Positions 1 to 64,000 of a stretch of 64,000 bases of DNA are shown piece after piece. Under the pieces are notes generated by a model. The model did no database searches, was not told the origin of the DNA, and saw only the letters and a program-made list of their open reading frames with translations. Made by a program: the position numbers and the translations under genes. The stretch is from Pusillibacter faecalis (lineage in GTDB: Bacteria > Bacillota > Clostridia > Oscillospirales > Oscillospiraceae): positions 1,488,001 through 1,552,000 of the forward strand of contig NZ_AP023420.1 of the NCBI RefSeq assembly GCF_018408705.1, given 5' to 3'. Within the stretch, counting starts at the first letter, position 1. Each line of letters starts with the position of its first letter.

Positions 1-2
1 CC

Positions 3-656
3 CGTCTGGACAAGGGCTGCATCGGCACCGCCGGCTCCCTGGGCGTAGACACCGAGGTGGCAATCGGCGCAGGGCTCTCTGCCAAGTACTTAGAAAACGG
101 CCGTATCGTTTACTGCTACAACGGCGACGGCACCCACAGCCGCGGCAACGTCCACGAGGCCATGAACCTGGCCGCCATTTGGAAGCTGCCGGTTCTGTTC
201 ATCTGCGATGACAACCAGTACGCCATCTCCGCCAACCACGCCAACACGATCCCGGTTCCGAATCCCGCTGCGGACCGCGCCGCCGGCTATGGCATGCCCG
301 CCAGGGTTGTCCAGGGCGACGATCCCCTGGCGATCTATGAGGCGGCCAAAGAGCTGACCGACGATATCCGCGCCGGAAAGGGACCCGCCGTCCTGGAGAT
401 CAAGTGTTACCGCTGGCGGGGCCACTTTGAGGGCGACCAGTGCGCCTACCGGGACAAGGCCGTGACGGAAGAGGAGGTCAAAAAGGACTGCCTGGCCAAT
501 CTGGAGAAGTATGTGCTGGACAACGGCGTTTTGACCCAGGAGGACATCGAGCTTATGCGCAAAGAGATTGCTCTAGAGCTGGAGCAGGCGGTGGAATTCG
601 CGGAAAACAGCCCCGAACCGGACCCCGACCACATTTTTGACGGTCTGTACGCCTGA
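3..656 (+). CDS. Thiamine-diphosphate-dependent 2-oxo acid/acetoin dehydrogenase E1 alpha, 3' part
   Basis: The reading frame is already open at the window edge, so the N-terminus lies outside. The visible part holds the thiamine-diphosphate motif GDGTHSRGNVHEAMN (about residues 42-56 of the visible protein), followed by the typical DNQYAIS segment. E1 alpha and E1 beta together decarboxylate a 2-oxo acid or cleave acetoin and pass the acyl group to the lipoyl arms of E2. It is followed after a short gap by E1 beta, E2 and E3, the order usual for aco/pdh operons. Whether the substrate is pyruvate, acetoin or a branched-chain oxo acid cannot be settled from this fragment. Confidence 0.9.
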   Translation, partial: RLDKGCIGTAGSLGVDTEVAIGAGLSAKYLENGRIVYCYNGDGTHSRGNVHEAMNLAAIWKLPVLFICDDNQYAISANHANTIPVPNPAADRAAGYGMPARVVQGDDPLAIYEAAKELTDDIRAGKGPAVLEIKCYRWRGHFEGDQCAYRDKAVTEEEVKKDCLANLEKYVLDNGVLTQEDIELMRKEIALELEQAVEFAENSPEPDPDHIFDGLYA

Positions 657-693
657 TGTGGACATTCACAATCATATAACGGAGGAACTCTTC

Positions 694-1662
694 ATGAAAG
701 AAAGTTTTGCACAGGCCATCAGCGCTGCCATCAGCGAGGAGATGCGCCGTGATGATACGGTCCTGGTCTACGGCGAGGATGTTGCGGAGATGGGCGGTAT
801 CTTCTGCGCCACCAAGGGGATTCTGGAGGAGTTTGGCCCCAAGCGCTGCATCAGCACCCCCATTTCCGAGGGCGCCATTGTGGGCAGCGCCATCGGCGCG
901 GCCATGACGGGCCTGCGGCCCTGCGTGGAGCTGATGTATTCGGACTTCCAGCTGGTGGCCTTCAACGAGCTGTTCCACTCCTGCGGAAAGTGGCGGTATC
1001 TGCATGGCGAGGATTACAAGCTGCCCCTGGTGGTGCGCTGCGCCGGCGGCTACTCCTTCGGCGCGGGCGCCGAGCACTCCAATATCTTTGAGTGCCTTTT
1101 CAACCACGCGCCCGGCCTGACCATCATCACCCCCTCCAACGTCTATGACGCCAAGGGCCTTTTGAAGGCCGCGATCCGCAGCGACAACCCGGTTTTGTTC
1201 TTTGAGCACAAGCAGCTCTATAAGACGAAGATGGAGATTCCCGACGAGGAGTATGTGCTGCCCATCGGCAAGGCCGACATCAAGCGGGAGGGCGGCGATG
1301 TGACGATCCTCGCCGTGGGCCTGATGGTTCAAAAGGCGCTGGAGGCCGCGCAGAAGCTGGCGGCGGAGGGCATCAGCTGTGAGGTCGTGGACCCCAGGAC
1401 CCTGCTGCCCTTTGACAAGGAGACGGCCTATCAGTCCATTTCCAAGACCCACCGCTGCGTCATTGTGGAGGAGAGCAACCTCCGCGGGGGCCTTGGCGCG
1501 GAGTGGGCGGCCATGATTCAGGAGGAGCTTTTTGACGAGCTGGACGCCCCCATCAAGCGCGTTGCCTCTTTGGATGTGCCCCTGCCCTATAACCTGGGCC
1601 TGGAGGCCCGGGCGGTTCCGAATCCGGAGAAGATTGCGGCGGCTGTAAAGGCGCTCTTCTGA
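694..1662 (+). CDS. Thiamine-diphosphate-dependent dehydrogenase E1 beta (transketolase-like)
   Basis: This is a 322-residue protein starting MKESFAQAI, chosen because a GGAGGA ribosome-binding site lies a few bases upstream. The open frame could start earlier, but only within the E1 alpha end. It has the family features YGEDVAEMGG, the TPISE segment and a C-terminal transketolase domain (VVDPRTLLPFD, then EESNLRGGLG). It forms the heterotetramer with E1 alpha and binds E2. Among its relatives the MGG-TKG start is common in acetoin dehydrogenases but also occurs in pyruvate dehydrogenases, so the substrate remains open. Length is normal. Confidence 0.92.
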   Translation: MKESFAQAISAAISEEMRRDDTVLVYGEDVAEMGGIFCATKGILEEFGPKRCISTPISEGAIVGSAIGAAMTGLRPCVELMYSDFQLVAFNELFHSCGKWRYLHGEDYKLPLVVRCAGGYSFGAGAEHSNIFECLFNHAPGLTIITPSNVYDAKGLLKAAIRSDNPVLFFEHKQLYKTKMEIPDEEYVLPIGKADIKREGGDVTILAVGLMVQKALEAAQKLAAEGISCEVVDPRTLLPFDKETAYQSISKTHRCVIVEESNLRGGLGAEWAAMIQEELFDELDAPIKRVASLDVPLPYNLGLEARAVPNPEKIAAAVKALF

Positions 1663-1723
1663 GTGATGATCAAAAAGTGAGGAGGCATATGCCAAAGGCT
1701 GTTTCGGCCGGAGGCAAAGAGAT

Positions 1724-3211
1724 ATGAGTATGGAAATTGTCATGCCAAAGACCGGCCTGACTAACACGGAGAACGCCCTGGACAAGTGGCAGGTCTCCGA
1801 GGGAGAGCAGGTAAAAAAGGGTCAGGTTCTGGCGGAAATTGAGAGCGAGAAAACCACCATGCCCTTTGAGAGCCCGGAGGACGGCATCATCCATCTGGTG
1901 GCCGGGGAGGGCGACACGGTGCCCGTGGGCGGCGTGATCGCGCACCTTGCCGCAGACCAGGCGGAGTATGAGAGCCTCTGTGCCGCCGCCGCGCCTGCCG
2001 TTCCTGCGGCTGCGGTGCAGGCGGAGAGCGTCCTGATGCCAAAGACCGGCCTGACCAACACGGAGAACACCCTGGATCAGTGGCAGGTCTCCGAGGGGGA
2101 GCAGGTGAAAAAGGGTCAGGTTCTGGCGGAGATTGAGAGCGAAAAAACCACCATGCCCTTTGAAAGCCCTGCGGACGGAAAAATCCATCTGGTGGCCGGA
2201 GAGGGCGACACAGTGCCCGTGGGCGGTGTGATCGCGTATCTGGCTGCGGACGAGGCCCAGTACCAGGCCGTCTGCACGGCCTCCGCTGCACCCCAGGCGG
2301 CCCCCCAGTCTCCCGCCGCACCCCAGGCGGCCCCGGCCCCCACGGTCCGGAAAGCCGCCGGAGGCAGGATCATCGCATCGCCTTTGGCCCGCAAAAAGGC
2401 GGAGAAGGCGGGGATTGACCTCTCTTTGATAACCGGCACCGGCCCGGGCGGACGGATTGTGGCAAGAGATGTGGACAGCTGCCAGCCTGCCGTGCAGAGC
2501 GCGGCCGGCGCCAAGTCCCGGGAGCCGGTCCGCATCCCTCTTACGCCGATCCGCAAGGCCATTGCCCGAAACATGTTCAACAGCCTGCACACCATGGCCC
2601 AGACCTCCGACTCCGTCGAGGTGGACGTCACGGAGCTGGCGGCCATGCGCCGGCGGCTGGTGGAAAACGAGAAGCTTCTGGGGACAAGGGTAACTTTGAA
2701 CGATCTCCTCTCCTACGCGGCGGTGAAGATGCTCAAGACCCATCCCCTGGCCAACGCCAGCTATACCGACCAGGAGATCCTCACCTTCCCCTACGTGAAT
2801 CTCAGTGTGGCGGTGGCCACGGATTACGGCCTGACCTCCCCCGTGGTGCGGGATGCCGACCAGATGTCTCTGGTGGAGCTCAGCCGCGCCCTGCGGGAGA
2901 TTGTGGTCAAGGCCCGGGAGAAACGGCTTACCGCCGACGACCAGCGGGATGGCACCTTCACCCTGACCAACATGGGGGTCTTTCCGGTGGATAACTTCAA
3001 CCCCATTCTGCCTGCGCCCCAGTCCTGCATCATGGGCTTTGGCCGGGCGGTTGAAAAGCCCGTGGTCTATCAGGGGCAGATCTGCGTGCGCACCATGATG
3101 TGCCTCTCCGTCACCTATGACCACCGGGTTTTTGACGGCGGCGAAATCGGCAGCATCTTAAAGACCATGAAAGAGTATCTGGAAACCCCCGAGCTCTTTT
3201 TGGCACAGTGA
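1724..3211 (+). CDS. Dihydrolipoyl acyltransferase E2 with two lipoyl domains
   Basis: This 495-residue E2 has two near-identical N-terminal lipoyl domains (residues about 3-78 and 103-178), each with the lipoylation motif ESEKTTM. An Ala/Pro-rich linker, a peripheral-subunit-binding domain (ASPLARKKAEKAGID, about 222-255) and the catalytic domain ending in the active-site HRVFDGG follow. It carries the acyl group from E1 to CoA and passes electrons to E3. The two lipoyl repeats are alike also at DNA level, which points to a recent internal duplication. Its stop overlaps the beginning of the E3 reading frame, so the two genes are probably translationally coupled. Confidence 0.93.
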   Translation: MSMEIVMPKTGLTNTENALDKWQVSEGEQVKKGQVLAEIESEKTTMPFESPEDGIIHLVAGEGDTVPVGGVIAHLAADQAEYESLCAAAAPAVPAAAVQAESVLMPKTGLTNTENTLDQWQVSEGEQVKKGQVLAEIESEKTTMPFESPADGKIHLVAGEGDTVPVGGVIAYLAADEAQYQAVCTASAAPQAAPQSPAAPQAAPAPTVRKAAGGRIIASPLARKKAEKAGIDLSLITGTGPGGRIVARDVDSCQPAVQSAAGAKSREPVRIPLTPIRKAIARNMFNSLHTMAQTSDSVEVDVTELAAMRRRLVENEKLLGTRVTLNDLLSYAAVKMLKTHPLANASYTDQEILTFPYVNLSVAVATDYGLTSPVVRDADQMSLVELSRALREIVVKAREKRLTADDQRDGTFTLTNMGVFPVDNFNPILPAPQSCIMGFGRAVEKPVVYQGQICVRTMMCLSVTYDHRVFDGGEIGSILKTMKEYLETPELFLAQ

Positions 3212-3222
3212 GGGCGTTTGAT

Positions 3223-4602
3223 ATGGCAGAGAACAGGTATGATCTGATTGTGATCGGCGGCGGACCCGGCGGCTATGTGGCGGCCATTCGGGCGGCCCAG
3301 CTGGGGATGACCACCGCCGTGATGGAAAAAGAGCATCTGGGCGGCACCTGCCTGAACGTGGGCTGCATCCCCACCAAGACGCTCTTTCAGAGCGCGGAGG
3401 TGGCCAACACCGTGCGGGAATCCGCCCGGTACGGCATCGGCTCCGCGCTGACCGGGGTGGATTTCCCGGCGGTGATGCGCCGGAAGGACGGCGTGGTGAA
3501 GCAGCTGGTAAACGGCGTTGGCTACCTGCTGAAAAAAAACAAGGTGGATTTCCTTCCGGGAGAGGCAAAGCTCCTCTCCGCCAGTGAGGTGAAGCTCGGC
3601 GGCAAGGTCTACAGGACCCGAAACATCCTGATTGCCACCGGATCTTCCAACGCGGCGCCGCCCATTCCCGGGCTCAAGGGCGAGCGGGTGATTGACAGCA
3701 CCCAGCTACTGGCTCTGAAGACCCTGCCAAAGAGCATGGTGATTATCGGCGGCGGCGTGATCGGCTGCGAGTTTGCCAGCATTCTGGCGGCCTTTGGGTG
3801 CAAAATCACCGTGGTGGAGATGCTGCCCCATCTTCTCGGCGGCATGGACCGCTCCCTGGCGGACGCCGTTGCGCGGCAGTTCACAGACGCCGGCATCCAG
3901 GTGGAGCTGGGCGCCATGGTAAAATCTGTCTGCGATCAGGGGATGGAACAGGCGGTTGTTTTTGAAAAGAACGGCGCGGAGGGCACTGTTTCGGCGGAGT
4001 ATGTGCTGGTGTCCACCGGCCGCAAGGCCAACAGCGCCGGCCTTGGCTGCGAGGAGCTGGGCATCCGGATGGAGCGGGGCTTCATCCAGGTGGATTCCCA
4101 CATGCGCACCTCTGTCCCCGGCATCTATGCGGCCGGCGACATCACGGGCCAGGGCATGCTGGCACACACCGCCTCTGAGGGCGGCGTGGTGGCCGTGGAG
4201 AACATGGCCGGCATAGACCGGGAGCTGCGGCTGAACGCGGTGCCCAAGGTGGTGTTCGTGGACAAGGAGGTGGCCTCCGTAGGGATGACCCGGGAGGAGG
4301 CGGAAAGAGCGGGCATGGACGTTGTAACCGGCACGTTCAGCCTCGCGGGCAACGGCAAGTCCCTGGCTATGGGAAAGAACCAGGGCTTTGTGACCGTGGT
4401 GGCAGACCGGGAGCACCACGCGATTCTGGGTCTGCACATGATGGGGCCCTGCGCCTCGGAGCTGGTGGCGCTGGGAACGCAGATGATCGCCTCGGAGCTT
4501 TTGCTGGAGGACGTGGAGTGCGCCATCTATCCCCACCCGGCCGTGGCGGAGGCCATCCGGGAGGCCTGCCTGGACGCCCTGGGACGCGTGGTTCACGCTT
4601 GA
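3223..4602 (+). CDS. lpdA: Dihydrolipoamide dehydrogenase (E3)
   Basis: This flavoprotein reoxidises the dihydrolipoyl groups of E2 with NAD. Visible features are the N-terminal FAD fold (VIGGGPGGYVAA), the redox-active disulfide in GGTCLNVGCIPTK, the NAD-binding GGGVIGCEFAS, the second FAD motif around YAAGDITG, and the C-terminal His of YPHPAVAEAI that completes the partner subunit's active site. A GTG 15 bases earlier is in frame, but the ATG at 3223 has a GAGGG site at good spacing and gives the normal N-terminus. It is the fourth gene of the complex operon. Confidence 0.94.
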   Translation: MAENRYDLIVIGGGPGGYVAAIRAAQLGMTTAVMEKEHLGGTCLNVGCIPTKTLFQSAEVANTVRESARYGIGSALTGVDFPAVMRRKDGVVKQLVNGVGYLLKKNKVDFLPGEAKLLSASEVKLGGKVYRTRNILIATGSSNAAPPIPGLKGERVIDSTQLLALKTLPKSMVIIGGGVIGCEFASILAAFGCKITVVEMLPHLLGGMDRSLADAVARQFTDAGIQVELGAMVKSVCDQGMEQAVVFEKNGAEGTVSAEYVLVSTGRKANSAGLGCEELGIRMERGFIQVDSHMRTSVPGIYAAGDITGQGMLAHTASEGGVVAVENMAGIDRELRLNAVPKVVFVDKEVASVGMTREEAERAGMDVVTGTFSLAGNGKSLAMGKNQGFVTVVADREHHAILGLHMMGPCASELVALGTQMIASELLLEDVECAIYPHPAVAEAIREACLDALGRVVHA

Positions 4603-4613
4603 AGGAGGCCGCG

Positions 4614-5078
4614 ATGAAATCTGCAAAAGGTACATTCAAGAATCTGTATGCCCTCCGCTTTGAGCCCGGCGAGGATGTGATGCTGGGCCTTCAGAAGTTC
4701 TGCGAGGATCACGGCATCGGCCACGGCGTCATCCTCTCCGCCATTGGCAGCTTACAGGGGTGCAGCTTCTTCGACCCGGAGGAGCTGCCCGGCAAGCCGG
4801 GGCTGTACGGCTACGGCGACCCCATCGAGCTGCCCTGCCCCATCGAGCTGATCTCCATGGGCGGCATCATCTGCACAGAGCAGGACGGCAAAATCTCCCT
4901 GCATGTGCATGCCGCCTTTGCTGACGAGTCCGGAGCGGCATTCGGCGGGCACTTCAAAGAGGGCAACCGCGTTTTGACCACCGTGGAAATGGTCATCGGG
5001 GAGCTGGACCATATCAACATGAGCCGCGCCATAGACCCGGAGCGGGGCGTGCCGGTCTTTACTCCCCTCCAGCTCTGA
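4614..5078 (+). CDS. PPC/DUF296 domain protein
   Basis: This 154-residue protein consists of a single PPC (plants and prokaryotes conserved, DUF296) domain. It shows the AIGSLQGCSFF segment and the family's conserved histidine cluster, HVHAAFADESGAAFGGHF. The start is set by a strong AAGGAGG site immediately before the ATG. Bacterial members are small trimeric proteins; some are called DNA-binding, but the biochemical role is not established. It follows E3 by 11 bases, so it probably belongs to the same transcript. In this setting it may be a regulator or metabolite-binding accessory of the dehydrogenase operon, which is inference. Confidence 0.8.
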   Translation: MKSAKGTFKNLYALRFEPGEDVMLGLQKFCEDHGIGHGVILSAIGSLQGCSFFDPEELPGKPGLYGYGDPIELPCPIELISMGGIICTEQDGKISLHVHAAFADESGAAFGGHFKEGNRVLTTVEMVIGELDHINMSRAIDPERGVPVFTPLQL

Positions 5079-5081
5079 GCC

Positions 5082-5864
5082 GTGGGACACATACAGCTGG
5101 CGGCAAACTCCGGCGTGCTGGTCAGCTTCGGCGGCCGGCGGGTGCTGGTGGACGGGATTTACGGAAAGAACCGTTTTTTCTCCCCGCCGCTGAAGGAAGT
5201 GCAGCGGGCGGTGTTTGGGATGGACAGCCCCTACCGGGATGTGGACTTCCTGCTGTTTACCCACCGGCATACGGACCACTTTGACGCTGCATATACCGAC
5301 GAGTACGCACGCAACAACCGCGTGCGGGGAATCTATGTCCCCCGGGCCGGAGCGGACCCCGCGTCGTTTCTGGAGGACCGGCGGCCGCTGCCCAAGGCCG
5401 CGGAACAGGGGGTGCTCCATGAGCTCTCCCCGGAGAAAGAGCAGGCGCTTTCCATCCCTCTGTGGGATGACTGCGCCGCCACCTATGTCCCCACCCGCCA
5501 TCTGGACGTTCAGACCTACGCGGCGGTAAGGCACTGCGCCGTGCTGCTGTCCATAGGCAGAGTGCGGCTGCTGTTCGCTGCGGATGCGGACTGGAGTCCG
5601 GAGAACCGGGAGCGGTTTTTGGCGCTGGGGCCTTTGACGGCGGTGTTCATCACACCGCTCTTTCTCCTGCATCCGGACGGGCGGCGCCTGCTGGAACAGA
5701 TCATGCCGGAGCAGGTGGTGCTGTATCACCTGCCATTCCAGCGGGACGACGTCACCGGGCTGCGGGCCGTGGCGGAAAAAGAGCTGGCCCGAAGCAATCC
5801 CTTTCGCCTGACGGCTCTGATGGAGCCAGGGCAGATGCTGGATGGAATCGAACCATGGAGGTGA
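5082..5864 (+). CDS. MBL-fold metallo-hydrolase
   Basis: This 260-residue protein of the metallo-beta-lactamase fold starts at a GTG three bases after the preceding stop. The metal-binding motif THRHTDHFD lies at about residues 63-71. Downstream candidate ligands are a histidine in PTRHLDV and an aspartate in FAADADWS. It resembles the UlaG-like/RomA-like branch rather than RNase J or lactamases. The substrate is unknown. Tight packing between the PPC protein and the following small gene implies cotranscription. Confidence 0.75.
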   Translation: MGHIQLAANSGVLVSFGGRRVLVDGIYGKNRFFSPPLKEVQRAVFGMDSPYRDVDFLLFTHRHTDHFDAAYTDEYARNNRVRGIYVPRAGADPASFLEDRRPLPKAAEQGVLHELSPEKEQALSIPLWDDCAATYVPTRHLDVQTYAAVRHCAVLLSIGRVRLLFAADADWSPENRERFLALGPLTAVFITPLFLLHPDGRRLLEQIMPEQVVLYHLPFQRDDVTGLRAVAEKELARSNPFRLTALMEPGQMLDGIEPWR

Positions 5865-5872
5865 GGGCGGGC

Positions 5873-6259
5873 ATGCGTCTTCCAACCAAGGAGATGCGGG
5901 AGCATCCGCTGTTTGCCTGGCTCCCGGAGGAGGGCTTTGAGACGTTTGAAGCCTGCTTTGACATGGAGGCGGAGAACCTTGGAGCCGGAGAGCGGCGGGA
6001 GAGCCGCGGCAGGCTGGGCTATCTCCTCTCCGGCAGGCTCCACACGGCAGACGGAGAAGCGGTCCGGCCGGGAGAGCTCTTTGGGCTTTCGGCGGCTGGA
6101 GGCGGGAGGTGTCTGACCGCACAGGTCCCGTCTACTGTGATCTGGATGGACCGGGAGATCATGACCAGGGTCTGCTATTTTGACTGCTGGTTTCACGGCC
6201 GCTTTGTCACGGAGCTGAAACAGGCCCTCGCCCGGCAGGAGAGGAGAACCATGCCCTGA
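5873..6259 (+). CDS. Small Crp-like cyclic-nucleotide-binding/cupin domain protein without DNA-binding domain
   Basis: This protein of about 128 residues has a start (MREHPLFAWLP... region) and a beta-roll pattern (LGYLLSGRLHTADGEAVRPGELFG) that look like the sensory half of a Crp/Fnr regulator. It ends where the helix-turn-helix would begin. The ATG at 5873 was preferred over 5855 because GGAGGTGA lies eight bases before it. It overlaps the end of the MBL gene. It may be a truncated regulator or a stand-alone effector-binding domain; the sequence does not decide which. No stop or frameshift suggests decay. Confidence 0.5.
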   Translation: MRLPTKEMREHPLFAWLPEEGFETFEACFDMEAENLGAGERRESRGRLGYLLSGRLHTADGEAVRPGELFGLSAAGGGRCLTAQVPSTVIWMDREIMTRVCYFDCWFHGRFVTELKQALARQERRTMP

Positions 6260-6340
6260 GCCTCGTCTCGGCCGCCGGAGGCCCGGCGCCGAGAGAGACC
6301 CATGGAAGAATTGATCAGCAGACAACAGGAGGAGTTTTCC

Positions 6341-7117
6341 ATGAATTGTGTGACTTTAGAGGTTTTTGACCAGATTGCAACTGTGACCATCAACCGTCCC
6401 AAGGCTCTCAACGCCCTGAACACACAGACGCTGACCGAGCTGAGGGAGTGCTTTGCCGGTCTGGAAGAGCGAAAGGATGTGCGGGTTGTGATCCTCACTG
6501 GCGCCGGCGGCAAGGCCTTTGTGGCCGGCGCGGACATCTCTGAGATGGTGGACGCCACCCCCGCCGAGGGCCGCGCGATGGCCCTTTTGGCCATGGAGAC
6601 GTTCAACAAGCTGGAGAATATGCCCCAGGTGACGATTGCCGCGGTCAACGGCTACGCGCTGGGCGGCGGGTGCGAAATCAGCATGAGCTGCGACATTCGC
6701 ATTGCCGCGGACAACGCCGTGTTCGGCCAGCCGGAGTGCGGCCTTGGCATCATCCCCGGCTTTGGCGGCACCCAGCGGCTGGCCAGGCTGATCGGCAAGG
6801 GACGGGCCAAGGAGCTGATCTTCACCTGTGACCGGATTGATGCGCAGGAGGCATATCGGATCGGCCTTGCCAACCAGGTGGTTCCGGCCGGGGAGCTGAT
6901 GGACGCCTGCCGCAAGACGGCGGAAAAGATTCTCAGCAAGGGCAGCTATGCGGTGAGCCTTGCCAAGAGCGTCATCAACGCCGGCCAGGACATGGATTTG
7001 AGCAACGGGCTGAAAATGGAGGCGGACGCCTTTGGCTTCACCTTTTCCACCCACGACAAGCGGGAGGGAATGACGGCCTTCCTGGAAAAACGGCCCGCGG
7101 AGCTGACGGATTTCTGA
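6341..7117 (+). CDS. Enoyl-CoA hydratase/crotonase family protein
   Basis: This 258-residue enzyme is normal in length for a crotonase. It shows the oxyanion-hole segment AGADISEM (about residue 64) and GGGCEISMSCDIRIAADNA, and the catalytic glutamate region QPECGLGIIPGFGG. It most likely hydrates 2-enoyl-CoA to 3-hydroxyacyl-CoA, as in butyrate formation or acyl-CoA degradation, though crotonase-fold proteins do many reactions. The start at 6341 has AGGAGG eight bases upstream. It lies alone between the small cNMP-domain gene and the lipoate ligase, without other butyrate genes nearby. Confidence 0.85.
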   Translation: MNCVTLEVFDQIATVTINRPKALNALNTQTLTELRECFAGLEERKDVRVVILTGAGGKAFVAGADISEMVDATPAEGRAMALLAMETFNKLENMPQVTIAAVNGYALGGGCEISMSCDIRIAADNAVFGQPECGLGIIPGFGGTQRLARLIGKGRAKELIFTCDRIDAQEAYRIGLANQVVPAGELMDACRKTAEKILSKGSYAVSLAKSVINAGQDMDLSNGLKMEADAFGFTFSTHDKREGMTAFLEKRPAELTDF

Positions 7118-7156
7118 CAGAAAGGCGAGAGCCCGCTGGCGGCAGAGGGAGGCACT

Positions 7157-8182
7157 ATGGCAGCAGATACGCTTTATCTGGAGACAGGGAGTACGGACCC
7201 GGCTTATAACCTGGCGTTTGAGGAGGTTGTCCTGCAAAACCGCAGAGAGGGAAATACCCTTCTCCTGTGGCAGAATGACCACGCGGTTGTGATCGGGCAG
7301 AACCAGAACGCCGAGGAGGAGATCAACCACGCCTTTGTGGAAGCCCACGGAATTCGGGTGGTGCGCAGAATGACCGGCGGAGGCGCGGTATACCACGATC
7401 TTGGAAATTTGAACTATTCCTGGATGACGGATGTGGAAAACGCCGGGGCCATCACCTATCAACAATTTACCAGGCCGGTGGTGGAAGCGCTGCGGGGGCT
7501 GGGAATGGCCGCGGAGGCATCCGGGCGCAACGATATTCTGGTGGAGGGGCGCAAGGTTTCCGGCACGGCCCAGAGACTTTTGGGAAAGAGAATTCTGCAT
7601 CATGGTACGCTGCTGTTTGACTCCGACCCGGAGATGATCGCCGGGGCGCTGCGGGTGGACGCCTCCAAATTTCAATCCAAGAGCACGAAGTCTGTGCGCT
7701 CCCGCGTGGGGAATATCCGGGAATTTCTGCGGACGGATATGACGCTGCCCGACTTCTGGGAGTATCTGAAGGGTTCCCTGGGCGGGGAGGCGCTCCAGAG
7801 CGGCAGCCTGACGGAAGCGGAACACCAGCAGGTACTCCGATTGAAAGCGGAGAAGTACGACGCCTGGGAGTGGACCTTCGGCCGGACGCCCCGGTTTTCC
7901 TTTGCCAACCGTCATAGATGGGACGGCGGGCTTTTGGAAGTCCGGGTTCAGGCAGAAAACGGGCGGATCACCGCGGCGCGCTTCTACGGGGATTTTCTGT
8001 CCCTGTGCCCGCCAGCGCCCCTGGAGGCGGCGCTGCGGGGGCGTCTTTTCCAGCGCGCGGATGTGGCGCAGGCGCTGAGAGGGCTCCCCCTGCAAAACTA
8101 CCTGGGAGGCATCCGCGAACAGGAGGTCTTGGACACCATGTTTCCGGTCTCCGGGCCGAAGAGCGAAGCGCCCAGCTTCTAA
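7157..8182 (+). CDS. lplA: Lipoate-protein ligase A
   Basis: This 341-residue protein matches the size of LplA. It has the signature RRMTGGGAVYHDLGNLNYS (about residues 70-88), the conserved GRNDILVEGRKVSGTAQ region and a C-terminal accessory domain. It attaches scavenged lipoate through lipoyl-AMP to the lipoyl domains of E2-type proteins. That explains its place behind the dehydrogenase operon, whose E2 carries two lipoyl domains. It ends directly before a shared terminator facing the liv genes. Confidence 0.92.
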   Translation: MAADTLYLETGSTDPAYNLAFEEVVLQNRREGNTLLLWQNDHAVVIGQNQNAEEEINHAFVEAHGIRVVRRMTGGGAVYHDLGNLNYSWMTDVENAGAITYQQFTRPVVEALRGLGMAAEASGRNDILVEGRKVSGTAQRLLGKRILHHGTLLFDSDPEMIAGALRVDASKFQSKSTKSVRSRVGNIREFLRTDMTLPDFWEYLKGSLGGEALQSGSLTEAEHQQVLRLKAEKYDAWEWTFGRTPRFSFANRHRWDGGLLEVRVQAENGRITAARFYGDFLSLCPPAPLEAALRGRLFQRADVAQALRGLPLQNYLGGIREQEVLDTMFPVSGPKSEAPSF

Positions 8183-8214
8183 AAAAAGAGAGAGGCATCT
8201 GCCTCTCTCTTTTT
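8183..8214. terminator. Bidirectional intrinsic terminator between lplA and livF
   Basis: A 14-bp stem (AAAAGAGAGAGGCA) with a two-base loop is flanked by A-runs on one side and T-runs on the other. It can terminate transcripts from both converging operons. It overlaps the livF stop codon. Confidence 0.9.
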
Positions 8215-8923
8215 ATCCGTTTTTGCCCAGGTACGCCTCTTTCACCCGCTCGTCCGCCAGCAGCTCCGCGCCGGTGCCCCGCATGGTGATATTGCCCGTC
8301 TCCAGCACGTACGCAAGGTCCGCGATCTTCAGGGCCATGTTGGCGTTCTGCTCCACCAGCAGCACCGTCACGCCCTGGCGGTTGATCTCCTGGATGATCT
8401 TGAAGATATCCTGCACCACCAGGGGCGCAAGGCCCAGGGACGGCTCATCCAGCATCATCAGCTTCGGACGGCTCATCAGTGCCCGGCCCACGGCCAGCAT
8501 CTGCTGCTCGCCGCCGGAGAGCGTGCCCGCCAGCTGCCAGCTCCGCTCCTGCAGCCGTGGAAAGAGGGTGTATACCCACTCCACGTCCTTTTCAACCTCT
8601 GCCTTGTCACGGCGCAAATACGCGCCAATTTTCAGGTTTTCCAGCACCGTCATGTCGGCAAACACCCGCCGCCCCTCGGGGCTCAGGGCAATGCCGGCGC
8701 TGATGATCCGGTCGATGGACTTGCCCAACAGCTCCTCGCCGTTCCACTGAATGGAGCCGGACTGGGCCTTCACCAGGCCCGTGATGGTCCGCAGGGTGGT
8801 GGACTTGCCCGCGCCGTTGGCGCCGATCAGCGTCACGATTTTACCGTCCGGCACCTCCAGAGAGATGCCCCGCAGGGCCTGGATGCCGCCGTAGGCCACC
8901 TGCAGATGTTCAATCTTAAGCAT
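8213..8923 (-). CDS. livF: Branched-chain amino-acid ABC transporter ATP-binding protein LivF
   Basis: This 236-residue ATPase has Walker A GANGAGKST, signature LSGGEQQ and Walker B LMMLDEPS, followed by the H-loop region VLLVEQN. It is the last gene of a livJ-H-M-G-F operon reading leftwards and overlaps livG by eight bases. Together with LivG it powers uptake of branched-chain amino acids (or related ligands) through LivHM. Length and motifs are normal. Confidence 0.95.
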   Translation of the reverse strand: MLKIEHLQVAYGGIQALRGISLEVPDGKIVTLIGANGAGKSTTLRTITGLVKAQSGSIQWNGEELLGKSIDRIISAGIALSPEGRRVFADMTVLENLKIGAYLRRDKAEVEKDVEWVYTLFPRLQERSWQLAGTLSGGEQQMLAVGRALMSRPKLMMLDEPSLGLAPLVVQDIFKIIQEINRQGVTVLLVEQNANMALKIADLAYVLETGNITMRGTGAELLADERVKEAYLGKNG

Positions 8924-9758
8924 CCTCCGCCACCCCCAGATACGCGTCGATCACGCGCTGATTGTTCTGAATCTCCGCCGGGGTCCCCTGGGCGATCAGC
9001 TCGCCGAAGTCCAGCACATAGATGCGGTCGGAAATCCCCATGACCAGATTCATGTGGTGCTCGATCAAAAAGACCGTCAGGTGGAACTGGTCCCGGATCT
9101 CCCCAATGAAGGCCGTCAGCTCGTCGGTCTCCTGGGGGTTCATGCCCGCTGCCGGCTCATCCAGCAGCAAAAGCCGCGGATTTGTGGCCAGCGCCCGGGC
9201 AATCTCCAGCCGGCGCTGCTTGCCGTAGGGAAGGGACGTTGCAAGATCGTCCTTCACATCCGCAAGGCCCACAATCTCCAACAGCTCCTCCACATGGCGG
9301 CGCTGGGCGGCCTCCTCCTTATAGTTCAGCCGGAAGGCGGCGGAGAAGACGTTGCTGGTGCTGCGGCAGTGCTTGGCAATCAGCACGTTGTCAAACACCG
9401 TCTGGGACTTCCAAAGCCGGATATTCTGGAACGTGCGGGCCATGCCCATCTGGGTGATTTTGTCCGGCGTGGGAGAGAGGGCGTGGGTGTACTCCCCCGC
9501 GTGCTGGCCCTTGTAGAGCTTTTTCATCTTGCCCTGGGGATAGTTCTCAATGATCTTCTTCTCCTGGAACCACACCGCCCCGTTGGAGGGCTGGTACACG
9601 CCGGTGACCACGTTGAACGCCGTGGTCTTGCCCGCGCCGTTGGGACCGATCAGGGCCACGATCTCCCCCTGGTTGATCTCCAGGTTCAGGTTATCCACCG
9701 CCACCACGCCGCCGAACTGCATGGTGACGTTTTCAATCTTCAGCACTTGCTCGCTCAT
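8916..9758 (-). CDS. livG: Branched-chain amino-acid ABC transporter ATP-binding protein LivG
   Basis: This 280-residue ATPase starts at MSEQVLKIEN with a GGAGG site upstream; the longer open frame upstream lies inside livM. It has Walker A GPNGAGKTT, a LivG-type insertion of about 40 residues after the first strands, the signature LPYGKQRRLE and Walker B LLLLDEPAAGMNP. It overlaps livM by four bases and livF by eight, so the operon is translationally coupled. Confidence 0.95.
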   Translation of the reverse strand: MSEQVLKIENVTMQFGGVVAVDNLNLEINQGEIVALIGPNGAGKTTAFNVVTGVYQPSNGAVWFQEKKIIENYPQGKMKKLYKGQHAGEYTHALSPTPDKITQMGMARTFQNIRLWKSQTVFDNVLIAKHCRSTSNVFSAAFRLNYKEEAAQRRHVEELLEIVGLADVKDDLATSLPYGKQRRLEIARALATNPRLLLLDEPAAGMNPQETDELTAFIGEIRDQFHLTVFLIEHHMNLVMGISDRIYVLDFGELIAQGTPAEIQNNQRVIDAYLGVAEDA

Positions 9759-11065
9759 TGGTGAGCCTCCTTCCGACGGCGCTTGAACAGGTCCGGCAGC
9801 TCCTTGTCGCCCATGAGACCCTGGCGGAAGAACAGCACCACAATCATGATCACCAGGGAGAAGGCCACCATCCGGAAGCCGTTGCGCAGGAAGGGCATGG
9901 CCATGGACCCGCTCATGAGGTACGAGATCAGCCACCCCATCAGGGCCAGGGCCACCACGGCCGCCGCGATCTGTTTCCACCGTTTTTTCTCATGGCGCTG
10001 CTCCCGCAGGATGAGAAGCAGCCCGCCGCCCAGCACCACCACGGAAAACACAGCGATGAAAGCAATCCGCCGGGGGTCTGTGGGGGAGGTGAAGGTCACG
10101 CTGGTGTCCAGGAACCGCAGCCACCACTCGCTGGCGGCCACATACAAAAATGCCGCGATGCAGCTGCCGGAGATGGAGCCAATGCCGCCGATGACCACAA
10201 TCAACAGAATTTCATAGGTCATGGCGGTGGTAAAGGTCTTGGCCTGGGCCTGGTTGGCGAACATGGCGAACATGCCGCCGCCCACCCCGGCGAAGAAGGA
10301 GCTGATGCAAAACGCCAGCCGCTTGTGGCGGGAGAGATTGATGCCCATGGCCTCCGCCGCCACCTCGTCGTCCCGCACGGCCTTGAAGGCCCGGCCGTAG
10401 GTGGAGTTGATGAGCAGCAGAATCACGCCGATGCACACCGCCCCCAGCAGGAACGGCACGAAGGTGGAAAGCCGCAGGGAGAAGCCCGGCAGCTCAATGT
10501 TGAAGCTGGAGAAGGTGGGAAAGCTCTTGAGGGCGTTGGCGCCGTTGGTGACGGGGCCCAATTTGTCCCACTGGAGAATGGCCCGGACAATTTCACCAAA
10601 GCCCAGCGTGGCAATGGCGAGATAATCGGACTTGAGCCGCAGCACCGGCAGGCCGATCAGCCACGCAACGACGGCGGCCACGAAGCCCGCCAGCACCAGC
10701 GCCGCCAGCACGCCCAGCACCAGTCCCGCCGCGCCGCCGCCGAAGAGCTCCGGCAGGGAGAAGTTCACGGCGGAGCCCTGGTAGATATAGTAGACGCTCT
10801 CCCGGGCCGCTGTGGGAATCGTTAAAATCGCGTAGGTGTAGGCGCCCAGCAGCATGAAGCCCGCCTGGCCCAGGGAGAAAAGGCCCGTAAAGCCGTTGAG
10901 CAGGTTCATGGAGGAGGCCACCACCGCATAGACCGCGCCCTTTTTCAGCACGGTGAAGAGCATGTGGGTGGGCTTCATGGTGTTTTCCAGAAGGATCACC
11001 AGCGCCAGCAGCGCCGCGGCGCAAAGGAGGATGACCCAGGTGCTCCGCTTTTGTTTCTTCTGCAC
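9755..11065 (-). CDS. livM: Branched-chain amino-acid ABC transporter permease LivM
   Basis: This integral membrane permease of 436 residues has many hydrophobic segments and the LivM-type stretch GYLAIATLGFGEI-like region (here DYLAIATLGFGEI). The GTG at 11065 is favoured because GGGAGGGG precedes it by five bases; the longer frame would begin inside livH. The C-terminal 60 residues after the last membrane segments are charged (EQRHEKKRWK and beyond). They include further hydrophobic stretches, making the protein somewhat longer than many LivM proteins. Confidence 0.93.
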   Translation of the reverse strand: MQKKQKRSTWVILLCAAALLALVILLENTMKPTHMLFTVLKKGAVYAVVASSMNLLNGFTGLFSLGQAGFMLLGAYTYAILTIPTAARESVYYIYQGSAVNFSLPELFGGGAAGLVLGVLAALVLAGFVAAVVAWLIGLPVLRLKSDYLAIATLGFGEIVRAILQWDKLGPVTNGANALKSFPTFSSFNIELPGFSLRLSTFVPFLLGAVCIGVILLLINSTYGRAFKAVRDDEVAAEAMGINLSRHKRLAFCISSFFAGVGGGMFAMFANQAQAKTFTTAMTYEILLIVVIGGIGSISGSCIAAFLYVAASEWWLRFLDTSVTFTSPTDPRRIAFIAVFSVVVLGGGLLLILREQRHEKKRWKQIAAAVVALALMGWLISYLMSGSMAMPFLRNGFRMVAFSLVIMIVVLFFRQGLMGDKELPDLFKRRRKEAHQ

Positions 11066-11078
11066 AGTTACCCCTCCC

Positions 11079-11954
11079 TTACACTTTGTCGGTGATCTTC
11101 TCACCGAAGAGGCCGGTGGGCTTCACCACCAGAATCACGATCAGCAGGGCAAAGGTGAAGGCGTCGGAGAAGACGGACCAGCTGGAGCCCTTGATAACGC
11201 TCTCGGAGATGCCGATCAAAAAGGCGCCCACCACCGCGCCGGGGATGGACCCGATGCCGCCGAACACCGCCGCCACGAACGCCCTGAGGCCCGGCAGCGC
11301 GCCGGAGAGGGGCACGATGGACTGGTAGTTGGTGAAGTAGAGCAGGGACCCCACCGCTGCCAGGAACGAGCCGATGATGAACGTGAAGGAAATCACGCTG
11401 TTGATCTTGATACCCATGAGCTGGGCGGTCTCAAAGTCCCGGGACGCGGCCCGCATGGCCATGCCGATCTTGGTGTGGTTGATGAGCTGGGTCAGCGCCA
11501 CCACCAGCACCACCACCAGCACCGGCGTGACCACCGTCACCCATTTGGTGGAGACGCCGGCAATCGTCACCTGGCTGGAAAGCCCGGGGATGGCCGGGTA
11601 CATCTGAGGAAGGCCGCCGGTGATATAGGTGGCGAAGTTTTGCAGAAGATAGCTCACGCCGATGGCGGAGATCATCACGCTCATCCGGGGGGCGGAGCGC
11701 AGGGGCTTATAGGCGCACCGCTCGATGAAAAAGCCCAGGGCCACCACCAGCACCACCATCAGCGGCAGGGCGACGGGCAGCGGCAGGCTGGCGCTGAGAT
11801 AGACCATGATCAGGCCCGCGGCCATAAATACGTCGCCGTGGGCGAAGTTGATCAGGCGCAAAATGCCGTATACCAGCGTATAGCCAATAGCGATCAGGGC
11901 GTATTGTCCGCCCAGAGAGATGCCCGAGAGCAGGATGGAAAGGCCGTATTGCAC
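11079..11954 (-). CDS. livH: Branched-chain amino-acid ABC transporter permease LivH
   Basis: This 291-residue permease has about eight membrane segments and the family patterns GYTLVYGILRLINFAHGD and AVFGGIGSIPGAVVGA. The GTG at 11954 has a GGGGAGGG site six bases upstream and gives the usual N-terminus; an ATG 24 bases earlier is possible. It forms the membrane pore with LivM. It is separated from livJ by about 150 bases containing a stable hairpin. Confidence 0.94.
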   Translation of the reverse strand: MQYGLSILLSGISLGGQYALIAIGYTLVYGILRLINFAHGDVFMAAGLIMVYLSASLPLPVALPLMVVLVVALGFFIERCAYKPLRSAPRMSVMISAIGVSYLLQNFATYITGGLPQMYPAIPGLSSQVTIAGVSTKWVTVVTPVLVVVLVVALTQLINHTKIGMAMRAASRDFETAQLMGIKINSVISFTFIIGSFLAAVGSLLYFTNYQSIVPLSGALPGLRAFVAAVFGGIGSIPGAVVGAFLIGISESVIKGSSWSVFSDAFTFALLIVILVVKPTGLFGEKITDKV

Positions 11955-12054
11955 AGAAAACCCTCCCCTTTCTTTCAAATCAGTTTACAGCTTGGGACCG
12001 TCGCGAAAAGGGCCGGAGAACGTCGGCCGCTTTCGAGGCGGCCCTGGGAAAGCG

Positions 12055-12086
12055 CGTCTGGCGGAGGAACGTCCCTCCGCCAGACG
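12055..12086 (-). other. Stable hairpin between livJ and livH
   Basis: A perfect 13-bp stem (CGTCTGGCGGAGG) with a six-base loop lies between the stop of livJ and the start of livH, and no T-run follows it. Such hairpins after binding-protein genes usually protect the upstream mRNA and raise binding-protein levels relative to the permeases. That role is inference here. Confidence 0.6.
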
Positions 12087-12103
12087 TACATGCTCGTCAG
12101 GAA

Positions 12104-13306
12104 TCAGCCGACGGTCTGCACCGTTTCCAGAGTCCAGGCCGCGTTTGCGTTGTCCGCGGTCTTGATATAGGCGGTGTCGCGGATGGCGTCGCCCTGGTCG
12201 TCAAAGGCGATCTCGCCGGAGACGCCGGTATAGGTGACAGAGGGCAGAGCGGCCTTCACAGCGGCGGGGTCCGTGGAGCCGGCGGCCTTCAGGGCCTCCA
12301 GCGCCACATAGTAGACGTCGTAGCCCATGGCGGTGACGGCGGCGATGGTGTCGTTGCCGCCGTTGTTGGTCATGGCGGTGGCGTCCTCATTCAGCCAGGC
12401 CTTGATGCCCTCGTCGAACTCCGGAGAGCCGCCCTCCTGGTAGAAGGTGGAGACGTAGAGCTGCACGTTGGAGCCGGCCGCGGCCTCCAGCACCATGTTG
12501 CTGTCCAGGGTGTCGGAGCCCAGGATGGGGGTCTCCAGGCCCATGGAGGCGGCCAGCTTCACGATCTGGGTGGAGTAGGCGATGGAGACGGGGCAGAAAA
12601 TCACGTCGCAGCCCTCGCTCTTGGCCTTGTTGAGATAGGTGGTGAAGTCGGAGGTGTTGGTGGGGAAGGAGTCCTTGACCACCTCGCCGTCAAAGGCCTG
12701 CTCGAAGTAGGTGATCAGGCCCTGATCATACTCGTTGCCCAGCTCGCCCAGGAGATACGCCTTCTTAGCGGAGAACTTCTCCTGCGCGAAGTTTGCAAGG
12801 ACCGTGCCCTGGAAGGGGTCCAGGAAGCAGATGCGGAAGTAGTAGTCGTTGCCGGCAGTCACCTGGGGGTTGGTGCAGGTCACGCCGATGGCGGCAAGGC
12901 CGGCCTCGTCAAAGGTGGGGCCGGCGGCGATGGAGACGCCCGAGCCATAGGAGCCCAGCACCAGGGAGACGTCCTTGCTCACCAGCTCGCTGGCGGCGGT
13001 GATAGCCTTGGAGGAGTCGGAGCCGTTGTCGGCGTAGACCAGCTCCACCGTATAGGTCTCGCCGCCGATGTCCACGGTGGGAGTCTCCTGATTGGCGTAC
13101 TGCATGCCCAGCATCTCCTGCTTGCCGCCAGGGCCGGAGTCGCCGGTGGCGGGCTCGAACACGCCGATGCGCACCACCTTGTCGCCAGAACCCTCGGCGT
13201 CGTTGGCGGCGTCGCCGTCAGAGCTGCCGGAATCGCCGCCGCAGGCCGCAAGGCTCAGCGCCATGGCCAGAGACAGCATGAGTGCCCAAAACTTTTTCAT
13301 GTTCAT
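12104..13306 (-). CDS. livJ: Branched-chain amino-acid ABC transporter substrate-binding lipoprotein
   Basis: This periplasmic-binding-protein-like lipoprotein has a type II signal peptide (MKKFWALMLSLAMALSLAAC) with the lipobox cysteine. A low-complexity Gly/Ser/Asp linker and a Leu/Ile/Val-binding fold (VRIGVFEPATGDSG, GSYGSGVSIAA) follow. Two ATGs, 13306 and 13300, share one AGGAGG site, so the start is uncertain by two codons. It is the first gene of the liv operon and has its own promoter. The ligand may be branched-chain amino acids or other amides, since this family is broad. Confidence 0.92.
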   Translation of the reverse strand: MNMKKFWALMLSLAMALSLAACGGDSGSSDGDAANDAEGSGDKVVRIGVFEPATGDSGPGGKQEMLGMQYANQETPTVDIGGETYTVELVYADNGSDSSKAITAASELVSKDVSLVLGSYGSGVSIAAGPTFDEAGLAAIGVTCTNPQVTAGNDYYFRICFLDPFQGTVLANFAQEKFSAKKAYLLGELGNEYDQGLITYFEQAFDGEVVKDSFPTNTSDFTTYLNKAKSEGCDVIFCPVSIAYSTQIVKLAASMGLETPILGSDTLDSNMVLEAAAGSNVQLYVSTFYQEGGSPEFDEGIKAWLNEDATAMTNNGGNDTIAAVTAMGYDVYYVALEALKAAGSTDPAAVKAALPSVTYTGVSGEIAFDDQGDAIRDTAYIKTADNANAAWTLETVQTVG

Positions 13307-13324
13307 CAATCCTCCTGTTTGACT

Positions 13325-13384
13325 GGGACAGACAGTTGTCCCTTATGTAGGAAACATTTTACGTGGTTTTACGTAATTTGGCAA
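13325..13384 (-). promoter_or_regulatory. Promoter and leader of the liv operon
   Basis: On the minus strand TTGCCA (13379-13384) and TAAAAT (13356-13361) are separated by 17 bases. Inside and beside the spacer the word ACGTAAAA occurs twice, and one copy forms the palindrome TTACGTAA, so it is a candidate operator. The leader then contains the hairpin GGGACA/TGTCCC (13325-13342). The rest of the gap up to the ftsH end (13385-13670) shows no gene I can support. Confidence 0.65.
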
Positions 13385-13670
13385 GATGAATATTTCACAG
13401 AAAGATTTTCCGGATTCCATGCTTTTTATAAGGTGAATTCAGAAATTTCCTAAAATTTGTCCGCGGGAGATAGACAAATGCCGCTGTGGAAGCAGTTTCC
13501 ATCTGGAAGCTGTTTCCGTCCGGCGTACAGGGATTTTCGTGATTTTGCTGAACAGGGAAATGGCGGCAGCCATCCTACAGCCTGTCAACAGGCATTGAGA
13601 GGGGCGCCGGGAAAGCCCTGCGGCTGCCGGGGAGATCGGAGCGCCGCGGATTTCCAGATAGAAGCGCCGA

Positions 13671-13692
13671 GGGGACGGCATCTGCCGTCCCC
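13671..13692 (-). terminator. Hairpin behind ftsH
   Basis: A perfect 10-bp inverted repeat (GGGGACGGCA) with a two-base loop begins seven bases after the ftsH stop. There is no clear T-run, so it may be a weak or factor-assisted terminator, or an mRNA-protecting hairpin. Confidence 0.5.
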
Positions 13693-13698
13693 ACAAAA

Positions 13699-15543
13699 TC
13701 AATCTGCCGCCCCGGGCTCCACCACGGCCAAAAACGCCTCCCGTCCCATGGTCTCGTGGTCCAGGAGATACGCGGCCACCGCGTCCAGCTGCTCCCGCCG
13801 CTCGGTGAGAATGGCCTCACAGCGCTGGTAGGCGCGGCCCACCAGGGCTTTTACCTCCTCGTCGATCTGAGCCGCCACGGATTCGGAATAGCTGCGGCCC
13901 TGGGTCATGGTCCGGCCGATGAACACCTCGTCGTGGCCGGAGTCAAAGGCCACGGTGCCAAGGCGCTCGCTCATGCCGTAGCTGGCCACCATCTTCCGGG
14001 CGATGGCCGAGGCCCGCTGAATGTCGTTGCTGGCGCCAGTGGAGATATCTCCCAGGCACAGCTTCTCCGCCACCCGGCCCCCCAGCAGGGCCGTGATCTG
14101 ATCCTCCATATACCGCTTGGAGAGATAGGAGCGGTCCTCCTCCGGCAGCGAGATGGTCATGCCGCCGGCCCGTCCCCGGGGGACGATGGTGATCTGGCTC
14201 ACCGGGTCCTGATCGGGCAGGGCGTGCATCACCACGGCGTGGCCCGCCTCGTGCCAGGCGGTGAGCCGCCGCTCGTGCTCCGGAATCACCCGGCTGTGCT
14301 TCTCCGGTCCGGCGATGACCTTGATCTCCGCGGCCTGCAAGTCCTCCATGGTGATGAAGCGCTGGTGCTTGCGCCCCGCCAGCAGCGCCCCCTCGTTGAT
14401 GAGGTTTTCCAGGTCCGCGCCGGTGAAGCCGGCAGTTCCCTGGGCCAGCTTCCTCAGGTCCACATCCTCCGCCAGAGGCTTGCCCTTGGCATGGACCTTC
14501 AAAATCTCCTCCCGGCCCTTGATGTCCGGCAATCCCACATAGATCTGCCGGTCAAAGCGGCCGGGCCGCAGGAGGGCGGGGTCCAGCACATCCGCGCGGT
14601 TGGTGGCGGCCAGGACCACCACCCCCTCGTTGGAGGCAAAGCCGTCCATCTCCACCAGCAGCTGGTTGAGGGTCTGCTCCCGCTCGTCGTGCCCGCCGCC
14701 AAGACCGGTGCCCCGCTGACGGCCCACGGCGTCGATCTCATCAATGAATACGATGGCGGGAGAGTTCTTTTTCGCCTGCTCAAAGAGGTCCCGGACCCGG
14801 CTGGCGCCCACGCCCACATACAGCTCCACAAAGTCCGAGCCGGAGATGGAGAGGAAGCCCACGCCGGCCTCCCCCGCCACGGCCTTGGCAAGCAGCGTCT
14901 TGCCGGTGCCCGGAGGGCCCACCAGCAGCACGCCCTTGGGAATCCGCGCCCCCAGGGAGATGAACTGCTTGGGGTCCTTGAGGAACTCCACAATCTCCTG
15001 GAGCTCCTCCTTCTCCTCGTCGGCGCCGGCCACATCGTCAAAGGTGACTTTCTTATCCTGGTCCGAGAGCATCCGGGTCCGGGCGGCGCCGAATTTGGCC
15101 ATCCGGTCCGGCCCCATGCCGCCGCCCTGGGTGCGGACCACCATGAAGTAGAAGAGGGCCCCCAGCACCAGCGCCGTGAGAATCCAGGGCAGGAGCAGCT
15201 CCAGCCAGTTGGTGGTCTCCGGCGGGGGATAGTTGTAGGAGGTGATGACCCCCCTGGCCTTCTGGTCCCGGACCAGGTCGTTGAGGTCGCTGTAAAAGAG
15301 AGAAAAATCGTAGATGTGGTACTGGACCTGTCCCTCCGGCTGATCCCGCAGCGTCAGCGTGAGGGTATTGCCGTCGGAAAAGGAGAAGGAAGAGACCTTC
15401 TCCTGCTCAAAGAGCTGGACCACTTCGGAATAGACCAATTCCTCCGACTGCCGGTTCAATCGCCAGATCCAGTTCATGCACAGGAAAATGACCAGTGCCA
15501 GCAGCAGGAAGGTAAGGTTGGATGCACGATGTTGTCTTGACAA
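13699..15543 (-). CDS. ftsH: ATP-dependent zinc metalloprotease FtsH
   Basis: This membrane-anchored AAA protease has 614 residues: an N-terminal membrane helix, a short outer domain, a second helix near residue 120, then the AAA domain. The AAA domain shows Walker A GPPGTGKT, Walker [12 protein letters not shown] and the second region of homology RPGRFDRQI. The peptidase domain carries the zinc motif HEAGH. The TTG start at 15543 is supported by AAGGAGGG six bases before it. It stands in the classic tilS-hpt-ftsH order. It degrades misassembled membrane proteins and short-lived regulators. Confidence 0.96.
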
Positions 15544-15705
15544 AAGAGACCCTCCTTCAGGGACAGTTTCATGAAGCCGCCGCGCGGCTGAAACGGATGC
15601 GCCGAGACCTCCACGCCTTTCCCGCGCCCTTTGTCCGCACCGGAAGGGGCCGTTTCGAGATTACGCGTGAGGGATCTGGCGATGCGCTTTCGCGCCGGGG
15701 CGGCC

Positions 15706-16260
15706 TTACTGGCCGGCGTAGACCTCCGGCTTCAAAACGCCGATATAGGGAATGTTGCGGTAGGCCTGGGCATAATCCAGGCCGTAGCCCACCACGAACT
15801 CGTCCGGCACCGTGAAGCCCACAAGGTCCGCAGTGACCGCCTTGGTGCGGCGGGCGGGCTTGTCGAGCAGCGTCACGATGGTGATGGAGGCGGCGCCCTT
15901 GGTCAGAAAATAGTCCTTCAGGAAGGCCAGGGTGTTGCCGGAGTCCAGAATATCCTCCACAATGATCAGGTGCCGCCCGGAGATATCCTGCTGAATGTCA
16001 TGGTTGATGTGGACCCGCCCGGAGGAGACGGTGGCATTTTCATAGGAGCTGACGGCGATGAACTCCACATCGCTTTTGAGCTGGCAGGCCCGGACCAGGT
16101 CCGCCATAAAGACAAAGGAGCCCTTCAGAACCCCCAGGAACAGCGGATTTTTTCCCGCAAACCGTTCATAGAGCGCGCCGCCCAGCTCCGCGATGCGGCG
16201 TTTGAGCTGCTCCTCCGTCACCAGGACCTTGAAAAGGTCCTGCTCCATCTCGCTTTTCAT
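15706..16260 (-). CDS. hpt: Hypoxanthine phosphoribosyltransferase
   Basis: This 184-residue purine-salvage enzyme has the PRPP-binding motif IIVEDILDSGNTL and the typical GSFVFMADLVR segment. It converts hypoxanthine or guanine to the nucleotide. The start ATG at 16260 overlaps the stop of tilS (ATGA) and has GGGAGGG upstream; the longer frame belongs to tilS sequence in another frame. Its location between tilS and ftsH is conserved across Firmicutes. Confidence 0.95.
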   Translation of the reverse strand: MKSEMEQDLFKVLVTEEQLKRRIAELGGALYERFAGKNPLFLGVLKGSFVFMADLVRACQLKSDVEFIAVSSYENATVSSGRVHINHDIQQDISGRHLIIVEDILDSGNTLAFLKDYFLTKGAASITIVTLLDKPARRTKAVTADLVGFTVPDEFVVGYGLDYAQAYRNIPYIGVLKPEVYAGQ

Positions 16261-17615
16261 GGATGCCCTCCCTCTTTGTTCTCTCTGATTTGAATAAACC
16301 GGCAGGGGACGCCTCCCGGCAGAAATTCCATGTCCACGCCCAGCCGCCACACAGCCGCCAGGCGCCCGCCCACATACACGGCGGGAAGCCGGTCCCGCTG
16401 GCGGAGGGAAATCCCCCGGTCCAGGCACAGCCGCTTCACGCTGCGGCTTCCGCGGCTCCCCGGCAGAGCCAGCCGTTCCCCGGCAATCACCGGGGCCACG
16501 GTGAGGACCTCCCCGGCCGCAGGCGGCCGCAGGGCAAGGCCCTCCCCGCTGGGGAGATCCAGCAGCGTCAGGGTGTAGTCCCCCCAGCGGAAGGACTGCC
16601 CGGGCAGCGGCTGCACCTCGCTCAGGGGCTGGGGCCGGGTCTCCAGGAGGAGCCACCCCCGGCAGTACCGGGCGGTGACCCCGTGGGGCAGATCCAGCCG
16701 GCCCTCCTTGCTCCAGGCGGTATTCCGGGCCATCGTCATCATGGCCCGCAGGTGAACGGCGCCGATGTCTCTGCGCCCAACGCCCAGCAGGTCAAAAAGC
16801 CGCAGCAGCATCCGGGGCCGCACGGCGTCCGGGGCCTCCCCCAGCGCCCGCAGCGAGAGCGTCACCCGCCCCTCCTGCACCTCCACATGGGCGGTGCGGC
16901 GGCGGGCCTCCTCCTCCAGGGACCGCTCCGCGATGCGCAGCTGGTCCGCCGCGGCGCTCATGTGCTCCACCGCCCTTGGGTTCAGCTCCCGGAGCAGGGG
17001 CATCACGTTCAGCCGCAGAAAGTTTCGGGCCGCGGCGCCCGGGTCTTGATTGGTGGCGTCCTCCACGTGGGGGATGCCGTGGGCGGCGGCGTAGGCCTGC
17101 AGCTCTTCCCGCCGCACCTGCAGCAGGGGGCGGAAGATGCCGTTTTGACTCATGGGCATCCCCGCGAGGCCGGCAAGGCCGGTCCCCCGGACCAGGTTTA
17201 AAAGCATGGTCTCCGCGTTGTCGTCGGCGTGGTGGGCGGTGTAGATGCGGACGCCGCCCAGACGCTCCGCCTCCCGCCGCAAATAGGCATACCGGGCGTT
17301 CCGGGCGGCCTCCTCCAGGGAGAGCTTCTCCTCTGCGGCCAGGGCGCGCACGTCGGCGGAGCCGGCTGCAAAGGGGATTTCCCGCTCCCGGCACCAGTCC
17401 CGGACAAAGGCCTCGTCCCGGTCGGACTCCGCCCCCCGAAGCTGATGGTTGAAGTGGGCGGCAATCACAGCCCCCTCCCGCTCCCGGCACCACCGGTCCA
17501 GCAGGTCCAGCAGGCACATGGAGTCCAGGCCCCCGGACACGGCGCACAGCACCGTCCTCCCCCGCCCCGGCAGCACCCACCTGGGCGCCCGGGAGAGCAG
17601 GTCATTCGTCGTCAT
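16257..17615 (-). CDS. tilS: tRNA(Ile)-lysidine synthetase
   Basis: This 452-residue enzyme of the N-type ATP pyrophosphatase family has the P-loop-like SGGLDSMCLL (about residues 28-37). The AAHFNHQLRG motif, the TAHHADDNAETMLLNL segment and C-terminal TilS domains follow. It modifies the anticodon of tRNA-Ile(CAU) with lysidine, which is essential for AUA decoding. The gene overlaps the end of dnaB and the start of hpt, so the three are coupled. Confidence 0.95.
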   Translation of the reverse strand: MTTNDLLSRAPRWVLPGRGRTVLCAVSGGLDSMCLLDLLDRWCREREGAVIAAHFNHQLRGAESDRDEAFVRDWCREREIPFAAGSADVRALAAEEKLSLEEAARNARYAYLRREAERLGGVRIYTAHHADDNAETMLLNLVRGTGLAGLAGMPMSQNGIFRPLLQVRREELQAYAAAHGIPHVEDATNQDPGAAARNFLRLNVMPLLRELNPRAVEHMSAAADQLRIAERSLEEEARRRTAHVEVQEGRVTLSLRALGEAPDAVRPRMLLRLFDLLGVGRRDIGAVHLRAMMTMARNTAWSKEGRLDLPHGVTARYCRGWLLLETRPQPLSEVQPLPGQSFRWGDYTLTLLDLPSGEGLALRPPAAGEVLTVAPVIAGERLALPGSRGSRSVKRLCLDRGISLRQRDRLPAVYVGGRLAAVWRLGVDMEFLPGGVPCRFIQIRENKEGGHP

Positions 17616-18951
17616 ATCTGGTATCTAAGGTGGAAAATGTGGTATATTCGGGCATCCACCGCAGCTCCACCTTGCCGGTCTCGCCGTGGCGGTTCTTCGC
17701 CACGATGCACTCGGCAATGTTGTGCTTTTCCGAGTCCTCATTATAATAGTCGTCCCGGTACAAAAAGAGAACGATGTCCGCGTCCTGCTCAATGGCGCCG
17801 GATTCCCGCAGGTCTGAGAGCATGGGCCGCTTGTCGTCCCGCTTTTCGTTGGCACGGCTGAGCTGGCTGAGGCAGATCACGGGGACGTTCAATTCCTTTG
17901 CCATGATCTTCAGCATCCGGGACATGTCGGAGACCACCTGCTGGCGGTTCTCCCCGCCCCGGCCGGAGCCTCCGGCGGAGGTCATCAGCTGCAAATAGTC
18001 GATAACCACCAGGCCCAGGGAGTCGATCCGGCGGCACTTGGCGTTCATATCCGCCACGGAGAGCATGGGGTTGTCGTCGATCCGGATGTCCATCCGGTTG
18101 AGAACCGTGGCCGCGCCGGCGATTTTCTCCCAGTCCGTCTCCCGCAGGCTGCCGGTTTTCAGCCGCGTGTTTTCCACCAGAGCCTCGGAGCTTAAAAGCC
18201 GGGTGGCCAGCTGTTCCCGAGACATTTCCAGGGAAAAGACCGCCACGGTTTTCTGAGCGCTCCGGGCCACGTTCAGCGCGATGTTCAGCGCGAAGGAGGT
18301 CTTGCCCATGCCGGGCCGGGCCGCCAGCAAAATGAGGTCGGACTTGTTGAGGCCCGTGATCTTCTGGTCCACAGCGGACAGGCCCGTGGACAGGCCCGGC
18401 AGGTGGTCCTCGCTCTCGCTCATCTCGCTCAGGCGGTCCAGCACGTCCGGCAGCACCTGCCGCAGGGGCACCATGTCCTGGGCGCTCTGGCCCCGGCGGA
18501 TGGCGTAGACCTTCTGCTCCGCCGCCTCCAGGATGTCTCCGGCCTCGCCCACACCCTCCTGCACCAGGGCGGTGATCTCCGCCGCAGCCTGGGCAACGCC
18601 CCGGAGAAGCGCCTTGTCCCGGACAATGGCCACATACTCCATCACGTTGGCGCTGGTGGGGGTGATCTCCATCAGCTGGGCCAGGTACGAGCGGGTGGTT
18701 TGGTCGTCATAGGTGCCGGCCTTTTGCATCTCCTCGCAGACGGTGATGCCGTCAATGGGCTTGGCGTAGGCGAACATGGAGTAAATGGTCTCAAAAATCT
18801 CCCGGTTCTGCCGGAGATAGAAGTCGGCCGGGCGCAGCTTGTCCATCACGTCTTTGACGCAGCGCTCGTCAATCAGCATAGAGCCAAGGACGGCCTGCTC
18901 CCCCTCCAGGGAGTGGGGCATCTGCCGCAAGAGAAGGTCTTCGTTTGGCAT
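17602..18951 (-). CDS. dnaB: Replicative DNA helicase DnaB
   Basis: This 449-residue hexameric helicase has an N-terminal primase-interacting domain (SLEGEQAVLGSMLID), then the RecA-like core. The core shows Walker A ARPGMGKTS, Walker B LGLVVIDYLQLM and the DLRESGAIEQDADIV motif. The start MPNEDLLLR is preceded by GAGGTGA at seven bases; ten further codons upstream are open but lack a site. It follows rplI and gdpP, a neighbourhood common in Firmicutes. Confidence 0.96.
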   Translation of the reverse strand: MPNEDLLLRQMPHSLEGEQAVLGSMLIDERCVKDVMDKLRPADFYLRQNREIFETIYSMFAYAKPIDGITVCEEMQKAGTYDDQTTRSYLAQLMEITPTSANVMEYVAIVRDKALLRGVAQAAAEITALVQEGVGEAGDILEAAEQKVYAIRRGQSAQDMVPLRQVLPDVLDRLSEMSESEDHLPGLSTGLSAVDQKITGLNKSDLILLAARPGMGKTSFALNIALNVARSAQKTVAVFSLEMSREQLATRLLSSEALVENTRLKTGSLRETDWEKIAGAATVLNRMDIRIDDNPMLSVADMNAKCRRIDSLGLVVIDYLQLMTSAGGSGRGGENRQQVVSDMSRMLKIMAKELNVPVICLSQLSRANEKRDDKRPMLSDLRESGAIEQDADIVLFLYRDDYYNEDSEKHNIAECIVAKNRHGETGKVELRWMPEYTTFSTLDTRYDDE

Positions 18952-18993
18952 GTTGTTGTCACCTCGCTGGGGCCGTCCCATCAGACGGCCGAC

Positions 18994-19443
18994 TCACTTC
19001 TCCTCATATACCGAGACGTACACGGTCCCATTCACCTCAAAGCCCAGCTTTGCTTTCACCTGATAGCTGCCAAAGGCCTTGATGGGCTCCTCCAAAACCA
19101 GCTTCTGCTTGGGGACGTCCACTCCGAACTGCTCCTTGAGCCCCTCGGAGATCTCCTTGGTGGTCACGGCGCCAAAGAGCTTGCCGCCGCTGCCCGCCTT
19201 GGCGGTGAGCTTCACCATGCACTCCTTGAGCTTCTCCGCCGTGGCCTCCGCCTCGGCCTTCAGCCGGGCCTCCTCCGCCTTGCGGGCCTTCTCCTTGAGA
19301 TTCATGGTGTTGATGGCGTCGGGCGTGGCGGCGATGGCCAGCTTCCGGGGCAGAAGAAAGTTCCGGGCATAGCCCTCGCTCACCTCTACCAGCTGGCCCT
19401 TCTTGCCCTGGCCCCGCACGTCCTGCTGTAAAATCACTTTCAT
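18994..19443 (-). CDS. rplI: Ribosomal protein bL9
   Basis: At 149 residues this is the normal length. It has the N-terminal RNA-binding domain ([37 protein letters not shown]), the long connecting helix and the C-terminal domain. It binds the 23S rRNA near the L1 stalk. It lies 18 bases after gdpP and shortly before dnaB, so the three are probably transcribed together. Confidence 0.97.
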
Positions 19444-19461
19444 GGATGTCGCGCTCCTTTG

Positions 19462-21456
19462 TTATTTTTCAAAATAGGCGTCGATGGCGTCCACCAGCCG
19501 CGTCTTGACGGCGGAAACGTCGCCATGCTCCACCCGCCCGCCGGCGGTGGTGGAATTTCCGCCGCCGCCCAGGGCCTCTAAGATGACCTGCACGTTGATA
19601 TCCCCCAGGGAGCGGGCGGACATCAGCACATCCTCCCCGCTGCGGTAGAGGACAAAGCTGGCCTGGACCCCCTTGAGGGTCAGCAGCTCGTCGGCGGCCT
19701 GGGCCGCGGCCACCCGGTCCACCCCGTCCTCGGGAATGACGGAGAGGGCGATGTTCTCCCGGTAGAGGTCCGCCCGCCGGATGATGTCATAGCGAGTGAC
19801 CATGTCCTGAAGGTCGCTTTGGAACAGCCGCTGGACCGAGGCGGTGTCTGCCCCCGCCCGCCGCAAAAACGCCGCGGCCTCAAAGGTCCGCCCGCCGGTG
19901 CGCTGGGTGAAGTGCTTCGTGTCCAGCACGATGCCCGCCAGAAGCGCCTCCGCCTCCTCCCGCAGAAGGTCCATGGGCTCCACCAGGTACTGCAAAAGCT
20001 CTGTCACCAGCTCCGAGGCGGAGGAGGCATAGGGCTCGTGGAAGCTGAAGGCCGCGTTTTCAATATAGCTGGCGGAGCGGCGGTGGTGGTCGATGACCGC
20101 CACCCGGTTGCAGCTCTCCAGCACCTGGTGGCTCTCCACCATGTCGGGGCGGCTGGTGTCCACCACCACCAGAAGGGCCCCCGGACGAAGCCGCAAAAAG
20201 GCCTCGCTGCCGGGGAGAAAGACGTCCGCGTACTCCGGCAGGGCCTGGAGAGCGGCCAGCAGCGGCCCGGCGGCGTTGCGCTCCAGATCAATGACGATCC
20301 GGGCGGTCTTTCCCTGCTTTCTCGCCGCGCAGCAAACGCCCACCGCCGCGCCCACGGCGTCCATGTCGGCAAAGCTGTGGCCCATGATATAGACCTCGCC
20401 GGCGTCCGCCATCAGCTCCCGCAGGGCGTTGGCCATCACCCGGGACTTCACCTTCGTCCGCTTTTCCGAGGACTTGCTCCGCCCGCCGTAGAACTCAAAG
20501 TCCACTCTCCCCCGGACCACCGCCTGGTCGCCGCCCCGGCTCAGGGCCATCTCCAGGGAGAGCTTGGCGTTTTTATAGAGCTCCGGAATGCCGTCGGCAT
20601 CCTTGCCCACGCCGATGGAGAGGGTGGGATAGACCCCCTCCCCCAGCCGGATCTCCCGGATGGAGTCCAGGATGGAGAATTTCTCCTCCGCGAAGTGGGG
20701 GTAATGGCACTCCTCAAAGAGGAAGAGGTAGCGGTCCCGCTCGGTTTTCAGCAGCAGCCCCTCCCCCGCCGCGGCCCAGGCGCCCAGCTTTTCGTCAATC
20801 TGGGCCAGGATGGCGCTGCGCGCCGTGTCGGCGCAGGCCTTCATCAAATCCTCGTAGTTGTCCAGCATCAAAATCGCCAGCACCGGGCGGGTGGCGGTGT
20901 AGGCGGCGCGGAGGTGGTCGGCCTCGGTGGTGTCCACCCAGTAGGTGGTGGCCACCAGGCTCTGCTCCCCGCCCCGGCCCCTGGCCCGGACCAGGCTGCC
21001 GTAGACCCGGAAGCGGCGGCTGTTCATCTCCACCCGCTCCGGGCACTCCTGTTTGCGCTCCAGAAGCCACTGAACGGGGAAATGGGGCACCGCGTCCTCC
21101 ACCCGCATCTCAAAAAGGTGCTCCCGCACGCCGGCCAGCTGCAAAAAGTTCTCGTTGCTCCAGATGACCTCTCCGGTGTCGGGCCGGAAGACCATGATGG
21201 GCAGCGGAGAGTTGATGAGGGTGGACTTGCTGGCGGTGTCCACGCTGCCGGTGACGTTGTCGATATACTGCATGATGTTCTGGCGGCGCTTTTGGTTGCG
21301 GCTGCGAAAATAGGCGTACAGCGCCGCGGTGGCCACGCCCTCCACCAGCGCCAGAAGCGGGCTGATGGGCACGGCGGCCAGGGTAAAGATCACCAGAAAG
21401 AGGAAGTACAGCTTTAAATTCGGCTCCAGCAGACGGGAGAGTTTTTTGTTGTTCAT
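19462..21456 (-). CDS. gdpP: Cyclic-di-AMP phosphodiesterase GdpP
   Basis: This 664-residue membrane protein has two N-terminal transmembrane helices (about 15-55), a PAS-like domain, a degenerate GGDEF domain, and the catalytic DHH/DHHA1 pair. The DHH motifs are seen in GHSFADMDAVGAA, VVVDTSRPD and VIDHHRR, and the DHHA1 signature GGGGNSTTAGG closes the protein. It hydrolyses cyclic di-AMP and so affects cell-wall and potassium balance. The ATG at 21456 has AAGGAGC upstream. A good promoter lies 65 bases before it. Confidence 0.94.
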   Translation of the reverse strand: MNNKKLSRLLEPNLKLYFLFLVIFTLAAVPISPLLALVEGVATAALYAYFRSRNQKRRQNIMQYIDNVTGSVDTASKSTLINSPLPIMVFRPDTGEVIWSNENFLQLAGVREHLFEMRVEDAVPHFPVQWLLERKQECPERVEMNSRRFRVYGSLVRARGRGGEQSLVATTYWVDTTEADHLRAAYTATRPVLAILMLDNYEDLMKACADTARSAILAQIDEKLGAWAAAGEGLLLKTERDRYLFLFEECHYPHFAEEKFSILDSIREIRLGEGVYPTLSIGVGKDADGIPELYKNAKLSLEMALSRGGDQAVVRGRVDFEFYGGRSKSSEKRTKVKSRVMANALRELMADAGEVYIMGHSFADMDAVGAAVGVCCAARKQGKTARIVIDLERNAAGPLLAALQALPEYADVFLPGSEAFLRLRPGALLVVVDTSRPDMVESHQVLESCNRVAVIDHHRRSASYIENAAFSFHEPYASSASELVTELLQYLVEPMDLLREEAEALLAGIVLDTKHFTQRTGGRTFEAAAFLRRAGADTASVQRLFQSDLQDMVTRYDIIRRADLYRENIALSVIPEDGVDRVAAAQAADELLTLKGVQASFVLYRSGEDVLMSARSLGDINVQVILEALGGGGNSTTAGGRVEHGDVSAVKTRLVDAIDAYFEK

Positions 21457-21518
21457 CGCAAACGCTCCTTGACGCGGCGCCCGGACAGCGGGGACGGCCG
21501 CCATTGCTTTAGAGTCTT

Positions 21519-21547
21519 AGTATAGCAGTTTCAGGAAAAAGAAGCAA
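21519..21547 (-). promoter_or_regulatory. Promoter of gdpP-rplI-dnaB
   Basis: TTGCTT (21542-21547) and TATACT (21519-21524) are separated by exactly 17 bases on the minus strand. Confidence 0.75.
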
Positions 21548-21674
21548 TGGAAAAAGCGAAAAAAGAGCCGGCGCCGGCATGGAACGCGGGGAAAAACCGC
21601 CCTCCGGCCCCCCGGCTCCCCGGGGCGCGGCCGCCATGCCTGCCCGCCGGGTGCAAAACAAATGAAAATTTCTG

Positions 21675-21703
21675 TATACAAACCGCCTTTTCTGTGTTAT
21701 AAT
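21675..21703 (+). promoter_or_regulatory. Promoter of the RNase J leader
   Basis: TATACA (21675-21680) and a perfect TATAAT (21698-21703) are separated by 17 bases. Transcription would start near 21710, giving a leader of more than 300 bases before the rnj start. Confidence 0.7.
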
Positions 21704-21866
21704 GAACAGTACCAATGTATGATCGCTGCCATATGACCTGCCGCCGGAGGGCGCGGAGGCGGCGCATGGACCAGGGCGCCCGGGCGGCGCCGGGGGGAGG
21801 GTGCTCCCCCGCTCATTTTCTTTGTGTTTTGCTGCGGCGCGTGCCGCTGCGGTGGAAATAGAGACA

Positions 21867-22007
21867 GAGGCTCCCATAGGCTTTTCCTGGCGTGACCGGA
21901 CCTCCTGACAGCGAAACGGGGCTGTGCAGGCGACGGACGCCTGGGTTTTCTGCGCCCTTTTTGGCGCGTGTGACCGGGCCTGGAATGGGAGGCTTCCATA
22001 CTTTTTT
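21867..22007 (+). ncRNA. Candidate structured leader RNA or small RNA upstream of RNase J
   Basis: The ends of this stretch pair over three blocks: GAGG/CTTC, CTCCCAT/ATGGGAG and AGGC/GCCT, with small bulges, closing about 110 bases. Inside are further helices, such as ACAGC/GCTGT, CAGGCG/CGCCTG and GCGCC/GGCGC. The 3' arm can alternatively fold as ATGGGA/TTCCAT directly before TTTTTT, as a terminator would. No peptide is evident. It could be an attenuator of rnj or an independent small RNA such as 6S; I did not recognise a known family. Confidence 0.35.
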
Positions 22008-22027
22008 GGAAAGAAGGAATTTCATTC

Positions 22028-23686
22028 ATGGCAGAAAAATTGAAAATCATTCCCTTGGGCGGACTCAATGAGATCGGCAAGAACATGACGGTCTTTGAGT
22101 TCGGCGGGGAGATCATCGTGGTGGACTGCGGCATGGCCTTCCCCGGGGACGACATGTACGGCATTGACTCCATCATCCCCGACGTGACCTATCTCATCAA
22201 AAACCGGGCCCGGATTCGGGGCCTCTTCATCACCCACGGCCACGAGGACCACGTGGGGGCCATCCCCTATGTGCTCAAGCAGGTGAACATGCCCATCTAC
22301 TGCACCCGCTTCACCGCGGGCCTCATCAAGCTCAAGCTGGAGGAGCACGGTCTTACAAAGTCCACCAAGCTCATCACCGTGGAGCCGGGCAAGAGCGTCC
22401 GGGCGGGCAAGTTCACCGTGGAGTTCATCCATGTGAACCACTCCATCGCGGACTCCGTGGCCTTTGCCATCCACACCCACATGGGAACCGTGGTCCACAC
22501 CGGCGACTTCAAGATCGACTCCACCCCCATCGACGGGGAGGTGATCGACCTGGCCCGGTTCGGGGAGCTGGGCAAGGAGGGCGTTTTGTGCCTGTGCGCC
22601 GACTCCACCAACGTGGAGCGCCCGGGCTTCACCCCATCGGAAAAAACGGTGGGAGCCACCTTTGCCCGCCAGTTCCAAAACTGCGACGAGCGCATCATCG
22701 TCACCACCTTCGCCTCCAACGTCCACCGGATTCAGCAGGTCCTTACCGCGGCGGCCCAGGCGGGGCGGAAGGTGGCCGTCACCGGCCGCAGCATGGAGAA
22801 CATGATGCGGGTTTCCACGGAGCTGGGGTATATGAAGGTGCCCAAGAACACCCTCATGGACATCAGCCGGATCAAGGGCCTGCCCAAGAACAAGCAGGTC
22901 ATCGTCACCACCGGCTCCCAGGGCGAGGAGATGAGCGCCCTGTACCGCATGGCCTTCTCCACCCACAAGCAGGTGGAGCTGGGGGCGGGGGACAAGGTGA
23001 TTATCTCCGCCTCCGCCATCCCCGGCAACGAGGTCACGGTGGGCCGGGTCATCAACGAGCTCTTCCGCAAGGGGGTCAAGGTGGTCTACGACCGGGCCGA
23101 CATGCTCCACGTCTCCGGCCACGCCTGCCAGGAGGAGCTGAAGATCATCCACGCCCTGACCAAGCCCCGGTTTTTCGTCCCCCTCCACGGCGAGCAGCGG
23201 ATGCTCCAGATCCACTCCCAGGTGGCCCAGCAGATGGGCATGGACCGCAACCACATCGCCATTGCCGACAACGGCACCGTGGTGGAGCTGACCACCAAGA
23301 CGCTGAAATTGGGCGGCACCGTGCCCGCCGGCGAGATCTACGTGGACGGCGCGGGCGTTGGCGACGTGGGGACCGTGGTCATGCGGGACCGCAAGCGCCT
23401 GGCTGAGGACGGCATGGTGGTGGTGGTCCTGCCCATCTCCGCCCACAACGGGGACCTGCTCAGCGAGCCGGAGATCGTCACCCGGGGCTTCATCTATGTC
23501 AAGGAGTCCGGGGATTTGATGAAGGAGCTTCAGAGCGTGGCCCAGGACGCGGCGGAGTCCGTCTCCCGCAAGCGCGCCCGGGACGATGGGGAGCTGCGGG
23601 GCACGGTGAAGTCCGCCGTCAGCAGCTACCTCTTCAAAACCACCCGGAGAAGTCCCATGGTCATTCCCGTTGTGACCAGACTGTAA
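22028..23686 (+). CDS. rnj: Ribonuclease J
   Basis: This 552-residue RNase of the MBL/beta-CASP family has the metal motif THGHEDHVGAI (about residues 73-83), HTGDFKID, the beta-CASP domain with TTGSQGEEMSALYRM, and the HVSGHA motif. It acts as an endonuclease and 5'-3' exonuclease in mRNA decay and rRNA maturation. The start has AAGGA upstream. It is a single gene with its own long leader and terminator. Confidence 0.95.
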   Translation: MAEKLKIIPLGGLNEIGKNMTVFEFGGEIIVVDCGMAFPGDDMYGIDSIIPDVTYLIKNRARIRGLFITHGHEDHVGAIPYVLKQVNMPIYCTRFTAGLIKLKLEEHGLTKSTKLITVEPGKSVRAGKFTVEFIHVNHSIADSVAFAIHTHMGTVVHTGDFKIDSTPIDGEVIDLARFGELGKEGVLCLCADSTNVERPGFTPSEKTVGATFARQFQNCDERIIVTTFASNVHRIQQVLTAAAQAGRKVAVTGRSMENMMRVSTELGYMKVPKNTLMDISRIKGLPKNKQVIVTTGSQGEEMSALYRMAFSTHKQVELGAGDKVIISASAIPGNEVTVGRVINELFRKGVKVVYDRADMLHVSGHACQEELKIIHALTKPRFFVPLHGEQRMLQIHSQVAQQMGMDRNHIAIADNGTVVELTTKTLKLGGTVPAGEIYVDGAGVGDVGTVVMRDRKRLAEDGMVVVVLPISAHNGDLLSEPEIVTRGFIYVKESGDLMKELQSVAQDAAESVSRKRARDDGELRGTVKSAVSSYLFKTTRRSPMVIPVVTRL

Positions 23687-23694
23687 AAAGAAAA

Positions 23695-23725
23695 GCCGTG
23701 CCTGAACCTTCAGGCACGGCTTTTT
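23695..23725 (+). terminator. Intrinsic terminator of rnj
   Basis: The stem GCCGTGCCTGA/TCAGGCACGGC is followed by TTTTT, nine bases after the rnj stop. Confidence 0.92.
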
Positions 23726-23776
23726 ATGATGCTGAAAGCGTGGAAAGAGACGGTGAAAAAGCGGCCGGGCACGGTC

Positions 23777-24811
23777 TTACGGCGTCCTCCAGCGCTGGAG
23801 AAGCGCCCTGTACTCCGGCAGCTCCCAGAGGAAGGCACACGCCTGGTCCCGCTCCACCTCATCCAGCAGAAGGGAGATCAGCGGCGTCTGGGCCTCCCCG
23901 GCGGCGTCCTTTGTCAAGAGATGGCGGTACAGCGGGGACTCGCTCAAATCCCAGGGCGAGGCCAGGCTGCGGAGCATCCGCTCCAGCAGGCGGATGGCCT
24001 GGGGGCCGTCCTGTTCCGCCAGCGCCAGCTGCAAAGGCGCGGAGAGCACCGCGTAGTCTGAGAGGTCCAGACATGCCCCCGCCTGCTCCGCCCGATCCGA
24101 GAGCAGGCGGGCATAGGCCCAGTCCCCCTCCTCCAGGGCCCACTCGATCATCTTCAGCAGCACCGTCTGAAGCCCGTGGGCGTGGTCAAAGAGCTCCCGC
24201 TCCAAAAGCGTCCAGGCCTCCCCCGTGCGCCCCTGCCTGCGCCGCAGGGCAGCCAGGGTTTCCCGCTTGCCCCGGTGGGTGTCGGAGAGCGCTTCCAGCA
24301 GCGTTTCCGCCCGGTCCAGCTCCCCCCGCTTCAGCAGGCGGATGGCCAGGGCGTGGACGGCCCACTCCCGAACCTGAGGGTCGGCGCTGTTCCGGCAGCG
24401 CTCGTAGAGGGCGCCGATCTCCTCCTGCCTTTGCTCCGGCCCGCCGCAGAGGAGCCCCTCCAGCAGCACGGCTACGCTGTAGGCCAGACGGTCGTTCCCC
24501 GGGAACTCCCGGAGCTTTTCCTCCGCCCGGGCGAAGGCCGCGTCGAAGCCCTCCGCCCGGGCCGCCTCATGGAGCGTGTTCAAAAACATCCCGATCTCCT
24601 GGTCCGTCAAATCCTCCTGAAAGCTCAGCAGCGTGTTCAAATCCACTCCCAGCGTCCGGGCCAGCACCGGCAGCAGCGTGATGTCCGGATAGGAGCCCGC
24701 CCGCTCCCACTTGTTCACCGCTGGGGCGGAGACCCCCAGCTTCCCCGCCAGCTGTTCCTGGGTCAGCCCCAGCTCCCTCCGCCGGTTCCGAATGATCTCG
24801 TGCATGTTCAT
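23777..24811 (-). CDS. XRE-family regulator with long C-terminal helical-repeat region
   Basis: The first 60 residues form an XRE helix-turn-helix (RRRELGLTQEQLAGKLG, SAPAVNKWERAGSYPDITLL). The remaining 280 residues are Leu/Ala/Glu-rich helices that look like TPR-type repeats (RLLKRGELDRAETLLEALSD is one such unit). This architecture often marks peptide-responsive or stress regulators, but no partner peptide was seen next to it. The start is supported by GGGGAGAGG and by a promoter just upstream. The target genes are unknown. Confidence 0.8.
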   Translation of the reverse strand: MNMHEIIRNRRRELGLTQEQLAGKLGVSAPAVNKWERAGSYPDITLLPVLARTLGVDLNTLLSFQEDLTDQEIGMFLNTLHEAARAEGFDAAFARAEEKLREFPGNDRLAYSVAVLLEGLLCGGPEQRQEEIGALYERCRNSADPQVREWAVHALAIRLLKRGELDRAETLLEALSDTHRGKRETLAALRRRQGRTGEAWTLLERELFDHAHGLQTVLLKMIEWALEEGDWAYARLLSDRAEQAGACLDLSDYAVLSAPLQLALAEQDGPQAIRLLERMLRSLASPWDLSESPLYRHLLTKDAAGEAQTPLISLLLDEVERDQACAFLWELPEYRALLQRWRTP

Positions 24812-24835
24812 GGACCTCTCCCCTTTCCATCTGCC

Positions 24836-24912
24836 ATGATACCAGACCTCCCCCGCCCGCGCAATCGAGAGGCGTTCAGCTTTCCGGCGGATTTTTTAAC
24901 CAATGGTTAAAA
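24836..24912 (-). promoter_or_regulatory. Promoter of the XRE gene with upstream palindrome
   Basis: On the minus strand TTGCGC (24859-24864) and TATCAT (24836-24841) are 17 bases apart. Upstream lies a perfect inverted repeat TTTTAACC-AAT-GGTTAAAA (24894-24912), a plausible operator for the regulator itself or another factor. The rest of the gap to 25254 contains no gene I can support. Confidence 0.6.
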
Positions 24913-25254
24913 GCGGTGGAAGAAGGTTCGCGCTTGGAACCGGCGAGGCATCCCCGGCCTCCGGGCCAAGAAAAACATACAGGGCTTCAAAAGGCGCACT
25001 GTGACGCCCAAAAGAGGGGGGACAGCGGCCCTCCAGGCCCGGAGGCCGCTCCCCTGGCGGCGGGCCACGGGCCTGCGGCTCTTTTTCTCTGTCTTTCTCT
25101 CTTTTCTATCTCTTTTCCTATATCCGCAAAATCTTCCTGAATTTTGAAAAACTTCTCCAGGCCTTGCCCCGCCGCGTGCAAGGCTCCCGCTCCGGCGCGC
25201 CCTCTGTAGAAGAACACCCGCCCGGGAGGGGCGGGAGAGGGAGGGGGATTTTTG

Positions 25255-25664
25255 ATGCGGGGAAAGCGATCCAGCATCCTTTTGTATTTTGACAACTACC
25301 ACCGGGTGGCGGGACTTCCGGATGAACAGCTGGGCCTTCTCTTCCGGGCCCTCAGGAGTGCGGCGAGCGGGAGTCCGGCGGCCAGGACGGCATCACCGGC
25401 TTTGAGAGCCGCTACCCCGCGATGTCGGAAAAGACCCAGATGGCCTTCTTGTTCATGGCGGACACCATCCGCCGGGACGCGGCGGCCTACGCCGAAAAGT
25501 GCGCCAACTATCAAAACGCGGCCCGGCGCCGGGCGGAGAGGAGCCGGGCGGAGCCAGCCCCCGCGGCAGCGCCGCCCAAACCAGGGCCGGAGGAGGAGAT
25601 TGTCCCCGCCCCAGCCGCCATCCGGCGGCAGCTGGAGGCGCTCATCCGGGAGGGCCGGGGCTAA
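25255..25664 (+). pseudogene. DUF6291-like small protein, interrupted by a one-base frameshift
   Basis: The first frame gives MRGKRSSILLYFDNYHRVAG followed by a conserved-looking LPDEQLGLLFRAL. The continuation is in another frame from about 25355 onward (ECGERESGGQDGITGF, then MSEKTQMAFLFMADTIRRDA) up to 25664. Adding one G in the short G-run at about 25355-25357 restores a 136-residue protein. The order (aromatic start, LPDEQ, a helix with IRRDA and a basic Asn/Arg tail) resembles the phage-associated DUF6291 family. A good ribosome-binding site precedes the ATG. This could be a true mutation or an assembly error. Confidence 0.65.
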
Positions 25665-25850
25665 GCCGCAAAAGGGGCAAAGCCCTGCCGCGCGGGGGAT
25701 TCGCTGCGAGCTTTCAGCGGACCATGGCTCCCCGCGGCGCGCTTTCTGCCGTGTACACAGCGATTCGATTCCTTTCACGCCCACACCCGCAGGCGCGTTT
25801 CGGAGCGCGCCGGAGATAGCGGGAAGCTCCGCGAGACTTTGATTCATGGA

Positions 25851-25877
25851 GAGAGGACCGCCAAAGGCGGTCCTCTC
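25851..25877. terminator. Strong hairpin between the frameshifted gene and the SPFH gene
   Basis: The perfect 12-bp stem GAGAGGACCGCC with an AAA loop begins six bases beyond the stop of the leftward SPFH gene. The T-run is short on either side. It probably ends the SPFH transcript. Confidence 0.7.
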
Positions 25878-25882
25878 TTTGG

Positions 25883-26833
25883 TTATTCGGCTTTGGGCTC
25901 CTCGCTTTCAAAGACGGCCTTTGCGCTGGCCGCCAGGCCCGCCAGGCCCTGGAGCTCCGAGGGGATGATGATCTTCGTGGCCTTGCCGTCCGCCACCTTC
26001 TGCATGGCCTCCAGCGCCTTGAGCTTCACCACCTGGTCGTTGGGCGCGGCGGCGTTCAAAAGACGCAGGGAGTCCGCCATGGCCTGCTGCACCTGCATGA
26101 TGGCCTGGGCCTCCGCCTCCGCGGCCATAATGCGGGCCTCCTTCTCGCCCTCGGCCTTCAAAATCGCGGCCTGCTTGGCGGCGTCCGCCTTCAGGATGGC
26201 GGACTGCTTCTCGCCCTCGGCCACCAGAATCTGGCTCTGCTTCTGGCCCTCCGCCTGGAGGATGGACTCCCGGCGCTCCCGCTCCGCCTTCATCTGCTTT
26301 TCCATGGCGTTCTGGATCTCCTTGGGCGGGATGATGTTCTTCAGCTCCACCCGGTTGACCTTGATGCCCCAGGGGTCCGTGGCCTCGTCCAGAATGGAGC
26401 GCATCTTGGCGTTGATGGTGTCCCGGCTGGTGAGGGATTGGTCCAGCTCCATCTCACCGATGATGTTGCGCAGCGTCGTTGCCGTGAGGTTCTCAATGGC
26501 GCTCATGGGGTGCTCCACGCCGTAGGTATAGAGCTTGGGATCGGTAATCTGGAAGTAGATGACCGTGTCGATCTGCATGGTGACGTTGTCCTTGGTGATG
26601 ACGGGCTGGGGGGCGAAGTCCGCCACCTGCTCCTTCAAGGACACCTTCTTGGCCACCCGCATGAGAAAGGGCACCTTGAAGTGCAGACCCACATTCCACA
26701 CGGTGTGGAACGCGCCCAAGCGCTCCACCACATACGCCTTGGACTGCTGGACAATGTGAATGTTGCCGATCAGCAGCACCAGAACCAGCGCCACCAGAAT
26801 CAAGATAGCCGCGATACTGAAAATGCCTTCCAT
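25883..26833 (-). CDS. SPFH/Band 7 (stomatin-like) membrane protein
   Basis: This 316-residue protein has one N-terminal membrane helix (about residues 5-27), the Band 7 domain (VVERLGAFHTVWNVGLHFKV, then LRNIIGEMELDQSLTSRD), and a long coiled coil. The coil shows a striking repeat of EGxKQSxIL-type units (about residues 190-240). Such proteins scaffold membrane microdomains. Its start follows one base after the stop of the HTH-NfeD gene, the classic NfeD-stomatin pairing. Confidence 0.92.
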   Translation of the reverse strand: MEGIFSIAAILILVALVLVLLIGNIHIVQQSKAYVVERLGAFHTVWNVGLHFKVPFLMRVAKKVSLKEQVADFAPQPVITKDNVTMQIDTVIYFQITDPKLYTYGVEHPMSAIENLTATTLRNIIGEMELDQSLTSRDTINAKMRSILDEATDPWGIKVNRVELKNIIPPKEIQNAMEKQMKAERERRESILQAEGQKQSQILVAEGEKQSAILKADAAKQAAILKAEGEKEARIMAAEAEAQAIMQVQQAMADSLRLLNAAAPNDQVVKLKALEAMQKVADGKATKIIIPSELQGLAGLAASAKAVFESEEPKAE

Positions 26834-27661
26834 TTATTGAACTCCTTCCTTTTCCACACATGGATTGACAATGAGCTTCACGCCCTCCATGGACGTAATC
26901 TCCACAGGTTCCCCGGCCGGAATCACGGCGCCGTCGGCGCTGCGGGCGGTCCAGGTCTTGCCGTCCACATAGACGGCGCCGGAGGAATTTTCGTTGTCGA
27001 TGGTCTCCGTCACCTTGCCGGTGGCTCCCAGCACCCGGTCCGCGTTGGTAGGCACCGCCTTGCCGGTGGAGAGCTTTCGCACCAGGGGCCGGGTGGCCGC
27101 CAGAGCCGCCGCCGAGACCACGAGAAACAGCACGATCTGGGCCAGAAGGCTCAATCCCGCCGCCGCGGCCAGCAGAGCCGCCACGGAGCCCACCACAAAC
27201 CAGATGGAGACCAGCCCCGCCGTCGCCGCCTCCACAATGCCAAAGACGATGATGGCTCCAATCCAAACAAAGGTCATCATGTGATCCACGCCTCCTTTCA
27301 AAAGTTTGATACACAGCAGGAGCAGCAGCGTCACGCAGAGCAGACTGCCGGCGCCCACCCACTTGTTCTCCGGAGAGAGATTCGTGAAAAACGAGGACAG
27401 CGCTGTTTTCAGCGTCCGGCGCTCCGGGTGCTCCGGGGCCCGCGCCTCCCGCCCGGGAAGGGGGACCTCCTCGCAAAACAGCTCGTTCATCGTCACGCCA
27501 TAGCGGTTGCAGATGAAAATGATTTTTTCAATCTCCGGATAGCCCCGGCAGGACTCCCACTTGCTGACCGCCTGCCGCGAGACCTTGAGCTGGGCGGCAA
27601 ACTCCTCCTGCGTCATTCCGTTTTTCCGGCGCACCTCCTGCAACCGCTGTCCAAAGGGCAT
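26834..27661 (-). CDS. XRE helix-turn-helix protein fused in frame to an NfeD-like membrane protein
   Basis: One uninterrupted frame encodes an XRE domain (residues about 4-60: RLQEVRRKNGMTQEEFAAQL, SRQAVSKWESCRGYPEI). A linker and a membrane helix follow (LLCVTLLLLLCIKLLKGG). From about residue 133 comes a complete NfeD protein with two to three membrane segments and a C-terminal OB-fold (ATGKVTETIDNENSSGAVYV). The start at 27661 is chosen because GGAGGAGA lies before it. An AAGGAGG site lies ten bases before ATG 27280, where a stand-alone NfeD would begin. Both a fusion and separate NfeD may therefore be made. Confidence 0.8.
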   Translation of the reverse strand: MPFGQRLQEVRRKNGMTQEEFAAQLKVSRQAVSKWESCRGYPEIEKIIFICNRYGVTMNELFCEEVPLPGREARAPEHPERRTLKTALSSFFTNLSPENKWVGAGSLLCVTLLLLLCIKLLKGGVDHMMTFVWIGAIIVFGIVEAATAGLVSIWFVVGSVAALLAAAAGLSLLAQIVLFLVVSAAALAATRPLVRKLSTGKAVPTNADRVLGATGKVTETIDNENSSGAVYVDGKTWTARSADGAVIPAGEPVEITSMEGVKLIVNPCVEKEGVQ

Positions 27662-27840
27662 TCCTGTCTCCTCCATGTCTGAAATTCTAGCAAAGCTCCC
27701 CCGTCTTTTCCACCAACTTCAATTTGCAGCCGGAAGATTCCGCGCAACCTGAGGTTTGCATCCTGACAAAAAACCGGACGCTTTTATCATAGCATACCCA
27801 GATGGGGAAAACCATTTCATTTCGGTTACAATCTGCCGCA

Positions 27841-27869
27841 TTGCGTTCTCCCCGGTTTCCTGTTATACT
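27841..27869 (+). promoter_or_regulatory. Promoter of the RNA methyltransferase gene
   Basis: TTGCGT (27841-27846) and TATACT (27864-27869) are 17 bases apart, 43 bases before the start codon. Confidence 0.75.
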
Positions 27870-27912
27870 ACGTCCAGGAACAGCAAACCATGAGTAAAAA
27901 GGAGGGGCGGCC

Positions 27913-29022
27913 ATGACGCTGACGGTGCCCTGTTTGTTTGGATTGGAATCCCTGGTGGCCGACGAGATGCGGCGGCTGAATCTCGGAGGCGTCCGGGCGG
28001 AGAACGGAAGGGTCCACTGCGAGGGGACGATGGCGGACATCGCCCGGCTGAACATCAATCTCCGGTGCGGGGCCCGGGTGCTGATGGAGCTGGGCTCCTT
28101 TCCGGCCCCGGACTTTGAATCCCTCTTCCAGGGCGTGGCGGCCCTCCCCTGGGAGGACTTCATCCCCTCTGACGGGGAGTTCCCCGTGAAGGGCTACTCC
28201 TTAAACTCCAAGCTCCACTCCGTTCCCGCCTGCCAGGCGATTGTGAAAAAAGCGGCGGCGCAGCGGCTGGGCCGGGCCTATGGCCGGGAGACGCTGCCGG
28301 AGACCGGGCGGCGGTATCAGATTCAGTTCGCCATCATCAAGGACACCGCGGCGCTCTACCTGGACACCTCCGGCGAGGGGCTCTACAAGCGGGGCTACCG
28401 GGCCCAGAATCTGGGCGCGCCGCTGCGGGAAACCCTGGCGGCGGCGCTGGTGCTGCTCTCCCGCTACCGGGGGAGGGATGCGTTCTGCGACCCCTTCTGC
28501 GGCTCCGGCACGATCCCCATCGAGGCGGCCCTCATCGCCAAGAACCGGGCTCCCGGCCTGGAGAGGAGCTTTGCCGCCCAGAAGTGGAAAACCATGCCTG
28601 GAACACTCTGGCTGGACGCGGCGGAGGAGGCGATGGACAAGGAGTTCCACGGCAGCTACGACATCTGGGGCGGAGACATCGACCCCGCCGCCGTGGAATT
28701 GAGCCGCCACAACGCGGCCCTGGCGGGGGTGGAGGACTGCGTGCGCTTCGAGGTGGCGGACGCCGGGAAGTTTCACCGGGAGAGCGCGTATGGCCAGCTG
28801 GTGACAAACCCGCCCTATGGCGAGCGGCTTTTGGAAAAAACGGAGGCAGAGGCCCTCTACCGCCGCTTCGGGGCCGCTGCGCGGACCCTGCCGCCGGGGT
28901 GGAGAGTCGTGGTCCTCTCCTCCCACACGGAATTTGAGCGGGCCTTCGGCCGCCCGGCGGATAAAAAGCGCAAGCTCTACAACGGCATGCTCAAGTGCGA
29001 CGCGTTTTTGTACGGGCGCTGA
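27913..29022 (+). CDS. THUMP-domain class I RNA methyltransferase (RlmL/YpsC type)
   Basis: This 369-residue protein starts with a THUMP domain (about 50-150) and continues with a Rossmann methyltransferase domain. That domain has the SAM motif DPFCGSGTIPIEAALIA and the amino-methyltransferase motif TNPPYGERL (NPPY). The length and architecture match the Firmicute relatives of RlmL that make N2-methylguanosine in 23S rRNA. AAGGAGGGG precedes the ATG. The lipid kinase follows at 31 bases. Confidence 0.9.
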   Translation: MTLTVPCLFGLESLVADEMRRLNLGGVRAENGRVHCEGTMADIARLNINLRCGARVLMELGSFPAPDFESLFQGVAALPWEDFIPSDGEFPVKGYSLNSKLHSVPACQAIVKKAAAQRLGRAYGRETLPETGRRYQIQFAIIKDTAALYLDTSGEGLYKRGYRAQNLGAPLRETLAAALVLLSRYRGRDAFCDPFCGSGTIPIEAALIAKNRAPGLERSFAAQKWKTMPGTLWLDAAEEAMDKEFHGSYDIWGGDIDPAAVELSRHNAALAGVEDCVRFEVADAGKFHRESAYGQLVTNPPYGERLLEKTEAEALYRRFGAAARTLPPGWRVVVLSSHTEFERAFGRPADKKRKLYNGMLKCDAFLYGR

Positions 29023-29053
29023 CCGCGGGGACGAACATCAAGGAGGGAGCGCC

Positions 29054-29980
29054 ATGCGCCATGTATGGATCATCAACCCCCACGCAGGCAAGCGGGACCA
29101 GACCGCCCGGATGTACGCCATGGCGGACGCGCTGCGCCGGCGGCACGGCCTGGAGTGCCAGTGCCTGCTGACCGACCGCCCCGGCGGGGCCGGGGAGATG
29201 GCCCGGCGCCTGGCCGAGAGCGGCGGCGCGGTGCGGATCTACGCCTGCGGCGGCGACGGCACCATCCATGAGGTGGCGGGCGGAATTGCGGGCTTTGACA
29301 ACGCGGCGATGACCTCGATTCCAGCCGGCACGGGGAATGACTTTTTGAAGAATTTCGGCCCGGACGCGGAGAAGTTCTCCGATGCGGAGAACCTCTGGGA
29401 CGGACCGGAGTTCCCCCTGGACCTGATCGAGTGCAACGGCCGGTACTGCCTCACCATCGCCTGCAACGGGATTGACGCTCAGGTGGCGGACAGCGTCCAC
29501 CGGATCACCGACGCCTCCCCTCTCAGAGGCCGGGGGAGCTATCTTGCGTCGGTGGCGGTCAATTTCCTCTTCCGCGATCTGGGCCACCGGTGGACGGTCT
29601 GGCTGGACGGCAGGGCGGTGGAGGGGGAATTCGCTCTGGTGTCCATGTGTAACGGGCGGTACTATGGCGGCGGCTCTATGCCGGTGCCGGAGGCCCGGAT
29701 GGATGACGGCGTCCTCCACACCATTCTAGTCCGAAAGGTTGGAAGGGTGGCCTTTGCCAAGCTCTTTGCGGCCTATTCCGCCGGGGAGTCCTGGAAATTT
29801 CCCCAGATTGCCCGGGTGGTGACGGCCAGGGAGGTCCGCATCCGCTCCCACGGGGAGGAGATCGTCACCTGCCTGGACGGAGAGTGCTTCCGCAGCGGCG
29901 AGGTCACGATGCGCCTTGCGGAGAAGCGGGTGCGCTTCTTCGGCCCCCGGGGGTGCAGCCCCAACGCCACGGCCCGCTGA
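29054..29980 (+). CDS. Diacylglycerol kinase-family lipid kinase
   Basis: This 308-residue protein shows INPHAGK near the N-terminus, the nucleotide-binding GGDGTIHEVAGGI (about residues 75-87) and PAGTGNDFLKNFG, followed by the all-beta C-terminal domain with CNGRYYGGGS. It belongs to the DagK/YegS family, which phosphorylates diacylglycerol, sphingosine-like lipids or related diol lipids. AGGAGGG precedes the ATG. It may be cotranscribed with the methyltransferase. Confidence 0.88.
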   Translation: MRHVWIINPHAGKRDQTARMYAMADALRRRHGLECQCLLTDRPGGAGEMARRLAESGGAVRIYACGGDGTIHEVAGGIAGFDNAAMTSIPAGTGNDFLKNFGPDAEKFSDAENLWDGPEFPLDLIECNGRYCLTIACNGIDAQVADSVHRITDASPLRGRGSYLASVAVNFLFRDLGHRWTVWLDGRAVEGEFALVSMCNGRYYGGGSMPVPEARMDDGVLHTILVRKVGRVAFAKLFAAYSAGESWKFPQIARVVTAREVRIRSHGEEIVTCLDGECFRSGEVTMRLAEKRVRFFGPRGCSPNATAR

Positions 29981-30075
29981 GGCCGCGCCCGGCAGGGGCG
30001 GCGCTTTTTTGGAAAGCGGGGGACTCCGCGTTGGCGGAGTTTTTGCAAATTCACAAAATCTTCATAGATACCCCC

Positions 30076-30138
30076 TTTACAAATGGAAAACATTGCGCTA
30101 TGATAACAGCGTTAGCACTCGAGAAAGAAGAGTGCTAA
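30076..30138 (+). promoter_or_regulatory. groESL promoter with CIRCE operator
   Basis: TTTACA (30076-30081) and TATGAT (30099-30104) lie 17 bases apart. Directly downstream is a perfect CIRCE element, TTAGCACTC-N9-GAGTGCTAA (30112-30138), the binding site of the heat-shock repressor HrcA. Chaperonin expression should therefore rise on heat or misfolding stress. Confidence 0.95.
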
Positions 30139-30188
30139 CGCTGAATTTGTTTTTCATGGAAATGAAATATGATAAGGAGGAACCCAGC

Positions 30189-30473
30189 ATGAAACTTACA
30201 CCTCTTGCGGACCGCGTCATTTTGAAGATGGTCGAGACCGAGGAGACCACCAAGGGCGGCATCATCCTCACTGGCAGCGCCAAGGAAAAGCCCTCCGTGG
30301 CGGAGGTCATCTCCGTAGGCCCCGGCGGAAATGTGGACGGCAAGGACATTGTGATGACTGTGAAGGTGGGCGACAAGGTGATCACCAGCCAGTACGCCGG
30401 CACAAAGGTGACGTTGGAGGACGTGGAATACGTGGTCGTCCGCCAGAACGACATTCTGGCCATCGTGGAATGA
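30189..30473 (+). CDS. groES: Co-chaperonin GroES
   Basis: This 94-residue heptameric lid of the chaperonin shows the usual start KLTPLADRVILK, the mobile loop with TTKGGIIL (about 20-30) and the C-terminal VVRQNDILAIVE. AAGGAGG precedes the ATG by seven bases. It is under CIRCE control and separated from groEL by 272 bases filled with short palindromes, an unusually long and structured gap for this operon. Confidence 0.97.
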   Translation: MKLTPLADRVILKMVETEETTKGGIILTGSAKEKPSVAEVISVGPGGNVDGKDIVMTVKVGDKVITSQYAGTKVTLEDVEYVVVRQNDILAIVE

Positions 30474-30489
30474 CCTTCGGTCTTAAAGA

Positions 30490-30688
30490 GGGGACCGCGT
30501 CCCCCCTTTAGATTCCCCCTCACCAGTCTGCGGACTGGTGAACGCCGCCCCCGGCGGCTGGGTCGTGGAATTTTCGGCAGGCGCATGTCCTGCCGAAAAT
30601 GATGGAAGATCTTTGATTTGCCAAAGGCAAATCAACCGGGAAAAACCTGGGTTTTTCCCTGGCCCCTTTTCCTGGCGCCTGCGGGCGC
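30490..30688. repeat. Array of six short perfect palindromes between groES and groEL
   Basis: Consecutive inverted repeats are: GGGGAC/GTCCCC (30490-30504), CACCAGTC/GACTGGTG (30521-30540), GCCGCC/GGCGGC (30544-30558), ATTTTCGGCAGG/CCTGCCGAAAAT (30570-30600), TTGATTTGCC/GGCAAATCAA (30613-30635) and GGGAAAAACC/GGTTTTTCCC (30638-30659). A weaker GCGCC/GGCGC follows (30675-30688). Each is a different sequence, so this is not a simple tandem repeat but a mosaic of hairpin units. The first may act as a weak terminator behind groES. Confidence 0.8.
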
Positions 30689-30739
30689 GGGTTTCCGGGG
30701 CGCTTGTTCAATGTAAATTCATCTTCTGTTTGGAGGTAA

Positions 30740-32413
<1,674 letters not shown>

Positions 32414-32441
32414 CGTGGGGACTCGGGCGAACTCAGGGGGC

Positions 32442-32534
32442 CCCCGCAAAATCGAAGATTTTGTGGGGAAAGGAGGAGCGGCGGAATGAGTAAGCCCCGC
32501 CGCGGGCGGCGGGGCGCGGGATACGGAGCCCGCG
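32442..32534. repeat. Palindrome cluster between the two 87-bp repeats
   Basis: Three stems occur in the 133-bp spacer: CCCCGCAAAATC/GATTTTGTGGGG (32442-32468), GCCCCGCCGC/GCGGCGGGGC (32494-32515) and CGCGGG/CCCGCG (32515-32534). The style matches the groES-groEL array. Confidence 0.75.
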
Positions 32535-32546
32535 ACAACGCAGCCT

Positions 32547-32633
32547 CCGGCTCCGGCCCCGGCAGCTCCCGACATGGGTGGGATGTATTGATAAATGCCT
32601 CAAGCCCCCGGCCATCAGGCCGGGGGCTTTTCC
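32547..32633 (+). repeat. Second copy of the 87-bp direct repeat
   Basis: This is an exact copy of the groEL 3' end with stop codon and terminator, detached from any reading frame. The repeat pair with a palindrome-rich insert between suggests either insertion of a palindromic element with duplication of the flank, or a slippage or recombination event. Confidence 0.95.
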
Positions 32634-32639
32634 GAATTC

Positions 32640-33200
32640 TCACTCTGCCGCCTTCTCCCGGAACAGCCGCCGCAGGGCAAACATGGCCGCCATGATGCAA
32701 AGGCCCACAATCAAAGAGGCTCCGGCGAACGCGTAGAGGACCGGTTCCACTTCCAGCCATTCCGAGGCATAGAGGAGGCAGGTGGTCAGCGTCAAAAGAA
32801 CCGTCTGCACCGTCCGCCACTGACGGATGCGCTGGTCTACCCCCGCCTCCGGCGGCTGGTGGACGGACGCCAGCTCCGCGCAGTCTGTGAGGAATTGGAA
32901 GTGGAAATAGATACCCGCCACGGCGATCAACAGGTCCAGCGGGAGGAAGAGGCCGTCCACGCTCCGCCCCGCCCAGGACAGCAGCCAGTCCGCACCGTTC
33001 CACGCCGCCAGCGCAATCCCCAGGGGCCGCAGCAGCAGGAAATCCCGCTGCTCCCCGCGGAGCTTTCCAATGGCGGAGAGAAACAGCAGATAGGCCGCCC
33101 AGTCCGGCAGGACGTTAAGGGGACCGAGGTTGACGTCGAAATAGAGAAAGAAATATCCCCAGGCGGCGTGGGACACGCCCTGGTACAAGGTCTGCGTCAT
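32640..33200 (-). CDS. Hypothetical multi-spanning membrane protein
   Basis: This 186-residue protein has about five hydrophobic segments (around residues 12-27, 33-45, 57-72, 80-100, 130-175) and a short charged C-terminus (RRLFREKAAE). No family was recognised. Its start overlaps the stop of the M56 peptidase gene by four bases, so it is translated with the blaR-like/blaI-like pair and may be part of the same sensory system. Alternatives such as a simple membrane stress protein cannot be excluded. Confidence 0.7.
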   Translation of the reverse strand: MTQTLYQGVSHAAWGYFFLYFDVNLGPLNVLPDWAAYLLFLSAIGKLRGEQRDFLLLRPLGIALAAWNGADWLLSWAGRSVDGLFLPLDLLIAVAGIYFHFQFLTDCAELASVHQPPEAGVDQRIRQWRTVQTVLLTLTTCLLYASEWLEVEPVLYAFAGASLIVGLCIMAAMFALRRLFREKAAE

Positions 33201-35161
33201 TGCGGTCCTCCTTCCACCGGCAGAAGCGTCAGCTCCGCCGCCAGGACGTCGTTGAGATAGAGGTCCGCGGCGTAGGCCCCCGGCAGGGAGAACGGAAAGC
33301 CGCCGCCGGAACCGCCCCCGCCCAGGCGGACCGTGGGCCCCCAGCCCTCCTCCAGGGTGCGGGAGGACCAGGCGCTGCCGTCTGTGCTGGAGCCGCCGCC
33401 GTCCGGATGCTCTGGATTCTGGAGCGTCGGCCGCTCCTCCCCTTCGCCCATGGGCGCGTAGCTGACCCCAATCCGGGAGAGGGCGGACTCCTCGTCCGCG
33501 CCGCCCAGGCAGGCGGCGTGGAGAAGATAGCTCTCCCGCAGGATGTCAAAGTTCGCCCCGGGCCGGGGCGCCAGGTCCAGGGAGGTCTGAGGGCCTAAAA
33601 ACCAGCTTCCATCGGTTTCCACCGTCACGGTGGAGTCCACGGAGCAGCTGGTTTGCAGCAGCACGGCAACCTGAAAGCCCGCGCCAGTACCCTGGTAGCG
33701 CCAGGCCGGCAGATCCTCACAGCCCCAGTCCCAGCCGCCGCTCTGGGTCTCCACGGCCCGAAACGCCTCCAGGGGAGTCACCACCCAGCGCCGGCCTTCC
33801 CGCTCCGCCTGGACGCTCTGGACGGCCAGGTACCAGGTGTTTTCCTCTGCCGGCCGGCCCTCCGGCGGGTAGTTCAGCTCCACCACCAGCAGGGCCTCCC
33901 ACACGTCCGCTTCCGTCTCCACCAGATTGTAGTACACATAGCCCCGCTGCTCGTTGGGCCAGGCGGGAAGACCGGAGTTCCACTCTTTGTTGGGCCAGCC
34001 GCTGCGCTTGGCCGTCAACTGAAGAGACTGAGCCAGGGGCTGCTGCTGGGAGAGGGGCGCGCACATGGCGCGGTAGACGCCGTTTTGCGCCAGGACCGCC
34101 TTGGCGTAGGCGTCCAGGGCCCCGGCATAGGTGGTGCAGTACGTGGTCCGGGCGGAGGCCATGGCAACATCCACCGCCTGTTCAGAACTGCCAAGGCCGC
34201 CCGTGTAAACCGCCTGGGCGCGCTGCCCCAGCAGCAGCGGCAGCGCCAGCACCACCGTCACGCACACGGAGGCCAGCGCCATCCCCGCGGGGTATTTTTT
34301 GAACCGGGCAATGGCCTCAATCCGGCGCCGGATGTTCCTGCCTCCATTGGCCATGGACGAGGTGCCGGGAGCCCGGGCATAGACTTCATCAGCCATGGAG
34401 AGCAGAATCCGGCCGTATTCTCGCCGCTCCTCCCCCTCCAGCCGCTCCAGCACCCGCTGGTCGCACAGGGCTTCCAGGTCGTTGCCGGCCTGGTTTGCGC
34501 AGTACCATAACAGCGGGTTGCACCAGTGAACGCACCGGGCAAGGCAGAGAACAAGCCCCCAGAGGACATCCCGGTATTGGAGATGCAGCAGCTCGTGGAG
34601 CAGCACCTTCTCGTCCGTCTCCCCGGCGGGCAGGGCCAGCACTGGGTGAACAAGGCCGCAGATGAAGGCGGAGGAGAGGCCCGGCACCTCTACGGCGGGA
34701 CAGGCCGTGAGGCCGTACCGCTCCGCCGCGGCGGCAATCTGGGCGGTACGCGCCTCCCCCGCCGGCTGGCCCCGGCGCAGCGCCGCCCGCAGGCGGATAT
34801 AGGAGACGAGATAGCGTCCCAGCAGCGCCAGAACCCCTGCGAGATAGAGGAGGTACAGCCAGTCTGCCCAGGTCCGGGGAGCTGCCGCGGGCGGCAGCGG
34901 AATGGGGGCGGATACCGCCGTCAGGGTGTACGTCCCGGTGAGCAGAGTTTTGGCCGTCTCCACCAGCCAGGGCCAGTTGATAAGGACGTACCGCCCGCCC
35001 CAGCCCGCCGGTACCAGCAGCACCAGCCCCAGCACGCCCCAGGCGGCGGCCTGCCACCGGGGGGAGAGCTTGTCCCGGAACACGGCCTTCACCGCCAGCA
35101 GCAGCGCCGCCGCACCGGAGACTGTCAGAGTTTGCAGCAAAAAGCCCCAGAGATCGGTCAC
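33197..35161 (-). CDS. M56-family (BlaR1/MecR1-like) sensor metallopeptidase
   Basis: This 654-residue protein has an N-terminal membrane part with several helices, and the zinc motif HELLH followed by Gln, Tyr and Arg at about residues 190-195. Two further helices (CLARCVHWCNPLLWYC; ASVCVTVVLALPLLL) are followed by a long outer domain of about 330 residues with no recognised penicillin-binding motif. In characterised relatives an outer signal activates the zinc site, which inactivates the BlaI repressor. It lies three bases behind the BlaI-like gene. The signal here is probably not a beta-lactam, since no lactamase gene is nearby. Confidence 0.85.
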   Translation of the reverse strand: MTDLWGFLLQTLTVSGAAALLLAVKAVFRDKLSPRWQAAAWGVLGLVLLVPAGWGGRYVLINWPWLVETAKTLLTGTYTLTAVSAPIPLPPAAAPRTWADWLYLLYLAGVLALLGRYLVSYIRLRAALRRGQPAGEARTAQIAAAAERYGLTACPAVEVPGLSSAFICGLVHPVLALPAGETDEKVLLHELLHLQYRDVLWGLVLCLARCVHWCNPLLWYCANQAGNDLEALCDQRVLERLEGEERREYGRILLSMADEVYARAPGTSSMANGGRNIRRRIEAIARFKKYPAGMALASVCVTVVLALPLLLGQRAQAVYTGGLGSSEQAVDVAMASARTTYCTTYAGALDAYAKAVLAQNGVYRAMCAPLSQQQPLAQSLQLTAKRSGWPNKEWNSGLPAWPNEQRGYVYYNLVETEADVWEALLVVELNYPPEGRPAEENTWYLAVQSVQAEREGRRWVVTPLEAFRAVETQSGGWDWGCEDLPAWRYQGTGAGFQVAVLLQTSCSVDSTVTVETDGSWFLGPQTSLDLAPRPGANFDILRESYLLHAACLGGADEESALSRIGVSYAPMGEGEERPTLQNPEHPDGGGSSTDGSAWSSRTLEEGWGPTVRLGGGGSGGGFPFSLPGAYAADLYLNDVLAAELTLLPVEGGPQ

Positions 35162-35164
35162 GGT

Positions 35165-35524
35165 CTACACCTCCATCTCGTCCAGCAGCCGCCGCAGCTC
35201 TTCCCGTTCCTGGGGGGAGATCGGCTCCTCCTTCAAAAAAGCGGATACCAGGTCCCCGGCGGAGCCTTGGTATACCCGCCGGAGGAAGCTCTGCCGCTCC
35301 TGCCGCTGGCAGTCCTGCCGGTCTAAGGCCGCCTGGTAGCGGTGGGGGGAAACCGTTTTATCAATGGCAACCAGCCCCTTGGCCTCCATCCGGGTGAGAT
35401 AGGTCAGCACGGTGTTCCGGCTCCACCCGGTCTTTGGCCGCAGGGTCTGCGTCAGGCTGCCCAGCGCCGCGCCGCCGGAGTCCCACAGGGCGGTCAGCAC
35501 CGTCCATTCCCGGTCTGAGAGCAT
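35165..35524 (-). CDS. BlaI/MecI/CopY-family repressor
   Basis: This 119-residue protein has a winged-helix start, LSDREWTVLTALWDSGGAAL, and the WSRNTVLTYLTRMEAKGLV recognition region typical of BlaI. A C-terminal dimerisation half ends EREELRRLLDEME. The ATG at 35524 is preferred because AGGAGGT lies eight bases upstream. It should bind the TACA-N2-TGTA palindromes in its own promoter and be inactivated through the M56 protein. Confidence 0.9.
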   Translation of the reverse strand: MLSDREWTVLTALWDSGGAALGSLTQTLRPKTGWSRNTVLTYLTRMEAKGLVAIDKTVSPHRYQAALDRQDCQRQERQSFLRRVYQGSAGDLVSAFLKEEPISPQEREELRRLLDEMEV

Positions 35525-35535
35525 CAAGACCACCT

Positions 35536-35590
35536 CCTACAAGTGTCGTATCATCATCTCTATCCTACAGATGTAGGAGGTGAATGTCAA
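35536..35590 (-). promoter_or_regulatory. Promoter and two BlaI-type operators
   Basis: On the minus strand TTGACA (35585-35590) and TAGGAT (35562-35567) are 17 bases apart. The perfect palindrome CCTACAGATGTAGG (35564-35577) covers the -10 element. A partial copy, CCTACAAGTGTCG (35536-35548), lies next to the ribosome-binding site. This is the TACA/TGTA pattern bound by BlaI/MecI repressors. Confidence 0.85.
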
Positions 35591-35649
35591 GAGGACTTCG
35601 CGGGACGGAGGGGATTTTAAAATTTCCCAACAAAAATTTGGAGAAAGAC

Positions 35650-35679
35650 TTGACAAAAGGCGGACTGATCTGATATAGT
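35650..35679 (+). promoter_or_regulatory. Promoter of the tRNA cluster
   Basis: A perfect TTGACA (35650-35655) and TATAGT (35674-35679) are separated by 18 bases, 29 bases before the first tRNA. Confidence 0.75.
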
Positions 35680-35707
35680 AATTCGTGCCCATCGAGGCGC
35701 TTCCAAT

Positions 35708-35784
35708 GGCGGCATAGCTCAGTTGGCTAGAGCATGCGGTTCATACCCGCAGTGTCCCCGGTTCAAATCCAGGTGCCGCTACCA
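35708..35784 (+). tRNA. tRNA-Met (CAT), elongator type
   Basis: This 77-base cloverleaf includes the encoded CCA. The acceptor arm is GGCGGCA with TGCCGCT, the anticodon loop is TTCATAC and the T loop is GTTCAAATC. It starts with a paired G rather than the mismatch of initiator tRNA, so it is read as an elongator. Confidence 0.93.
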
Positions 35785-35835
35785 CTTCCGCCTGGGACGT
35801 ATCGCGTGGTGCGTCCCGGGTCGCAGAAATTCAAT

Positions 35836-35910
35836 GGCCCGTTGGTCAAGTGGTTAAGACACGGCCCTTTCACGGCTGTAACATGGGTTCGAATCCCGTA
35901 CGGGTCACCA
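35836..35910 (+). tRNA. tRNA-Glu (TTC)
   Basis: This 75-base cloverleaf includes CCA. The acceptor is GGCCCGT/ACGGGTC, the anticodon TTC sits in the loop of CGGCCCTTTCACGGCTG, and the T arm is GGGTTCGAATCCC. Confidence 0.93.
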
Positions 35911-35967
35911 TCCCATAGGACGCCGGTATGCGCGGCGTCTTATGGGAGAACAAGAGAATATCGAAAT

Positions 35968-36044
35968 GGAGGCTTAGCTCAGCTGGTTAGAGCGCCTGCT
36001 TCACACGCAGGAGGTCACTGGTTCGAGTCCAGTAGTCTCCACCA
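35968..36044 (+). tRNA. tRNA-Val (CAC), integration target
   Basis: This 77-base cloverleaf includes CCA. The acceptor is GGAGGCT/AGTCTCC and the anticodon stem CCTGC/GCAGG has loop TTCACAC. Its 3' half from the anticodon loop onward is repeated at 60807, which marks it as the attachment site of an integrated element. Confidence 0.94.
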
Positions 36045-36088
36045 AACAGTTCCTGATTTCTTGCGAAATCAGGAACTGTTCTTTTGCT
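35999..36088 (+). repeat. Left attachment repeat (attL): 3' half of tRNA-Val plus its terminator
   Basis: This is identical over 62 bases (35999-36060) to 60807-60868, and after a four-base loop over another 24 bases. It contains the terminator stem AACAGTTCCTGATTTC/GAAATCAGGAACTGTT (36046-36080) followed by CTTTT. Confidence 0.92.
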
Positions 36089-36178
36089 TTGCGGTTAAAA
36101 AGTTACGTCAAATTTTTCATTTTTTCGCTGACCAATACGAGACTTTATTAATAGTTCTGTTGTTTGAGCACTCAACAT

Positions 36179-37759
36179 TTAACTCTCGAATTCCTTTAAC
36201 ATCTCTTGTATTGGGGCCGTAATAGTCTTGCGCTCCTGGGAATACGCACCAGCAATTGCTCTAATAATATCTGCTCTGATACGCACTTCTGGCAGTCCAA
36301 TACGGCCGGAAATAAAATGGAATTCTGTGTGTGTAACACAGCCGCAAGCTTCCTCCGCAATTTGAGCAACATCTTCCTCTGTAGTGCCCCAAAGGACCGA
36401 TAACTCTTGGCATATAGCCGGAGTCACCCCGCTTAAAATCCATTTTTCAGGACAGGTTTCGCCCGGAAAATAACGCAGATGGCCGTCCAGCCAAGCATCA
36501 ATCTCATTCTCTTGCCATCCGTTGTATCGTTTTTCAAGAGCTCGCCTCACGGCCTCTTTGGCGCTACGGCGCTCTTTTGCCTTGTCTCCATCTAATATGG
36601 CAATGCAGCTGTAATCATTTTCCCTAAAATGTGCTGCAAGCTGGCGAAGAACTGCTTGGTCAGACCCAATCGGCACAATATGCACTCTGCGCCTTAGCGC
36701 TGACGGAAGAAATTCTTGGACGATATTTTCTCCCATCTGGTCTTCCACCAAAACAGTTATTTCTTTTGTTCCCTTTCCAGAAAGCTTTCCAGTTGCGTAT
36801 GCCGCAGATATTCCCGTTGTAATAACGGTCTTGTTGGGATAAGTTTCAATAAACTTTCTTCCTGCCGGCGGCAATGCATCAAGTATTGCTCCGGAATGCG
36901 TGGAACAAATGATCTGACAATGCCGTTCTTTGCAAATTTTTTTGAGTTCCTCAATAAAAGCCTTCTGTGCTTCTTCATGTAAACCAAGTTCAATCTCGTC
37001 AATGACTAAAAGTGCGCCCTCTCCTGCCGAAAACAATTCAATTAAAATGGTAAAAATGGCATTTTCGCCCGCACCCATATTAAAGCCCGAGTAATGATGC
37101 GCCTGACGATCCACAACAAAAAGTCTTCTCCGATCTACTGTTCGCAAGTCTAAAGAGGTATATTGTTTTCCCATTACTCTTCCGGCAACCTCTAAGATAT
37201 GCCGCTTGGTATTCTCGTCAATCGCTGTGGAACGGAATTTCCTGTAGTAGGAACACTCTGTCTTTCTCTCGCTGGGCGGGACAATTCTCTGAATACCCAG
37301 AAATACGACATTACGACTTAACCGTCTACTGTAATCGTTCCATTTTCCGCCGCGTCGCTTTTTCCGAATCTGGCTTCCCCGCGTATATCTCATTCCGGTT
37401 TTTGGACTCTTCCAATCGCCAAGAAATACATATTTGATCTCAATTCCTTCCAATTTCTCTTCATCATCTGTTGAGACGAAGAAATCTTTGAACGTATAGT
37501 ATGGCTTATTTCTATCCAGTGGTACATAACCGCCTGTGCGATTATGATAGGCGCAGCAGGCCAGTGCCAAAATCGTGGACTTTCCGCTCCCGTTTCTCCC
37601 CGCAATTGCGGTAATTGGATATTCGAACTCTATATGTACAGGATAAATACCCCTCATTTTTCCTGCCCGAAGATGTATCCCGCAAAGCGTACACGGCTTC
37701 AGATCGTTCTTAAACCATTCAGTGTTGTCTTTATCTAACTGTGAGTAACGATATGGCAT
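36179..37759 (-). CDS. OLD-family ATPase with C-terminal TOPRIM domain
   Basis: This 526-residue protein has an SMC/RecF-like ATPase half with Walker A GRNGSGKST (about residue 55), an ABC-type GAGENA segment, Walker B ALLVIDEIELGLHEE and the STHSG H-loop. A TOPRIM-like half follows with VLVEDQMGE and AILDGDKA, which would hold its acidic metal ligands. OLD proteins are nucleases often used against phage or in mobile elements. No UvrD-like partner (as in Gabija) or reverse transcriptase is adjacent, so it looks stand-alone. Its DNA is clearly AT-richer than the backbone, indicating transfer. The start follows GGAGGG. Confidence 0.8.
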   Translation of the reverse strand: MPYRYSQLDKDNTEWFKNDLKPCTLCGIHLRAGKMRGIYPVHIEFEYPITAIAGRNGSGKSTILALACCAYHNRTGGYVPLDRNKPYYTFKDFFVSTDDEEKLEGIEIKYVFLGDWKSPKTGMRYTRGSQIRKKRRGGKWNDYSRRLSRNVVFLGIQRIVPPSERKTECSYYRKFRSTAIDENTKRHILEVAGRVMGKQYTSLDLRTVDRRRLFVVDRQAHHYSGFNMGAGENAIFTILIELFSAGEGALLVIDEIELGLHEEAQKAFIEELKKICKERHCQIICSTHSGAILDALPPAGRKFIETYPNKTVITTGISAAYATGKLSGKGTKEITVLVEDQMGENIVQEFLPSALRRRVHIVPIGSDQAVLRQLAAHFRENDYSCIAILDGDKAKERRSAKEAVRRALEKRYNGWQENEIDAWLDGHLRYFPGETCPEKWILSGVTPAICQELSVLWGTTEEDVAQIAEEACGCVTHTEFHFISGRIGLPEVRIRADIIRAIAGAYSQERKTITAPIQEMLKEFES

Positions 37760-37945
37760 ATTATCCCTCCGCCTCAAGAAACTATATGTTATTCCACAAT
37801 ATACCATATTTTTCTACACTACTCAACTCATAATATCCGAGTTCGATGAAAGGCCCGTTGTAAAGCTCTCCTCACTTGTTTTTTTCGTACTCTTTCAATA
37901 TTGTAGAGATTTTGTTTTTTCAGGCTTATATCTCCCCGCATTATT

Positions 37946-39097
37946 TTACATTGCCTTCCCTATCACATTTCCCATGGTATCCGCCGCTTCCCGCATTATC
38001 TCCGGCGTGGCGTGGGTGTAGGTGCTGAGCATGAAGCCCGCACTGTAATGCCCCAGGGTGCTGGACAGGGTCTTCACATCCACGCCGTTCTTCAGCGACA
38101 AGGTTGCGAAGGTATGCTTGAGATCGTGGAAGCGGATGTGTTCCGCACCGATGTCCTTGAGGATCTTCTCATGGGTGTGCCGGAAGGAGTCCGGATCGAA
38201 TATCCTGCCCGTCTTGGGTGACGGAAGCATGTATGGAGTTCCAGGATGCCTCTTGTGTTCCTCTACCATTAGGTCCACCGCCTGCTGCGAGACCGGCAGG
38301 ATCGGATGGAATTGTGGGTCTTGGGCTGGCTCACCACCAGTTCTCCCTTGGTGCGGGTCACCTGCTTCGTGATGGAGATGGTTCGGTTCTCCACGTCCAG
38401 GTCCGTCCAGAGAAGGGCCAGCAGTTCTCCCCGCCGCAGTCCCGTGGTCAGCTCCAGATAGAAAGGAGCCAGTAATCCCCGCTTGTCCGCCTCCATCAGA
38501 TAGGGTCGGATCTTCTCTTCCGGCAGGACCTTTATCTCCCGCTTTTCCATCTTCGGCAGTTTGCAGCCCCTGGCGGGGTTCACCAGGATCAGCCGCTCTG
38601 CCACCGCCTGCTCCAGGCAGTTGTTCAGCAAGGTATGGATGCCGTGGGCTACCCGGACGCTCAGGCCTTTGTTTTTCAGTTCGATGTGCTCCGCTGTACT
38701 CGCCCGTTCTTCTGGAGAGCGTTGTAGAACTTCTGGATTTGGATCGTGGTAAGCTTGTCCAGCTTGCGTCCTCCAGTTGGGGGATGATGTGGTTATTGAT
38801 GTAGTTCAGATAGTAGTCCTTGGTGTTCTCCCAAAGCCGGGACTCGGCATAGACCTCGCATCACATCTGCCCCCAGCTGTTCACCGTATGGGTACCGCTG
38901 CGGTTCATGTCCAGCCGCTGACTGTCCGCGATGGCCTTTTTCGGCTTCTCCTTGACCTTCGCCTGAGTCTTCCCCAGTACATTCTTAATTTTCTGCTTCC
39001 CAGTCTCCGGGTCATAGGAGGCCGTGTAGAATCCCTCCCACCGGCCATCCTTCCATTTACGACTGCTGCCCTCGCCGTTGACACGTTTCTTCCCCAT
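37946..39097 (-). pseudogene. Tyrosine recombinase (integrase) remnant
   Basis: The pieces of a typical conjugative-element integrase are in order but in different frames. The N-terminus is KKRVNGEGSSRKWKDGRWEG and ends at a TGA where a Trp codon (context GQM-CEVYAESRLWEN) is expected. The middle part carries LTTGLRRGELLAL. The C-terminus has HDLKHTFATL and LGHYSAGFMLSTYTHA. Frameshifts lie near 38290 and 38700. The usual catalytic Arg of HDLRHTF is Lys here. It can no longer be functional as annotated. Confidence 0.88.
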
Positions 39098-39109
39098 CCA
39101 TCATCTCTC

Positions 39110-39775
39110 CCTTCCTGCCAGCTCACAGGCCCGCTGTTCATCTTCGTTTTCAAAGTTGTACGGCGGCTGGTCTGCCAGAAGCTCTTGTTGGAAGATGTCG
39201 TTGGTGAGCGGGGACTTAATCTGCCGGATGCTGTCTTTGTCCAGATGTGCCTGCCCCGGTTTCACCGACCACGCCATCATGTGAACGTGGGGATGATGCC
39301 CCTCATCATGGAACGCCGCGTATCACCGGAAATCCTGAGGCGGGATGTGCGTAGTTGCCGCAATGTCATTGCGGTGAGCACGGAGCAGGGCCTACCCTGC
39401 CTGCGCATTGTTGTAGCCAAGACGTTCCGCGTCTTCCCGGTACAGCGAAAGGATATGGGTCCAGACGTTGCCGGTGTCGTGCTCCAGTTCAGGCATGGCA
39501 GCGCTGAGACTCACATAGTCCGCATCACTGAACAGACCGTGATCTCCCAAGCGCTCCGCACGGGGCCGCGTTGCGATGTGCTTCAGGTAACCATCCGTCT
39601 GCTGCACCTGCTTCCAGTGTTCCTCCAAGGCCAGGGTGATGAGCCGGGGTGGGCGGACGGTCATCCGGGATGATCTCCACACCCATTCCCGCGTCGTAAT
39701 GTAGCAGAGATACCCTCTGGCGTTTTGTTTGCCACACTGGATATACGGACTTTTGACGATCAGTCTCGCCATCAT
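39110..39775 (-). pseudogene. MobP-type relaxase remnant
   Basis: The N-terminus is intact from MARLIVKSPYIQCGK through GYLCYITTRE to about residue 125, then the frame is lost near 39390. The next frame shows a typical relaxase segment, HMMAWSVKPGQAHLDKDSIR followed by a DIFQQELL stretch. The rest of the protein is missing. The gene's start overlaps the stop of the small RHH gene. It indicates that the island was once mobilisable by conjugation. Confidence 0.75.
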
Positions 39776-40008
39776 CCATCATCACCGTCCCGCTGCTCTA
39801 GCTGATCCTGCCGTCCATCCAGATAAGACTGCACTGAGGACGGGAGAAACAGTCCGGCGTTGTTGGCACTGAGATAGTCCAGATAGAAGTTGATGGCGTT
39901 CTCGATAAATCCGGTGAGACTGCAACTGCCGTCTTCCATATAATGCCGCTCCAGCCGCGCCTTCATCTCCGGCGTCAGGTAAAGGGCGAATTTCTCTTTT
40001 TGGCTCAT
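39772..40008 (-). CDS. Small relaxase-accessory protein (ribbon-helix-helix/MobC-like)
   Basis: This 78-residue protein begins MSQKEKFALYLTPEMKARLE and continues with SLTGFIENAINFYLDYL, which fits a ribbon-helix-helix DNA-binding protein. It precedes the relaxase with an ATGA-type overlap, as auxiliary nicking proteins do. AAAGGAGG precedes the ATG. It appears intact although its partner is broken. Confidence 0.65.
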   Translation of the reverse strand: MSQKEKFALYLTPEMKARLERHYMEDGSCSLTGFIENAINFYLDYLSANNAGLFLPSSVQSYLDGRQDQLEQRDGDDG

Positions 40009-40320
40009 AAAAGCCTCCTTTCTTAGGGTTGACCCCCTGGTTTTTCTTGTGTTCCGAATGTCTCTCTGTTAGACTGTTTGCAGATGGGGTCTGCGTTTTT
40101 CGAAACGTGGCGCGCCGCCGGACTGTTGCAGCAGTTTCGGCGGCTTTCCTTTTTAATAGGGATGTCGAAATGTTTGCCGGTCTGGGTATGGATCACCTTC
40201 ACCACCCTTCCTGAAATATTTCTGCCCCACGTCATACACTTGCCCTGCGGCCTTAGTTGACCAGCACGGCGGTTTCTTCCACGTTGGTACGCTCGTACAT
40301 CGCAGTCACGATGTAGTCCT
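40009..40320. other. Degenerate stretch without a supportable gene
   Basis: On the minus strand short in-frame pieces such as DYIVTAMYERTNVEETAVLV and VKVIHTQTGKHFDIPIKKE look protein-like but are broken by stops. I read it as decayed element DNA. Confidence 0.4.
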
Positions 40321-40969
40321 GGAAGTACTTTCCTTAGCGAGTATGAACTCTGGCGGCGTGAGCAGTATACGGAAGATATCCTTCCTCGAAAATATCTGTA
40401 TGATCTGCCTGAGACACTGCGGCTTATGCAGTCACAGATCACCGACCTATTCAAGGACGTTTTGGATATAGACACCGGCACAGACGTGGTTCCACAGCGA
40501 ATGGCCGCATATTATACGGCCGCTGGAGAGGGTGCGTTCCGCTTTTATCCGCAGCCTGTCAGCTTTGAACTGGTCAACGAAGAGGTGTTCACAGAAGTAT
40601 TGGAGCCTGGTTCCATGTATGATTTGATCGCCTATCATCTCCGCGAGTGCGTCAAACGGGGGGGAGATGCGGGTGTGCAAAAACTGCGGAAGATATTTTG
40701 CTATGACGGGCCGCGCTACGGTAGAGTATTGCAGCCGCCCCTTTGACAGCCGAGGCCGCACCTACAAGGAGGTGGGGGCTATCGCCCAGTGGACGCTCAG
40801 CAAAAAAGGTGACGATGTATTCCAGGGTTGGGAGTACAAGAAACGGTTTGCCAGAATGAAAGCCGGAACACTTCCTGCGGAGGAATTCTATGCCTGGAGC
40901 AGGAAATTCAGAGAGATGAGAGCTGCCTGCGATGCAGGTAAGATTTCTCGGAACGAATTTATGACATAG
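40321..40969 (+). pseudogene. DUF6076-like protein, truncated and frameshifted
   Basis: The frame is open from about 40321 (LSEYELWRREQYTEDILPRK) through MYDLIAYHLRECVKR. It then changes frame in a run of six to seven G at about 40660. The next frame continues MRVCKNCGRYFAMTGRATVE with a zinc-ribbon-like CKNCGRYF and C-terminal CDAGKISRNEF. There is no N-terminal start. The pattern (MYDLIAYHL, CKNCGRYF, QWTLSKKGD, KKRFA) matches the DUF6076 proteins common on mobile elements of gut Firmicutes. Confidence 0.7.
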
Positions 40970-41353
40970 CTTGCATTGATGCGATAGTCAAAACCTCCGG
41001 CTAAGCCGAAGGCTTGTGTAAGCCCTATCAGGGCATAATACCGGCAGGTGTCTCAAGGCGCGTCGAAAAAGTTTTCACTCGCATCACTTGCCCTACTGCC
41101 CGTAAACGGGCCGAATCTATCAATTGCGAGTCTTTTCAAATTGGCAGCTTTACATCTTGTCATGAATGAGTTTCTGGTTGGCGTGAGTTTAGTCGGCAAA
41201 CCTTTGCTCACGTCAACTCGGGGACTTTTTCTTCTTTACCTCGCTCTTCGCTATAAGCTCTTTTTCTCCCCATAGCCGGGTGTTTCTTTTGCTGGGGTTG
41301 CACCCTTTCGAAGGTAACTAGTGCGGAAGCTAAAACCATTTTCATGATCTTGA
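40970..41353. other. Non-coding stretch with two small hairpins
   Basis: Two adjacent hairpins (CCTCCGGC-TAA-GCCGAAGG with one mismatch, about 40998-41017, and GCCCT/AGGGC, about 41024-41036) could be remains of an insertion-sequence end. Nothing else was recognised; no reading frame is convincing. Confidence 0.3.
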
Positions 41354-41683
41354 CTATCGAGTTTCTACAATAGCAGATATCCCTGCTTCTCCTGTCGAGG
41401 GAAGCTGATTTGTCCATACAACAGTCTCCACTAGCGCGGGTGTGGCAGTCAGAATACCCATAGTATCATCCCCGGAAGTCCCATCCCTTTCTAAAACTTC
41501 GATCGTTACCGCTGTATTATCCTGGCGGGCAAGGTAAATCGTGTTGAACGGTTCCGAGTACTCATCACCGAACTTCGATTGCTCTTTCCCCCGGAATCCT
41601 TCTTTTTTCACATTCTTGGGCGCTTGATTGTCTTTCCAGTGGTTTTGATGGATGTATACTAGCCCGTTCACAGATGCCTTCAT
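41354..41683 (-). CDS. Unrecognised small protein or surface-protein fragment
   Basis: This open frame of 109 codons starts MKASVNGLVYIHQNHWKDNQ and ends LPSTGEAGISAIVETR. The LPSTG near the end resembles a sortase motif, but the membrane anchor that should follow is absent. It may be a cut-off surface protein, and chance cannot be excluded. Base composition is like the surrounding debris. Confidence 0.25.
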   Translation of the reverse strand: MKASVNGLVYIHQNHWKDNQAPKNVKKEGFRGKEQSKFGDEYSEPFNTIYLARQDNTAVTIEVLERDGTSGDDTMGILTATPALVETVVWTNQLPSTGEAGISAIVETR

Positions 41684-41699
41684 ATAAATATTGCTTTCA

Positions 41700-41899
41700 T
41701 CGTGGACACGGAAAAAAGATACGGACGATATCTTCAAGATATACTGCTGGGAACACAAAAAGCGGTTTGCCTGGACGAAGTCCGGGAAAAGCCTGCCGGA
41801 AAAACTATACGCCTGGGGCGAACGCGCCAGAGAAAAAAAGAGTGTGACAGCGGTAAGATGTCCCTGGAAGAGTATGTTACCTGGCTGAAAGAATCTTAG
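41700..41899 (+). pseudogene. Second DUF6076-like C-terminal fragment
   Basis: One frame reads YCWEHKKRFAWTKSGKSLPE then KLYAWGERAREKK. The neighbouring frame continues CDSGKMSLEEYVTWLKES to a stop at 41899. This is the same C-terminal pattern as in the pseudogene at 40321-40969, so it is a second, diverged copy broken by a frameshift near 41845. Confidence 0.6.
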
Positions 41900-42100
41900 G
41901 ACGGCAATGCAGGCCTCTCATTTGAAAGGCTTTTGATTTTCTGTATAGCAGTTTTACCCTGATGCGGCCTCAGCCCCGCATTCGGCTCGATGATTGCGTG
42001 TGGTAGACATTTGCACAGGGCATTCCTGCGCTACATTCATGAGGGCCTGATTGACTGCTGACTCCGAAGGCCGAACTCATTGATGAGGCAGTTCGGTATC

Positions 42101-42169
42101 TACGGTGTTCTGCACGAACGACTCTGCAAAGAGCAGGTGTTGCACACAGATGAGACCACCTTGCAGGTG
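42101..42169 (+). mobile_element. IS66-family transposase fragment
   Basis: Twenty-three codons read YGVLHERLCKEQVLHTDETT followed by LQV, which corresponds to the catalytic-core region of IS66 TnpC (HTDETTLQV). Nothing before or after remains in frame. The gap 41900-42390 otherwise shows no gene. Confidence 0.65.
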
Positions 42170-42390
42170 CCGAAAAAAGCGGGACGGCTATCTGCAAGTC
42201 CTATAAAATCGGGCCACACTGGAAAATACCATCCGATGGCATGACAAGCGGCAGAGTCCTTAAATCGGGACTCTGCCGCTCGATTGGCAGGAAGTGCTAA
42301 GTATTATTTGTCATCTGAACCGTCAGAATTTCACTTGCGCTGGTACATTCTTTCTGCGCCAAATCCAGTTTCACACCTAATCTTCATCCG

Positions 42391-43674
42391 TTAAAGCAGT
42401 CCTGGCAGGAAAGTGGACAACTGCGGGATTAAGACCAGGAAAAGTTGAGCGATCAGCAGTGCGATCACAGGCCCAATAATGGCTTTGCAAAGATTCTTCA
42501 CTGGAATCCCGGTAATGGATGCCGCAGTGTAGAGATTCGTGCCCACCGGCGGGGTAATAAAGCCAATAGCTAGGTTTGCCACCATAATGACACCAAAGTG
42601 AATGGGATCCACACCGACGCCCATCGCCACCGGCATCAGAATCGGTGCCAGGATAGTGATAGCGGACAGAGTCTCCATCAACATTCCGACAACCAATAGC
42701 AGGATATTCAGCAGCAACATAATCATCCACTTGCTGTTAGTGATGGAAAGGATTGCAGCTGCAAGGGCTTCTGGCACATTCTGAATGGCCAAAGCCCGGC
42801 CCAGAACAGTGGCTGCCGCCACGATAATTAGGATCGGTGCGTTGAGTCCAGCAGCACGCAACAGGATGCCCGGGAGCTGTTTGATAGTGACCGTCCGGTA
42901 GATGAACAGGGACACGATCAAGGCATACACGCAAGCTACTGCGGCGGCTTCTGTGGCGGTAAAGAGTCCGCTATAAATACCACCTAAAATCACCACTGGC
43001 GTCATGAGCGCCCAGAAGCCATCCTTGATGCTCTCAAAAATCCCCATTGTCTCTTGCTGGCAATGGATCTTCACCGGATGCCGCTTACAATAAATGTAAC
43101 AATAGATCATCAGGGCGGTACCGCACAAGACCCCTGGAATGATACCCGCCGTCAGCATGGAGTCAATACTGACCGTTCCTACCGTAATGGCAAACATCAC
43201 CATAGGTAGGCTGGGAGGGATTAAGACACCCAGGCCACCGGAGGCAGCTGTCACGCCAGTTACAAACGTCTTATCATATCCCTGTTCTTCCATGGCTGGG
43301 ATCATGATGCTACCTACCGCCGCAAATGTAGCCTGGCCGGAGCCGGAGATAGCACCAAATAACATACAGGTGAGCACTGTTGCCATGGGGACGCCACCGG
43401 TGAATCTACCCATACAGGCATTGGCAAAATTGAACAGCTTTTTGGAAATACCGCCCTGTCCCATGATCTCACCGGCCAGGATAAAGAGAGGTACCGCCAG
43501 AACCGTGAAGGAATCCAGCGCCTGTACCATATTGCGGACAATGTAAGCCAAGGATACCACGCCGCCCATCAAGCTATTGGCAATCACACCCAAGCCAATG
43601 GAAGCCAGCACCGGGACGCCAATTGCCAGCAGACAGAAAAACACTAAAAACAGGAGCCCGACTGTAGCCGTCAT
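42391..43674 (-). CDS. dctM: TRAP transporter large permease DctM (system 1)
   Basis: This 427-residue membrane protein of about twelve helices has family motifs VPLFILAGEIMGQGGI, GSGQATFAAVGSIMIPAM, PPSLPMVMFA and GGIYSGLFTATEAAAVA. The start at 43674 overlaps the stop of dctQ (ATGA) and has GGAGG nine bases upstream. With DctQ and DctP it imports a carboxylate with sodium ions. It is the last gene of the long BMC cluster. Confidence 0.93.
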   Translation of the reverse strand: MTATVGLLFLVFFCLLAIGVPVLASIGLGVIANSLMGGVVSLAYIVRNMVQALDSFTVLAVPLFILAGEIMGQGGISKKLFNFANACMGRFTGGVPMATVLTCMLFGAISGSGQATFAAVGSIMIPAMEEQGYDKTFVTGVTAASGGLGVLIPPSLPMVMFAITVGTVSIDSMLTAGIIPGVLCGTALMIYCYIYCKRHPVKIHCQQETMGIFESIKDGFWALMTPVVILGGIYSGLFTATEAAAVACVYALIVSLFIYRTVTIKQLPGILLRAAGLNAPILIIVAAATVLGRALAIQNVPEALAAAILSITNSKWMIMLLLNILLLVVGMLMETLSAITILAPILMPVAMGVGVDPIHFGVIMVANLAIGFITPPVGTNLYTAASITGIPVKNLCKAIIGPVIALLIAQLFLVLIPQLSTFLPGLL

Positions 43675-44162
43675 TTCCATTCACCTCCCTTCTTTTTTGC
43701 AACGCTCTGGCACCACATCTTCTGCAAAACCCGGAAAGTCGTCAGCCCCATACCCACTGGGAGCGCTAGATAAATATACAACATGGGGATGTGCAGTACC
43801 GTGCTGTACTGCGGCATGGCCAAGAGATCAACACAGATCTGGATTCCCACTACCGTCATGACCACAGTGAACACCAGAAAGATGGCGTAAGAAATCACAC
43901 GGACTATGCCGCGACCCTTATGAATGGACGTTTCTAGGATATCGACACGGATATGGGTTCCTTTCTTCGCCGCAAAAGAACTCCCCAGAAATGTCATCCA
44001 GATCAACGTATAGCGGGAGGTTTCCTCTGTCCAAGGCATGGAGACTTTCAGCACGAGACGTGCGAAAACCTGCAGCGCTGTGGCAAACACAAAGTATGCC
44101 ACAAAACAGGAAAGTATCGCCTCTTCAAAGTAATGATCTAGATAATACAATACTTTCTTCAT
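43671..44162 (-). CDS. dctQ: TRAP transporter small permease DctQ (system 1)
   Basis: This 163-residue protein has four membrane helices and the family pattern PWTEETSRYTLIWMTFLG at about residues 42-59. It is translationally coupled to dctM. It bridges the binding protein and the large permease. Confidence 0.9.
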   Translation of the reverse strand: MKKVLYYLDHYFEEAILSCFVAYFVFATALQVFARLVLKVSMPWTEETSRYTLIWMTFLGSSFAAKKGTHIRVDILETSIHKGRGIVRVISYAIFLVFTVVMTVVGIQICVDLLAMPQYSTVLHIPMLYIYLALPVGMGLTTFRVLQKMWCQSVAKKKGGEWK

Positions 44163-44257
44163 TTACTTCCCTTTCTCAGCACAAAGAGGCGTAGCAAATG
44201 CAGTTTCTGCCATCTCGGTCTGCTCCGCCTCCTCCATTGAAACACACTCTCAGTACA

Positions 44258-45316
44258 TTAAGATACGGCCTTGATGGAATCCTTCAGTTCAGCGACAAGG
44301 TCAGCGCCAACATTGGTAGCAATGACATCTTCCGCACTGCCCATAAGGGCCTGAAACTCCGCCAGTTCTGCGTCGGTCAGCGTGATCACGGTCAAGCCGG
44401 CATCCTCCAGCGTGGTAATGTAATTTTCCTTCTGAGCCGCTGCTTCTTTGCGTTGGAACTCCACACCGGCGCGGATAGCATCCATCACAACCTGCTGATC
44501 CTCAGCAGAAAGGCTGTTGAACCATGCGGGGTTGCAGGTGGCCATGCCTACCTGGAAGATGTGATTGGTAAGGGTGATGTACTTCTGAACCTCATAGAAC
44601 TTCTGAGAAATCACCAGTTCCAAAGGGTTATCCTGGGCATCCACCGTGCCCTGAGACAAGGCTGTATAGAGCTCGCCGAAGGCGATGGCAGAGGGAATGG
44701 CACCCAGACTCTCCCAAATAGCGATGTGCAGATTGCTCTGCATCACACGCACTTTCATACCCTTCAAATCAGCAGGGGTATGAACTTCCTTGTTGGAACT
44801 CAACTCACGGTAGGTGCAACTCTCAAAATAGCCTAAGCCCTTGAGACCACATGCATTTTCCATGGAGTCAAGCATCTTAGTGCCGAAATCTCCATCCAAG
44901 ACTGCATAAGCGGTCTCCTCATTGGGAAACGCGAAGGGTAGAGAGAAAACTTCCAAATCCTGGTTGAAAGAGGTCAGGTTAGAGGTGGAGCAGGCGGACA
45001 TTTGAATGTCGCCGCCCTGAACCGCCTGGGCCAAGTCCACATCAGAGCCCAAGGTGCCGTTGGGGTAAATATTGCACTCAAAATTGCCGTTGGCTTCCAT
45101 GTAGTCAGCAGCTACTACCCAAGCCTTGTGCATGAGGGAGTCTTCTGTGCCCGCATGCGCAATCTTTACTTCAATTTTTTTCCCGGCATCATTCTCAGCT
45201 CCGGAAGAGGTATTAGAAGAGGGCGTATTGTTCTGACTACCGCAGGCAGTCAAAAGGCGTATGCTCATCATCGTGGCAAGTGCAAGCGAAATGGCCTTTT
45301 TCATTTTCTTTTTCAT
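44258..45316 (-). CDS. dctP: TRAP transporter substrate-binding lipoprotein DctP (system 1)
   Basis: This 352-residue lipoprotein has a signal peptide ending LLTACGS and the DctP fold. The fold includes the conserved carboxylate-binding Arg region MKVRVMQSNLHIAIWESLGA and the TVDAQDNPLELV segment. The start at 45316 follows AAGGGAGG. The ligand is expected to be an organic acid. The gene begins 48 bases behind the hydroxyacid dehydrogenase gene, so it probably sits on the same transcript. Confidence 0.92.
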   Translation of the reverse strand: MKKKMKKAISLALATMMSIRLLTACGSQNNTPSSNTSSGAENDAGKKIEVKIAHAGTEDSLMHKAWVVAADYMEANGNFECNIYPNGTLGSDVDLAQAVQGGDIQMSACSTSNLTSFNQDLEVFSLPFAFPNEETAYAVLDGDFGTKMLDSMENACGLKGLGYFESCTYRELSSNKEVHTPADLKGMKVRVMQSNLHIAIWESLGAIPSAIAFGELYTALSQGTVDAQDNPLELVISQKFYEVQKYITLTNHIFQVGMATCNPAWFNSLSAEDQQVVMDAIRAGVEFQRKEAAAQKENYITTLEDAGLTVITLTDAELAEFQALMGSAEDVIATNVGADLVAELKDSIKAVS

Positions 45317-45364
45317 ATTTGTCCTCCCTTTTTGTAACTGATACAAGCAGTTCAGTCAAAAAAC

Positions 45365-46351
45365 TTAAGTCTGAAACTCCTTCACGTCTCTGACCTTTGG
45401 GTTCACAATATTCACCGTCCACTTGCCGGACAGAACGTCCAGCGCCTGCCGCGTCAGCTTGTGGTGCAGATCGATCATCGCCTCTTCCGAATACATTGCC
45501 ACATGCGGCGTATAAATTAGGTTCTGAATCTGGTGGGCAGGATGCTTAGGGGGCAGAGGCTCGCCTTCAATGACATCCAGGCCAGCGCCACCAATCGTTC
45601 CCTCCCGTAGCGCCGTCAGTAAATCATCAGTATTGATGATGGCTCCGCGGGAAACATTCACGATCACAGAGTCCTTCTTCATCTGCTTTAGTTCTTTCAT
45701 GCCAATCATGTGATAAGTGCCTGGATTGAGTACCGTGTTGATGGAGACGATGTCAGAGTTGCGCAGGACTTCTTCAAGCGTGCTACAAAGGCGGATACCA
45801 TCCATCTGGATCTCCTTGAGGAAAGGATCGTACACCAGTATCTCCATACCCATGCCCCGAACCATCTTAGCCTGCTCCCGGGCGATACGACCGAAACCGA
45901 TCTGGCCAAACACCTGATCAGACAGACGGTGTACGATATGGCCTTCTCCCTGTCCGTAGGCGCCGGCCCTTCCCCGGGCCACGAAATCCAGCAAGTGCTT
46001 TTTCAGCGTTAGAGCCAGTAGGAAGGATTGGGACGCCACCTCATACGCACAGTAGTCTGGCACGTTGCACACAGGAATCCCGCGCTCTGTCGCAGCGTCT
46101 AAATCCACAGAATCGTAGCCGATGCCGCACCGACCGATGAACTTCAGCTTAGGCAATGCCTCAATCACTCGGCGAGACATTGGGACTGCCACCACCATGA
46201 CTGCGTCAGCGTCCTGTGCCCCGGCGATAATCTCATCCTCCGTGCCCCAGTCATGAAATTCAATCTCCATGCCCGCCTTTTCAAAGGCTTCCTGTTCAAT
46301 CTTCTTCGTTTCAGGGCCCAGCCACTGCTGATCCACAAAATGAATCTTCAT
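45365..46351 (-). CDS. D-2-hydroxyacid dehydrogenase (copy 1)
   Basis: This 328-residue NAD(P)-dependent enzyme has the nucleotide-binding motif in slightly altered form (GQIGFGRIAREQA, with Ala for the last Gly). It also has the catalytic Arg in NVSRGAIINTDDL, a Glu downstream and the catalytic His in TPHVAMYSEEA. Family members interconvert 2-oxo acids and D-2-hydroxy acids, for example glyoxylate and glycolate or hydroxypyruvate and glycerate. AAGGAGAG precedes the ATG. It has a second, diverged copy at the other end of the BMC genes. Confidence 0.88.
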   Translation of the reverse strand: MKIHFVDQQWLGPETKKIEQEAFEKAGMEIEFHDWGTEDEIIAGAQDADAVMVVAVPMSRRVIEALPKLKFIGRCGIGYDSVDLDAATERGIPVCNVPDYCAYEVASQSFLLALTLKKHLLDFVARGRAGAYGQGEGHIVHRLSDQVFGQIGFGRIAREQAKMVRGMGMEILVYDPFLKEIQMDGIRLCSTLEEVLRNSDIVSINTVLNPGTYHMIGMKELKQMKKDSVIVNVSRGAIINTDDLLTALREGTIGGAGLDVIEGEPLPPKHPAHQIQNLIYTPHVAMYSEEAMIDLHHKLTRQALDVLSGKWTVNIVNPKVRDVKEFQT

Positions 46352-46469
46352 AATCAGCTCTCCTTTATATGCTCAGGCGCACAAAAACTCTCCGTTAGCG
46401 GGTAGAACCGCTACGGTACATGTTTGCGTGCTTACCTGAACGTTTCCTCGCATGCTGTTGTTTGAAACC

Positions 46470-47369
46470 TTACTCCTGGCAAAGTTTCTGGAGTCTTGCG
46501 TAACGGACGTCGGTCAGCTGCTGAAGTCCCTCGATATCCTCGTCAGTCAGGTGACGGAACTTTTTAAACCGGGTCACGAACTCCCTCACGGGTTTCGGAT
46601 TCTTTACGACGACAGACATGGAGAACTTGCCGTTTTCCACCTCATAGAGCGGGGCGAAGTTCGTCTCGATAGCCAAGCGGGCCACCTCGATACTTTCGTC
46701 GGACTTACAGCCCCAGCCGGTGACGCAGGGATTGTAAACATGTAGATACGCAAGGCCGTTATCCACCTGCATGGCCTTCTCCAGCTTCTTAACCATATCC
46801 GGGATGTAAGCAGGGCTCATGGTGGCCATATAGGGGATGTCATGCATGGCCATGATCATGGGAAAATCCTTCTTGTTCTGTTTCTTGCCGCCGTGGCCGT
46901 CGATGACAGGCGTAGTGGAAGTCCATGCGCCCTTGGAGGTGGAGCCGCTACGCTGATAGCCAGTGTTCATATAGCCCTCGTTATCGTAGCAGATATAGAT
47001 CAGCTTGTCTCCACGTTCCGCCGCGCCGGAGAGGCACTGCATACCGGCGTCCACAGAGGCACCATCGCCAGCGAAGGCGACCACGTTGACATGGCGGCCA
47101 ATGTGTTCATAGTGCAGCTTAATGCCAGCCAGCATGGATGCCACATTGTCCAGCAGCGGGAAAAACACCGGAGTTTTGGCACCGGACTGCTTGTCCCAAC
47201 CCACAACGCCGACACCGCCCATACACCCGGGAGGGATCGCAAAGATCGTGTTGGGCCCCAGAACCTTCATGCAGGTGCGCAGAGTCAGCTCGATGTTGCA
47301 GCCAACGCAGGCGGAGATACCAGGAGAAATCTGGTCCTCATAAGTTGCCAGTTTATCAATGACATTCAT
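46470..47369 (-). CDS. porB: 2-Oxoacid:ferredoxin oxidoreductase beta subunit (pyruvate type)
   Basis: This 299-residue thiamine-diphosphate subunit has an N-terminal Cys pair (ACVGCNIEL) and later Cys residues for an iron-sulfur cluster. It also has GDGASVDAGMQCLSGAAERG with YDNEGYMNTG for TPP, and NPCVTGWGC near the C-terminus, a pattern usual in pyruvate oxidoreductases. It oxidises a 2-oxo acid with CoA to acyl-CoA, CO2 and reduced ferredoxin. It is the last of four clustered subunits. Confidence 0.9.
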   Translation of the reverse strand: MNVIDKLATYEDQISPGISACVGCNIELTLRTCMKVLGPNTIFAIPPGCMGGVGVVGWDKQSGAKTPVFFPLLDNVASMLAGIKLHYEHIGRHVNVVAFAGDGASVDAGMQCLSGAAERGDKLIYICYDNEGYMNTGYQRSGSTSKGAWTSTTPVIDGHGGKKQNKKDFPMIMAMHDIPYMATMSPAYIPDMVKKLEKAMQVDNGLAYLHVYNPCVTGWGCKSDESIEVARLAIETNFAPLYEVENGKFSMSVVVKNPKPVREFVTRFKKFRHLTDEDIEGLQQLTDVRYARLQKLCQE

Positions 47370-47386
47370 GGTAGTTCCCCCCTTCT

Positions 47387-48577
47387 TCAGATACCCATGT
47401 CCTTCCGGTTCAGCCAGATTGTCGGATGACACTCAGTCTTACCGGCTTGTTCAACAATCATCTTGATGGCACAGTCAATGTGTTTTCCGGTCACATCCTC
47501 GCCGCCCAGACCGGCAATAAAGGCAATGTTCGGAACGAAGCTGTTGGCACGGTACATGGCCGCGCAAACCTCTTCGTAGGTGATGCCGGTGTTCCAGCCG
47601 AAGGACACGTTGCGATCAATGACACCATAGGCCTTTCTGCCTGCCAGAACCGTCGCCACCTGCTCAGCCGGGAAGGGACGGATCATGCGCAGTTTCAGAA
47701 GACCAATCTTGATGCCGTTGCGGCGGGCCTCATCCACGCGATCCTTAGCAACGCCCACCATGGAGCCCATTGTCACAAGGATGTAATCCGCATCCTCACA
47801 GCGGTACGCCTCCACCGCACCGCCATAGGAACGGCCGAACTTCTTGCCATATTCCTTGTCAAGCTTCTCAAAGAGCTTCAGCGCGTTCTGCTGGGCCATC
47901 ATGTGCTTCATGCGGTACTCGGTCAGGAGGGCACCGGTAGTCAGCGGATCCACTGCCATGGGTTTCAGGGGATCCAGCAGAATGTGCTCCGGATGATATG
48001 TGGGCAGGAAAGCGTCCACCTGCTCCTGTTCTGGGATCTCTACCCGCTCGGACATATGGGAGAGGTAGAAGCCGTCGAAGCAGACGTTCACCGGCAGCAG
48101 AACGTTCTTGTCTTCCGCCATGCGGTAGGCCATGATCATGGTGTCCAAAATTTCCTGGTTGTCCTCCACATAGACCTGCAGCCAGCCAGCATCCCGCACG
48201 GTAAGAGAGTCTTGGGGACCACCCCACAGGGTCTGGGGGGATATCATTTCACGGTTGGCCACCGCCATCACGACAGGCAAACGCAGGGTGGACGCCCGGA
48301 AATAGGGCTCATACATTAGGGAAAGGCCCTGAGAAGCGCTGGCGGTAAAAACCCGGGAGCCAGCTAGAGATGCGCCCGTCACGACGCTCATGGCGGAAAG
48401 CTCGGACTCTACCTCGCTGACGGTGCTATGCAACTCACCGCCAGTCACGAAGTCCGCCAGATACTCCACAATGGGTGTCTGGGGTGTGATGGGGTACGCC
48501 GCAATGATATCAGGACGGCAAAGCTTAGCGCCGATGGCTGCCGCCATATTTCCGTTGATGACCTTAACAGTAGCCAT
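47387..48577 (-). CDS. porA: 2-Oxoacid:ferredoxin oxidoreductase alpha subunit
   Basis: This 396-residue subunit has the signature AAYPITPQTPIVEYLADF (about residues 26-43) and the SEVESELSAMSVVTGASLAG active-site segment, then domain II. The start MATVKVINGN overlaps the stop of the ferredoxin-like subunit. It forms the catalytic core with the beta subunit. Confidence 0.92.
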   Translation of the reverse strand: MATVKVINGNMAAAIGAKLCRPDIIAAYPITPQTPIVEYLADFVTGGELHSTVSEVESELSAMSVVTGASLAGSRVFTASASQGLSLMYEPYFRASTLRLPVVMAVANREMISPQTLWGGPQDSLTVRDAGWLQVYVEDNQEILDTMIMAYRMAEDKNVLLPVNVCFDGFYLSHMSERVEIPEQEQVDAFLPTYHPEHILLDPLKPMAVDPLTTGALLTEYRMKHMMAQQNALKLFEKLDKEYGKKFGRSYGGAVEAYRCEDADYILVTMGSMVGVAKDRVDEARRNGIKIGLLKLRMIRPFPAEQVATVLAGRKAYGVIDRNVSFGWNTGITYEEVCAAMYRANSFVPNIAFIAGLGGEDVTGKHIDCAIKMIVEQAGKTECHPTIWLNRKDMGI

Positions 48578-48849
48578 TATTTCTCCTCCTTCACCAGCTC
48601 CATCGCAATTGCCTTCTTCTTGCACTCGTGGGCGCAAATGCCACAGCCTTTGCAATAGTCGTAGTTGATCTCAAACGAGCCATCTGCCACCTTACGAACG
48701 GAGTTGACGGGACAGTACATGAGACAGGCGCCGCATTTGACACACTTGCTCTTATCCAGAACCGGCTTTCTGGTACGCCACTTGCCGGTATCCACAATCT
48801 TGAGTCCTTCCTTGCCAATAGGAACGATATACTCACTGATAAACTCCAT
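48577..48849 (-). CDS. porD: 2-Oxoacid:ferredoxin oxidoreductase delta subunit (2x 4Fe-4S)
   Basis: This 90-residue protein has two 4Fe-4S motifs, CVKCGACLMYCP and CKGCGICAHEC. It carries electrons from the core to external ferredoxin. The start at 48849 has GGGAGG seven bases upstream. The four-subunit arrangement (gamma, delta, alpha, beta) is the archaeal/thermophile-type enzyme rather than the single-chain PFOR common in Clostridia. Confidence 0.92.
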   Translation of the reverse strand: MEFISEYIVPIGKEGLKIVDTGKWRTRKPVLDKSKCVKCGACLMYCPVNSVRKVADGSFEINYDYCKGCGICAHECKKKAIAMELVKEEK

Positions 48850-48864
48850 GATGCCACCTCCCAA

Positions 48865-49410
48865 TCAGCTGAAGTCAAACAGTTTTACATCATTGTAGCC
48901 GCGTCGGAATGTTTCCACATTCTTTTCGCCAAAGAACTTGAGAACCACCTTTTCCAATTCCACCTTGTCGACCCAGCCAGTGGCCTTCACAAAAGCGCCC
49001 AGCATGATGGTGTTTGTGATGGGACGGCCCAGCATCTCCAAGGCGATAGTAGTGGCATCCAACCAGGCAACACGCTTGATATTAGGGCTTGTGATGAGGG
49101 ACTGTGCGTCAGAGACTTGAGTGTTCAGGACGGCGACGGAGTCTTCCTTCATGCCCTCAAAAACGGGTGCGGAGATTAGCAGGCTTGGGTCCAGGATTAG
49201 CGTGCAATCTGGGTTGTAAACTTGGTTCTTCGCCCGGATTTTCTCGTTGCTCAGTCGCACGAAGGACGTAACAGGCGCACCTTGCCGTTCAAAGCCAAAC
49301 ATCGGCGTAGAGTTGCCGTACTTTCCGCTAGCCACGGTGGCATGGACTAACATCTCGCCGGCCTTAACGGTGCCAAGCCCACCAATACCGTGGAGCCTGA
49401 TCTCTTTCAT
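48865..49410 (-). CDS. porC: 2-Oxoacid:ferredoxin oxidoreductase gamma subunit
   Basis: This 181-residue subunit starts KEIRLHGIGGLGTVKAGEML, the gamma-domain signature, and has the typical GFERQGAPVTSFVRLS. It completes the four-subunit oxidoreductase. It follows the acyl-CoA synthetase beta gene by 25 bases. Confidence 0.92.
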   Translation of the reverse strand: MKEIRLHGIGGLGTVKAGEMLVHATVASGKYGNSTPMFGFERQGAPVTSFVRLSNEKIRAKNQVYNPDCTLILDPSLLISAPVFEGMKEDSVAVLNTQVSDAQSLITSPNIKRVAWLDATTIALEMLGRPITNTIMLGAFVKATGWVDKVELEKVVLKFFGEKNVETFRRGYNDVKLFDFS

Positions 49411-49435
49411 GTAGATTCCTCCTAACAATTGAATA

Positions 49436-50101
49436 TCAGTCCTCGAGAATGACCATCGCGTCCACCGCGGTGGCCTTCCGGTCACCGTACAGGATAAATG
49501 GGTTCACATCGACTTCCCGAATCTCCGGGTGCTTCTGGCAGAGTTTTGAGAGGTTGAGCAACGTCTCTACGATTTCCTCCCGATTATAGTGAACACCCCT
49601 CAGGCCCTTGCAGACCATTTTCAGCGGGGTTTCATCAATCATCTGTTCCGCATCCGCCCGGGATATGGGAACCATGCGCATGGAAACCGCCTTCAGAAGT
49701 TCCACGTAAATACCGCCGAGACCGACCATCAGCACCTGGCCGAACTGAGGATCGGTGCTCACGCCCAGCAGAACCTCAAAGCCCTTGGGCAGCATCTGCT
49801 GGACTACAACACCCTGGACTCTGGCAGAGGGGGCATTCTTGCGGGCGTTCTCCAGAATGGTCTCATAAGCCTCATGCATTCCTTCCACAGAATGGATTCC
49901 CAGGCAGACGCAGCCCAAATCGGTCTTGTGAAGGATATCGTCCGAAAGGACCTTCATCACCACCGGGAAACCCAGGTCTTCTGCCGTCTGCTTCAGCGTG
50001 GCATCTGAGCCCTCTGTCAGCACGACAGACTTCACCATGTTGATGCCAGCAGAACTCAGCAGCTCGGCGCTATCAAGTTCGTTGAGAGATTTCTTACCCA
50101 T
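49436..50101 (-). CDS. acdB: ADP-forming acyl-CoA (acetyl-CoA) synthetase beta subunit
   Basis: This 221-residue ATP-grasp protein has GFPVVMKVLSDDILHKTDLG near the N-terminus and REVDVNPFILY near the end. With the alpha subunit it converts acyl-CoA, ADP and phosphate to the free acid, CoA and ATP. The start MGKKSLNEL overlaps the end of the alpha gene by eight bases. Such split-subunit enzymes are typical of archaea and rarer in bacteria. Confidence 0.9.
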   Translation of the reverse strand: MGKKSLNELDSAELLSSAGINMVKSVVLTEGSDATLKQTAEDLGFPVVMKVLSDDILHKTDLGCVCLGIHSVEGMHEAYETILENARKNAPSARVQGVVVQQMLPKGFEVLLGVSTDPQFGQVLMVGLGGIYVELLKAVSMRMVPISRADAEQMIDETPLKMVCKGLRGVHYNREEIVETLLNLSKLCQKHPEIREVDVNPFILYGDRKATAVDAMVILED

Positions 50102-51539
50102 GCGCCTTCTCCTCCCCGTGTCTTTTGCGGAACATTGCATATTTGCAGAGATTGCCTGCTGCCTTCACAGCCTTCTCCGGAGTATTGAAAGTGCATAGGC
50201 CACTGCGCTCCATGATCTTCCGAGCCTTGGTAGTGTAGGCACCAGCCATCACGCAGTAGTAGACCGGTTTCTTTTTCTCAGCTGGAGTCTCGTGGTCCAG
50301 TGCCACGAATCCTTCCGCCAGCGCCTCCTGTGGCAGAAAAGTGGGGACCACTGTGACAAGCACGGCAGCATCCACGTTTTCGTCCTCCAGAACGATACGA
50401 AGGCCGTCTACATGGTTCTTAACCGAGGCAGATGCTGTGATGTCTGCATACCCTTCCGGGTGACAGATGTTGGCCATCGGCAGTTGGGATGCCGTTAGCT
50501 TTTCCCTAGTTTTTTCACTGACACTGGGCATCGTAAGACTATCTGCAGCGCAGATAGCGTCCGTGCAATAAATCCCAGGGCCGCCGGCCTGCGTCAGCAG
50601 GAATGTATTGCCGCCTGCAGGCAGAGGCATTTGATCAAAGGCCTGCATGGTGTCGATGAGCTCGTCGATGGTATCCACCCGGATCACTCCACACTGCTTG
50701 AATACGGCGTCATAGACTTGGTCCGAGCCGGCCATGGACCCGGTGTGCGAATTGGCAGCGTTGGCGCCGAGAGCGCTGCGGCCTACCTTGAGGATCACGA
50801 TGGGTTTTTTTAGGCTGGCCCGCTTTAGCGTCTCCGCCAGTTTCTGTCCGTCCTTATAGCCCTCCATGTAGATGCCGATGACCTTGGTAGTCCCGTCGGT
50901 CTCCAGATAGTTAATCAGATCCACAAAATCGATGTCCGCCATGTTGCCGATGGAGATGAACTTATTGTAGAGCACAGGCACTACACGCCCCGCTCCCTCC
51001 ATTAGCACCGCGCTGGCCAGTGCGCCGCTCTGGGAGATGAAGGTAATCCCAGTGGGAGCGCCAAAGGTTGAAAACGGCACACCGGTATCCACAAAAGTTG
51101 TGTCCACCCGGCTGCGATTATCGATTACACCGATGCAGTTGGGGCCGATTACGCGGATATGGTACTTCTCCGCTGTCTTCATTAGTCGCTTCTGACGGGC
51201 AATCCCTTCTCCGGTCTTGGTCTCGGCATAGTCCGCAGCGGCACACACGATGAACTTCACATCACCCTTACTCTCCATCCGCTGGTCCAAATCGTCCATC
51301 ACGTCATAAATCAGCCGGGAGGGCATGATCAGAACCACCAGGTCCACATTCTCTTTGATATCCTTGAGTGACCCATGGCAGGGATAACCTAAGATATCCT
51401 TTTCGTTGGGATTGATGGGGAATACCTTTCCTGGGTATTCCTTCTCCCGCATGTTCCGAATCGCCACAAAGCCTGCTTTGGCTGGGTTGGCAGAAGCACC
51501 GACCACCGCGATGCCATCCGGATTGAACAACTTGTCCAT
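50094..51539 (-). CDS. acdA: ADP-forming acyl-CoA (acetyl-CoA) synthetase alpha subunit
   Basis: This 481-residue protein has an N-terminal CoA-binding domain (GIAVVGASANPAKAGF), succinyl-CoA-synthetase-like domains with ISQSGALASAVL, and the active-site His in NSHTGSMAGSDQVYDAVF. It works with the beta subunit to make ATP from acyl-CoA, which replaces the phosphotransacylase/kinase route usual in microcompartment loci. Confidence 0.92.
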   Translation of the reverse strand: MDKLFNPDGIAVVGASANPAKAGFVAIRNMREKEYPGKVFPINPNEKDILGYPCHGSLKDIKENVDLVVLIMPSRLIYDVMDDLDQRMESKGDVKFIVCAAADYAETKTGEGIARQKRLMKTAEKYHIRVIGPNCIGVIDNRSRVDTTFVDTGVPFSTFGAPTGITFISQSGALASAVLMEGAGRVVPVLYNKFISIGNMADIDFVDLINYLETDGTTKVIGIYMEGYKDGQKLAETLKRASLKKPIVILKVGRSALGANAANSHTGSMAGSDQVYDAVFKQCGVIRVDTIDELIDTMQAFDQMPLPAGGNTFLLTQAGGPGIYCTDAICAADSLTMPSVSEKTREKLTASQLPMANICHPEGYADITASASVKNHVDGLRIVLEDENVDAAVLVTVVPTFLPQEALAEGFVALDHETPAEKKKPVYYCVMAGAYTTKARKIMERSGLCTFNTPEKAVKAAGNLCKYAMFRKRHGEEKAHG

Positions 51540-51575
51540 ATACTAAAAATCCTTTCTACTTGGGATGCGGGGATT

Positions 51576-53159
51576 TCAATGCTGGAGCATGACACCGCGA
51601 AGCTCGTCCTGCACAACCTGCCCGTTGACCGCCGCGACCCAACCGCTCTTGATGGTGCAGACAGGCCAGCCTCGCAGTTCCTCCCCCTGAAACAGTGAGA
51701 AGTCCGATCGACTACACAACGTCCGGGGGTCCACGCGTCGCGGCGTTTCCATATCCACGATCACGATGTCAGCGTCCGCCCCCGGCAGCAATGTTCCCTT
51801 TTTCGGATAAACACCGAAAATCTTGGCCGGATTCATCGTCATAAGCGGAATTAACTTTTCCAGGGAGATTTCTTGGCAGAAAAATCCCTCGTTCAGAACA
51901 GATGCCAAATGAGTTCCCAGTGCGGGATAGCCTGCGTCCGCATTGGCCATCCCTTGCCCTGCTTTCTTCTCAGCAGCGGTCATGGTCACGTTATCTGTCC
52001 CAATGGTGTCAATCAGGCCCTTGCGAATGCCGTCCCACAGCGCCAGGCGACTCTCAGGCTCTCGGAATGGCGGAAGCATCTTGCCATAAGCGCCCACCTT
52101 ACTGGAGGTATCCCGTGTCAGATAGGGCGAGGTTGTTTCCGCATAAAACCGCTCGTGCTTTGCCCTTTCCAGAACCTCCATGCTCTCCTTGCAGGACTGG
52201 TGTACCACATAGGTGCGCACGCCGGTTTTTCCACTGAAATACGCGCTGCGGAGCACCGCTTCTCCCTCTGCGATATTGGGGTGCATTCTGCGCCACTGCT
52301 CCAGATTGTTCATCGGTTGGCTCTCCAGGCTCTGTGTGGCGCGGTCCACAATAAAGGTATTCTCCGCGTGAATGCACAGCACCGGATCCGACGGCAACTC
52401 CCGCAGCTTCTCCATAGCGGCAAGAATGAACCCGTCATCCTGATGGGGATAAAGCCCCCTCACGCCACACATATACACCTTAAAAGAATTCATCCCCCTT
52501 CCCGCGTACAGCGGGAGTTCCTGAAGCTGCTTCTCATCCCGCAGAGTGAAATGCGGGATAATATCGATTCTCGAATATTGGGGCACCACGCGCTCCAGCA
52601 AGGAGATTGTTGGCAGATAACTCCCCTCGTGGTTAAAAAACGTACCGATGGTGGTCACGCCGCCCAGCAATGCGGAACGCGTTTCTGTCTCCAGTTCGGT
52701 CTCCAACGGGGCATACAGGCCTAGATGCGTGTGGGGGTCAATGATTCCGGGGAAGACATATCTGCCGCGAGCATCAATCACCTGGCGGGCTGAGGGATGC
52801 TCCAACGTCAGGGCTGCAATTTTCCCGTTCCTGATGCAGATGTTTGTCTCCACCCGCCCGGACTCCGGCAGGACAACGATCCCATTGATGATGGCCAAGT
52901 CGTAGTCCAGCCCGTTCCCCGTCTCTGCAAAAGTAGAGATATCCAATCCTTGGGCGCAGGCTGACACAGGCGGCGCGAACACCGCCGCCTGCGGGCCGGA
53001 ACCCACCGTGCTGGTGGTCCCGGTATGCACAATTCGAATCCCGTAGTGCCTGAGCATCTCCCGGACCACATCTGTCAGCTTGTCCTGCTCCCCTAAGACC
53101 AGTTCCTTCTTTCCCTCGCGGAGCAGCGCCTGGAGGTCCGCAGAAGTTATGTATCTCAT
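51576..53159 (-). CDS. Cyclic amidohydrolase (hydantoinase/dihydropyrimidinase-like) with N-terminal BMC-associated extension
   Basis: The 527-residue protein has three parts. Residues 1-45 (ITSADLQALLREGKKELVLG, then LTDVVREMLRHYGI) match the same region of the next enzyme. A Pro/Ala-rich linker (about 48-80) follows. The amidohydrolase barrel has DPHTHLG, the Lys of NSFKVYM that is carbamylated in relatives, HAE, VVHQS and IGTDNVTM. Related enzymes open cyclic amides such as hydantoins or dihydropyrimidines. The extension is probably an encapsulation or docking signal. The gene ends where its neighbour begins. Confidence 0.85.
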   Translation of the reverse strand: MRYITSADLQALLREGKKELVLGEQDKLTDVVREMLRHYGIRIVHTGTTSTVGSGPQAAVFAPPVSACAQGLDISTFAETGNGLDYDLAIINGIVVLPESGRVETNICIRNGKIAALTLEHPSARQVIDARGRYVFPGIIDPHTHLGLYAPLETELETETRSALLGGVTTIGTFFNHEGSYLPTISLLERVVPQYSRIDIIPHFTLRDEKQLQELPLYAGRGMNSFKVYMCGVRGLYPHQDDGFILAAMEKLRELPSDPVLCIHAENTFIVDRATQSLESQPMNNLEQWRRMHPNIAEGEAVLRSAYFSGKTGVRTYVVHQSCKESMEVLERAKHERFYAETTSPYLTRDTSSKVGAYGKMLPPFREPESRLALWDGIRKGLIDTIGTDNVTMTAAEKKAGQGMANADAGYPALGTHLASVLNEGFFCQEISLEKLIPLMTMNPAKIFGVYPKKGTLLPGADADIVIVDMETPRRVDPRTLCSRSDFSLFQGEELRGWPVCTIKSGWVAAVNGQVVQDELRGVMLQH

Positions 53160-54202
53160 TACAGCGGCTCTCCTATGGCAGAGCGCAGCGTCTTCATATC
53201 CTTGGAGATTATGCTGCCCATCAGCGCCAGCTCCGAATTGATGATAGTCATGTCAAAGCCCTTCTCGTACCAACCTTGGGCTGCCTGAAAATTCGCCGCG
53301 AAGATACCCAGCCGCTTTCCAGCGGCACGGGTTTTTTCCCGCATCATCATTACAGTGTTCACTAGCTTTGGGTTAGAATTCTGACCGAAAATCCCCATGT
53401 CCATGGAGAGATCACCCGGCCCAATGAAAAGCATGTCCACAAAGTCCGCTGCTTCCTTCAGAATAGCATCGATATTCTCCACTGCGGACACTGTCTCCAG
53501 CTGCACCACGATATTAGTGGTATAGTTTCGGTTCTGCTGATCGGCAAGAGCCCCGATGGTGTCTCCATACTCCCACAGGCGGGAGGGGCCTGCACCACGG
53601 CGACCAATGGGCGGATACTGGCTGTATTCCCGCAACCGCTTGATGTCATCTGCTGTTCGGATCTGGGGGATCAGAAGAGCATCCGCACCGATGTCCAGTG
53701 CGCCGCTGACATGCTCGTAGCTCAGTGTCGGCACCCGTACCATCCCGTATGTGACCCGGGATGCCTGCAGACCCTGCAGCATCTTTTGCAGCTCCGCCAA
53801 ATGGATGGCGTTATGCTCCGCGTCGATGCAGAGAAAGTCGAAGCCAAAGTGGCCTAGGTACTCGGTCATGATCGGATGCGGTGTTGCAACAAAGGTGCCG
53901 ATCAGCTTCCTGTCCGAACAGATTGCCTCCCGGAAGGGGGCACGGATGGGCTTGCTGAAGTCCGGCACGCCCGCGTTGCCGTACCCGCCGCTGGGTGATT
54001 GGGGTACCGAAGCTGGACCTGCTGGGGCGAAGATTGGCTGCGCCGCCATACCCGCGCCATTGTCAACAAGGACCTGCATTCCTAGCCGCTTCAGTTCATC
54101 CCGGGCGCAGTCCGTGAGCAGCGGTGCTTCCGGCAGGGTAATCACCTTTACGCCTCTCTGGTGATAGGCGCGGATATCGCTTTGAGTCAAGATATTCTGC
54201 AT
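53159..54202 (-). CDS. HpcH/HpaI-family aldolase with N-terminal BMC-associated extension
   Basis: Residues 1-45 (ILTQSDIRAYHQRGVKVITL, then LTDCARDELKRLGM) resemble the extension on the amidohydrolase, followed by a Pro/Ser/Gly linker. From about residue 85 comes the class II aldolase barrel with CIDAEHNAIHLAEL, a VQLETVSAVENID segment and DMLFIGPGDLSMDMG. The family cleaves 4-hydroxy-2-oxo acids into pyruvate (or oxaloacetate) and an aldehyde. That product type fits the downstream oxidoreductase and a shell that retains aldehydes. The start overlaps nothing; the stop abuts the amidohydrolase start. Confidence 0.87.
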   Translation of the reverse strand: MQNILTQSDIRAYHQRGVKVITLPEAPLLTDCARDELKRLGMQVLVDNGAGMAAQPIFAPAGPASVPQSPSGGYGNAGVPDFSKPIRAPFREAICSDRKLIGTFVATPHPIMTEYLGHFGFDFLCIDAEHNAIHLAELQKMLQGLQASRVTYGMVRVPTLSYEHVSGALDIGADALLIPQIRTADDIKRLREYSQYPPIGRRGAGPSRLWEYGDTIGALADQQNRNYTTNIVVQLETVSAVENIDAILKEAADFVDMLFIGPGDLSMDMGIFGQNSNPKLVNTVMMMREKTRAAGKRLGIFAANFQAAQGWYEKGFDMTIINSELALMGSIISKDMKTLRSAIGEPL

Positions 54203-54219
54203 AGCGGCCCCTCACCACC

Positions 54220-54480
54220 TCAATAGAGATTTTCCAGGCTGGCATCCGGCTTTGCAATAATATTGGTGTTGACAACCTTTCCGATCCGGTTCACAGCCTC
54301 CTCCGCTGCGTTGACCGCAGTGCGGACCGCCCCGATTTCGCCCTTGATGATTACGGCGATCATCGCCTTGCCAGTGTTTTCTTTGCCAACGACCTGAACC
54401 TCCGCAGCCTTTAACGCCGCGTCGGCGGCCTCCACGGCGGGCACCAGGCCAACAACCTCAATATAACCGTAAGCATTCAT
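54220..54480 (-). CDS. BMC-H shell protein 1
   Basis: This 86-residue single BMC domain is typical of the hexameric shell tile: YGYIEVVGLVPAVEAADAAL, then VIIKGEIGAVRTAVNAA. It is the third of three shell genes in line, and its pore-loop region (KPDASLENLY end) differs from the others. Length and pattern are those of canonical PduA/EutM-type tiles. Confidence 0.95.
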   Translation of the reverse strand: MNAYGYIEVVGLVPAVEAADAALKAAEVQVVGKENTGKAMIAVIIKGEIGAVRTAVNAAEEAVNRIGKVVNTNIIAKPDASLENLY

Positions 54481-54492
54481 TTCGCAACCTCC

Positions 54493-54771
54493 TCAATCAG
54501 CGATGTTCAGGCTCAGAACCTTTTCGGCGCCTTCGCTGGGCAGCGCGATTACATGTGCGCAATGCACCTGGCCCACAGAGCGGGCCGCTTCCGTTCCGGC
54601 ATCCACCGCAGTACGCACTGCGGCGATATCGCCCTTCACAGCGACGGTCACATAGCCGCCTCCGATGACTTCCGTTCCTGCCAGCTCAACCTTTGCCGCC
54701 TTCGTCATGGTGTCGGCGGCGGCGATTGCGGGAACATACCCTACAACTTCAATAAAACCCCAAGGCTGCAT
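54493..54771 (-). CDS. BMC-H shell protein 2
   Basis: This 92-residue BMC domain reads MQPWGFIEVVGYVPAIAAAD then VAVKGDIAAVRTAVDAGTEA. The start at 54771 has GGAGAGAGG upstream. It differs from tile 1 by its C-terminal extension (EGAEKVLSLNIAD). Confidence 0.95.
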   Translation of the reverse strand: MQPWGFIEVVGYVPAIAAADTMTKAAKVELAGTEVIGGGYVTVAVKGDIAAVRTAVDAGTEAARSVGQVHCAHVIALPSEGAEKVLSLNIAD

Positions 54772-54789
54772 GATCCTCTCTCCTTTCAA

Positions 54790-55062
54790 TCATTCCTCAA
54801 TTCCAATCATCCGGACCAAGCTCTTGGCAGGATGCGCGACCGCAAGGCAGGCTTCCAGGCAGCCTGTCTGGTTGGCGGCCGCCGCGCCAGCATCCAGCGC
54901 CGTATGAATGGCGCTAATCTCCCCCTTGATGACTATGGTGACTAGGCCTGCGCCGACCCACACCTTTTTCACGATCTCCACATCTGCCGCCTTAGCCATC
55001 GTGTCGGCCACCTGAAAGGCGGGTACATAGCCCATAGTTTCAATAAAGCCCAAAGAATACAT
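54790..55062 (-). CDS. BMC-H shell protein 3
   Basis: This 90-residue BMC domain reads LGFIETMGYVPAFQVADTMA then IVIKGEISAIHTALDAGAAA. Three different hexamer tiles and no tandem-domain (BMC-T) protein are seen in the window, so the shell would be built from BMC-H and vertices only, unless BMC-T genes lie elsewhere. Confidence 0.95.
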   Translation of the reverse strand: MYSLGFIETMGYVPAFQVADTMAKAADVEIVKKVWVGAGLVTIVIKGEISAIHTALDAGAAAANQTGCLEACLAVAHPAKSLVRMIGIEE

Positions 55063-55081
55063 GTTGGAACTCCTTCCTGAT

Positions 55082-55321
55082 TTATCCTTCCGAGATCATG
55101 TCAACAATCCCGATAATATAGAGGTCGATGTACCCCTGTGCGCCGCCGTACTGTCTGCTCACCAGAACCTCAGACCCCACGCCGGCGCCCACAAGATCCA
55201 CCGCCACGACCCGCTCAAGCTTTCCGGTCTCCTCGGTTTGGCAAAGAAGCATCCTCTTCCCTACCAGGCTCTCTTCCTTCTGCTGCGCAGCCACATTTCC
55301 GATCACTTTACAAAGAATCAT
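55082..55321 (-). CDS. EutN/CcmL-type BMC vertex protein (pentamer)
   Basis: This 79-residue protein starts MILCKVIGNVAAQQKEESLV and has the family pattern AVDLVGAGVGSEVLV near residues 40-55, ending IGIVDMISEG. Pentamers of this family close the vertices of microcompartment shells. GAAGGAGG precedes the ATG. Its presence with three BMC-H genes makes a compartment very likely. Confidence 0.94.
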   Translation of the reverse strand: MILCKVIGNVAAQQKEESLVGKRMLLCQTEETGKLERVVAVDLVGAGVGSEVLVSRQYGGAQGYIDLYIIGIVDMISEG

Positions 55322-55358
55322 GCTTTTTCCTCCTTCCGGCGCCTGTTTCCGCCTTCTC

Positions 55359-56336
55359 TCAAAGCCCCAGCTGCTCCCGGTTGAAGAGGAACTGTGGCAT
55401 CGTCCCCTCCAGAACCGCAATGGCCTGATCCACCATGTGCATCCGCAGGGTCTCAAACGCCTTGCTAGAGTAATGAGCGGAGTGGGGTGTCAGGATCACC
55501 GAGTCTATTGTCCGCAGTGGGTGATCCAACGCCAAGGGTTCGCTCTCATGTGTGTCCAGGCCTGCGCCCTGCAAATCCCCGATGCGGATGGCATCCGCTA
55601 GGGCGTAAGTGTCGATCAGCGCACCTCTGGATACGTTGACAATGAAGGAATTCTTCTTCATCCTCCGGAAGGCGGCAGCGTCAAACATGTGCCGGGTCTC
55701 ATCTGTCAGGTGGCAGTGGACGGAAATTACATCAGACTGCTCCAGTAGCTCGTTAAAACTGACCTTCTCCGCGCCGCGGGCCGCGATGGTTGCCGCGTCC
55801 AGGAAGGGATCAAAGGCAATGACCCGGCAGCGGAAGGGCTTCAGGAAACGAATCAGATACCGGGCGATATTCCCACAGCCCGCAAGGCCCACAGTGATCC
55901 CCGTCAAGTTCCTGGCCTCATATCCCACACTCCATTTCCACTCACCGCTCCGCACAGAGCGATCCAGCAGAGACGTCTTGCGGAACAGATCCAGGATTAA
56001 GGCAAACGCGTGGGTCGCCACCTCCTCCAGACAGTAGCCGGTATCGTTGCAGACCCTCACGCCCTGCTCCGTGGCAGCCGGAACATCAATAGAATCCACG
56101 CCGATGCCGAATCGGCATAACCCCTTCAGCTTTGGCAGGCCGTTAATGACCCGCTTTGTGTACGGGGCCGCCACCAGGATGTGTATGTCGCAGTCCTGCA
56201 TCTTCTCCAGGACATCATCCTCCGTGTAGCAATTAAATGTCTCAAACTCGATGCCGACTTTCTGAAATCGCTCCTTTTCATAGGCAAAGTCGATCCCAAG
56301 ACGGAAGGCATCCGTAAATCCTACCTTAAAGCCCAT
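55359..56336 (-). CDS. D-2-hydroxyacid dehydrogenase (copy 2)
   Basis: This 325-residue enzyme has the modified nucleotide motif GLAGCGNIARYL, catalytic Arg in NVSRGALIDTYAL and His in LTPHSAHYSSKAF. Its N-terminus (GFKVGFTDAFRLGIDFAYEK) differs clearly from copy 1, so the two are not a recent duplication. It may reduce the aldehyde-acid or oxo acid made in the compartment, or oxidise an incoming hydroxy acid. AAGGAG precedes the ATG at 56336. Confidence 0.88.
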   Translation of the reverse strand: MGFKVGFTDAFRLGIDFAYEKERFQKVGIEFETFNCYTEDDVLEKMQDCDIHILVAAPYTKRVINGLPKLKGLCRFGIGVDSIDVPAATEQGVRVCNDTGYCLEEVATHAFALILDLFRKTSLLDRSVRSGEWKWSVGYEARNLTGITVGLAGCGNIARYLIRFLKPFRCRVIAFDPFLDAATIAARGAEKVSFNELLEQSDVISVHCHLTDETRHMFDAAAFRRMKKNSFIVNVSRGALIDTYALADAIRIGDLQGAGLDTHESEPLALDHPLRTIDSVILTPHSAHYSSKAFETLRMHMVDQAIAVLEGTMPQFLFNREQLGL

Positions 56337-56384
56337 AAAATCTCCTTCCATTCTTTCAGTAAAACGCTTTCCTGCCGTGCCCAA

Positions 56385-57656
56385 TCAGCCAGGCAGCAGA
56401 CAAAGCGAGATTCCGGGAATATACGTGACCATCAGCACCGCTATAATCATCAGAAGCATCGGGACGACAATTTTTTTGGAGATTTCCACCACAGAGAGTC
56501 CCGTCAGTCCACTGGCAACATAAAGGTTCATACCGATGGGCGGTGTGATGAAGCCTACTGCCAGATTGACGGTCATAAGGCAGCCGAACTGGATGCCGCT
56601 CATGCCAAGGCCCGTCATAATGGGGTACAGCACCGGCGCGAAGATCAGGATCGCGGCCACAGTGTCCATCAACGCACCCACAATCAGCAGGAACAGATTG
56701 ACCAGCAGGAAAATCATGATCTTGTTGGAGCTGATGCTCAGGATCAGATTGGCGATGACCTCAGGGGCTCGTTCCATGGTGAGGATCTTGCCCAGAACGG
56801 TGGCGGACGCACAGACGATCATCAGGGGCCCCATGGAGGCCGCGGTACTCTTGAAGAGCGCCGCCAGCTCCGCGAGCTTAATAGTTTTCGTGACAAAGAG
56901 ACAGATGATGAGACCGTAGAGTACGCTGATAGCAGCTGCCTCCGTGGGAGTGAACAAGCCGCTGTAGATGCCGCCCAAAATGATGACGGGCATCAAAATG
57001 GCCCACTTGCTGTCATTTAGGACGCGGCCAAAGCTTTTTTCCTCCACTTCCCATTTGAGCGTCGGCCTGCACTTTTTACAGTACGTGTAGCAGTACACGC
57101 ACAGCAGCAGGCCCACCAGAATGCCGGGGATGATGCCCGCAATGAAGAGGTCGCTGACAGACTCACCCGTCACTACGCCGTACATCACCATGGGGATGCT
57201 AGGCGGAATCATGACACCTAGTGCGCCTGCGGAGGCCAGCAGGCCGGTGGCCCACTTCCGGTCATATCCGATATCCGCCAGCATGGGGATCATGAGACCG
57301 CCGATGGCCGCCACCGTAGCAGGCGCGGAACCAGACACCGCGCCGAAAAACAGGCAGGAGAGTACTGCCGCCATGGCGTGTCCGCCGGGCAGTTTGCCCA
57401 CCAGCTTATGCGCCAAGTCAAAGAGCTGCCGCGCAATACCGCCCTTCGTCATGAGATCGCCGGAGAGCATAAAGAGGGGAACCGCCAATAGCGGGAAGCT
57501 GTCCAGCGCGGAGAAGAACGCAGAGATAAAGAAACTCGCTTGCATCCCGCCAGTTAGGAGGATATACCCGACGCAAACCACCAGGATCGCGATACCGATG
57601 GGCATGGACAACCCCAGCAGAACAAAAAATGCCAGAAATAACCATCCAATAATCAT
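56385..57656 (-). CDS. dctM: TRAP transporter large permease DctM (system 2)
   Basis: This 423-residue multi-spanning permease has VPLFMLSGDLMTKGGIA, GSAPATVAAIGGLMIPML, PPSIPMVMYG and GGIYSGLFTPTEAAAIS. It overlaps dctQ by four bases. It is distinct from system 1 in sequence, so the two importers probably take different acids or have different affinities. Confidence 0.93.
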   Translation of the reverse strand: MIIGWLFLAFFVLLGLSMPIGIAILVVCVGYILLTGGMQASFFISAFFSALDSFPLLAVPLFMLSGDLMTKGGIARQLFDLAHKLVGKLPGGHAMAAVLSCLFFGAVSGSAPATVAAIGGLMIPMLADIGYDRKWATGLLASAGALGVMIPPSIPMVMYGVVTGESVSDLFIAGIIPGILVGLLLCVYCYTYCKKCRPTLKWEVEEKSFGRVLNDSKWAILMPVIILGGIYSGLFTPTEAAAISVLYGLIICLFVTKTIKLAELAALFKSTAASMGPLMIVCASATVLGKILTMERAPEVIANLILSISSNKIMIFLLVNLFLLIVGALMDTVAAILIFAPVLYPIMTGLGMSGIQFGCLMTVNLAVGFITPPIGMNLYVASGLTGLSVVEISKKIVVPMLLMIIAVLMVTYIPGISLCLLPG

Positions 57657-58126
57657 GTTTCACCCTCCTTGCTCCTTGCCAGCTTTCGAACGTACTTTTC
57701 CACCAGCCGGACTATGGTCAAGGCGCTGAACAGCGGCAGAATCAGATACACGATCCACATAGGGATCTTGAGTCCCACGCTCAGGGTACCGTATCGCGCT
57801 ACTTTCATGAGATAATCCAAGGATATCCGGAACATGTAGCCCATCAGAAGCAGAAACACCGCGTCCAGTGCCACATCCAGTACGGTGATGGCTTTCTTCG
57901 GCAGTACGTTCTCAATGAGGTTCACGTTCAGATGCGTTCCACGCTTGATGCCGTTAGCAATGCCCAGGAACGCGATCCAGATGAATGCGTAGCGGCAGAG
58001 TTCCTCTGTCCACGGCGCGGAAAAATGAAGGATGAACCTGTTTAGCACCTGAAAGGTCGCGCAAATGAAAATGACCGCCATCAGGATACCGCCCAAGGCT
58101 TCCTCAAAAGTATCCTTTTTCTTCAC
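57653..58126 (-). CDS. dctQ: TRAP transporter small permease DctQ (system 2)
   Basis: This 157-residue, four-helix protein has the PWTEELCRYAFIWIAFLG motif. It is coupled to dctM by overlap and separated from dctP by 101 bases that contain a hairpin. Confidence 0.9.
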   Translation of the reverse strand: MKKKDTFEEALGGILMAVIFICATFQVLNRFILHFSAPWTEELCRYAFIWIAFLGIANGIKRGTHLNVNLIENVLPKKAITVLDVALDAVFLLLMGYMFRISLDYLMKVARYGTLSVGLKIPMWIVYLILPLFSALTIVRLVEKYVRKLARSKEGET

Positions 58127-58182
58127 GTTTGTGTCTCCTTAAAAATCAATTTCACGCGTAAATTTCCTGCTATAATTCTCAG

Positions 58183-58212
58183 CAACGGCACGCAAATTAT
58201 TTGCGGCCGTTG
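58183..58212 (-). other. Hairpin between dctP and dctQ of system 2
   Basis: CAACGG/CCGTTG extended by GCAA/TTGC over small internal loops forms a stable stem without a T-run. It probably protects the dctP part of the message so that the binding protein is made in excess. Confidence 0.5.
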
Positions 58213-58227
58213 TGAGAATGTCAGATA

Positions 58228-59262
58228 TTATGCGAAGAAGTCTTCCACCTGGGTGACGATGTCGCCGATTTCCTGCTTCATACTGTCATAGACAGGCTGG
58301 CAGGCCTCACGCATTTCCTGGATCATGTCGTCAGAGGCGCTAGTAACGACCATGCCGGCCGCTGTGGCGGTCTCCACCGCGCCGGACTCTTCCTCGTTGA
58401 CCATATCCCGGGCAGCTACCAGAGTATCCGCCGCGCACTCATCCATGACCTTCTGCAAATCCTCCGGCATGGAATCATAGATGTCCTGGCTCATAACCAG
58501 CGGGCATACCGTCAGGATGTGGTGTGTGTCCGTCGCATACTTCTGCACCTCGTAGAACTTCTGGGAGATAATGTTGCCCCAGGGATTCTCCTGGCCGTCC
58601 ACCGTGTGTTGCTGTAGGGCGGTAAAGAGCTCGGAGAAGGAGATCACGGTGGGCACCGCATCCAGGCACTCCCAGGTCTGCACCTGATAGGTGCTGCTCA
58701 TGGTACGTATCTTCATACCCTTCAGGTCAGCCATGGACTGGACTTCCTTCACATCGTTGGTCAGCAGCCGGTAGCCGTAGTCCATATAGCCGAAGCAGTG
58801 GAAACCGTAATTGCCGAGGCTCTCTGCCAGCTTGCCGGCCAGATCACTCTCAAAAAAGCGGTAGGCGTCCTCTTTGGTCGGGAACAGGAAGGGCAGATCG
58901 AAGACTGCCTGATTGGAGTCAAACTGGGTATAGTTGGCACTAGACACCAGGGTCATGCCGATGGTTCCCATCTGAACACCTTCCACACTGCCAACGTCGT
59001 TAGCCATGGTGCCGTTGGGATACACGTCCAGCTCCACACGGCCACCACTTCTTTCTTTCACAAGATCCGCCATGTAATAGATGGCCTTGTTGCAGGCGGA
59101 ATCATCCGAGGTGGTCACAGAGACAGAGATTACATACTCCGGCGCGGAAACAGTGTTTCCGGTGTTGCCGGCAGTACCAGGGGTAGCTGTGGTGGAGTCC
59201 CTGCATGCCGCTAGGGAGAACACCATGAGCATTGTCATGGCCGCCGCTATAAACTTTTTCAT
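58228..59262 (-). CDS. dctP: TRAP transporter substrate-binding lipoprotein DctP (system 2)
   Basis: This 344-residue lipoprotein has signal peptide MKKFIAAAMTMLMVFSLAAC, a Thr/Gly/Asn linker and the DctP fold, with the carboxylate-binding region MKIRTMSSTYQVQTWECLDA and TVDGQENPWGNII. The start at 59262 follows AAGGAGAAG. It is the first gene of the leftward BMC cluster and faces the Crp-type regulator. Confidence 0.92.
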   Translation of the reverse strand: MKKFIAAAMTMLMVFSLAACRDSTTATPGTAGNTGNTVSAPEYVISVSVTTSDDSACNKAIYYMADLVKERSGGRVELDVYPNGTMANDVGSVEGVQMGTIGMTLVSSANYTQFDSNQAVFDLPFLFPTKEDAYRFFESDLAGKLAESLGNYGFHCFGYMDYGYRLLTNDVKEVQSMADLKGMKIRTMSSTYQVQTWECLDAVPTVISFSELFTALQQHTVDGQENPWGNIISQKFYEVQKYATDTHHILTVCPLVMSQDIYDSMPEDLQKVMDECAADTLVAARDMVNEEESGAVETATAAGMVVTSASDDMIQEMREACQPVYDSMKQEIGDIVTQVEDFFA

Positions 59263-59626
59263 AATTGCTTCTCCTTCTCTTGGTTTTTCGCAGCCTAGCT
59301 TCTCTCTTCTACTCCCGGCCACGTTTATATTCCTTATATTGCACCAAACGGCAAAGCCGTATCTATGACCGCCGTCACAAGTATGTCCCAATCTTTACCT
59401 GGTTTGTTTTGTATAAAATGACGTATTTTTGCAAAGTGCGCAAATATTTTTTCTGTTTTTTAACAAAGGTTAGGAACTCTCAACTTCTTCCGCCTGAAGT
59501 TTATCTTGCGTTTTTTCGCATTTTCCATCATAATATAGTGAAAGTATTGTGGCCCCCTGTCTGGGGTAAACATTTCTGCTGCAGCCGTCTCCACGGCTCC
59601 CGCACAGCCCGCAGCACCTATAAATC
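59263..59626. promoter_or_regulatory. Divergent control region of the BMC cluster and its Crp-family regulator
   Basis: For the rightward regulator TTGCGT (59506-59511) and CATAAT (59529-59534) are 17 bases apart. Candidate operators are TTTGC-N7-GCAAA (59428-59444) and TGAC-N4-GTCA (59366-59377), both located between the two genes. A small hairpin ACGGC/GCCGT lies at 59348-59360. No leftward promoter near consensus was found; an activator-dependent promoter would explain that. The whole region is AT-rich. Confidence 0.5.
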
Positions 59627-60304
59627 TTGATTGGATTGGGGGAATCCTGCTTGCCGGACAACAAACTATATCCAAATCAGATTTTACAGCTTGTGCAGAA
59701 CCCAATCATTCAAAGCTACCACGCCGGAGACATGATCCTTCAGCAGGGGGACAAATGTCCTGAGATGTTTTTTATCATCGAAGGTTCTGTCCGCACTGTA
59801 CTCTTGACATGTCAGGGAGATGAGTTCCTGGTTTCCATCCATGGGCAGGGTGAGTTCATTTGCGAAGCAGCCTACATCACAAACCGGGGCTCCATTCTGT
59901 CCATCTACGCCATGGATGATGTCCGGTTGTTGAGCCTGTCCGACCATGCTTATCACGCGCTGCTAGCCAAGTATCCGGAAGTCAGCACCACCATCATGAT
60001 GAGCATTTCACAGAAGCTGGACATGGTAGTGGACAGGCTGGAGCGTTATGCCACCAGCGGGATTCCTCCCCGAATCGCCAGTATCCTGCTACTCTTCGCT
60101 GAAAAGTACGGCATCCCGACGTCGGAAGGCATCAAGATCAACTACCGGATGACCGACTCCGAACTGGGTGTCTATACCAACGCCAAGCGGGAATCCGTCA
60201 ACCGGACGCTGAAAAAGTTTCAGAATGAAGGGCTGATTCAGAAGGACAGAGAATTTCTCTATATACCTAACATTGAGGCATTAAAAAGACTTGCGGAAAA
60301 ATAA
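59627..60304 (+). CDS. Crp/Fnr-family transcriptional regulator
   Basis: This protein of about 225 residues has an N-terminal effector-binding beta-roll (YHAGDMILQQGDKCPEMFFI, then IEGSVRT), a dimer helix and a C-terminal helix-turn-helix with KRESVNRTLKKFQNEGLI. There are no N-terminal cysteines for an Fnr cluster. The start is uncertain: TTG 59627 has no clear ribosome-binding site, while TTG 59651 in the same frame has GGGGGA eight bases before it. It likely controls the divergent BMC cluster in response to a small molecule. Confidence 0.85.
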   Translation: MIGLGESCLPDNKLYPNQILQLVQNPIIQSYHAGDMILQQGDKCPEMFFIIEGSVRTVLLTCQGDEFLVSIHGQGEFICEAAYITNRGSILSIYAMDDVRLLSLSDHAYHALLAKYPEVSTTIMMSISQKLDMVVDRLERYATSGIPPRIASILLLFAEKYGIPTSEGIKINYRMTDSELGVYTNAKRESVNRTLKKFQNEGLIQKDREFLYIPNIEALKRLAEK

Positions 60305-60333
60305 AAAATCTCCTCTTTGATTTTTACGCAAAA

Positions 60334-60371
60334 GAGATACCACTCTCTATTGGTATCTCCTTTGTATTTTT
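60334..60371 (+). terminator. Terminator of the Crp-family gene
   Basis: The stem GAGATACCA/TGGTATCTC (60334-60359) is followed by CTTTGTATTTTT. Confidence 0.75.
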
Positions 60372-60806
60372 AATGTCATAATAGGAGAAACTAATTCCGT
60401 ATTTACAGGTCCTCTTTTGAAGAAGGAAACAGAAATACTAAGGACAACGAATAAAATCACCGTACAGGAACGGGGATATCGATTTTAGTGACCGTATATT
60501 TTTTGGTATGATTCATCTTGTTTATATACTTCCTCCCCATTTGTTGGCGTGGGCATGGCGCAGAGGAAGTTGCCTGAGTTGGAAAGCGTCACTTGATAAT
60601 CGTTTCGATTCAAGCTGCTCACAACAATATTATTTAGCTTCATGAAAAAGGCCCGGCTCCGCCGAATCTGGCGGAGCCGGGCCTTTGACCAATATCAGAA
60701 AATAAGCGGGTGGGCGCAGTGGAGAAGGCAGATATTGGGCCTGCAAAAAGTGGGGTAAAAATTGCCGGAAAACACCCAACCGCAGGCCTTTGACATCCAT
60801 ACGTAT
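60372..60806. other. Right end of the island, without genes
   Basis: No reading frame is convincing. A very stable hairpin, AAGGCCCGGCTCCGCC pairing with GGCGGAGCCGGGCCTT (about 60648-60686), lies in the middle. It is GC-rich in an otherwise AT-rich stretch and looks like an imported terminator or palindromic repeat. Confidence 0.5.
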
Positions 60807-60896
60807 CTTCACACGCAGGAGGTCACTGGTTCGAGTCCAGTAGTCTCCACCAAACAGTTCCTGATTTCGCAAGAAATCAGGAACTGTTCTTTTGCT
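60807..60896 (+). repeat. Right attachment repeat (attR): tRNA-Val 3' half and terminator
   Basis: This copies 35999-36088 exactly except for the four-base loop of the terminator hairpin, which reads GCAA here and TTGC on the left, its reverse complement. The 5' half of the tRNA is absent, so this is not a functional gene. Confidence 0.93.
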
Positions 60897-60968
60897 CTCC
60901 GCGAAATAGTTGACCACTTCTTTGGGCCGTTTTCCGCCGGCCCGAGCCGTGACCCATGTGGGAAAAGG

Positions 60969-61014
60969 AACAGCCAACACCGGACAGGAAATTCTCTGCC
61001 CGGTGCTGGCTGTT
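60969..61014. terminator. Long hairpin next to attR
   Basis: AACAGCCA and CACCGG pair with CCGGTG and TGGCTGTT around a single mismatch, closing a 16-base loop. It lies beyond the fragment of a leftward integrase and could have been its terminator. Confidence 0.5.
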
Positions 61015-61084
61015 TGTGGGTTTTAGCTGCGGTTTTCCACGTTGCTTGTGTGGAATTTGGAGGGTGTTGTTTGTCATATCTCAC

Positions 61085-61530
61085 ATTGCCTGACTGATGA
61101 GGCTCCCGATGGTATCAGCCGCGTCTCTTTTCGTGTCCGCCTGGCGTGGGTGCAGTGCTCAGGGTAAATCCCGCACTGTAGTGCCCCAGGGCACTGGAGC
61201 GCGCCTTGCCATCCGCCCCGTTTTTCAGGGACAGCATTACAAACGTGTGCCGCAGGCCGGTGGTCAGCTCCAGGTAGTACACTGCCAACAAGCCCCGCTT
61301 GTCCGCTTCCATCAGGTAAGGACCGATCCTCTCCTATGGGAGGACTTTGATCTCCCGCATTTCCATCTTCGAGAGTTTACAGCCGTGGGCGGAATTCACC
61401 AGAATCGACCGTTCCTCAGCTGCCTGTTCCGTGCAGTTGTTCAGCAGGGTATGGCTGCCGTGGGCCAGTCTGACACGGAGTCTCTTCTGTTTCGGCTTGA
61501 TATGCTGATCCCGCTGTACTCCGTAACTTC
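61085..61530 (-). pseudogene. Second tyrosine integrase remnant, internally deleted
   Basis: On the minus strand the pieces LAHGSHTLLNNCTEQAAEE, MEMREIKVLP followed by a stop, and MEADKRGLLAVYYLELTTGL appear in order, then RHTFVMLSLKNGADGKARSS and LGHYSAGFTLST. The part between TTGLR and RHTF (about 90 residues of the catalytic domain) is missing, joined at a shared LR. It is clearly related to the remnant at 37946-39097 but not identical. Confidence 0.82.
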
Positions 61531-61549
61531 AAACAATCCATAGGGTATC

Positions 61550-61837
61550 CTATTTGTGATCCTTGTTTCTCAGCATATCTGCTAATTCCGTTAATAAGGC
61601 CACCTCTTTAGAGTCTAAACCCGATACATTGACACGCTCAAGGGACTCAATCCCTAATAAATAATCCGTGGATACAGAAAATACTTTGGCGAGCTCTACC
61701 AGACATGCTGGCGATGGCATAGAGAGCCCCTGCTCCCAAGAGTTTACTCCGTTCCTCGTCACATCTACACGGCGGGCAAGCTCTGCCTGACTCCAATTGC
61801 GTGCTTCTCTAAGCTTTTTTATTTTCTGTGCAATCAT
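61550..61837 (-). CDS. XRE-family transcriptional regulator
   Basis: This protein of about 95 residues has a helix-turn-helix (KIKKLREARNWSQAELARRV, then TRNGVNSWEQGLSMPSP) and a short tail, VALLTELADMLRNKDHK. The start is ATG 61837 or the GTG just before it, behind GGGGG. It is divergent from the LysR gene and probably binds the palindrome between them. Confidence 0.8.
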   Translation of the reverse strand: MIAQKIKKLREARNWSQAELARRVDVTRNGVNSWEQGLSMPSPACLVELAKVFSVSTDYLLGIESLERVNVSGLDSKEVALLTELADMLRNKDHK

Positions 61838-61863
61838 CACTTTTTTGCCCCCTTCACAAATCA

Positions 61864-61940
61864 TTATAGTTAACATATATGATATGTCATTATCATTTAT
61901 GGCTCTATAACTTGACATTTGAGGGACAAAAAATTATACT
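61864..61940. promoter_or_regulatory. Divergent promoters of xre and lysR with a palindrome
   Basis: For LysR, TTGACA (61912-61917) and TATACT (61935-61940) are 17 bases apart, nearly perfect consensus. For the leftward xre gene a TATAAT -10 lies at 61864-61869. The inverted repeat ACATAT-N3-ATATGT (61873-61887) overlaps the xre promoter spacer and is a likely operator. Confidence 0.7.
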
Positions 61941-61980
61941 GTTTGCGTGAGGAAGGTCAGACTTACTTAAGAGGTTTTTC

Positions 61981-62916
61981 ATGTATATAGGACGAAAATA
62001 TTATTTTTTAGTCATTGCGGAAACACAAAATTTGACAAAAGCAGCGCAGATACTTCATGTATCGCAGCCGTCGTTAACCCAGTATGTGAATCGATTAGAA
62101 CAGGATCTTGGCGTCAGACTTCTTAACAGAAATCATACCCCTCTGCTATTAACAGAAGCAGGCAAACTATATTTGAACTATATCAAGGGCTCCCTAGATT
62201 TGGAACAGCAGTTTCGAACGCAGCTAGAGCACTATCGTCAGAAAGAAAATTGCAGGCTTTCTATCGGGGTTCCAACACAACTGATTCCAATGGTCTTTGG
62301 CTCCATTATCCATGAGTTTATCCAAAAGACGCCTCAAACCATTTTGTCCTTGAAAGATGGAACATCTCTGACCGTTCTGGACCAAATCACAGAAGGAACC
62401 GTTAACATTGCAATATTTCACACTGAAAAGAAAACGGATTCCCGATTTGTGCGGCATATTTTGCAAACAGAGCGCTTGCTTTTAATATGCAATCGGAATA
62501 GCCCTTTAGCGGCAGGGCGTGTCGGAACCAGAGAAAAGCCGCTTTTTCTAACAGAAAAAGATTTACCTCTTTTTAAATTCATGGTTTTTGTTACTTTTTC
62601 TCCCCAATACTATATTAATAAATTTATGGACGCATACTTTGAAAAAATCAATGATCCATCGCTCTCTGTCATGGAACTCCCCAATATGCGGACGGCATTT
62701 GATTATATTTTGGCCCCTAAAAGCAACGGGATTGCCGTCCTTTCTGACTTTGTTTTTCAAAGCGCTTCTTTAAATGATGTTACTTTTTTCAAACTGAAGG
62801 GATACTCGCCTAAATGGTACTTAACTGCAAATTACCGTACCCAAGAAATACTATCTGACACGGAATCTCTTTTCTGGGACACAGCCATTCGAAAAACGGT
62901 CTTTCCGGATGTATAG
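61981..62916 (+). CDS. LysR-family transcriptional regulator
   Basis: This 311-residue protein has the N-terminal winged helix-turn-helix (FLVIAETQNLTKAAQILHVS, then QPSLTQYVNRLEQDLGVRLL) and a C-terminal periplasmic-binding-like effector domain. It is AT-rich. It precedes a TRAP permease gene in the same direction and probably controls import of that carboxylate. It is not obviously related to the Crp-type control of the BMC cluster. Confidence 0.9.
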   Translation: MYIGRKYYFLVIAETQNLTKAAQILHVSQPSLTQYVNRLEQDLGVRLLNRNHTPLLLTEAGKLYLNYIKGSLDLEQQFRTQLEHYRQKENCRLSIGVPTQLIPMVFGSIIHEFIQKTPQTILSLKDGTSLTVLDQITEGTVNIAIFHTEKKTDSRFVRHILQTERLLLICNRNSPLAAGRVGTREKPLFLTEKDLPLFKFMVFVTFSPQYYINKFMDAYFEKINDPSLSVMELPNMRTAFDYILAPKSNGIAVLSDFVFQSASLNDVTFFKLKGYSPKWYLTANYRTQEILSDTESLFWDTAIRKTVFPDV

Positions 62917-63281
62917 GAACAGAAGGGATCACCGTTAGAGCTCTTCTTGTCCGTTTGTTATAACATGAATATTATGATCCGAATAAATTATTAGTATTTT
63001 ACATTTTTTTTAACTTCAATCTATCCTAAAGATATATCCCGATGCCTTTTTTCGGGGAAAAGCATCGTTGATCTCGATTCTTTTTGACAGGTACGTTTCC
63101 TCCCTGGAGGGGGCCTTACTTCACCAAATGGAATCCACCAAAACGAACGAGCGGAAAGCTTTGTATTCATTTCACTTTATCTAGATAATTCGATAAACTG
63201 TCCGTGAGCGCTCTCATGATCAGAAAAAAGGGGGCAAAGATGCCGTTCATCTTCATTTTATTTAAAATCAGGAGGTAAATT
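62917..63281 (+). promoter_or_regulatory. Intergenic region upstream of the third TRAP permease
   Basis: TTGTAT (63161-63166) and GATAAT (63184-63189) are 17 bases apart and would start a leader of about 85 bases. A hairpin, GATGC/GCATC, lies near 63040-63066. No gene for a small permease or binding protein precedes the large permease, so these may lie to the right, outside the window. No other feature is seen. Confidence 0.45.
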
Positions 63282-64000
63282 ATGGGTGTTATCGTCCTTT
63301 TTCTGTCGTTTTTTGTATTTATTTTTGTGGGATCTCCAATTGCCTTGGCATTGGGCGGCTCGGCACTGATCTATATCGTGTTGTTTGCCAATGTTTCTCC
63401 GCTCATTGTTATGCAGCAGATTTTGGCAAGTGTGAATACCTACACCTTGTTAGCGGTTCCGTTTTTCATTATGGCTGGTGCTCTGATGGAAACAGGCGGT
63501 ATTTCTAAACGCATTGTTTCTTTCTGCCAAGCCCTTGTTGGCCACTTTACAGGCGGTTTAGCTCTCGTGGTTGTTTTGGCTAGTGTTTTCTTTGCTGCTA
63601 TGACCGGCTCTGGTGTCGCTGCTTGTGCCGCAGTCGGCGGTATCATGATTCCTATGATGGTTAAAAATGGCTACCATAGCGATTTTGCCTGTGCACTGCA
63701 AGCAACCTCTGGCATTTTTGGCCCCCTGATTCCTCCCAGCATCGTCATGGTTCTTTATGCTGTCTATGCAAATCAATCTGTCAGCACCATGCTGATGGCC
63801 GGCGTAGGTCCTGGACTGATGCAGGCTGCGATGGTTTGTATTCTGGCAGTTTGGATTTGCCATCGCCGCGGCTATGCCGGTGTTGGCAGTTTTTCTATGA
63901 AGAGGCTTCTGAAAGAGTTTGGGTCTTCTTTCTGGGCTCTTTTAGCTCCAGTCATCATTCTGGGCGGGATCTACTCCGGCATCTGTACCGCCACGGAGGC
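63282..64000 (+). CDS. dctM: TRAP transporter large permease DctM (system 3), 5' part
   Basis: The frame is open from ATG 63282 (AGGAGG eight bases upstream) to the end of the window, giving 239 residues. It shows PFFIMAGALMETGGISKRI, GSGVAACAAVGGIMIPMM, PPSIVMVLYA and GGIYSGICTATEA, the same motifs as the other two large permeases but with a clearly different sequence. It is cut by the window edge. Confidence 0.92.
   Translation, partial: MGVIVLFLSFFVFIFVGSPIALALGGSALIYIVLFANVSPLIVMQQILASVNTYTLLAVPFFIMAGALMETGGISKRIVSFCQALVGHFTGGLALVVVLASVFFAAMTGSGVAACAAVGGIMIPMMVKNGYHSDFACALQATSGIFGPLIPPSIVMVLYAVYANQSVSTMLMAGVGPGLMQAAMVCILAVWICHRRGYAGVGSFSMKRLLKEFGSSFWALLAPVIILGGIYSGICTATE

Follow-up and report, generated by a model that had tools for sequence, protein, structure and literature searches.

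Most catabolic microcompartments (BMCs) fit one scheme, in which an aldehyde goes in and an acyl-CoA and an alcohol come out. Metabolosome loci of the Pdu, Eut, GRM and MUF types encode an aldehyde dehydrogenase together with a phosphotransacylase (PTAC) and an alcohol dehydrogenase, and MIC loci encode the aldehyde dehydrogenase only. Loci without an aldehyde dehydrogenase are named 'BMC of unknown function' (BUF) in the available text of two surveys (Axen 2014; Sutter 2021), and the available literature calls such loci a possible third kind of BMC of which little function is known. BUF1/xanthine (XAU) loci carry BMC-T, deaminases, a formiminotransferase and a decarboxylase or carboxy-lyase. 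In the ACI and PVM types, as far as the available sources describe them, an aldolase is the likely signature enzyme.

We analysed a 64-kb stretch of DNA (the window) with a gene cluster on the minus strand at 42391-60304 (Table 1). A first-pass annotation had reported three BMC-H genes and one EutN/CcmL vertex protein in a leftward cluster, with an amidohydrolase, an aldolase, dehydrogenases, an oxidoreductase, a synthetase and TRAP importers. All genes named there were found, with short gaps or overlaps between them, and all 20 cluster genes are open frames in the window ORF list. Pfam matches above cut-off were obtained for the BMC-H proteins (three times PF00936, 67-80 bits), BMC-P (PF03319, 64 bits), the HpcH/HpaI aldolase (106 bits), the amidohydrolase (PF01979, 59 bits), the alpha and beta subunits of the ADP-forming CoA ligase (synthetase), the oxidoreductase (PorA/B/C/D), two D-2-hydroxyacid dehydrogenases (2-Hacid_dh) and two TRAP importers (DctP/Q/M), confirming both the shell genes and the enzyme set.

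Table 1. Features of the cluster and of the element that carries it (window positions).
Feature	Position	Strand	Basis and remarks
Left 95-nt repeat copy: 3' part of tRNA-Val(cac) + hairpin, att-like	35999..36093	+	
Tyrosine recombinase, two overlapping frames, appears disrupted	37946..38631	-	PF00589 in both
Short MobL-type relaxase frame, appears truncated	39392..39775	-	PF18555, positions 1-114 of 383
TRAP DctM1	42391..43680	-	PF06808
TRAP DctQ1	43671..44162	-	PF04290
TRAP solute-binding protein DctP1	44258..45316	-	PF03480
D-2-hydroxyacid dehydrogenase 1	45365..46351	-	PF02826/PF00389
2-Oxoacid:ferredoxin oxidoreductase beta (TPP)	46470..47369	-	PF02775; 9bt4
2-Oxoacid:ferredoxin oxidoreductase alpha	47387..48577	-	PF01855/PF17147; closest solved relative 9bt4
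2-Oxoacid:ferredoxin oxidoreductase delta (2x 4Fe-4S)	48577..48849	-	TIGR02179, above cut-off
2-Oxoacid:ferredoxin oxidoreductase gamma	48865..49410	-	TIGR02175, above cut-off
ADP-forming acyl-CoA synthetase beta (ATP-grasp)	49436..50101	-	PF13549, 225 bits
ADP-forming acyl-CoA synthetase alpha	50094..51539	-	PF13607/PF13380; TIGR02717 401 bits, under its cut-off of 567
Dihydropyrimidinase/hydantoinase-like amidohydrolase with N-terminal module + linker	51576..53159	-	PF01979; catalytic part from residue ~88
HpcH/HpaI class II aldolase with N-terminal targeting module + linker	53159..54202	-	PF03328 from residue 101; NCBIfam aldolase models from residue 87-90
BMC-H paralogue 3, pore loop NTGKA	54220..54480	-	PF00936
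BMC-H paralogue 2, pore loop VIGGG	54493..54771	-	PF00936
BMC-H paralogue 1, pore loop WVGAG	54790..55062	-	PF00936
BMC-P vertex protein (EutN/CcmL)	55082..55321	-	PF03319, 64 bits; sole genome match
D-2-hydroxyacid dehydrogenase 2	55359..56336	-	PF02826/PF00389; homologue absent from fetched stretches of relatives
TRAP large membrane subunit DctM2	56385..57656	-	PF06808
TRAP small membrane subunit DctQ2	57653..58126	-	PF04290
TRAP solute-binding protein DctP2	58228..59262	-	PF03480, 279 bits
Crp/Fnr-family regulator, divergent to cluster	59627..60304	+	PF00027/PF13545
Right 95-nt repeat copy, 94%	60807..60901	+	

PF00171 gave no aldehyde dehydrogenase inside the cluster, and four tblastn queries (E. 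coli EutE, E. coli EutG and two of the host genome's own aldehyde dehydrogenases) gave no match in window positions 35001-64000. The cluster has neither the three-enzyme set of the Pdu, Eut, GRM and MUF types nor the lone aldehyde dehydrogenase of MIC. The earlier statement that the usual core enzymes are missing holds, but its claim that no cofactor-recycling enzyme is present was too strong, because the two D-2-hydroxyacid dehydrogenases, which we take to use NAD(P) as cofactor, could do the recycling.

As a locus without aldehyde dehydrogenase, it belongs by definition to the BUF class, in line with the earlier suggestion that published surveys may already include its class among loci whose core is unknown; shell genes and a conserved enzyme set are common to both in the available survey text (Axen 2014; Sutter 2021), which also has amidohydrolases in the 2014 BUF loci. 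BUF1/XAU was rejected, as the cluster has no BMC-T and its Pfam hits include none of the enzymes listed above for that type, nor a xanthine dehydrogenase. On the BMC-T(dp) tree, the available catalogue text has a clade 'MIC12/BUF23', in which we read 'BUF23' as BUF2 together with BUF3, without saying that each member has the protein; by this text a locus without BMC-T(dp) would be set apart from BUF2/BUF3, but it may still correspond to a type named in the catalogue. ACI also has a PF00389/PF02826 hydroxyacid dehydrogenase, but the available descriptions give ACI and PVM an aldolase of PF00596, not PF03328, and an aldehyde dehydrogenase, which ACI encodes at a satellite locus. The reductive uric-acid pathway resembles the locus in its ring opening by the hydantoinase-like HyuA and in its pyruvate end product, whereas the cluster Pfam hits lack its xanthine-dehydrogenase, YgfK-type, M20 peptidase and YgeX-type (PALP) families; the word microcompartment is absent from the available text of that paper (PMC12507026). 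A degraded Pdu, Eut or GRM locus is opposed by the conservation of the enzyme set across eight genomes.

The aldolase and the amidohydrolase have in common an N-terminal module of about 45 residues followed by a linker (aldolase: module 1-46, linker about 47-87; amidohydrolase: module 1-45). In a single hhalign comparison the two modules matched with a probability of 97.9 (E 4e-13); BLASTP with the two window N-termini alone found nothing, and the homology is visible by profiles only. The combined module profile matched E. coli EutQ 1-45 (E 1.4e-6) and EutT 1-45 (E 5e-5) but left 10 further Eut proteins unmatched (best E 0.05), and EutQ scored 37.2 against a top score of 20.5 for 60 shuffled copies. 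By profile comparison both modules are homologous to the EutQ region of helices H1/H2 (residues 9-41). According to the available text of PMC12487888, these helices bind the shell, and EutQ 1-99 is enough to send GFP to Eut BMCs. Because both enzymes carry a module matching this shell-binding start, we infer encapsulation and predict that they are shell-anchored cargo. In EutQ the module, likewise followed by a linker, precedes cargo-binding helices (H3/H4) and a cupin, whereas here it is fused directly to two metabolic enzymes. The module was counted exactly twice in each of the eight genomes of this locus type (type A), at the aldolase and amidohydrolase genes, rows that themselves belong to the profile. 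New here, and beyond what the first-pass annotation could see, are this module and, described below, a sister locus type and the borders of the island.

Type A comprises the window locus and the fetched stretches of seven further genomes (L034-L040). BMC-H, aldolase and amidohydrolase follow one another in this order in all seven. Synthetase and oxidoreductase genes come next in six, behind a regulator gene (L035-L037) or BMC-P (L038-L040); in L034 an enolase-like gene (by eye) takes the place of the synthetase. Identity is 56-65% for the aldolase across these diverged genomes and 72-79% for BMC-H paralogue 3 (seven relatives); paralogue 1 orthologues have the pore loop WVGA or WIGA in six relatives, the L034 stretch ending before that gene. 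As the core block recurs in other genomes, the gene set is more than chance. Its entry genes are swapped: hydroxyacid dehydrogenases and TRAP importers in the window versus an aminotransferase and other carriers in the relatives. A HisC-like aminotransferase adjoins the locus in all five relatives whose stretch reaches more than 3 kb upstream; among type-A stretches D-2-hydroxyacid dehydrogenases lie at the locus only in the window. This exchange points to a 2-oxo acid as the common intermediate of the entry reactions.

Residues D127, H130, R156, E236 and D264 of the aldolase, aligned with 1dxe and 3qz6, are invariant in eight sequences; we take them to be the metal-ligand, base and substrate-arginine residues, conserved as in HpcH/HpaI class II aldolases. 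Equally invariant in eight sequences are H143, H145, K227, H264, H320 and D389 of the amidohydrolase, presumably metal ligands. This protein fits no listed NCBIfam equivalog (best 231 bits, 393 needed), which leaves the step assigned to it in the pathway conjectural. The oxidoreductase alpha subunit has a pyruvate:ferredoxin oxidoreductase (9bt4) as closest solved relative and retains the Thr of YPITP, as pyruvate enzymes do, where oxalate oxidoreductase has Arg; we assume that this position has a role in substrate class. Among NCBIfam models, however, alpha and beta score highest with subunits of phenylglyoxylate dehydrogenase (478 and 358 bits, neither reaching the cut-off of 700), which leaves room for a 2-oxo acid other than pyruvate.

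We consider it rather likely that the locus encodes a complete microcompartment, probably gained by horizontal transfer, which has aldolase and amidohydrolase as cargo and needs no aldehyde dehydrogenase inside its shell; we infer the reaction order of its pathway as follows. The shell would consist of the three BMC-H paralogues and BMC-P, with the pyruvate-type aldolase and the cyclic-amide hydrolase as direct cargo, each tied to its inside by the EutQ-like module. TRAP would import a 2-hydroxy acid, from which a D-2-hydroxyacid dehydrogenase would form a 2-oxo acid that relatives seem to reach via transamination. Inside the shell, the amidohydrolase would open or release a cyclic amide, and the aldolase would cleave a 4-hydroxy-2-oxo acid, yielding pyruvate plus a reactive aldehyde that the shell retains. 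Pyruvate would exit and be converted by the ferredoxin oxidoreductase to acetyl-CoA and by the ADP-forming synthetase to acetate and ATP, and the aldehyde may be reduced by a hydroxyacid dehydrogenase (e.g. glyoxylate to glycolate), recycling NAD(P)+. Since the genome has aldehyde dehydrogenases elsewhere and a PduL, an enzyme encoded away from the cluster could also take part.

A sister type B was found in five genomes (L055, L089-L092). All five have the amidohydrolase, PorCDAB, both synthetase genes, BMC-H and BMC-P, and the same N-terminal module is present. Here, however, a class-V PLP enzyme (SufS/kynureninase-like) bears the module, the amidohydrolase is without it, and a BMC-T(dp) is encoded. 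No HpcH/HpaI aldolase occurs in the fetched type-B stretches, which suggests that the family as a whole can do without the aldolase step. In L056 and L057, which gave no shell matches, a 42-44% identical amidohydrolase is paired with an oxidoreductase. By eye, molybdenum-hydroxylase-like genes adjoin this pair. In L089 and L090 an NCS1 permease-like gene lies near the sister locus, with a neighbour that looks hydantoin-racemase-like by eye and has no NCBIfam match.

These comparisons bear on nitrogen-heterocycle degradation, in which the amidohydrolase would be the signature enzyme, opening a cyclic amide to a 2-oxo acid or enamine used directly by oxidoreductase and synthetase, and the aldolase would serve a side reaction or detoxification. 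Both BMC types have amidohydrolase, oxidoreductase and synthetase, and it is the aldolase that is exchanged for the PLP enzyme between them; the shell-less pair, the type-B neighbours and the non-pyruvate models of the oxidoreductase agree with such a role. We regard it as rather unlikely: the cluster Pfam hits include no carbamoylase, ureidase or hydroxylase, and every one of the eight type-A loci has kept the aldolase, which bears the cargo module.

The aldolase-amidohydrolase organelle was also weighed against an aldehyde metabolosome of the classical kind with its aldehyde and alcohol dehydrogenases at a satellite locus, as the available catalogue text reports for the aldehyde dehydrogenase of ACI. 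The first-pass annotation had asked whether BMC-T or aldehyde dehydrogenase genes occur elsewhere in the genome, and profile counts in the host assembly (about 98% complete) give a divided answer. PF00171 has 15 matches, several being two pieces of one gene and some in frames of EutE/PduP-like length; the nearest, at C1:1567124, lies about 20 kb past the cluster end. The one PduL-type PTAC is about 1.16 Mb from the cluster. BMC-T is absent: PF00936 matches only the three cluster BMC-H genes, all single-domain, and a BMC-T(dp) profile made of sister-type sequences matches none of the eight type-A genomes, against all five sister genomes, its own rows. Neither PF00936 nor PF03319, whose only match is the cluster BMC-P, reveals a second shell-gene site, the cargo module occurs in the genome only at the aldolase and amidohydrolase, and the tblastn queries named above found no homologue in the seven relatives' fetched stretches. 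A satellite arrangement is thus improbable.

Judged from its borders, the cluster sits on a putative degenerate integrative element at tRNA-Val: a direct repeat containing the tRNA 3' end lies at both borders, with a recombinase inside (PF00589 pieces of 41.7 and 25.6 bits, the second just below the cut-off of 27.1). No clean empty site with a matching right flank was found among relatives, which hold a tRNA array; in G1406 further repeat copies lie beyond the array. The microcompartment module was probably acquired horizontally. That it is a degenerate or non-functional shell remnant, lying by chance among ordinary organic-acid genes on an element whose recombinase and relaxase look broken, is very improbable given its 20 open genes and a shell-enzyme block kept in seven diverged genomes.

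Tentatively, the family may represent a further BMC working mode: an aldolase and cyclic-amidohydrolase organelle with no internal CoA or aldehyde-oxidation step and pyruvate or another 2-oxo acid as product, its cargo fastened directly to the shell through EutQ-type modules and not through encapsulation peptides or an adaptor, without BMC-T, island-borne and with interchangeable entry enzymes (hydroxyacid dehydrogenase or aminotransferase). Because its predicted cargo is small and defined (two enzymes) and its shell genes are few (BMC-H and BMC-P only), the locus would be a clean test case for such an organelle, and a direct shell-anchoring module would also serve as a tool for loading shells.

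The microcompartment genes of the window lie in a minus-strand cluster of 17 kb with 20 genes, which overlap or are separated by gaps of at most about 120 nt (gene starts were our choice). The first-pass annotation had placed three BMC-H genes and one BMC-P gene in a single cluster, and indeed no other shell gene was detected in the genome with PF00936 or PF03319. Its statement that the cluster lacks an aldehyde dehydrogenase also held: none of the 15 genome-wide matches to PF00171, several of which are two pieces of one gene, lies inside the cluster, and some 20 kb separate the cluster's end from the closest one. A tblastn search of window positions 35001-64000 gave no match to EutE, EutG or a pair of aldehyde dehydrogenases from the same genome. 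The genome's single PduL-type gene is some 1.16 Mb distant. Promoter-like sites were not enriched in the region (8 versus 11.7 expected from shuffles), and 18 terminator-like sites were found versus 16.2 expected.

Coordinates of the features discussed
Feature	Sequence	Position	Strand
Island at tRNA-Val(cac)	window	35999-60901	
Direct repeat, copy with tRNA-Val(cac) 3' part and hairpin	window	35999-36093	
Direct repeat, other copy	window	60807-60901	
AAA ATPase	window	36179-37807	
BMC gene cluster	window	42391-59262	minus
Cluster order, first part: TRAP set 2, D-2-hydroxyacid dehydrogenase 2, BMC-P, three BMC-H	window		minus
BMC-H paralogue 3	window	54220-54480	minus
Cluster order, middle: aldolase, amidohydrolase, ADP-forming acyl-CoA synthetase alpha, beta	window		minus
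Cluster order, last part: PorC, PorD, PorA, PorB, D-2-hydroxyacid dehydrogenase 1, TRAP set 1	window		minus
Crp/Fnr-type regulator	window	59627-60304	opposite to cluster
Second BMC gene group of genome G699	G699:C47	18087-22747	
Operon adjoining a type-B locus	L089	16440-19677	
Extra module match of genome G1155	L103	7558-7698	

The kind of locus found in the window, here called type A, recurs in other genomes. An aldolase scan of 84,980 species genomes, which detects close relatives only, gave 60 pattern matches, of which seven were relatives (loci L034-L040). The first-pass annotation had raised the question of a shared gene order, and BMC-H, aldolase and amidohydrolase are ordered alike in all seven. 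The synthetase genes and the four-subunit 2-oxoacid:ferredoxin oxidoreductase (PorCDAB) come next in six of them, the sequence of L038 stopping inside PorD; in L034 an opposite-strand enolase-like gene follows the amidohydrolase in their place. Between amidohydrolase and synthetase lies an opposite-strand regulator gene in L035-L037 and BMC-P in L038-L040. BMC-P precedes the BMC-H genes in L035-L037, as in the window, and was not found on the short contig of L034. Identity to the window is 56-65% for the aldolase and 56-61% for the amidohydrolase (seven loci each), and 78-89% for PorB (five loci). Because the same gene set is kept in seven diverged genomes, a decayed Pdu, Eut or GRM locus was rejected.

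Within the samples searched, type A is rare. An aldolase match at E <= 1e-20 was present in 47 of 300 genomes from the window's family; leaving aside the window's own gene, every one of these matches starts at query residue 47 or later and has at most 35% identity. Amidohydrolase scans, counting the query genome, gave 4 of 398 genomes in a phylum sample (E <= 1e-90), 3 of 397 in the family of genome G697 (E <= 1e-100) and 3 of 297 in the order of G702, with no type A among the non-query matches of these three samples.

Three PF00936 matches, all within the locus, were counted in each of five of the seven relatives' genomes, the assemblies being of unstated completeness. G696 has two, its contig ending inside the locus, and G699 has eight, three in the type-A locus and five in a group on another contig. 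One 184-residue frame of that contig is probably a trimer-type protein, since it holds two PF00936 domains. In each of the eight type-A loci, the pore loop of the third BMC-H paralogue is unusual, reading NTGKA or NTGAG.

The remaining amidohydrolase matches fell in five loci of a sister microcompartment kind, type B (L055, L089-L092), and in two further loci, L056 and L057. The type-B amidohydrolase is 43-47% identical, and it occurs together with PorCDAB, both synthetase genes and BMC-P in all five loci, with one BMC-H gene in L055 and two in the others. Type B differs from type A in that a class-V PLP enzyme replaces the aldolase (assigned by Pfam or NCBIfam in L055, L089 and L091, and by 72-74% identity in L090 and L092). 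In trees with some long branches and certain genes missing for L034 and L038, the type-A sequences form one group for the amidohydrolase (100/99), synthetase alpha (98/99) and, weakly, PorA (55/83). By eye, the type-B amidohydrolase begins with a short helix-like peptide, e.g. MGNDIFADYIRNLKQ in L089. An operon adjoining the locus in L089 and L090 contains a gene resembling an NCS1 permease and another with weak similarity to thiohydantoin desulfurase (60 of 440 bits); a third appears hydantoin-racemase-like by eye, with no NCBIfam match. An amidohydrolase resembling Xaa-Pro dipeptidase is present in L036, L037, L089 and L090 (304-314 bits of 500 needed), and L055 has one that is 31% identical; this gene was left out of the evidence because none was found in the window. 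No shell-protein match was found within the fetched stretches of L056 and L057, which possibly represent a free-standing heterocycle pathway. Their amidohydrolase and 2-oxoacid oxidoreductase adjoin genes that look molybdenum-hydroxylase-like by eye.

As the first-pass annotation had suspected, the locus falls in a published class of unknown core: in the available text of PMC8217296 and PMC4207490, loci without an aldehyde dehydrogenase are BMCs of unknown function (BUF). Type A may equal an already numbered BUF type; the comparison covered the catalogue's text (Sutter 2021; PMC8217296). That text ties 'BUF23' to BMC-T(dp), whereas the eight type-A genomes gave no match to a BMC-T(dp) profile. 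Type B matched this profile, built from these same sequences, in five of five loci and may be one of the 'BUF23' types. Type A also differs from BUF1 in the features given in the available text. Because their marker families are not among the cluster's Pfam matches, the xanthine (BUF1) pathway and the reductive uric-acid pathway, as far as the latter is described in the available part of PMC12507026, were both rejected. Among the open-licence titles and abstract starts listed, none describes the type-A gene set; PMC6620236, PMC8156839 and PMC10266427 were also consulted.

The cluster lies on an integrative-element-like island of about 24.8 kb, bounded by a direct repeat of 95 nt (94%). The left end carries a tyrosine recombinase, which looks disrupted and occupies two overlapping frames, and a short frame for a MobL relaxase. 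An AAA ATPase (PF13304/AAA_21) with an extended C-terminal region also lies there; by eye it might belong to the OLD/AbiEii type of defence genes. GC content is 0.51-0.58 in the cluster, 0.60-0.68 on the left side and 0.43-0.48 on the right. A segment of 579 bases that includes the tRNA array matched all 40 relatives in the search; in eight of them the match covers most of the segment. In the sister species G1406 the tRNA site is followed by two further repeat copies, and element DNA there is 73-86% similar to the island's left end and right edge; the fetched stretches, part of the region, had no nucleotide match to the BMC genes. None of the relatives compared showed a clean empty site.

Aldolase and amidohydrolase begin with about 45 conserved residues and a variable Pro/Ala/Gly-rich linker, and the catalytic domain starts at about residue 88. 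Profile comparison identified the two starts as homologous (probability 97.9%, E 4e-13); plain BLASTP of the two window N-termini did not detect this. The type-B PLP enzymes also bear this module. A 21-row module profile matched residues 1-45 of both EutQ and EutT of E. coli and none of ten other Eut proteins, and EutQ scored 37.2 versus at most 20.5 for 60 shuffled copies. Whole-genome searches gave exactly two matches in each of the eight type-A genomes, the PLP enzyme in all five type-B genomes and none in G577 and G388, which carry L056 and L057. As the main matches are rows of the profile, the informative results are the near lack of other matches and a match in another BMC locus: G1155 has an extra match (E 3e-5) in a locus that reads by eye as glycyl-radical-type, and G1370 a marginal one (E 0.008) outside any locus seen. 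In the available part of PMC12487888, residues 1-99 of Salmonella EutQ are enough to bring GFP to the compartment, helices one and two binding the shell and later helices binding cargo peptides; the type-A/B module spans the shell-binding part only. The simplest reading of these sequences is that aldolase and amidohydrolase are predicted to be anchored to the shell directly.

The aldolase keeps the class II aldolase residues. In the amidohydrolase the metal pattern of dihydropyrimidinases is conserved; the enzyme's closest solved structure by profile is L-hydantoinase 1gkr, and it scored far under the cut-offs of all NCBIfam models listed. Sequence evidence on the oxidoreductase substrate is mixed: for alpha and beta the closest solved structures belong to a pyruvate enzyme, whereas among NCBIfam models phenylglyoxylate dehydrogenase subunits score best, though below cut-off. 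Oxalate was rejected, the alpha subunit having YPITP, not YPIRP, and lacking the Arg that marks oxalate oxidoreductase. As entry genes the window has two sets of TRAP and D-2-hydroxyacid dehydrogenase genes, and none of these has a homologue in the sequence fetched for the seven relatives. A HisC-like aminotransferase, accompanied by NhaC- or YfcC-type carriers, occurs in all five relatives whose available sequence extends more than 3 kb upstream (L035, L036, L037, L039 and L040, the stretches of L034 and L038 being too short), at 54-77% identity to the L035 copy. The proposed pathway is grounded mainly in the fact that dehydrogenase and aminotransferase make 2-oxo acids and aldolase and oxidoreductase consume them. 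Both the aldehyde partner and the amidohydrolase's role in this pathway are inferred, with ureides of the hydantoin kind, cyclic dipeptides and 4-hydroxy-2-oxoglutarate (derived from hydroxyproline or hydroxyglutamate) considered as candidate substrates.
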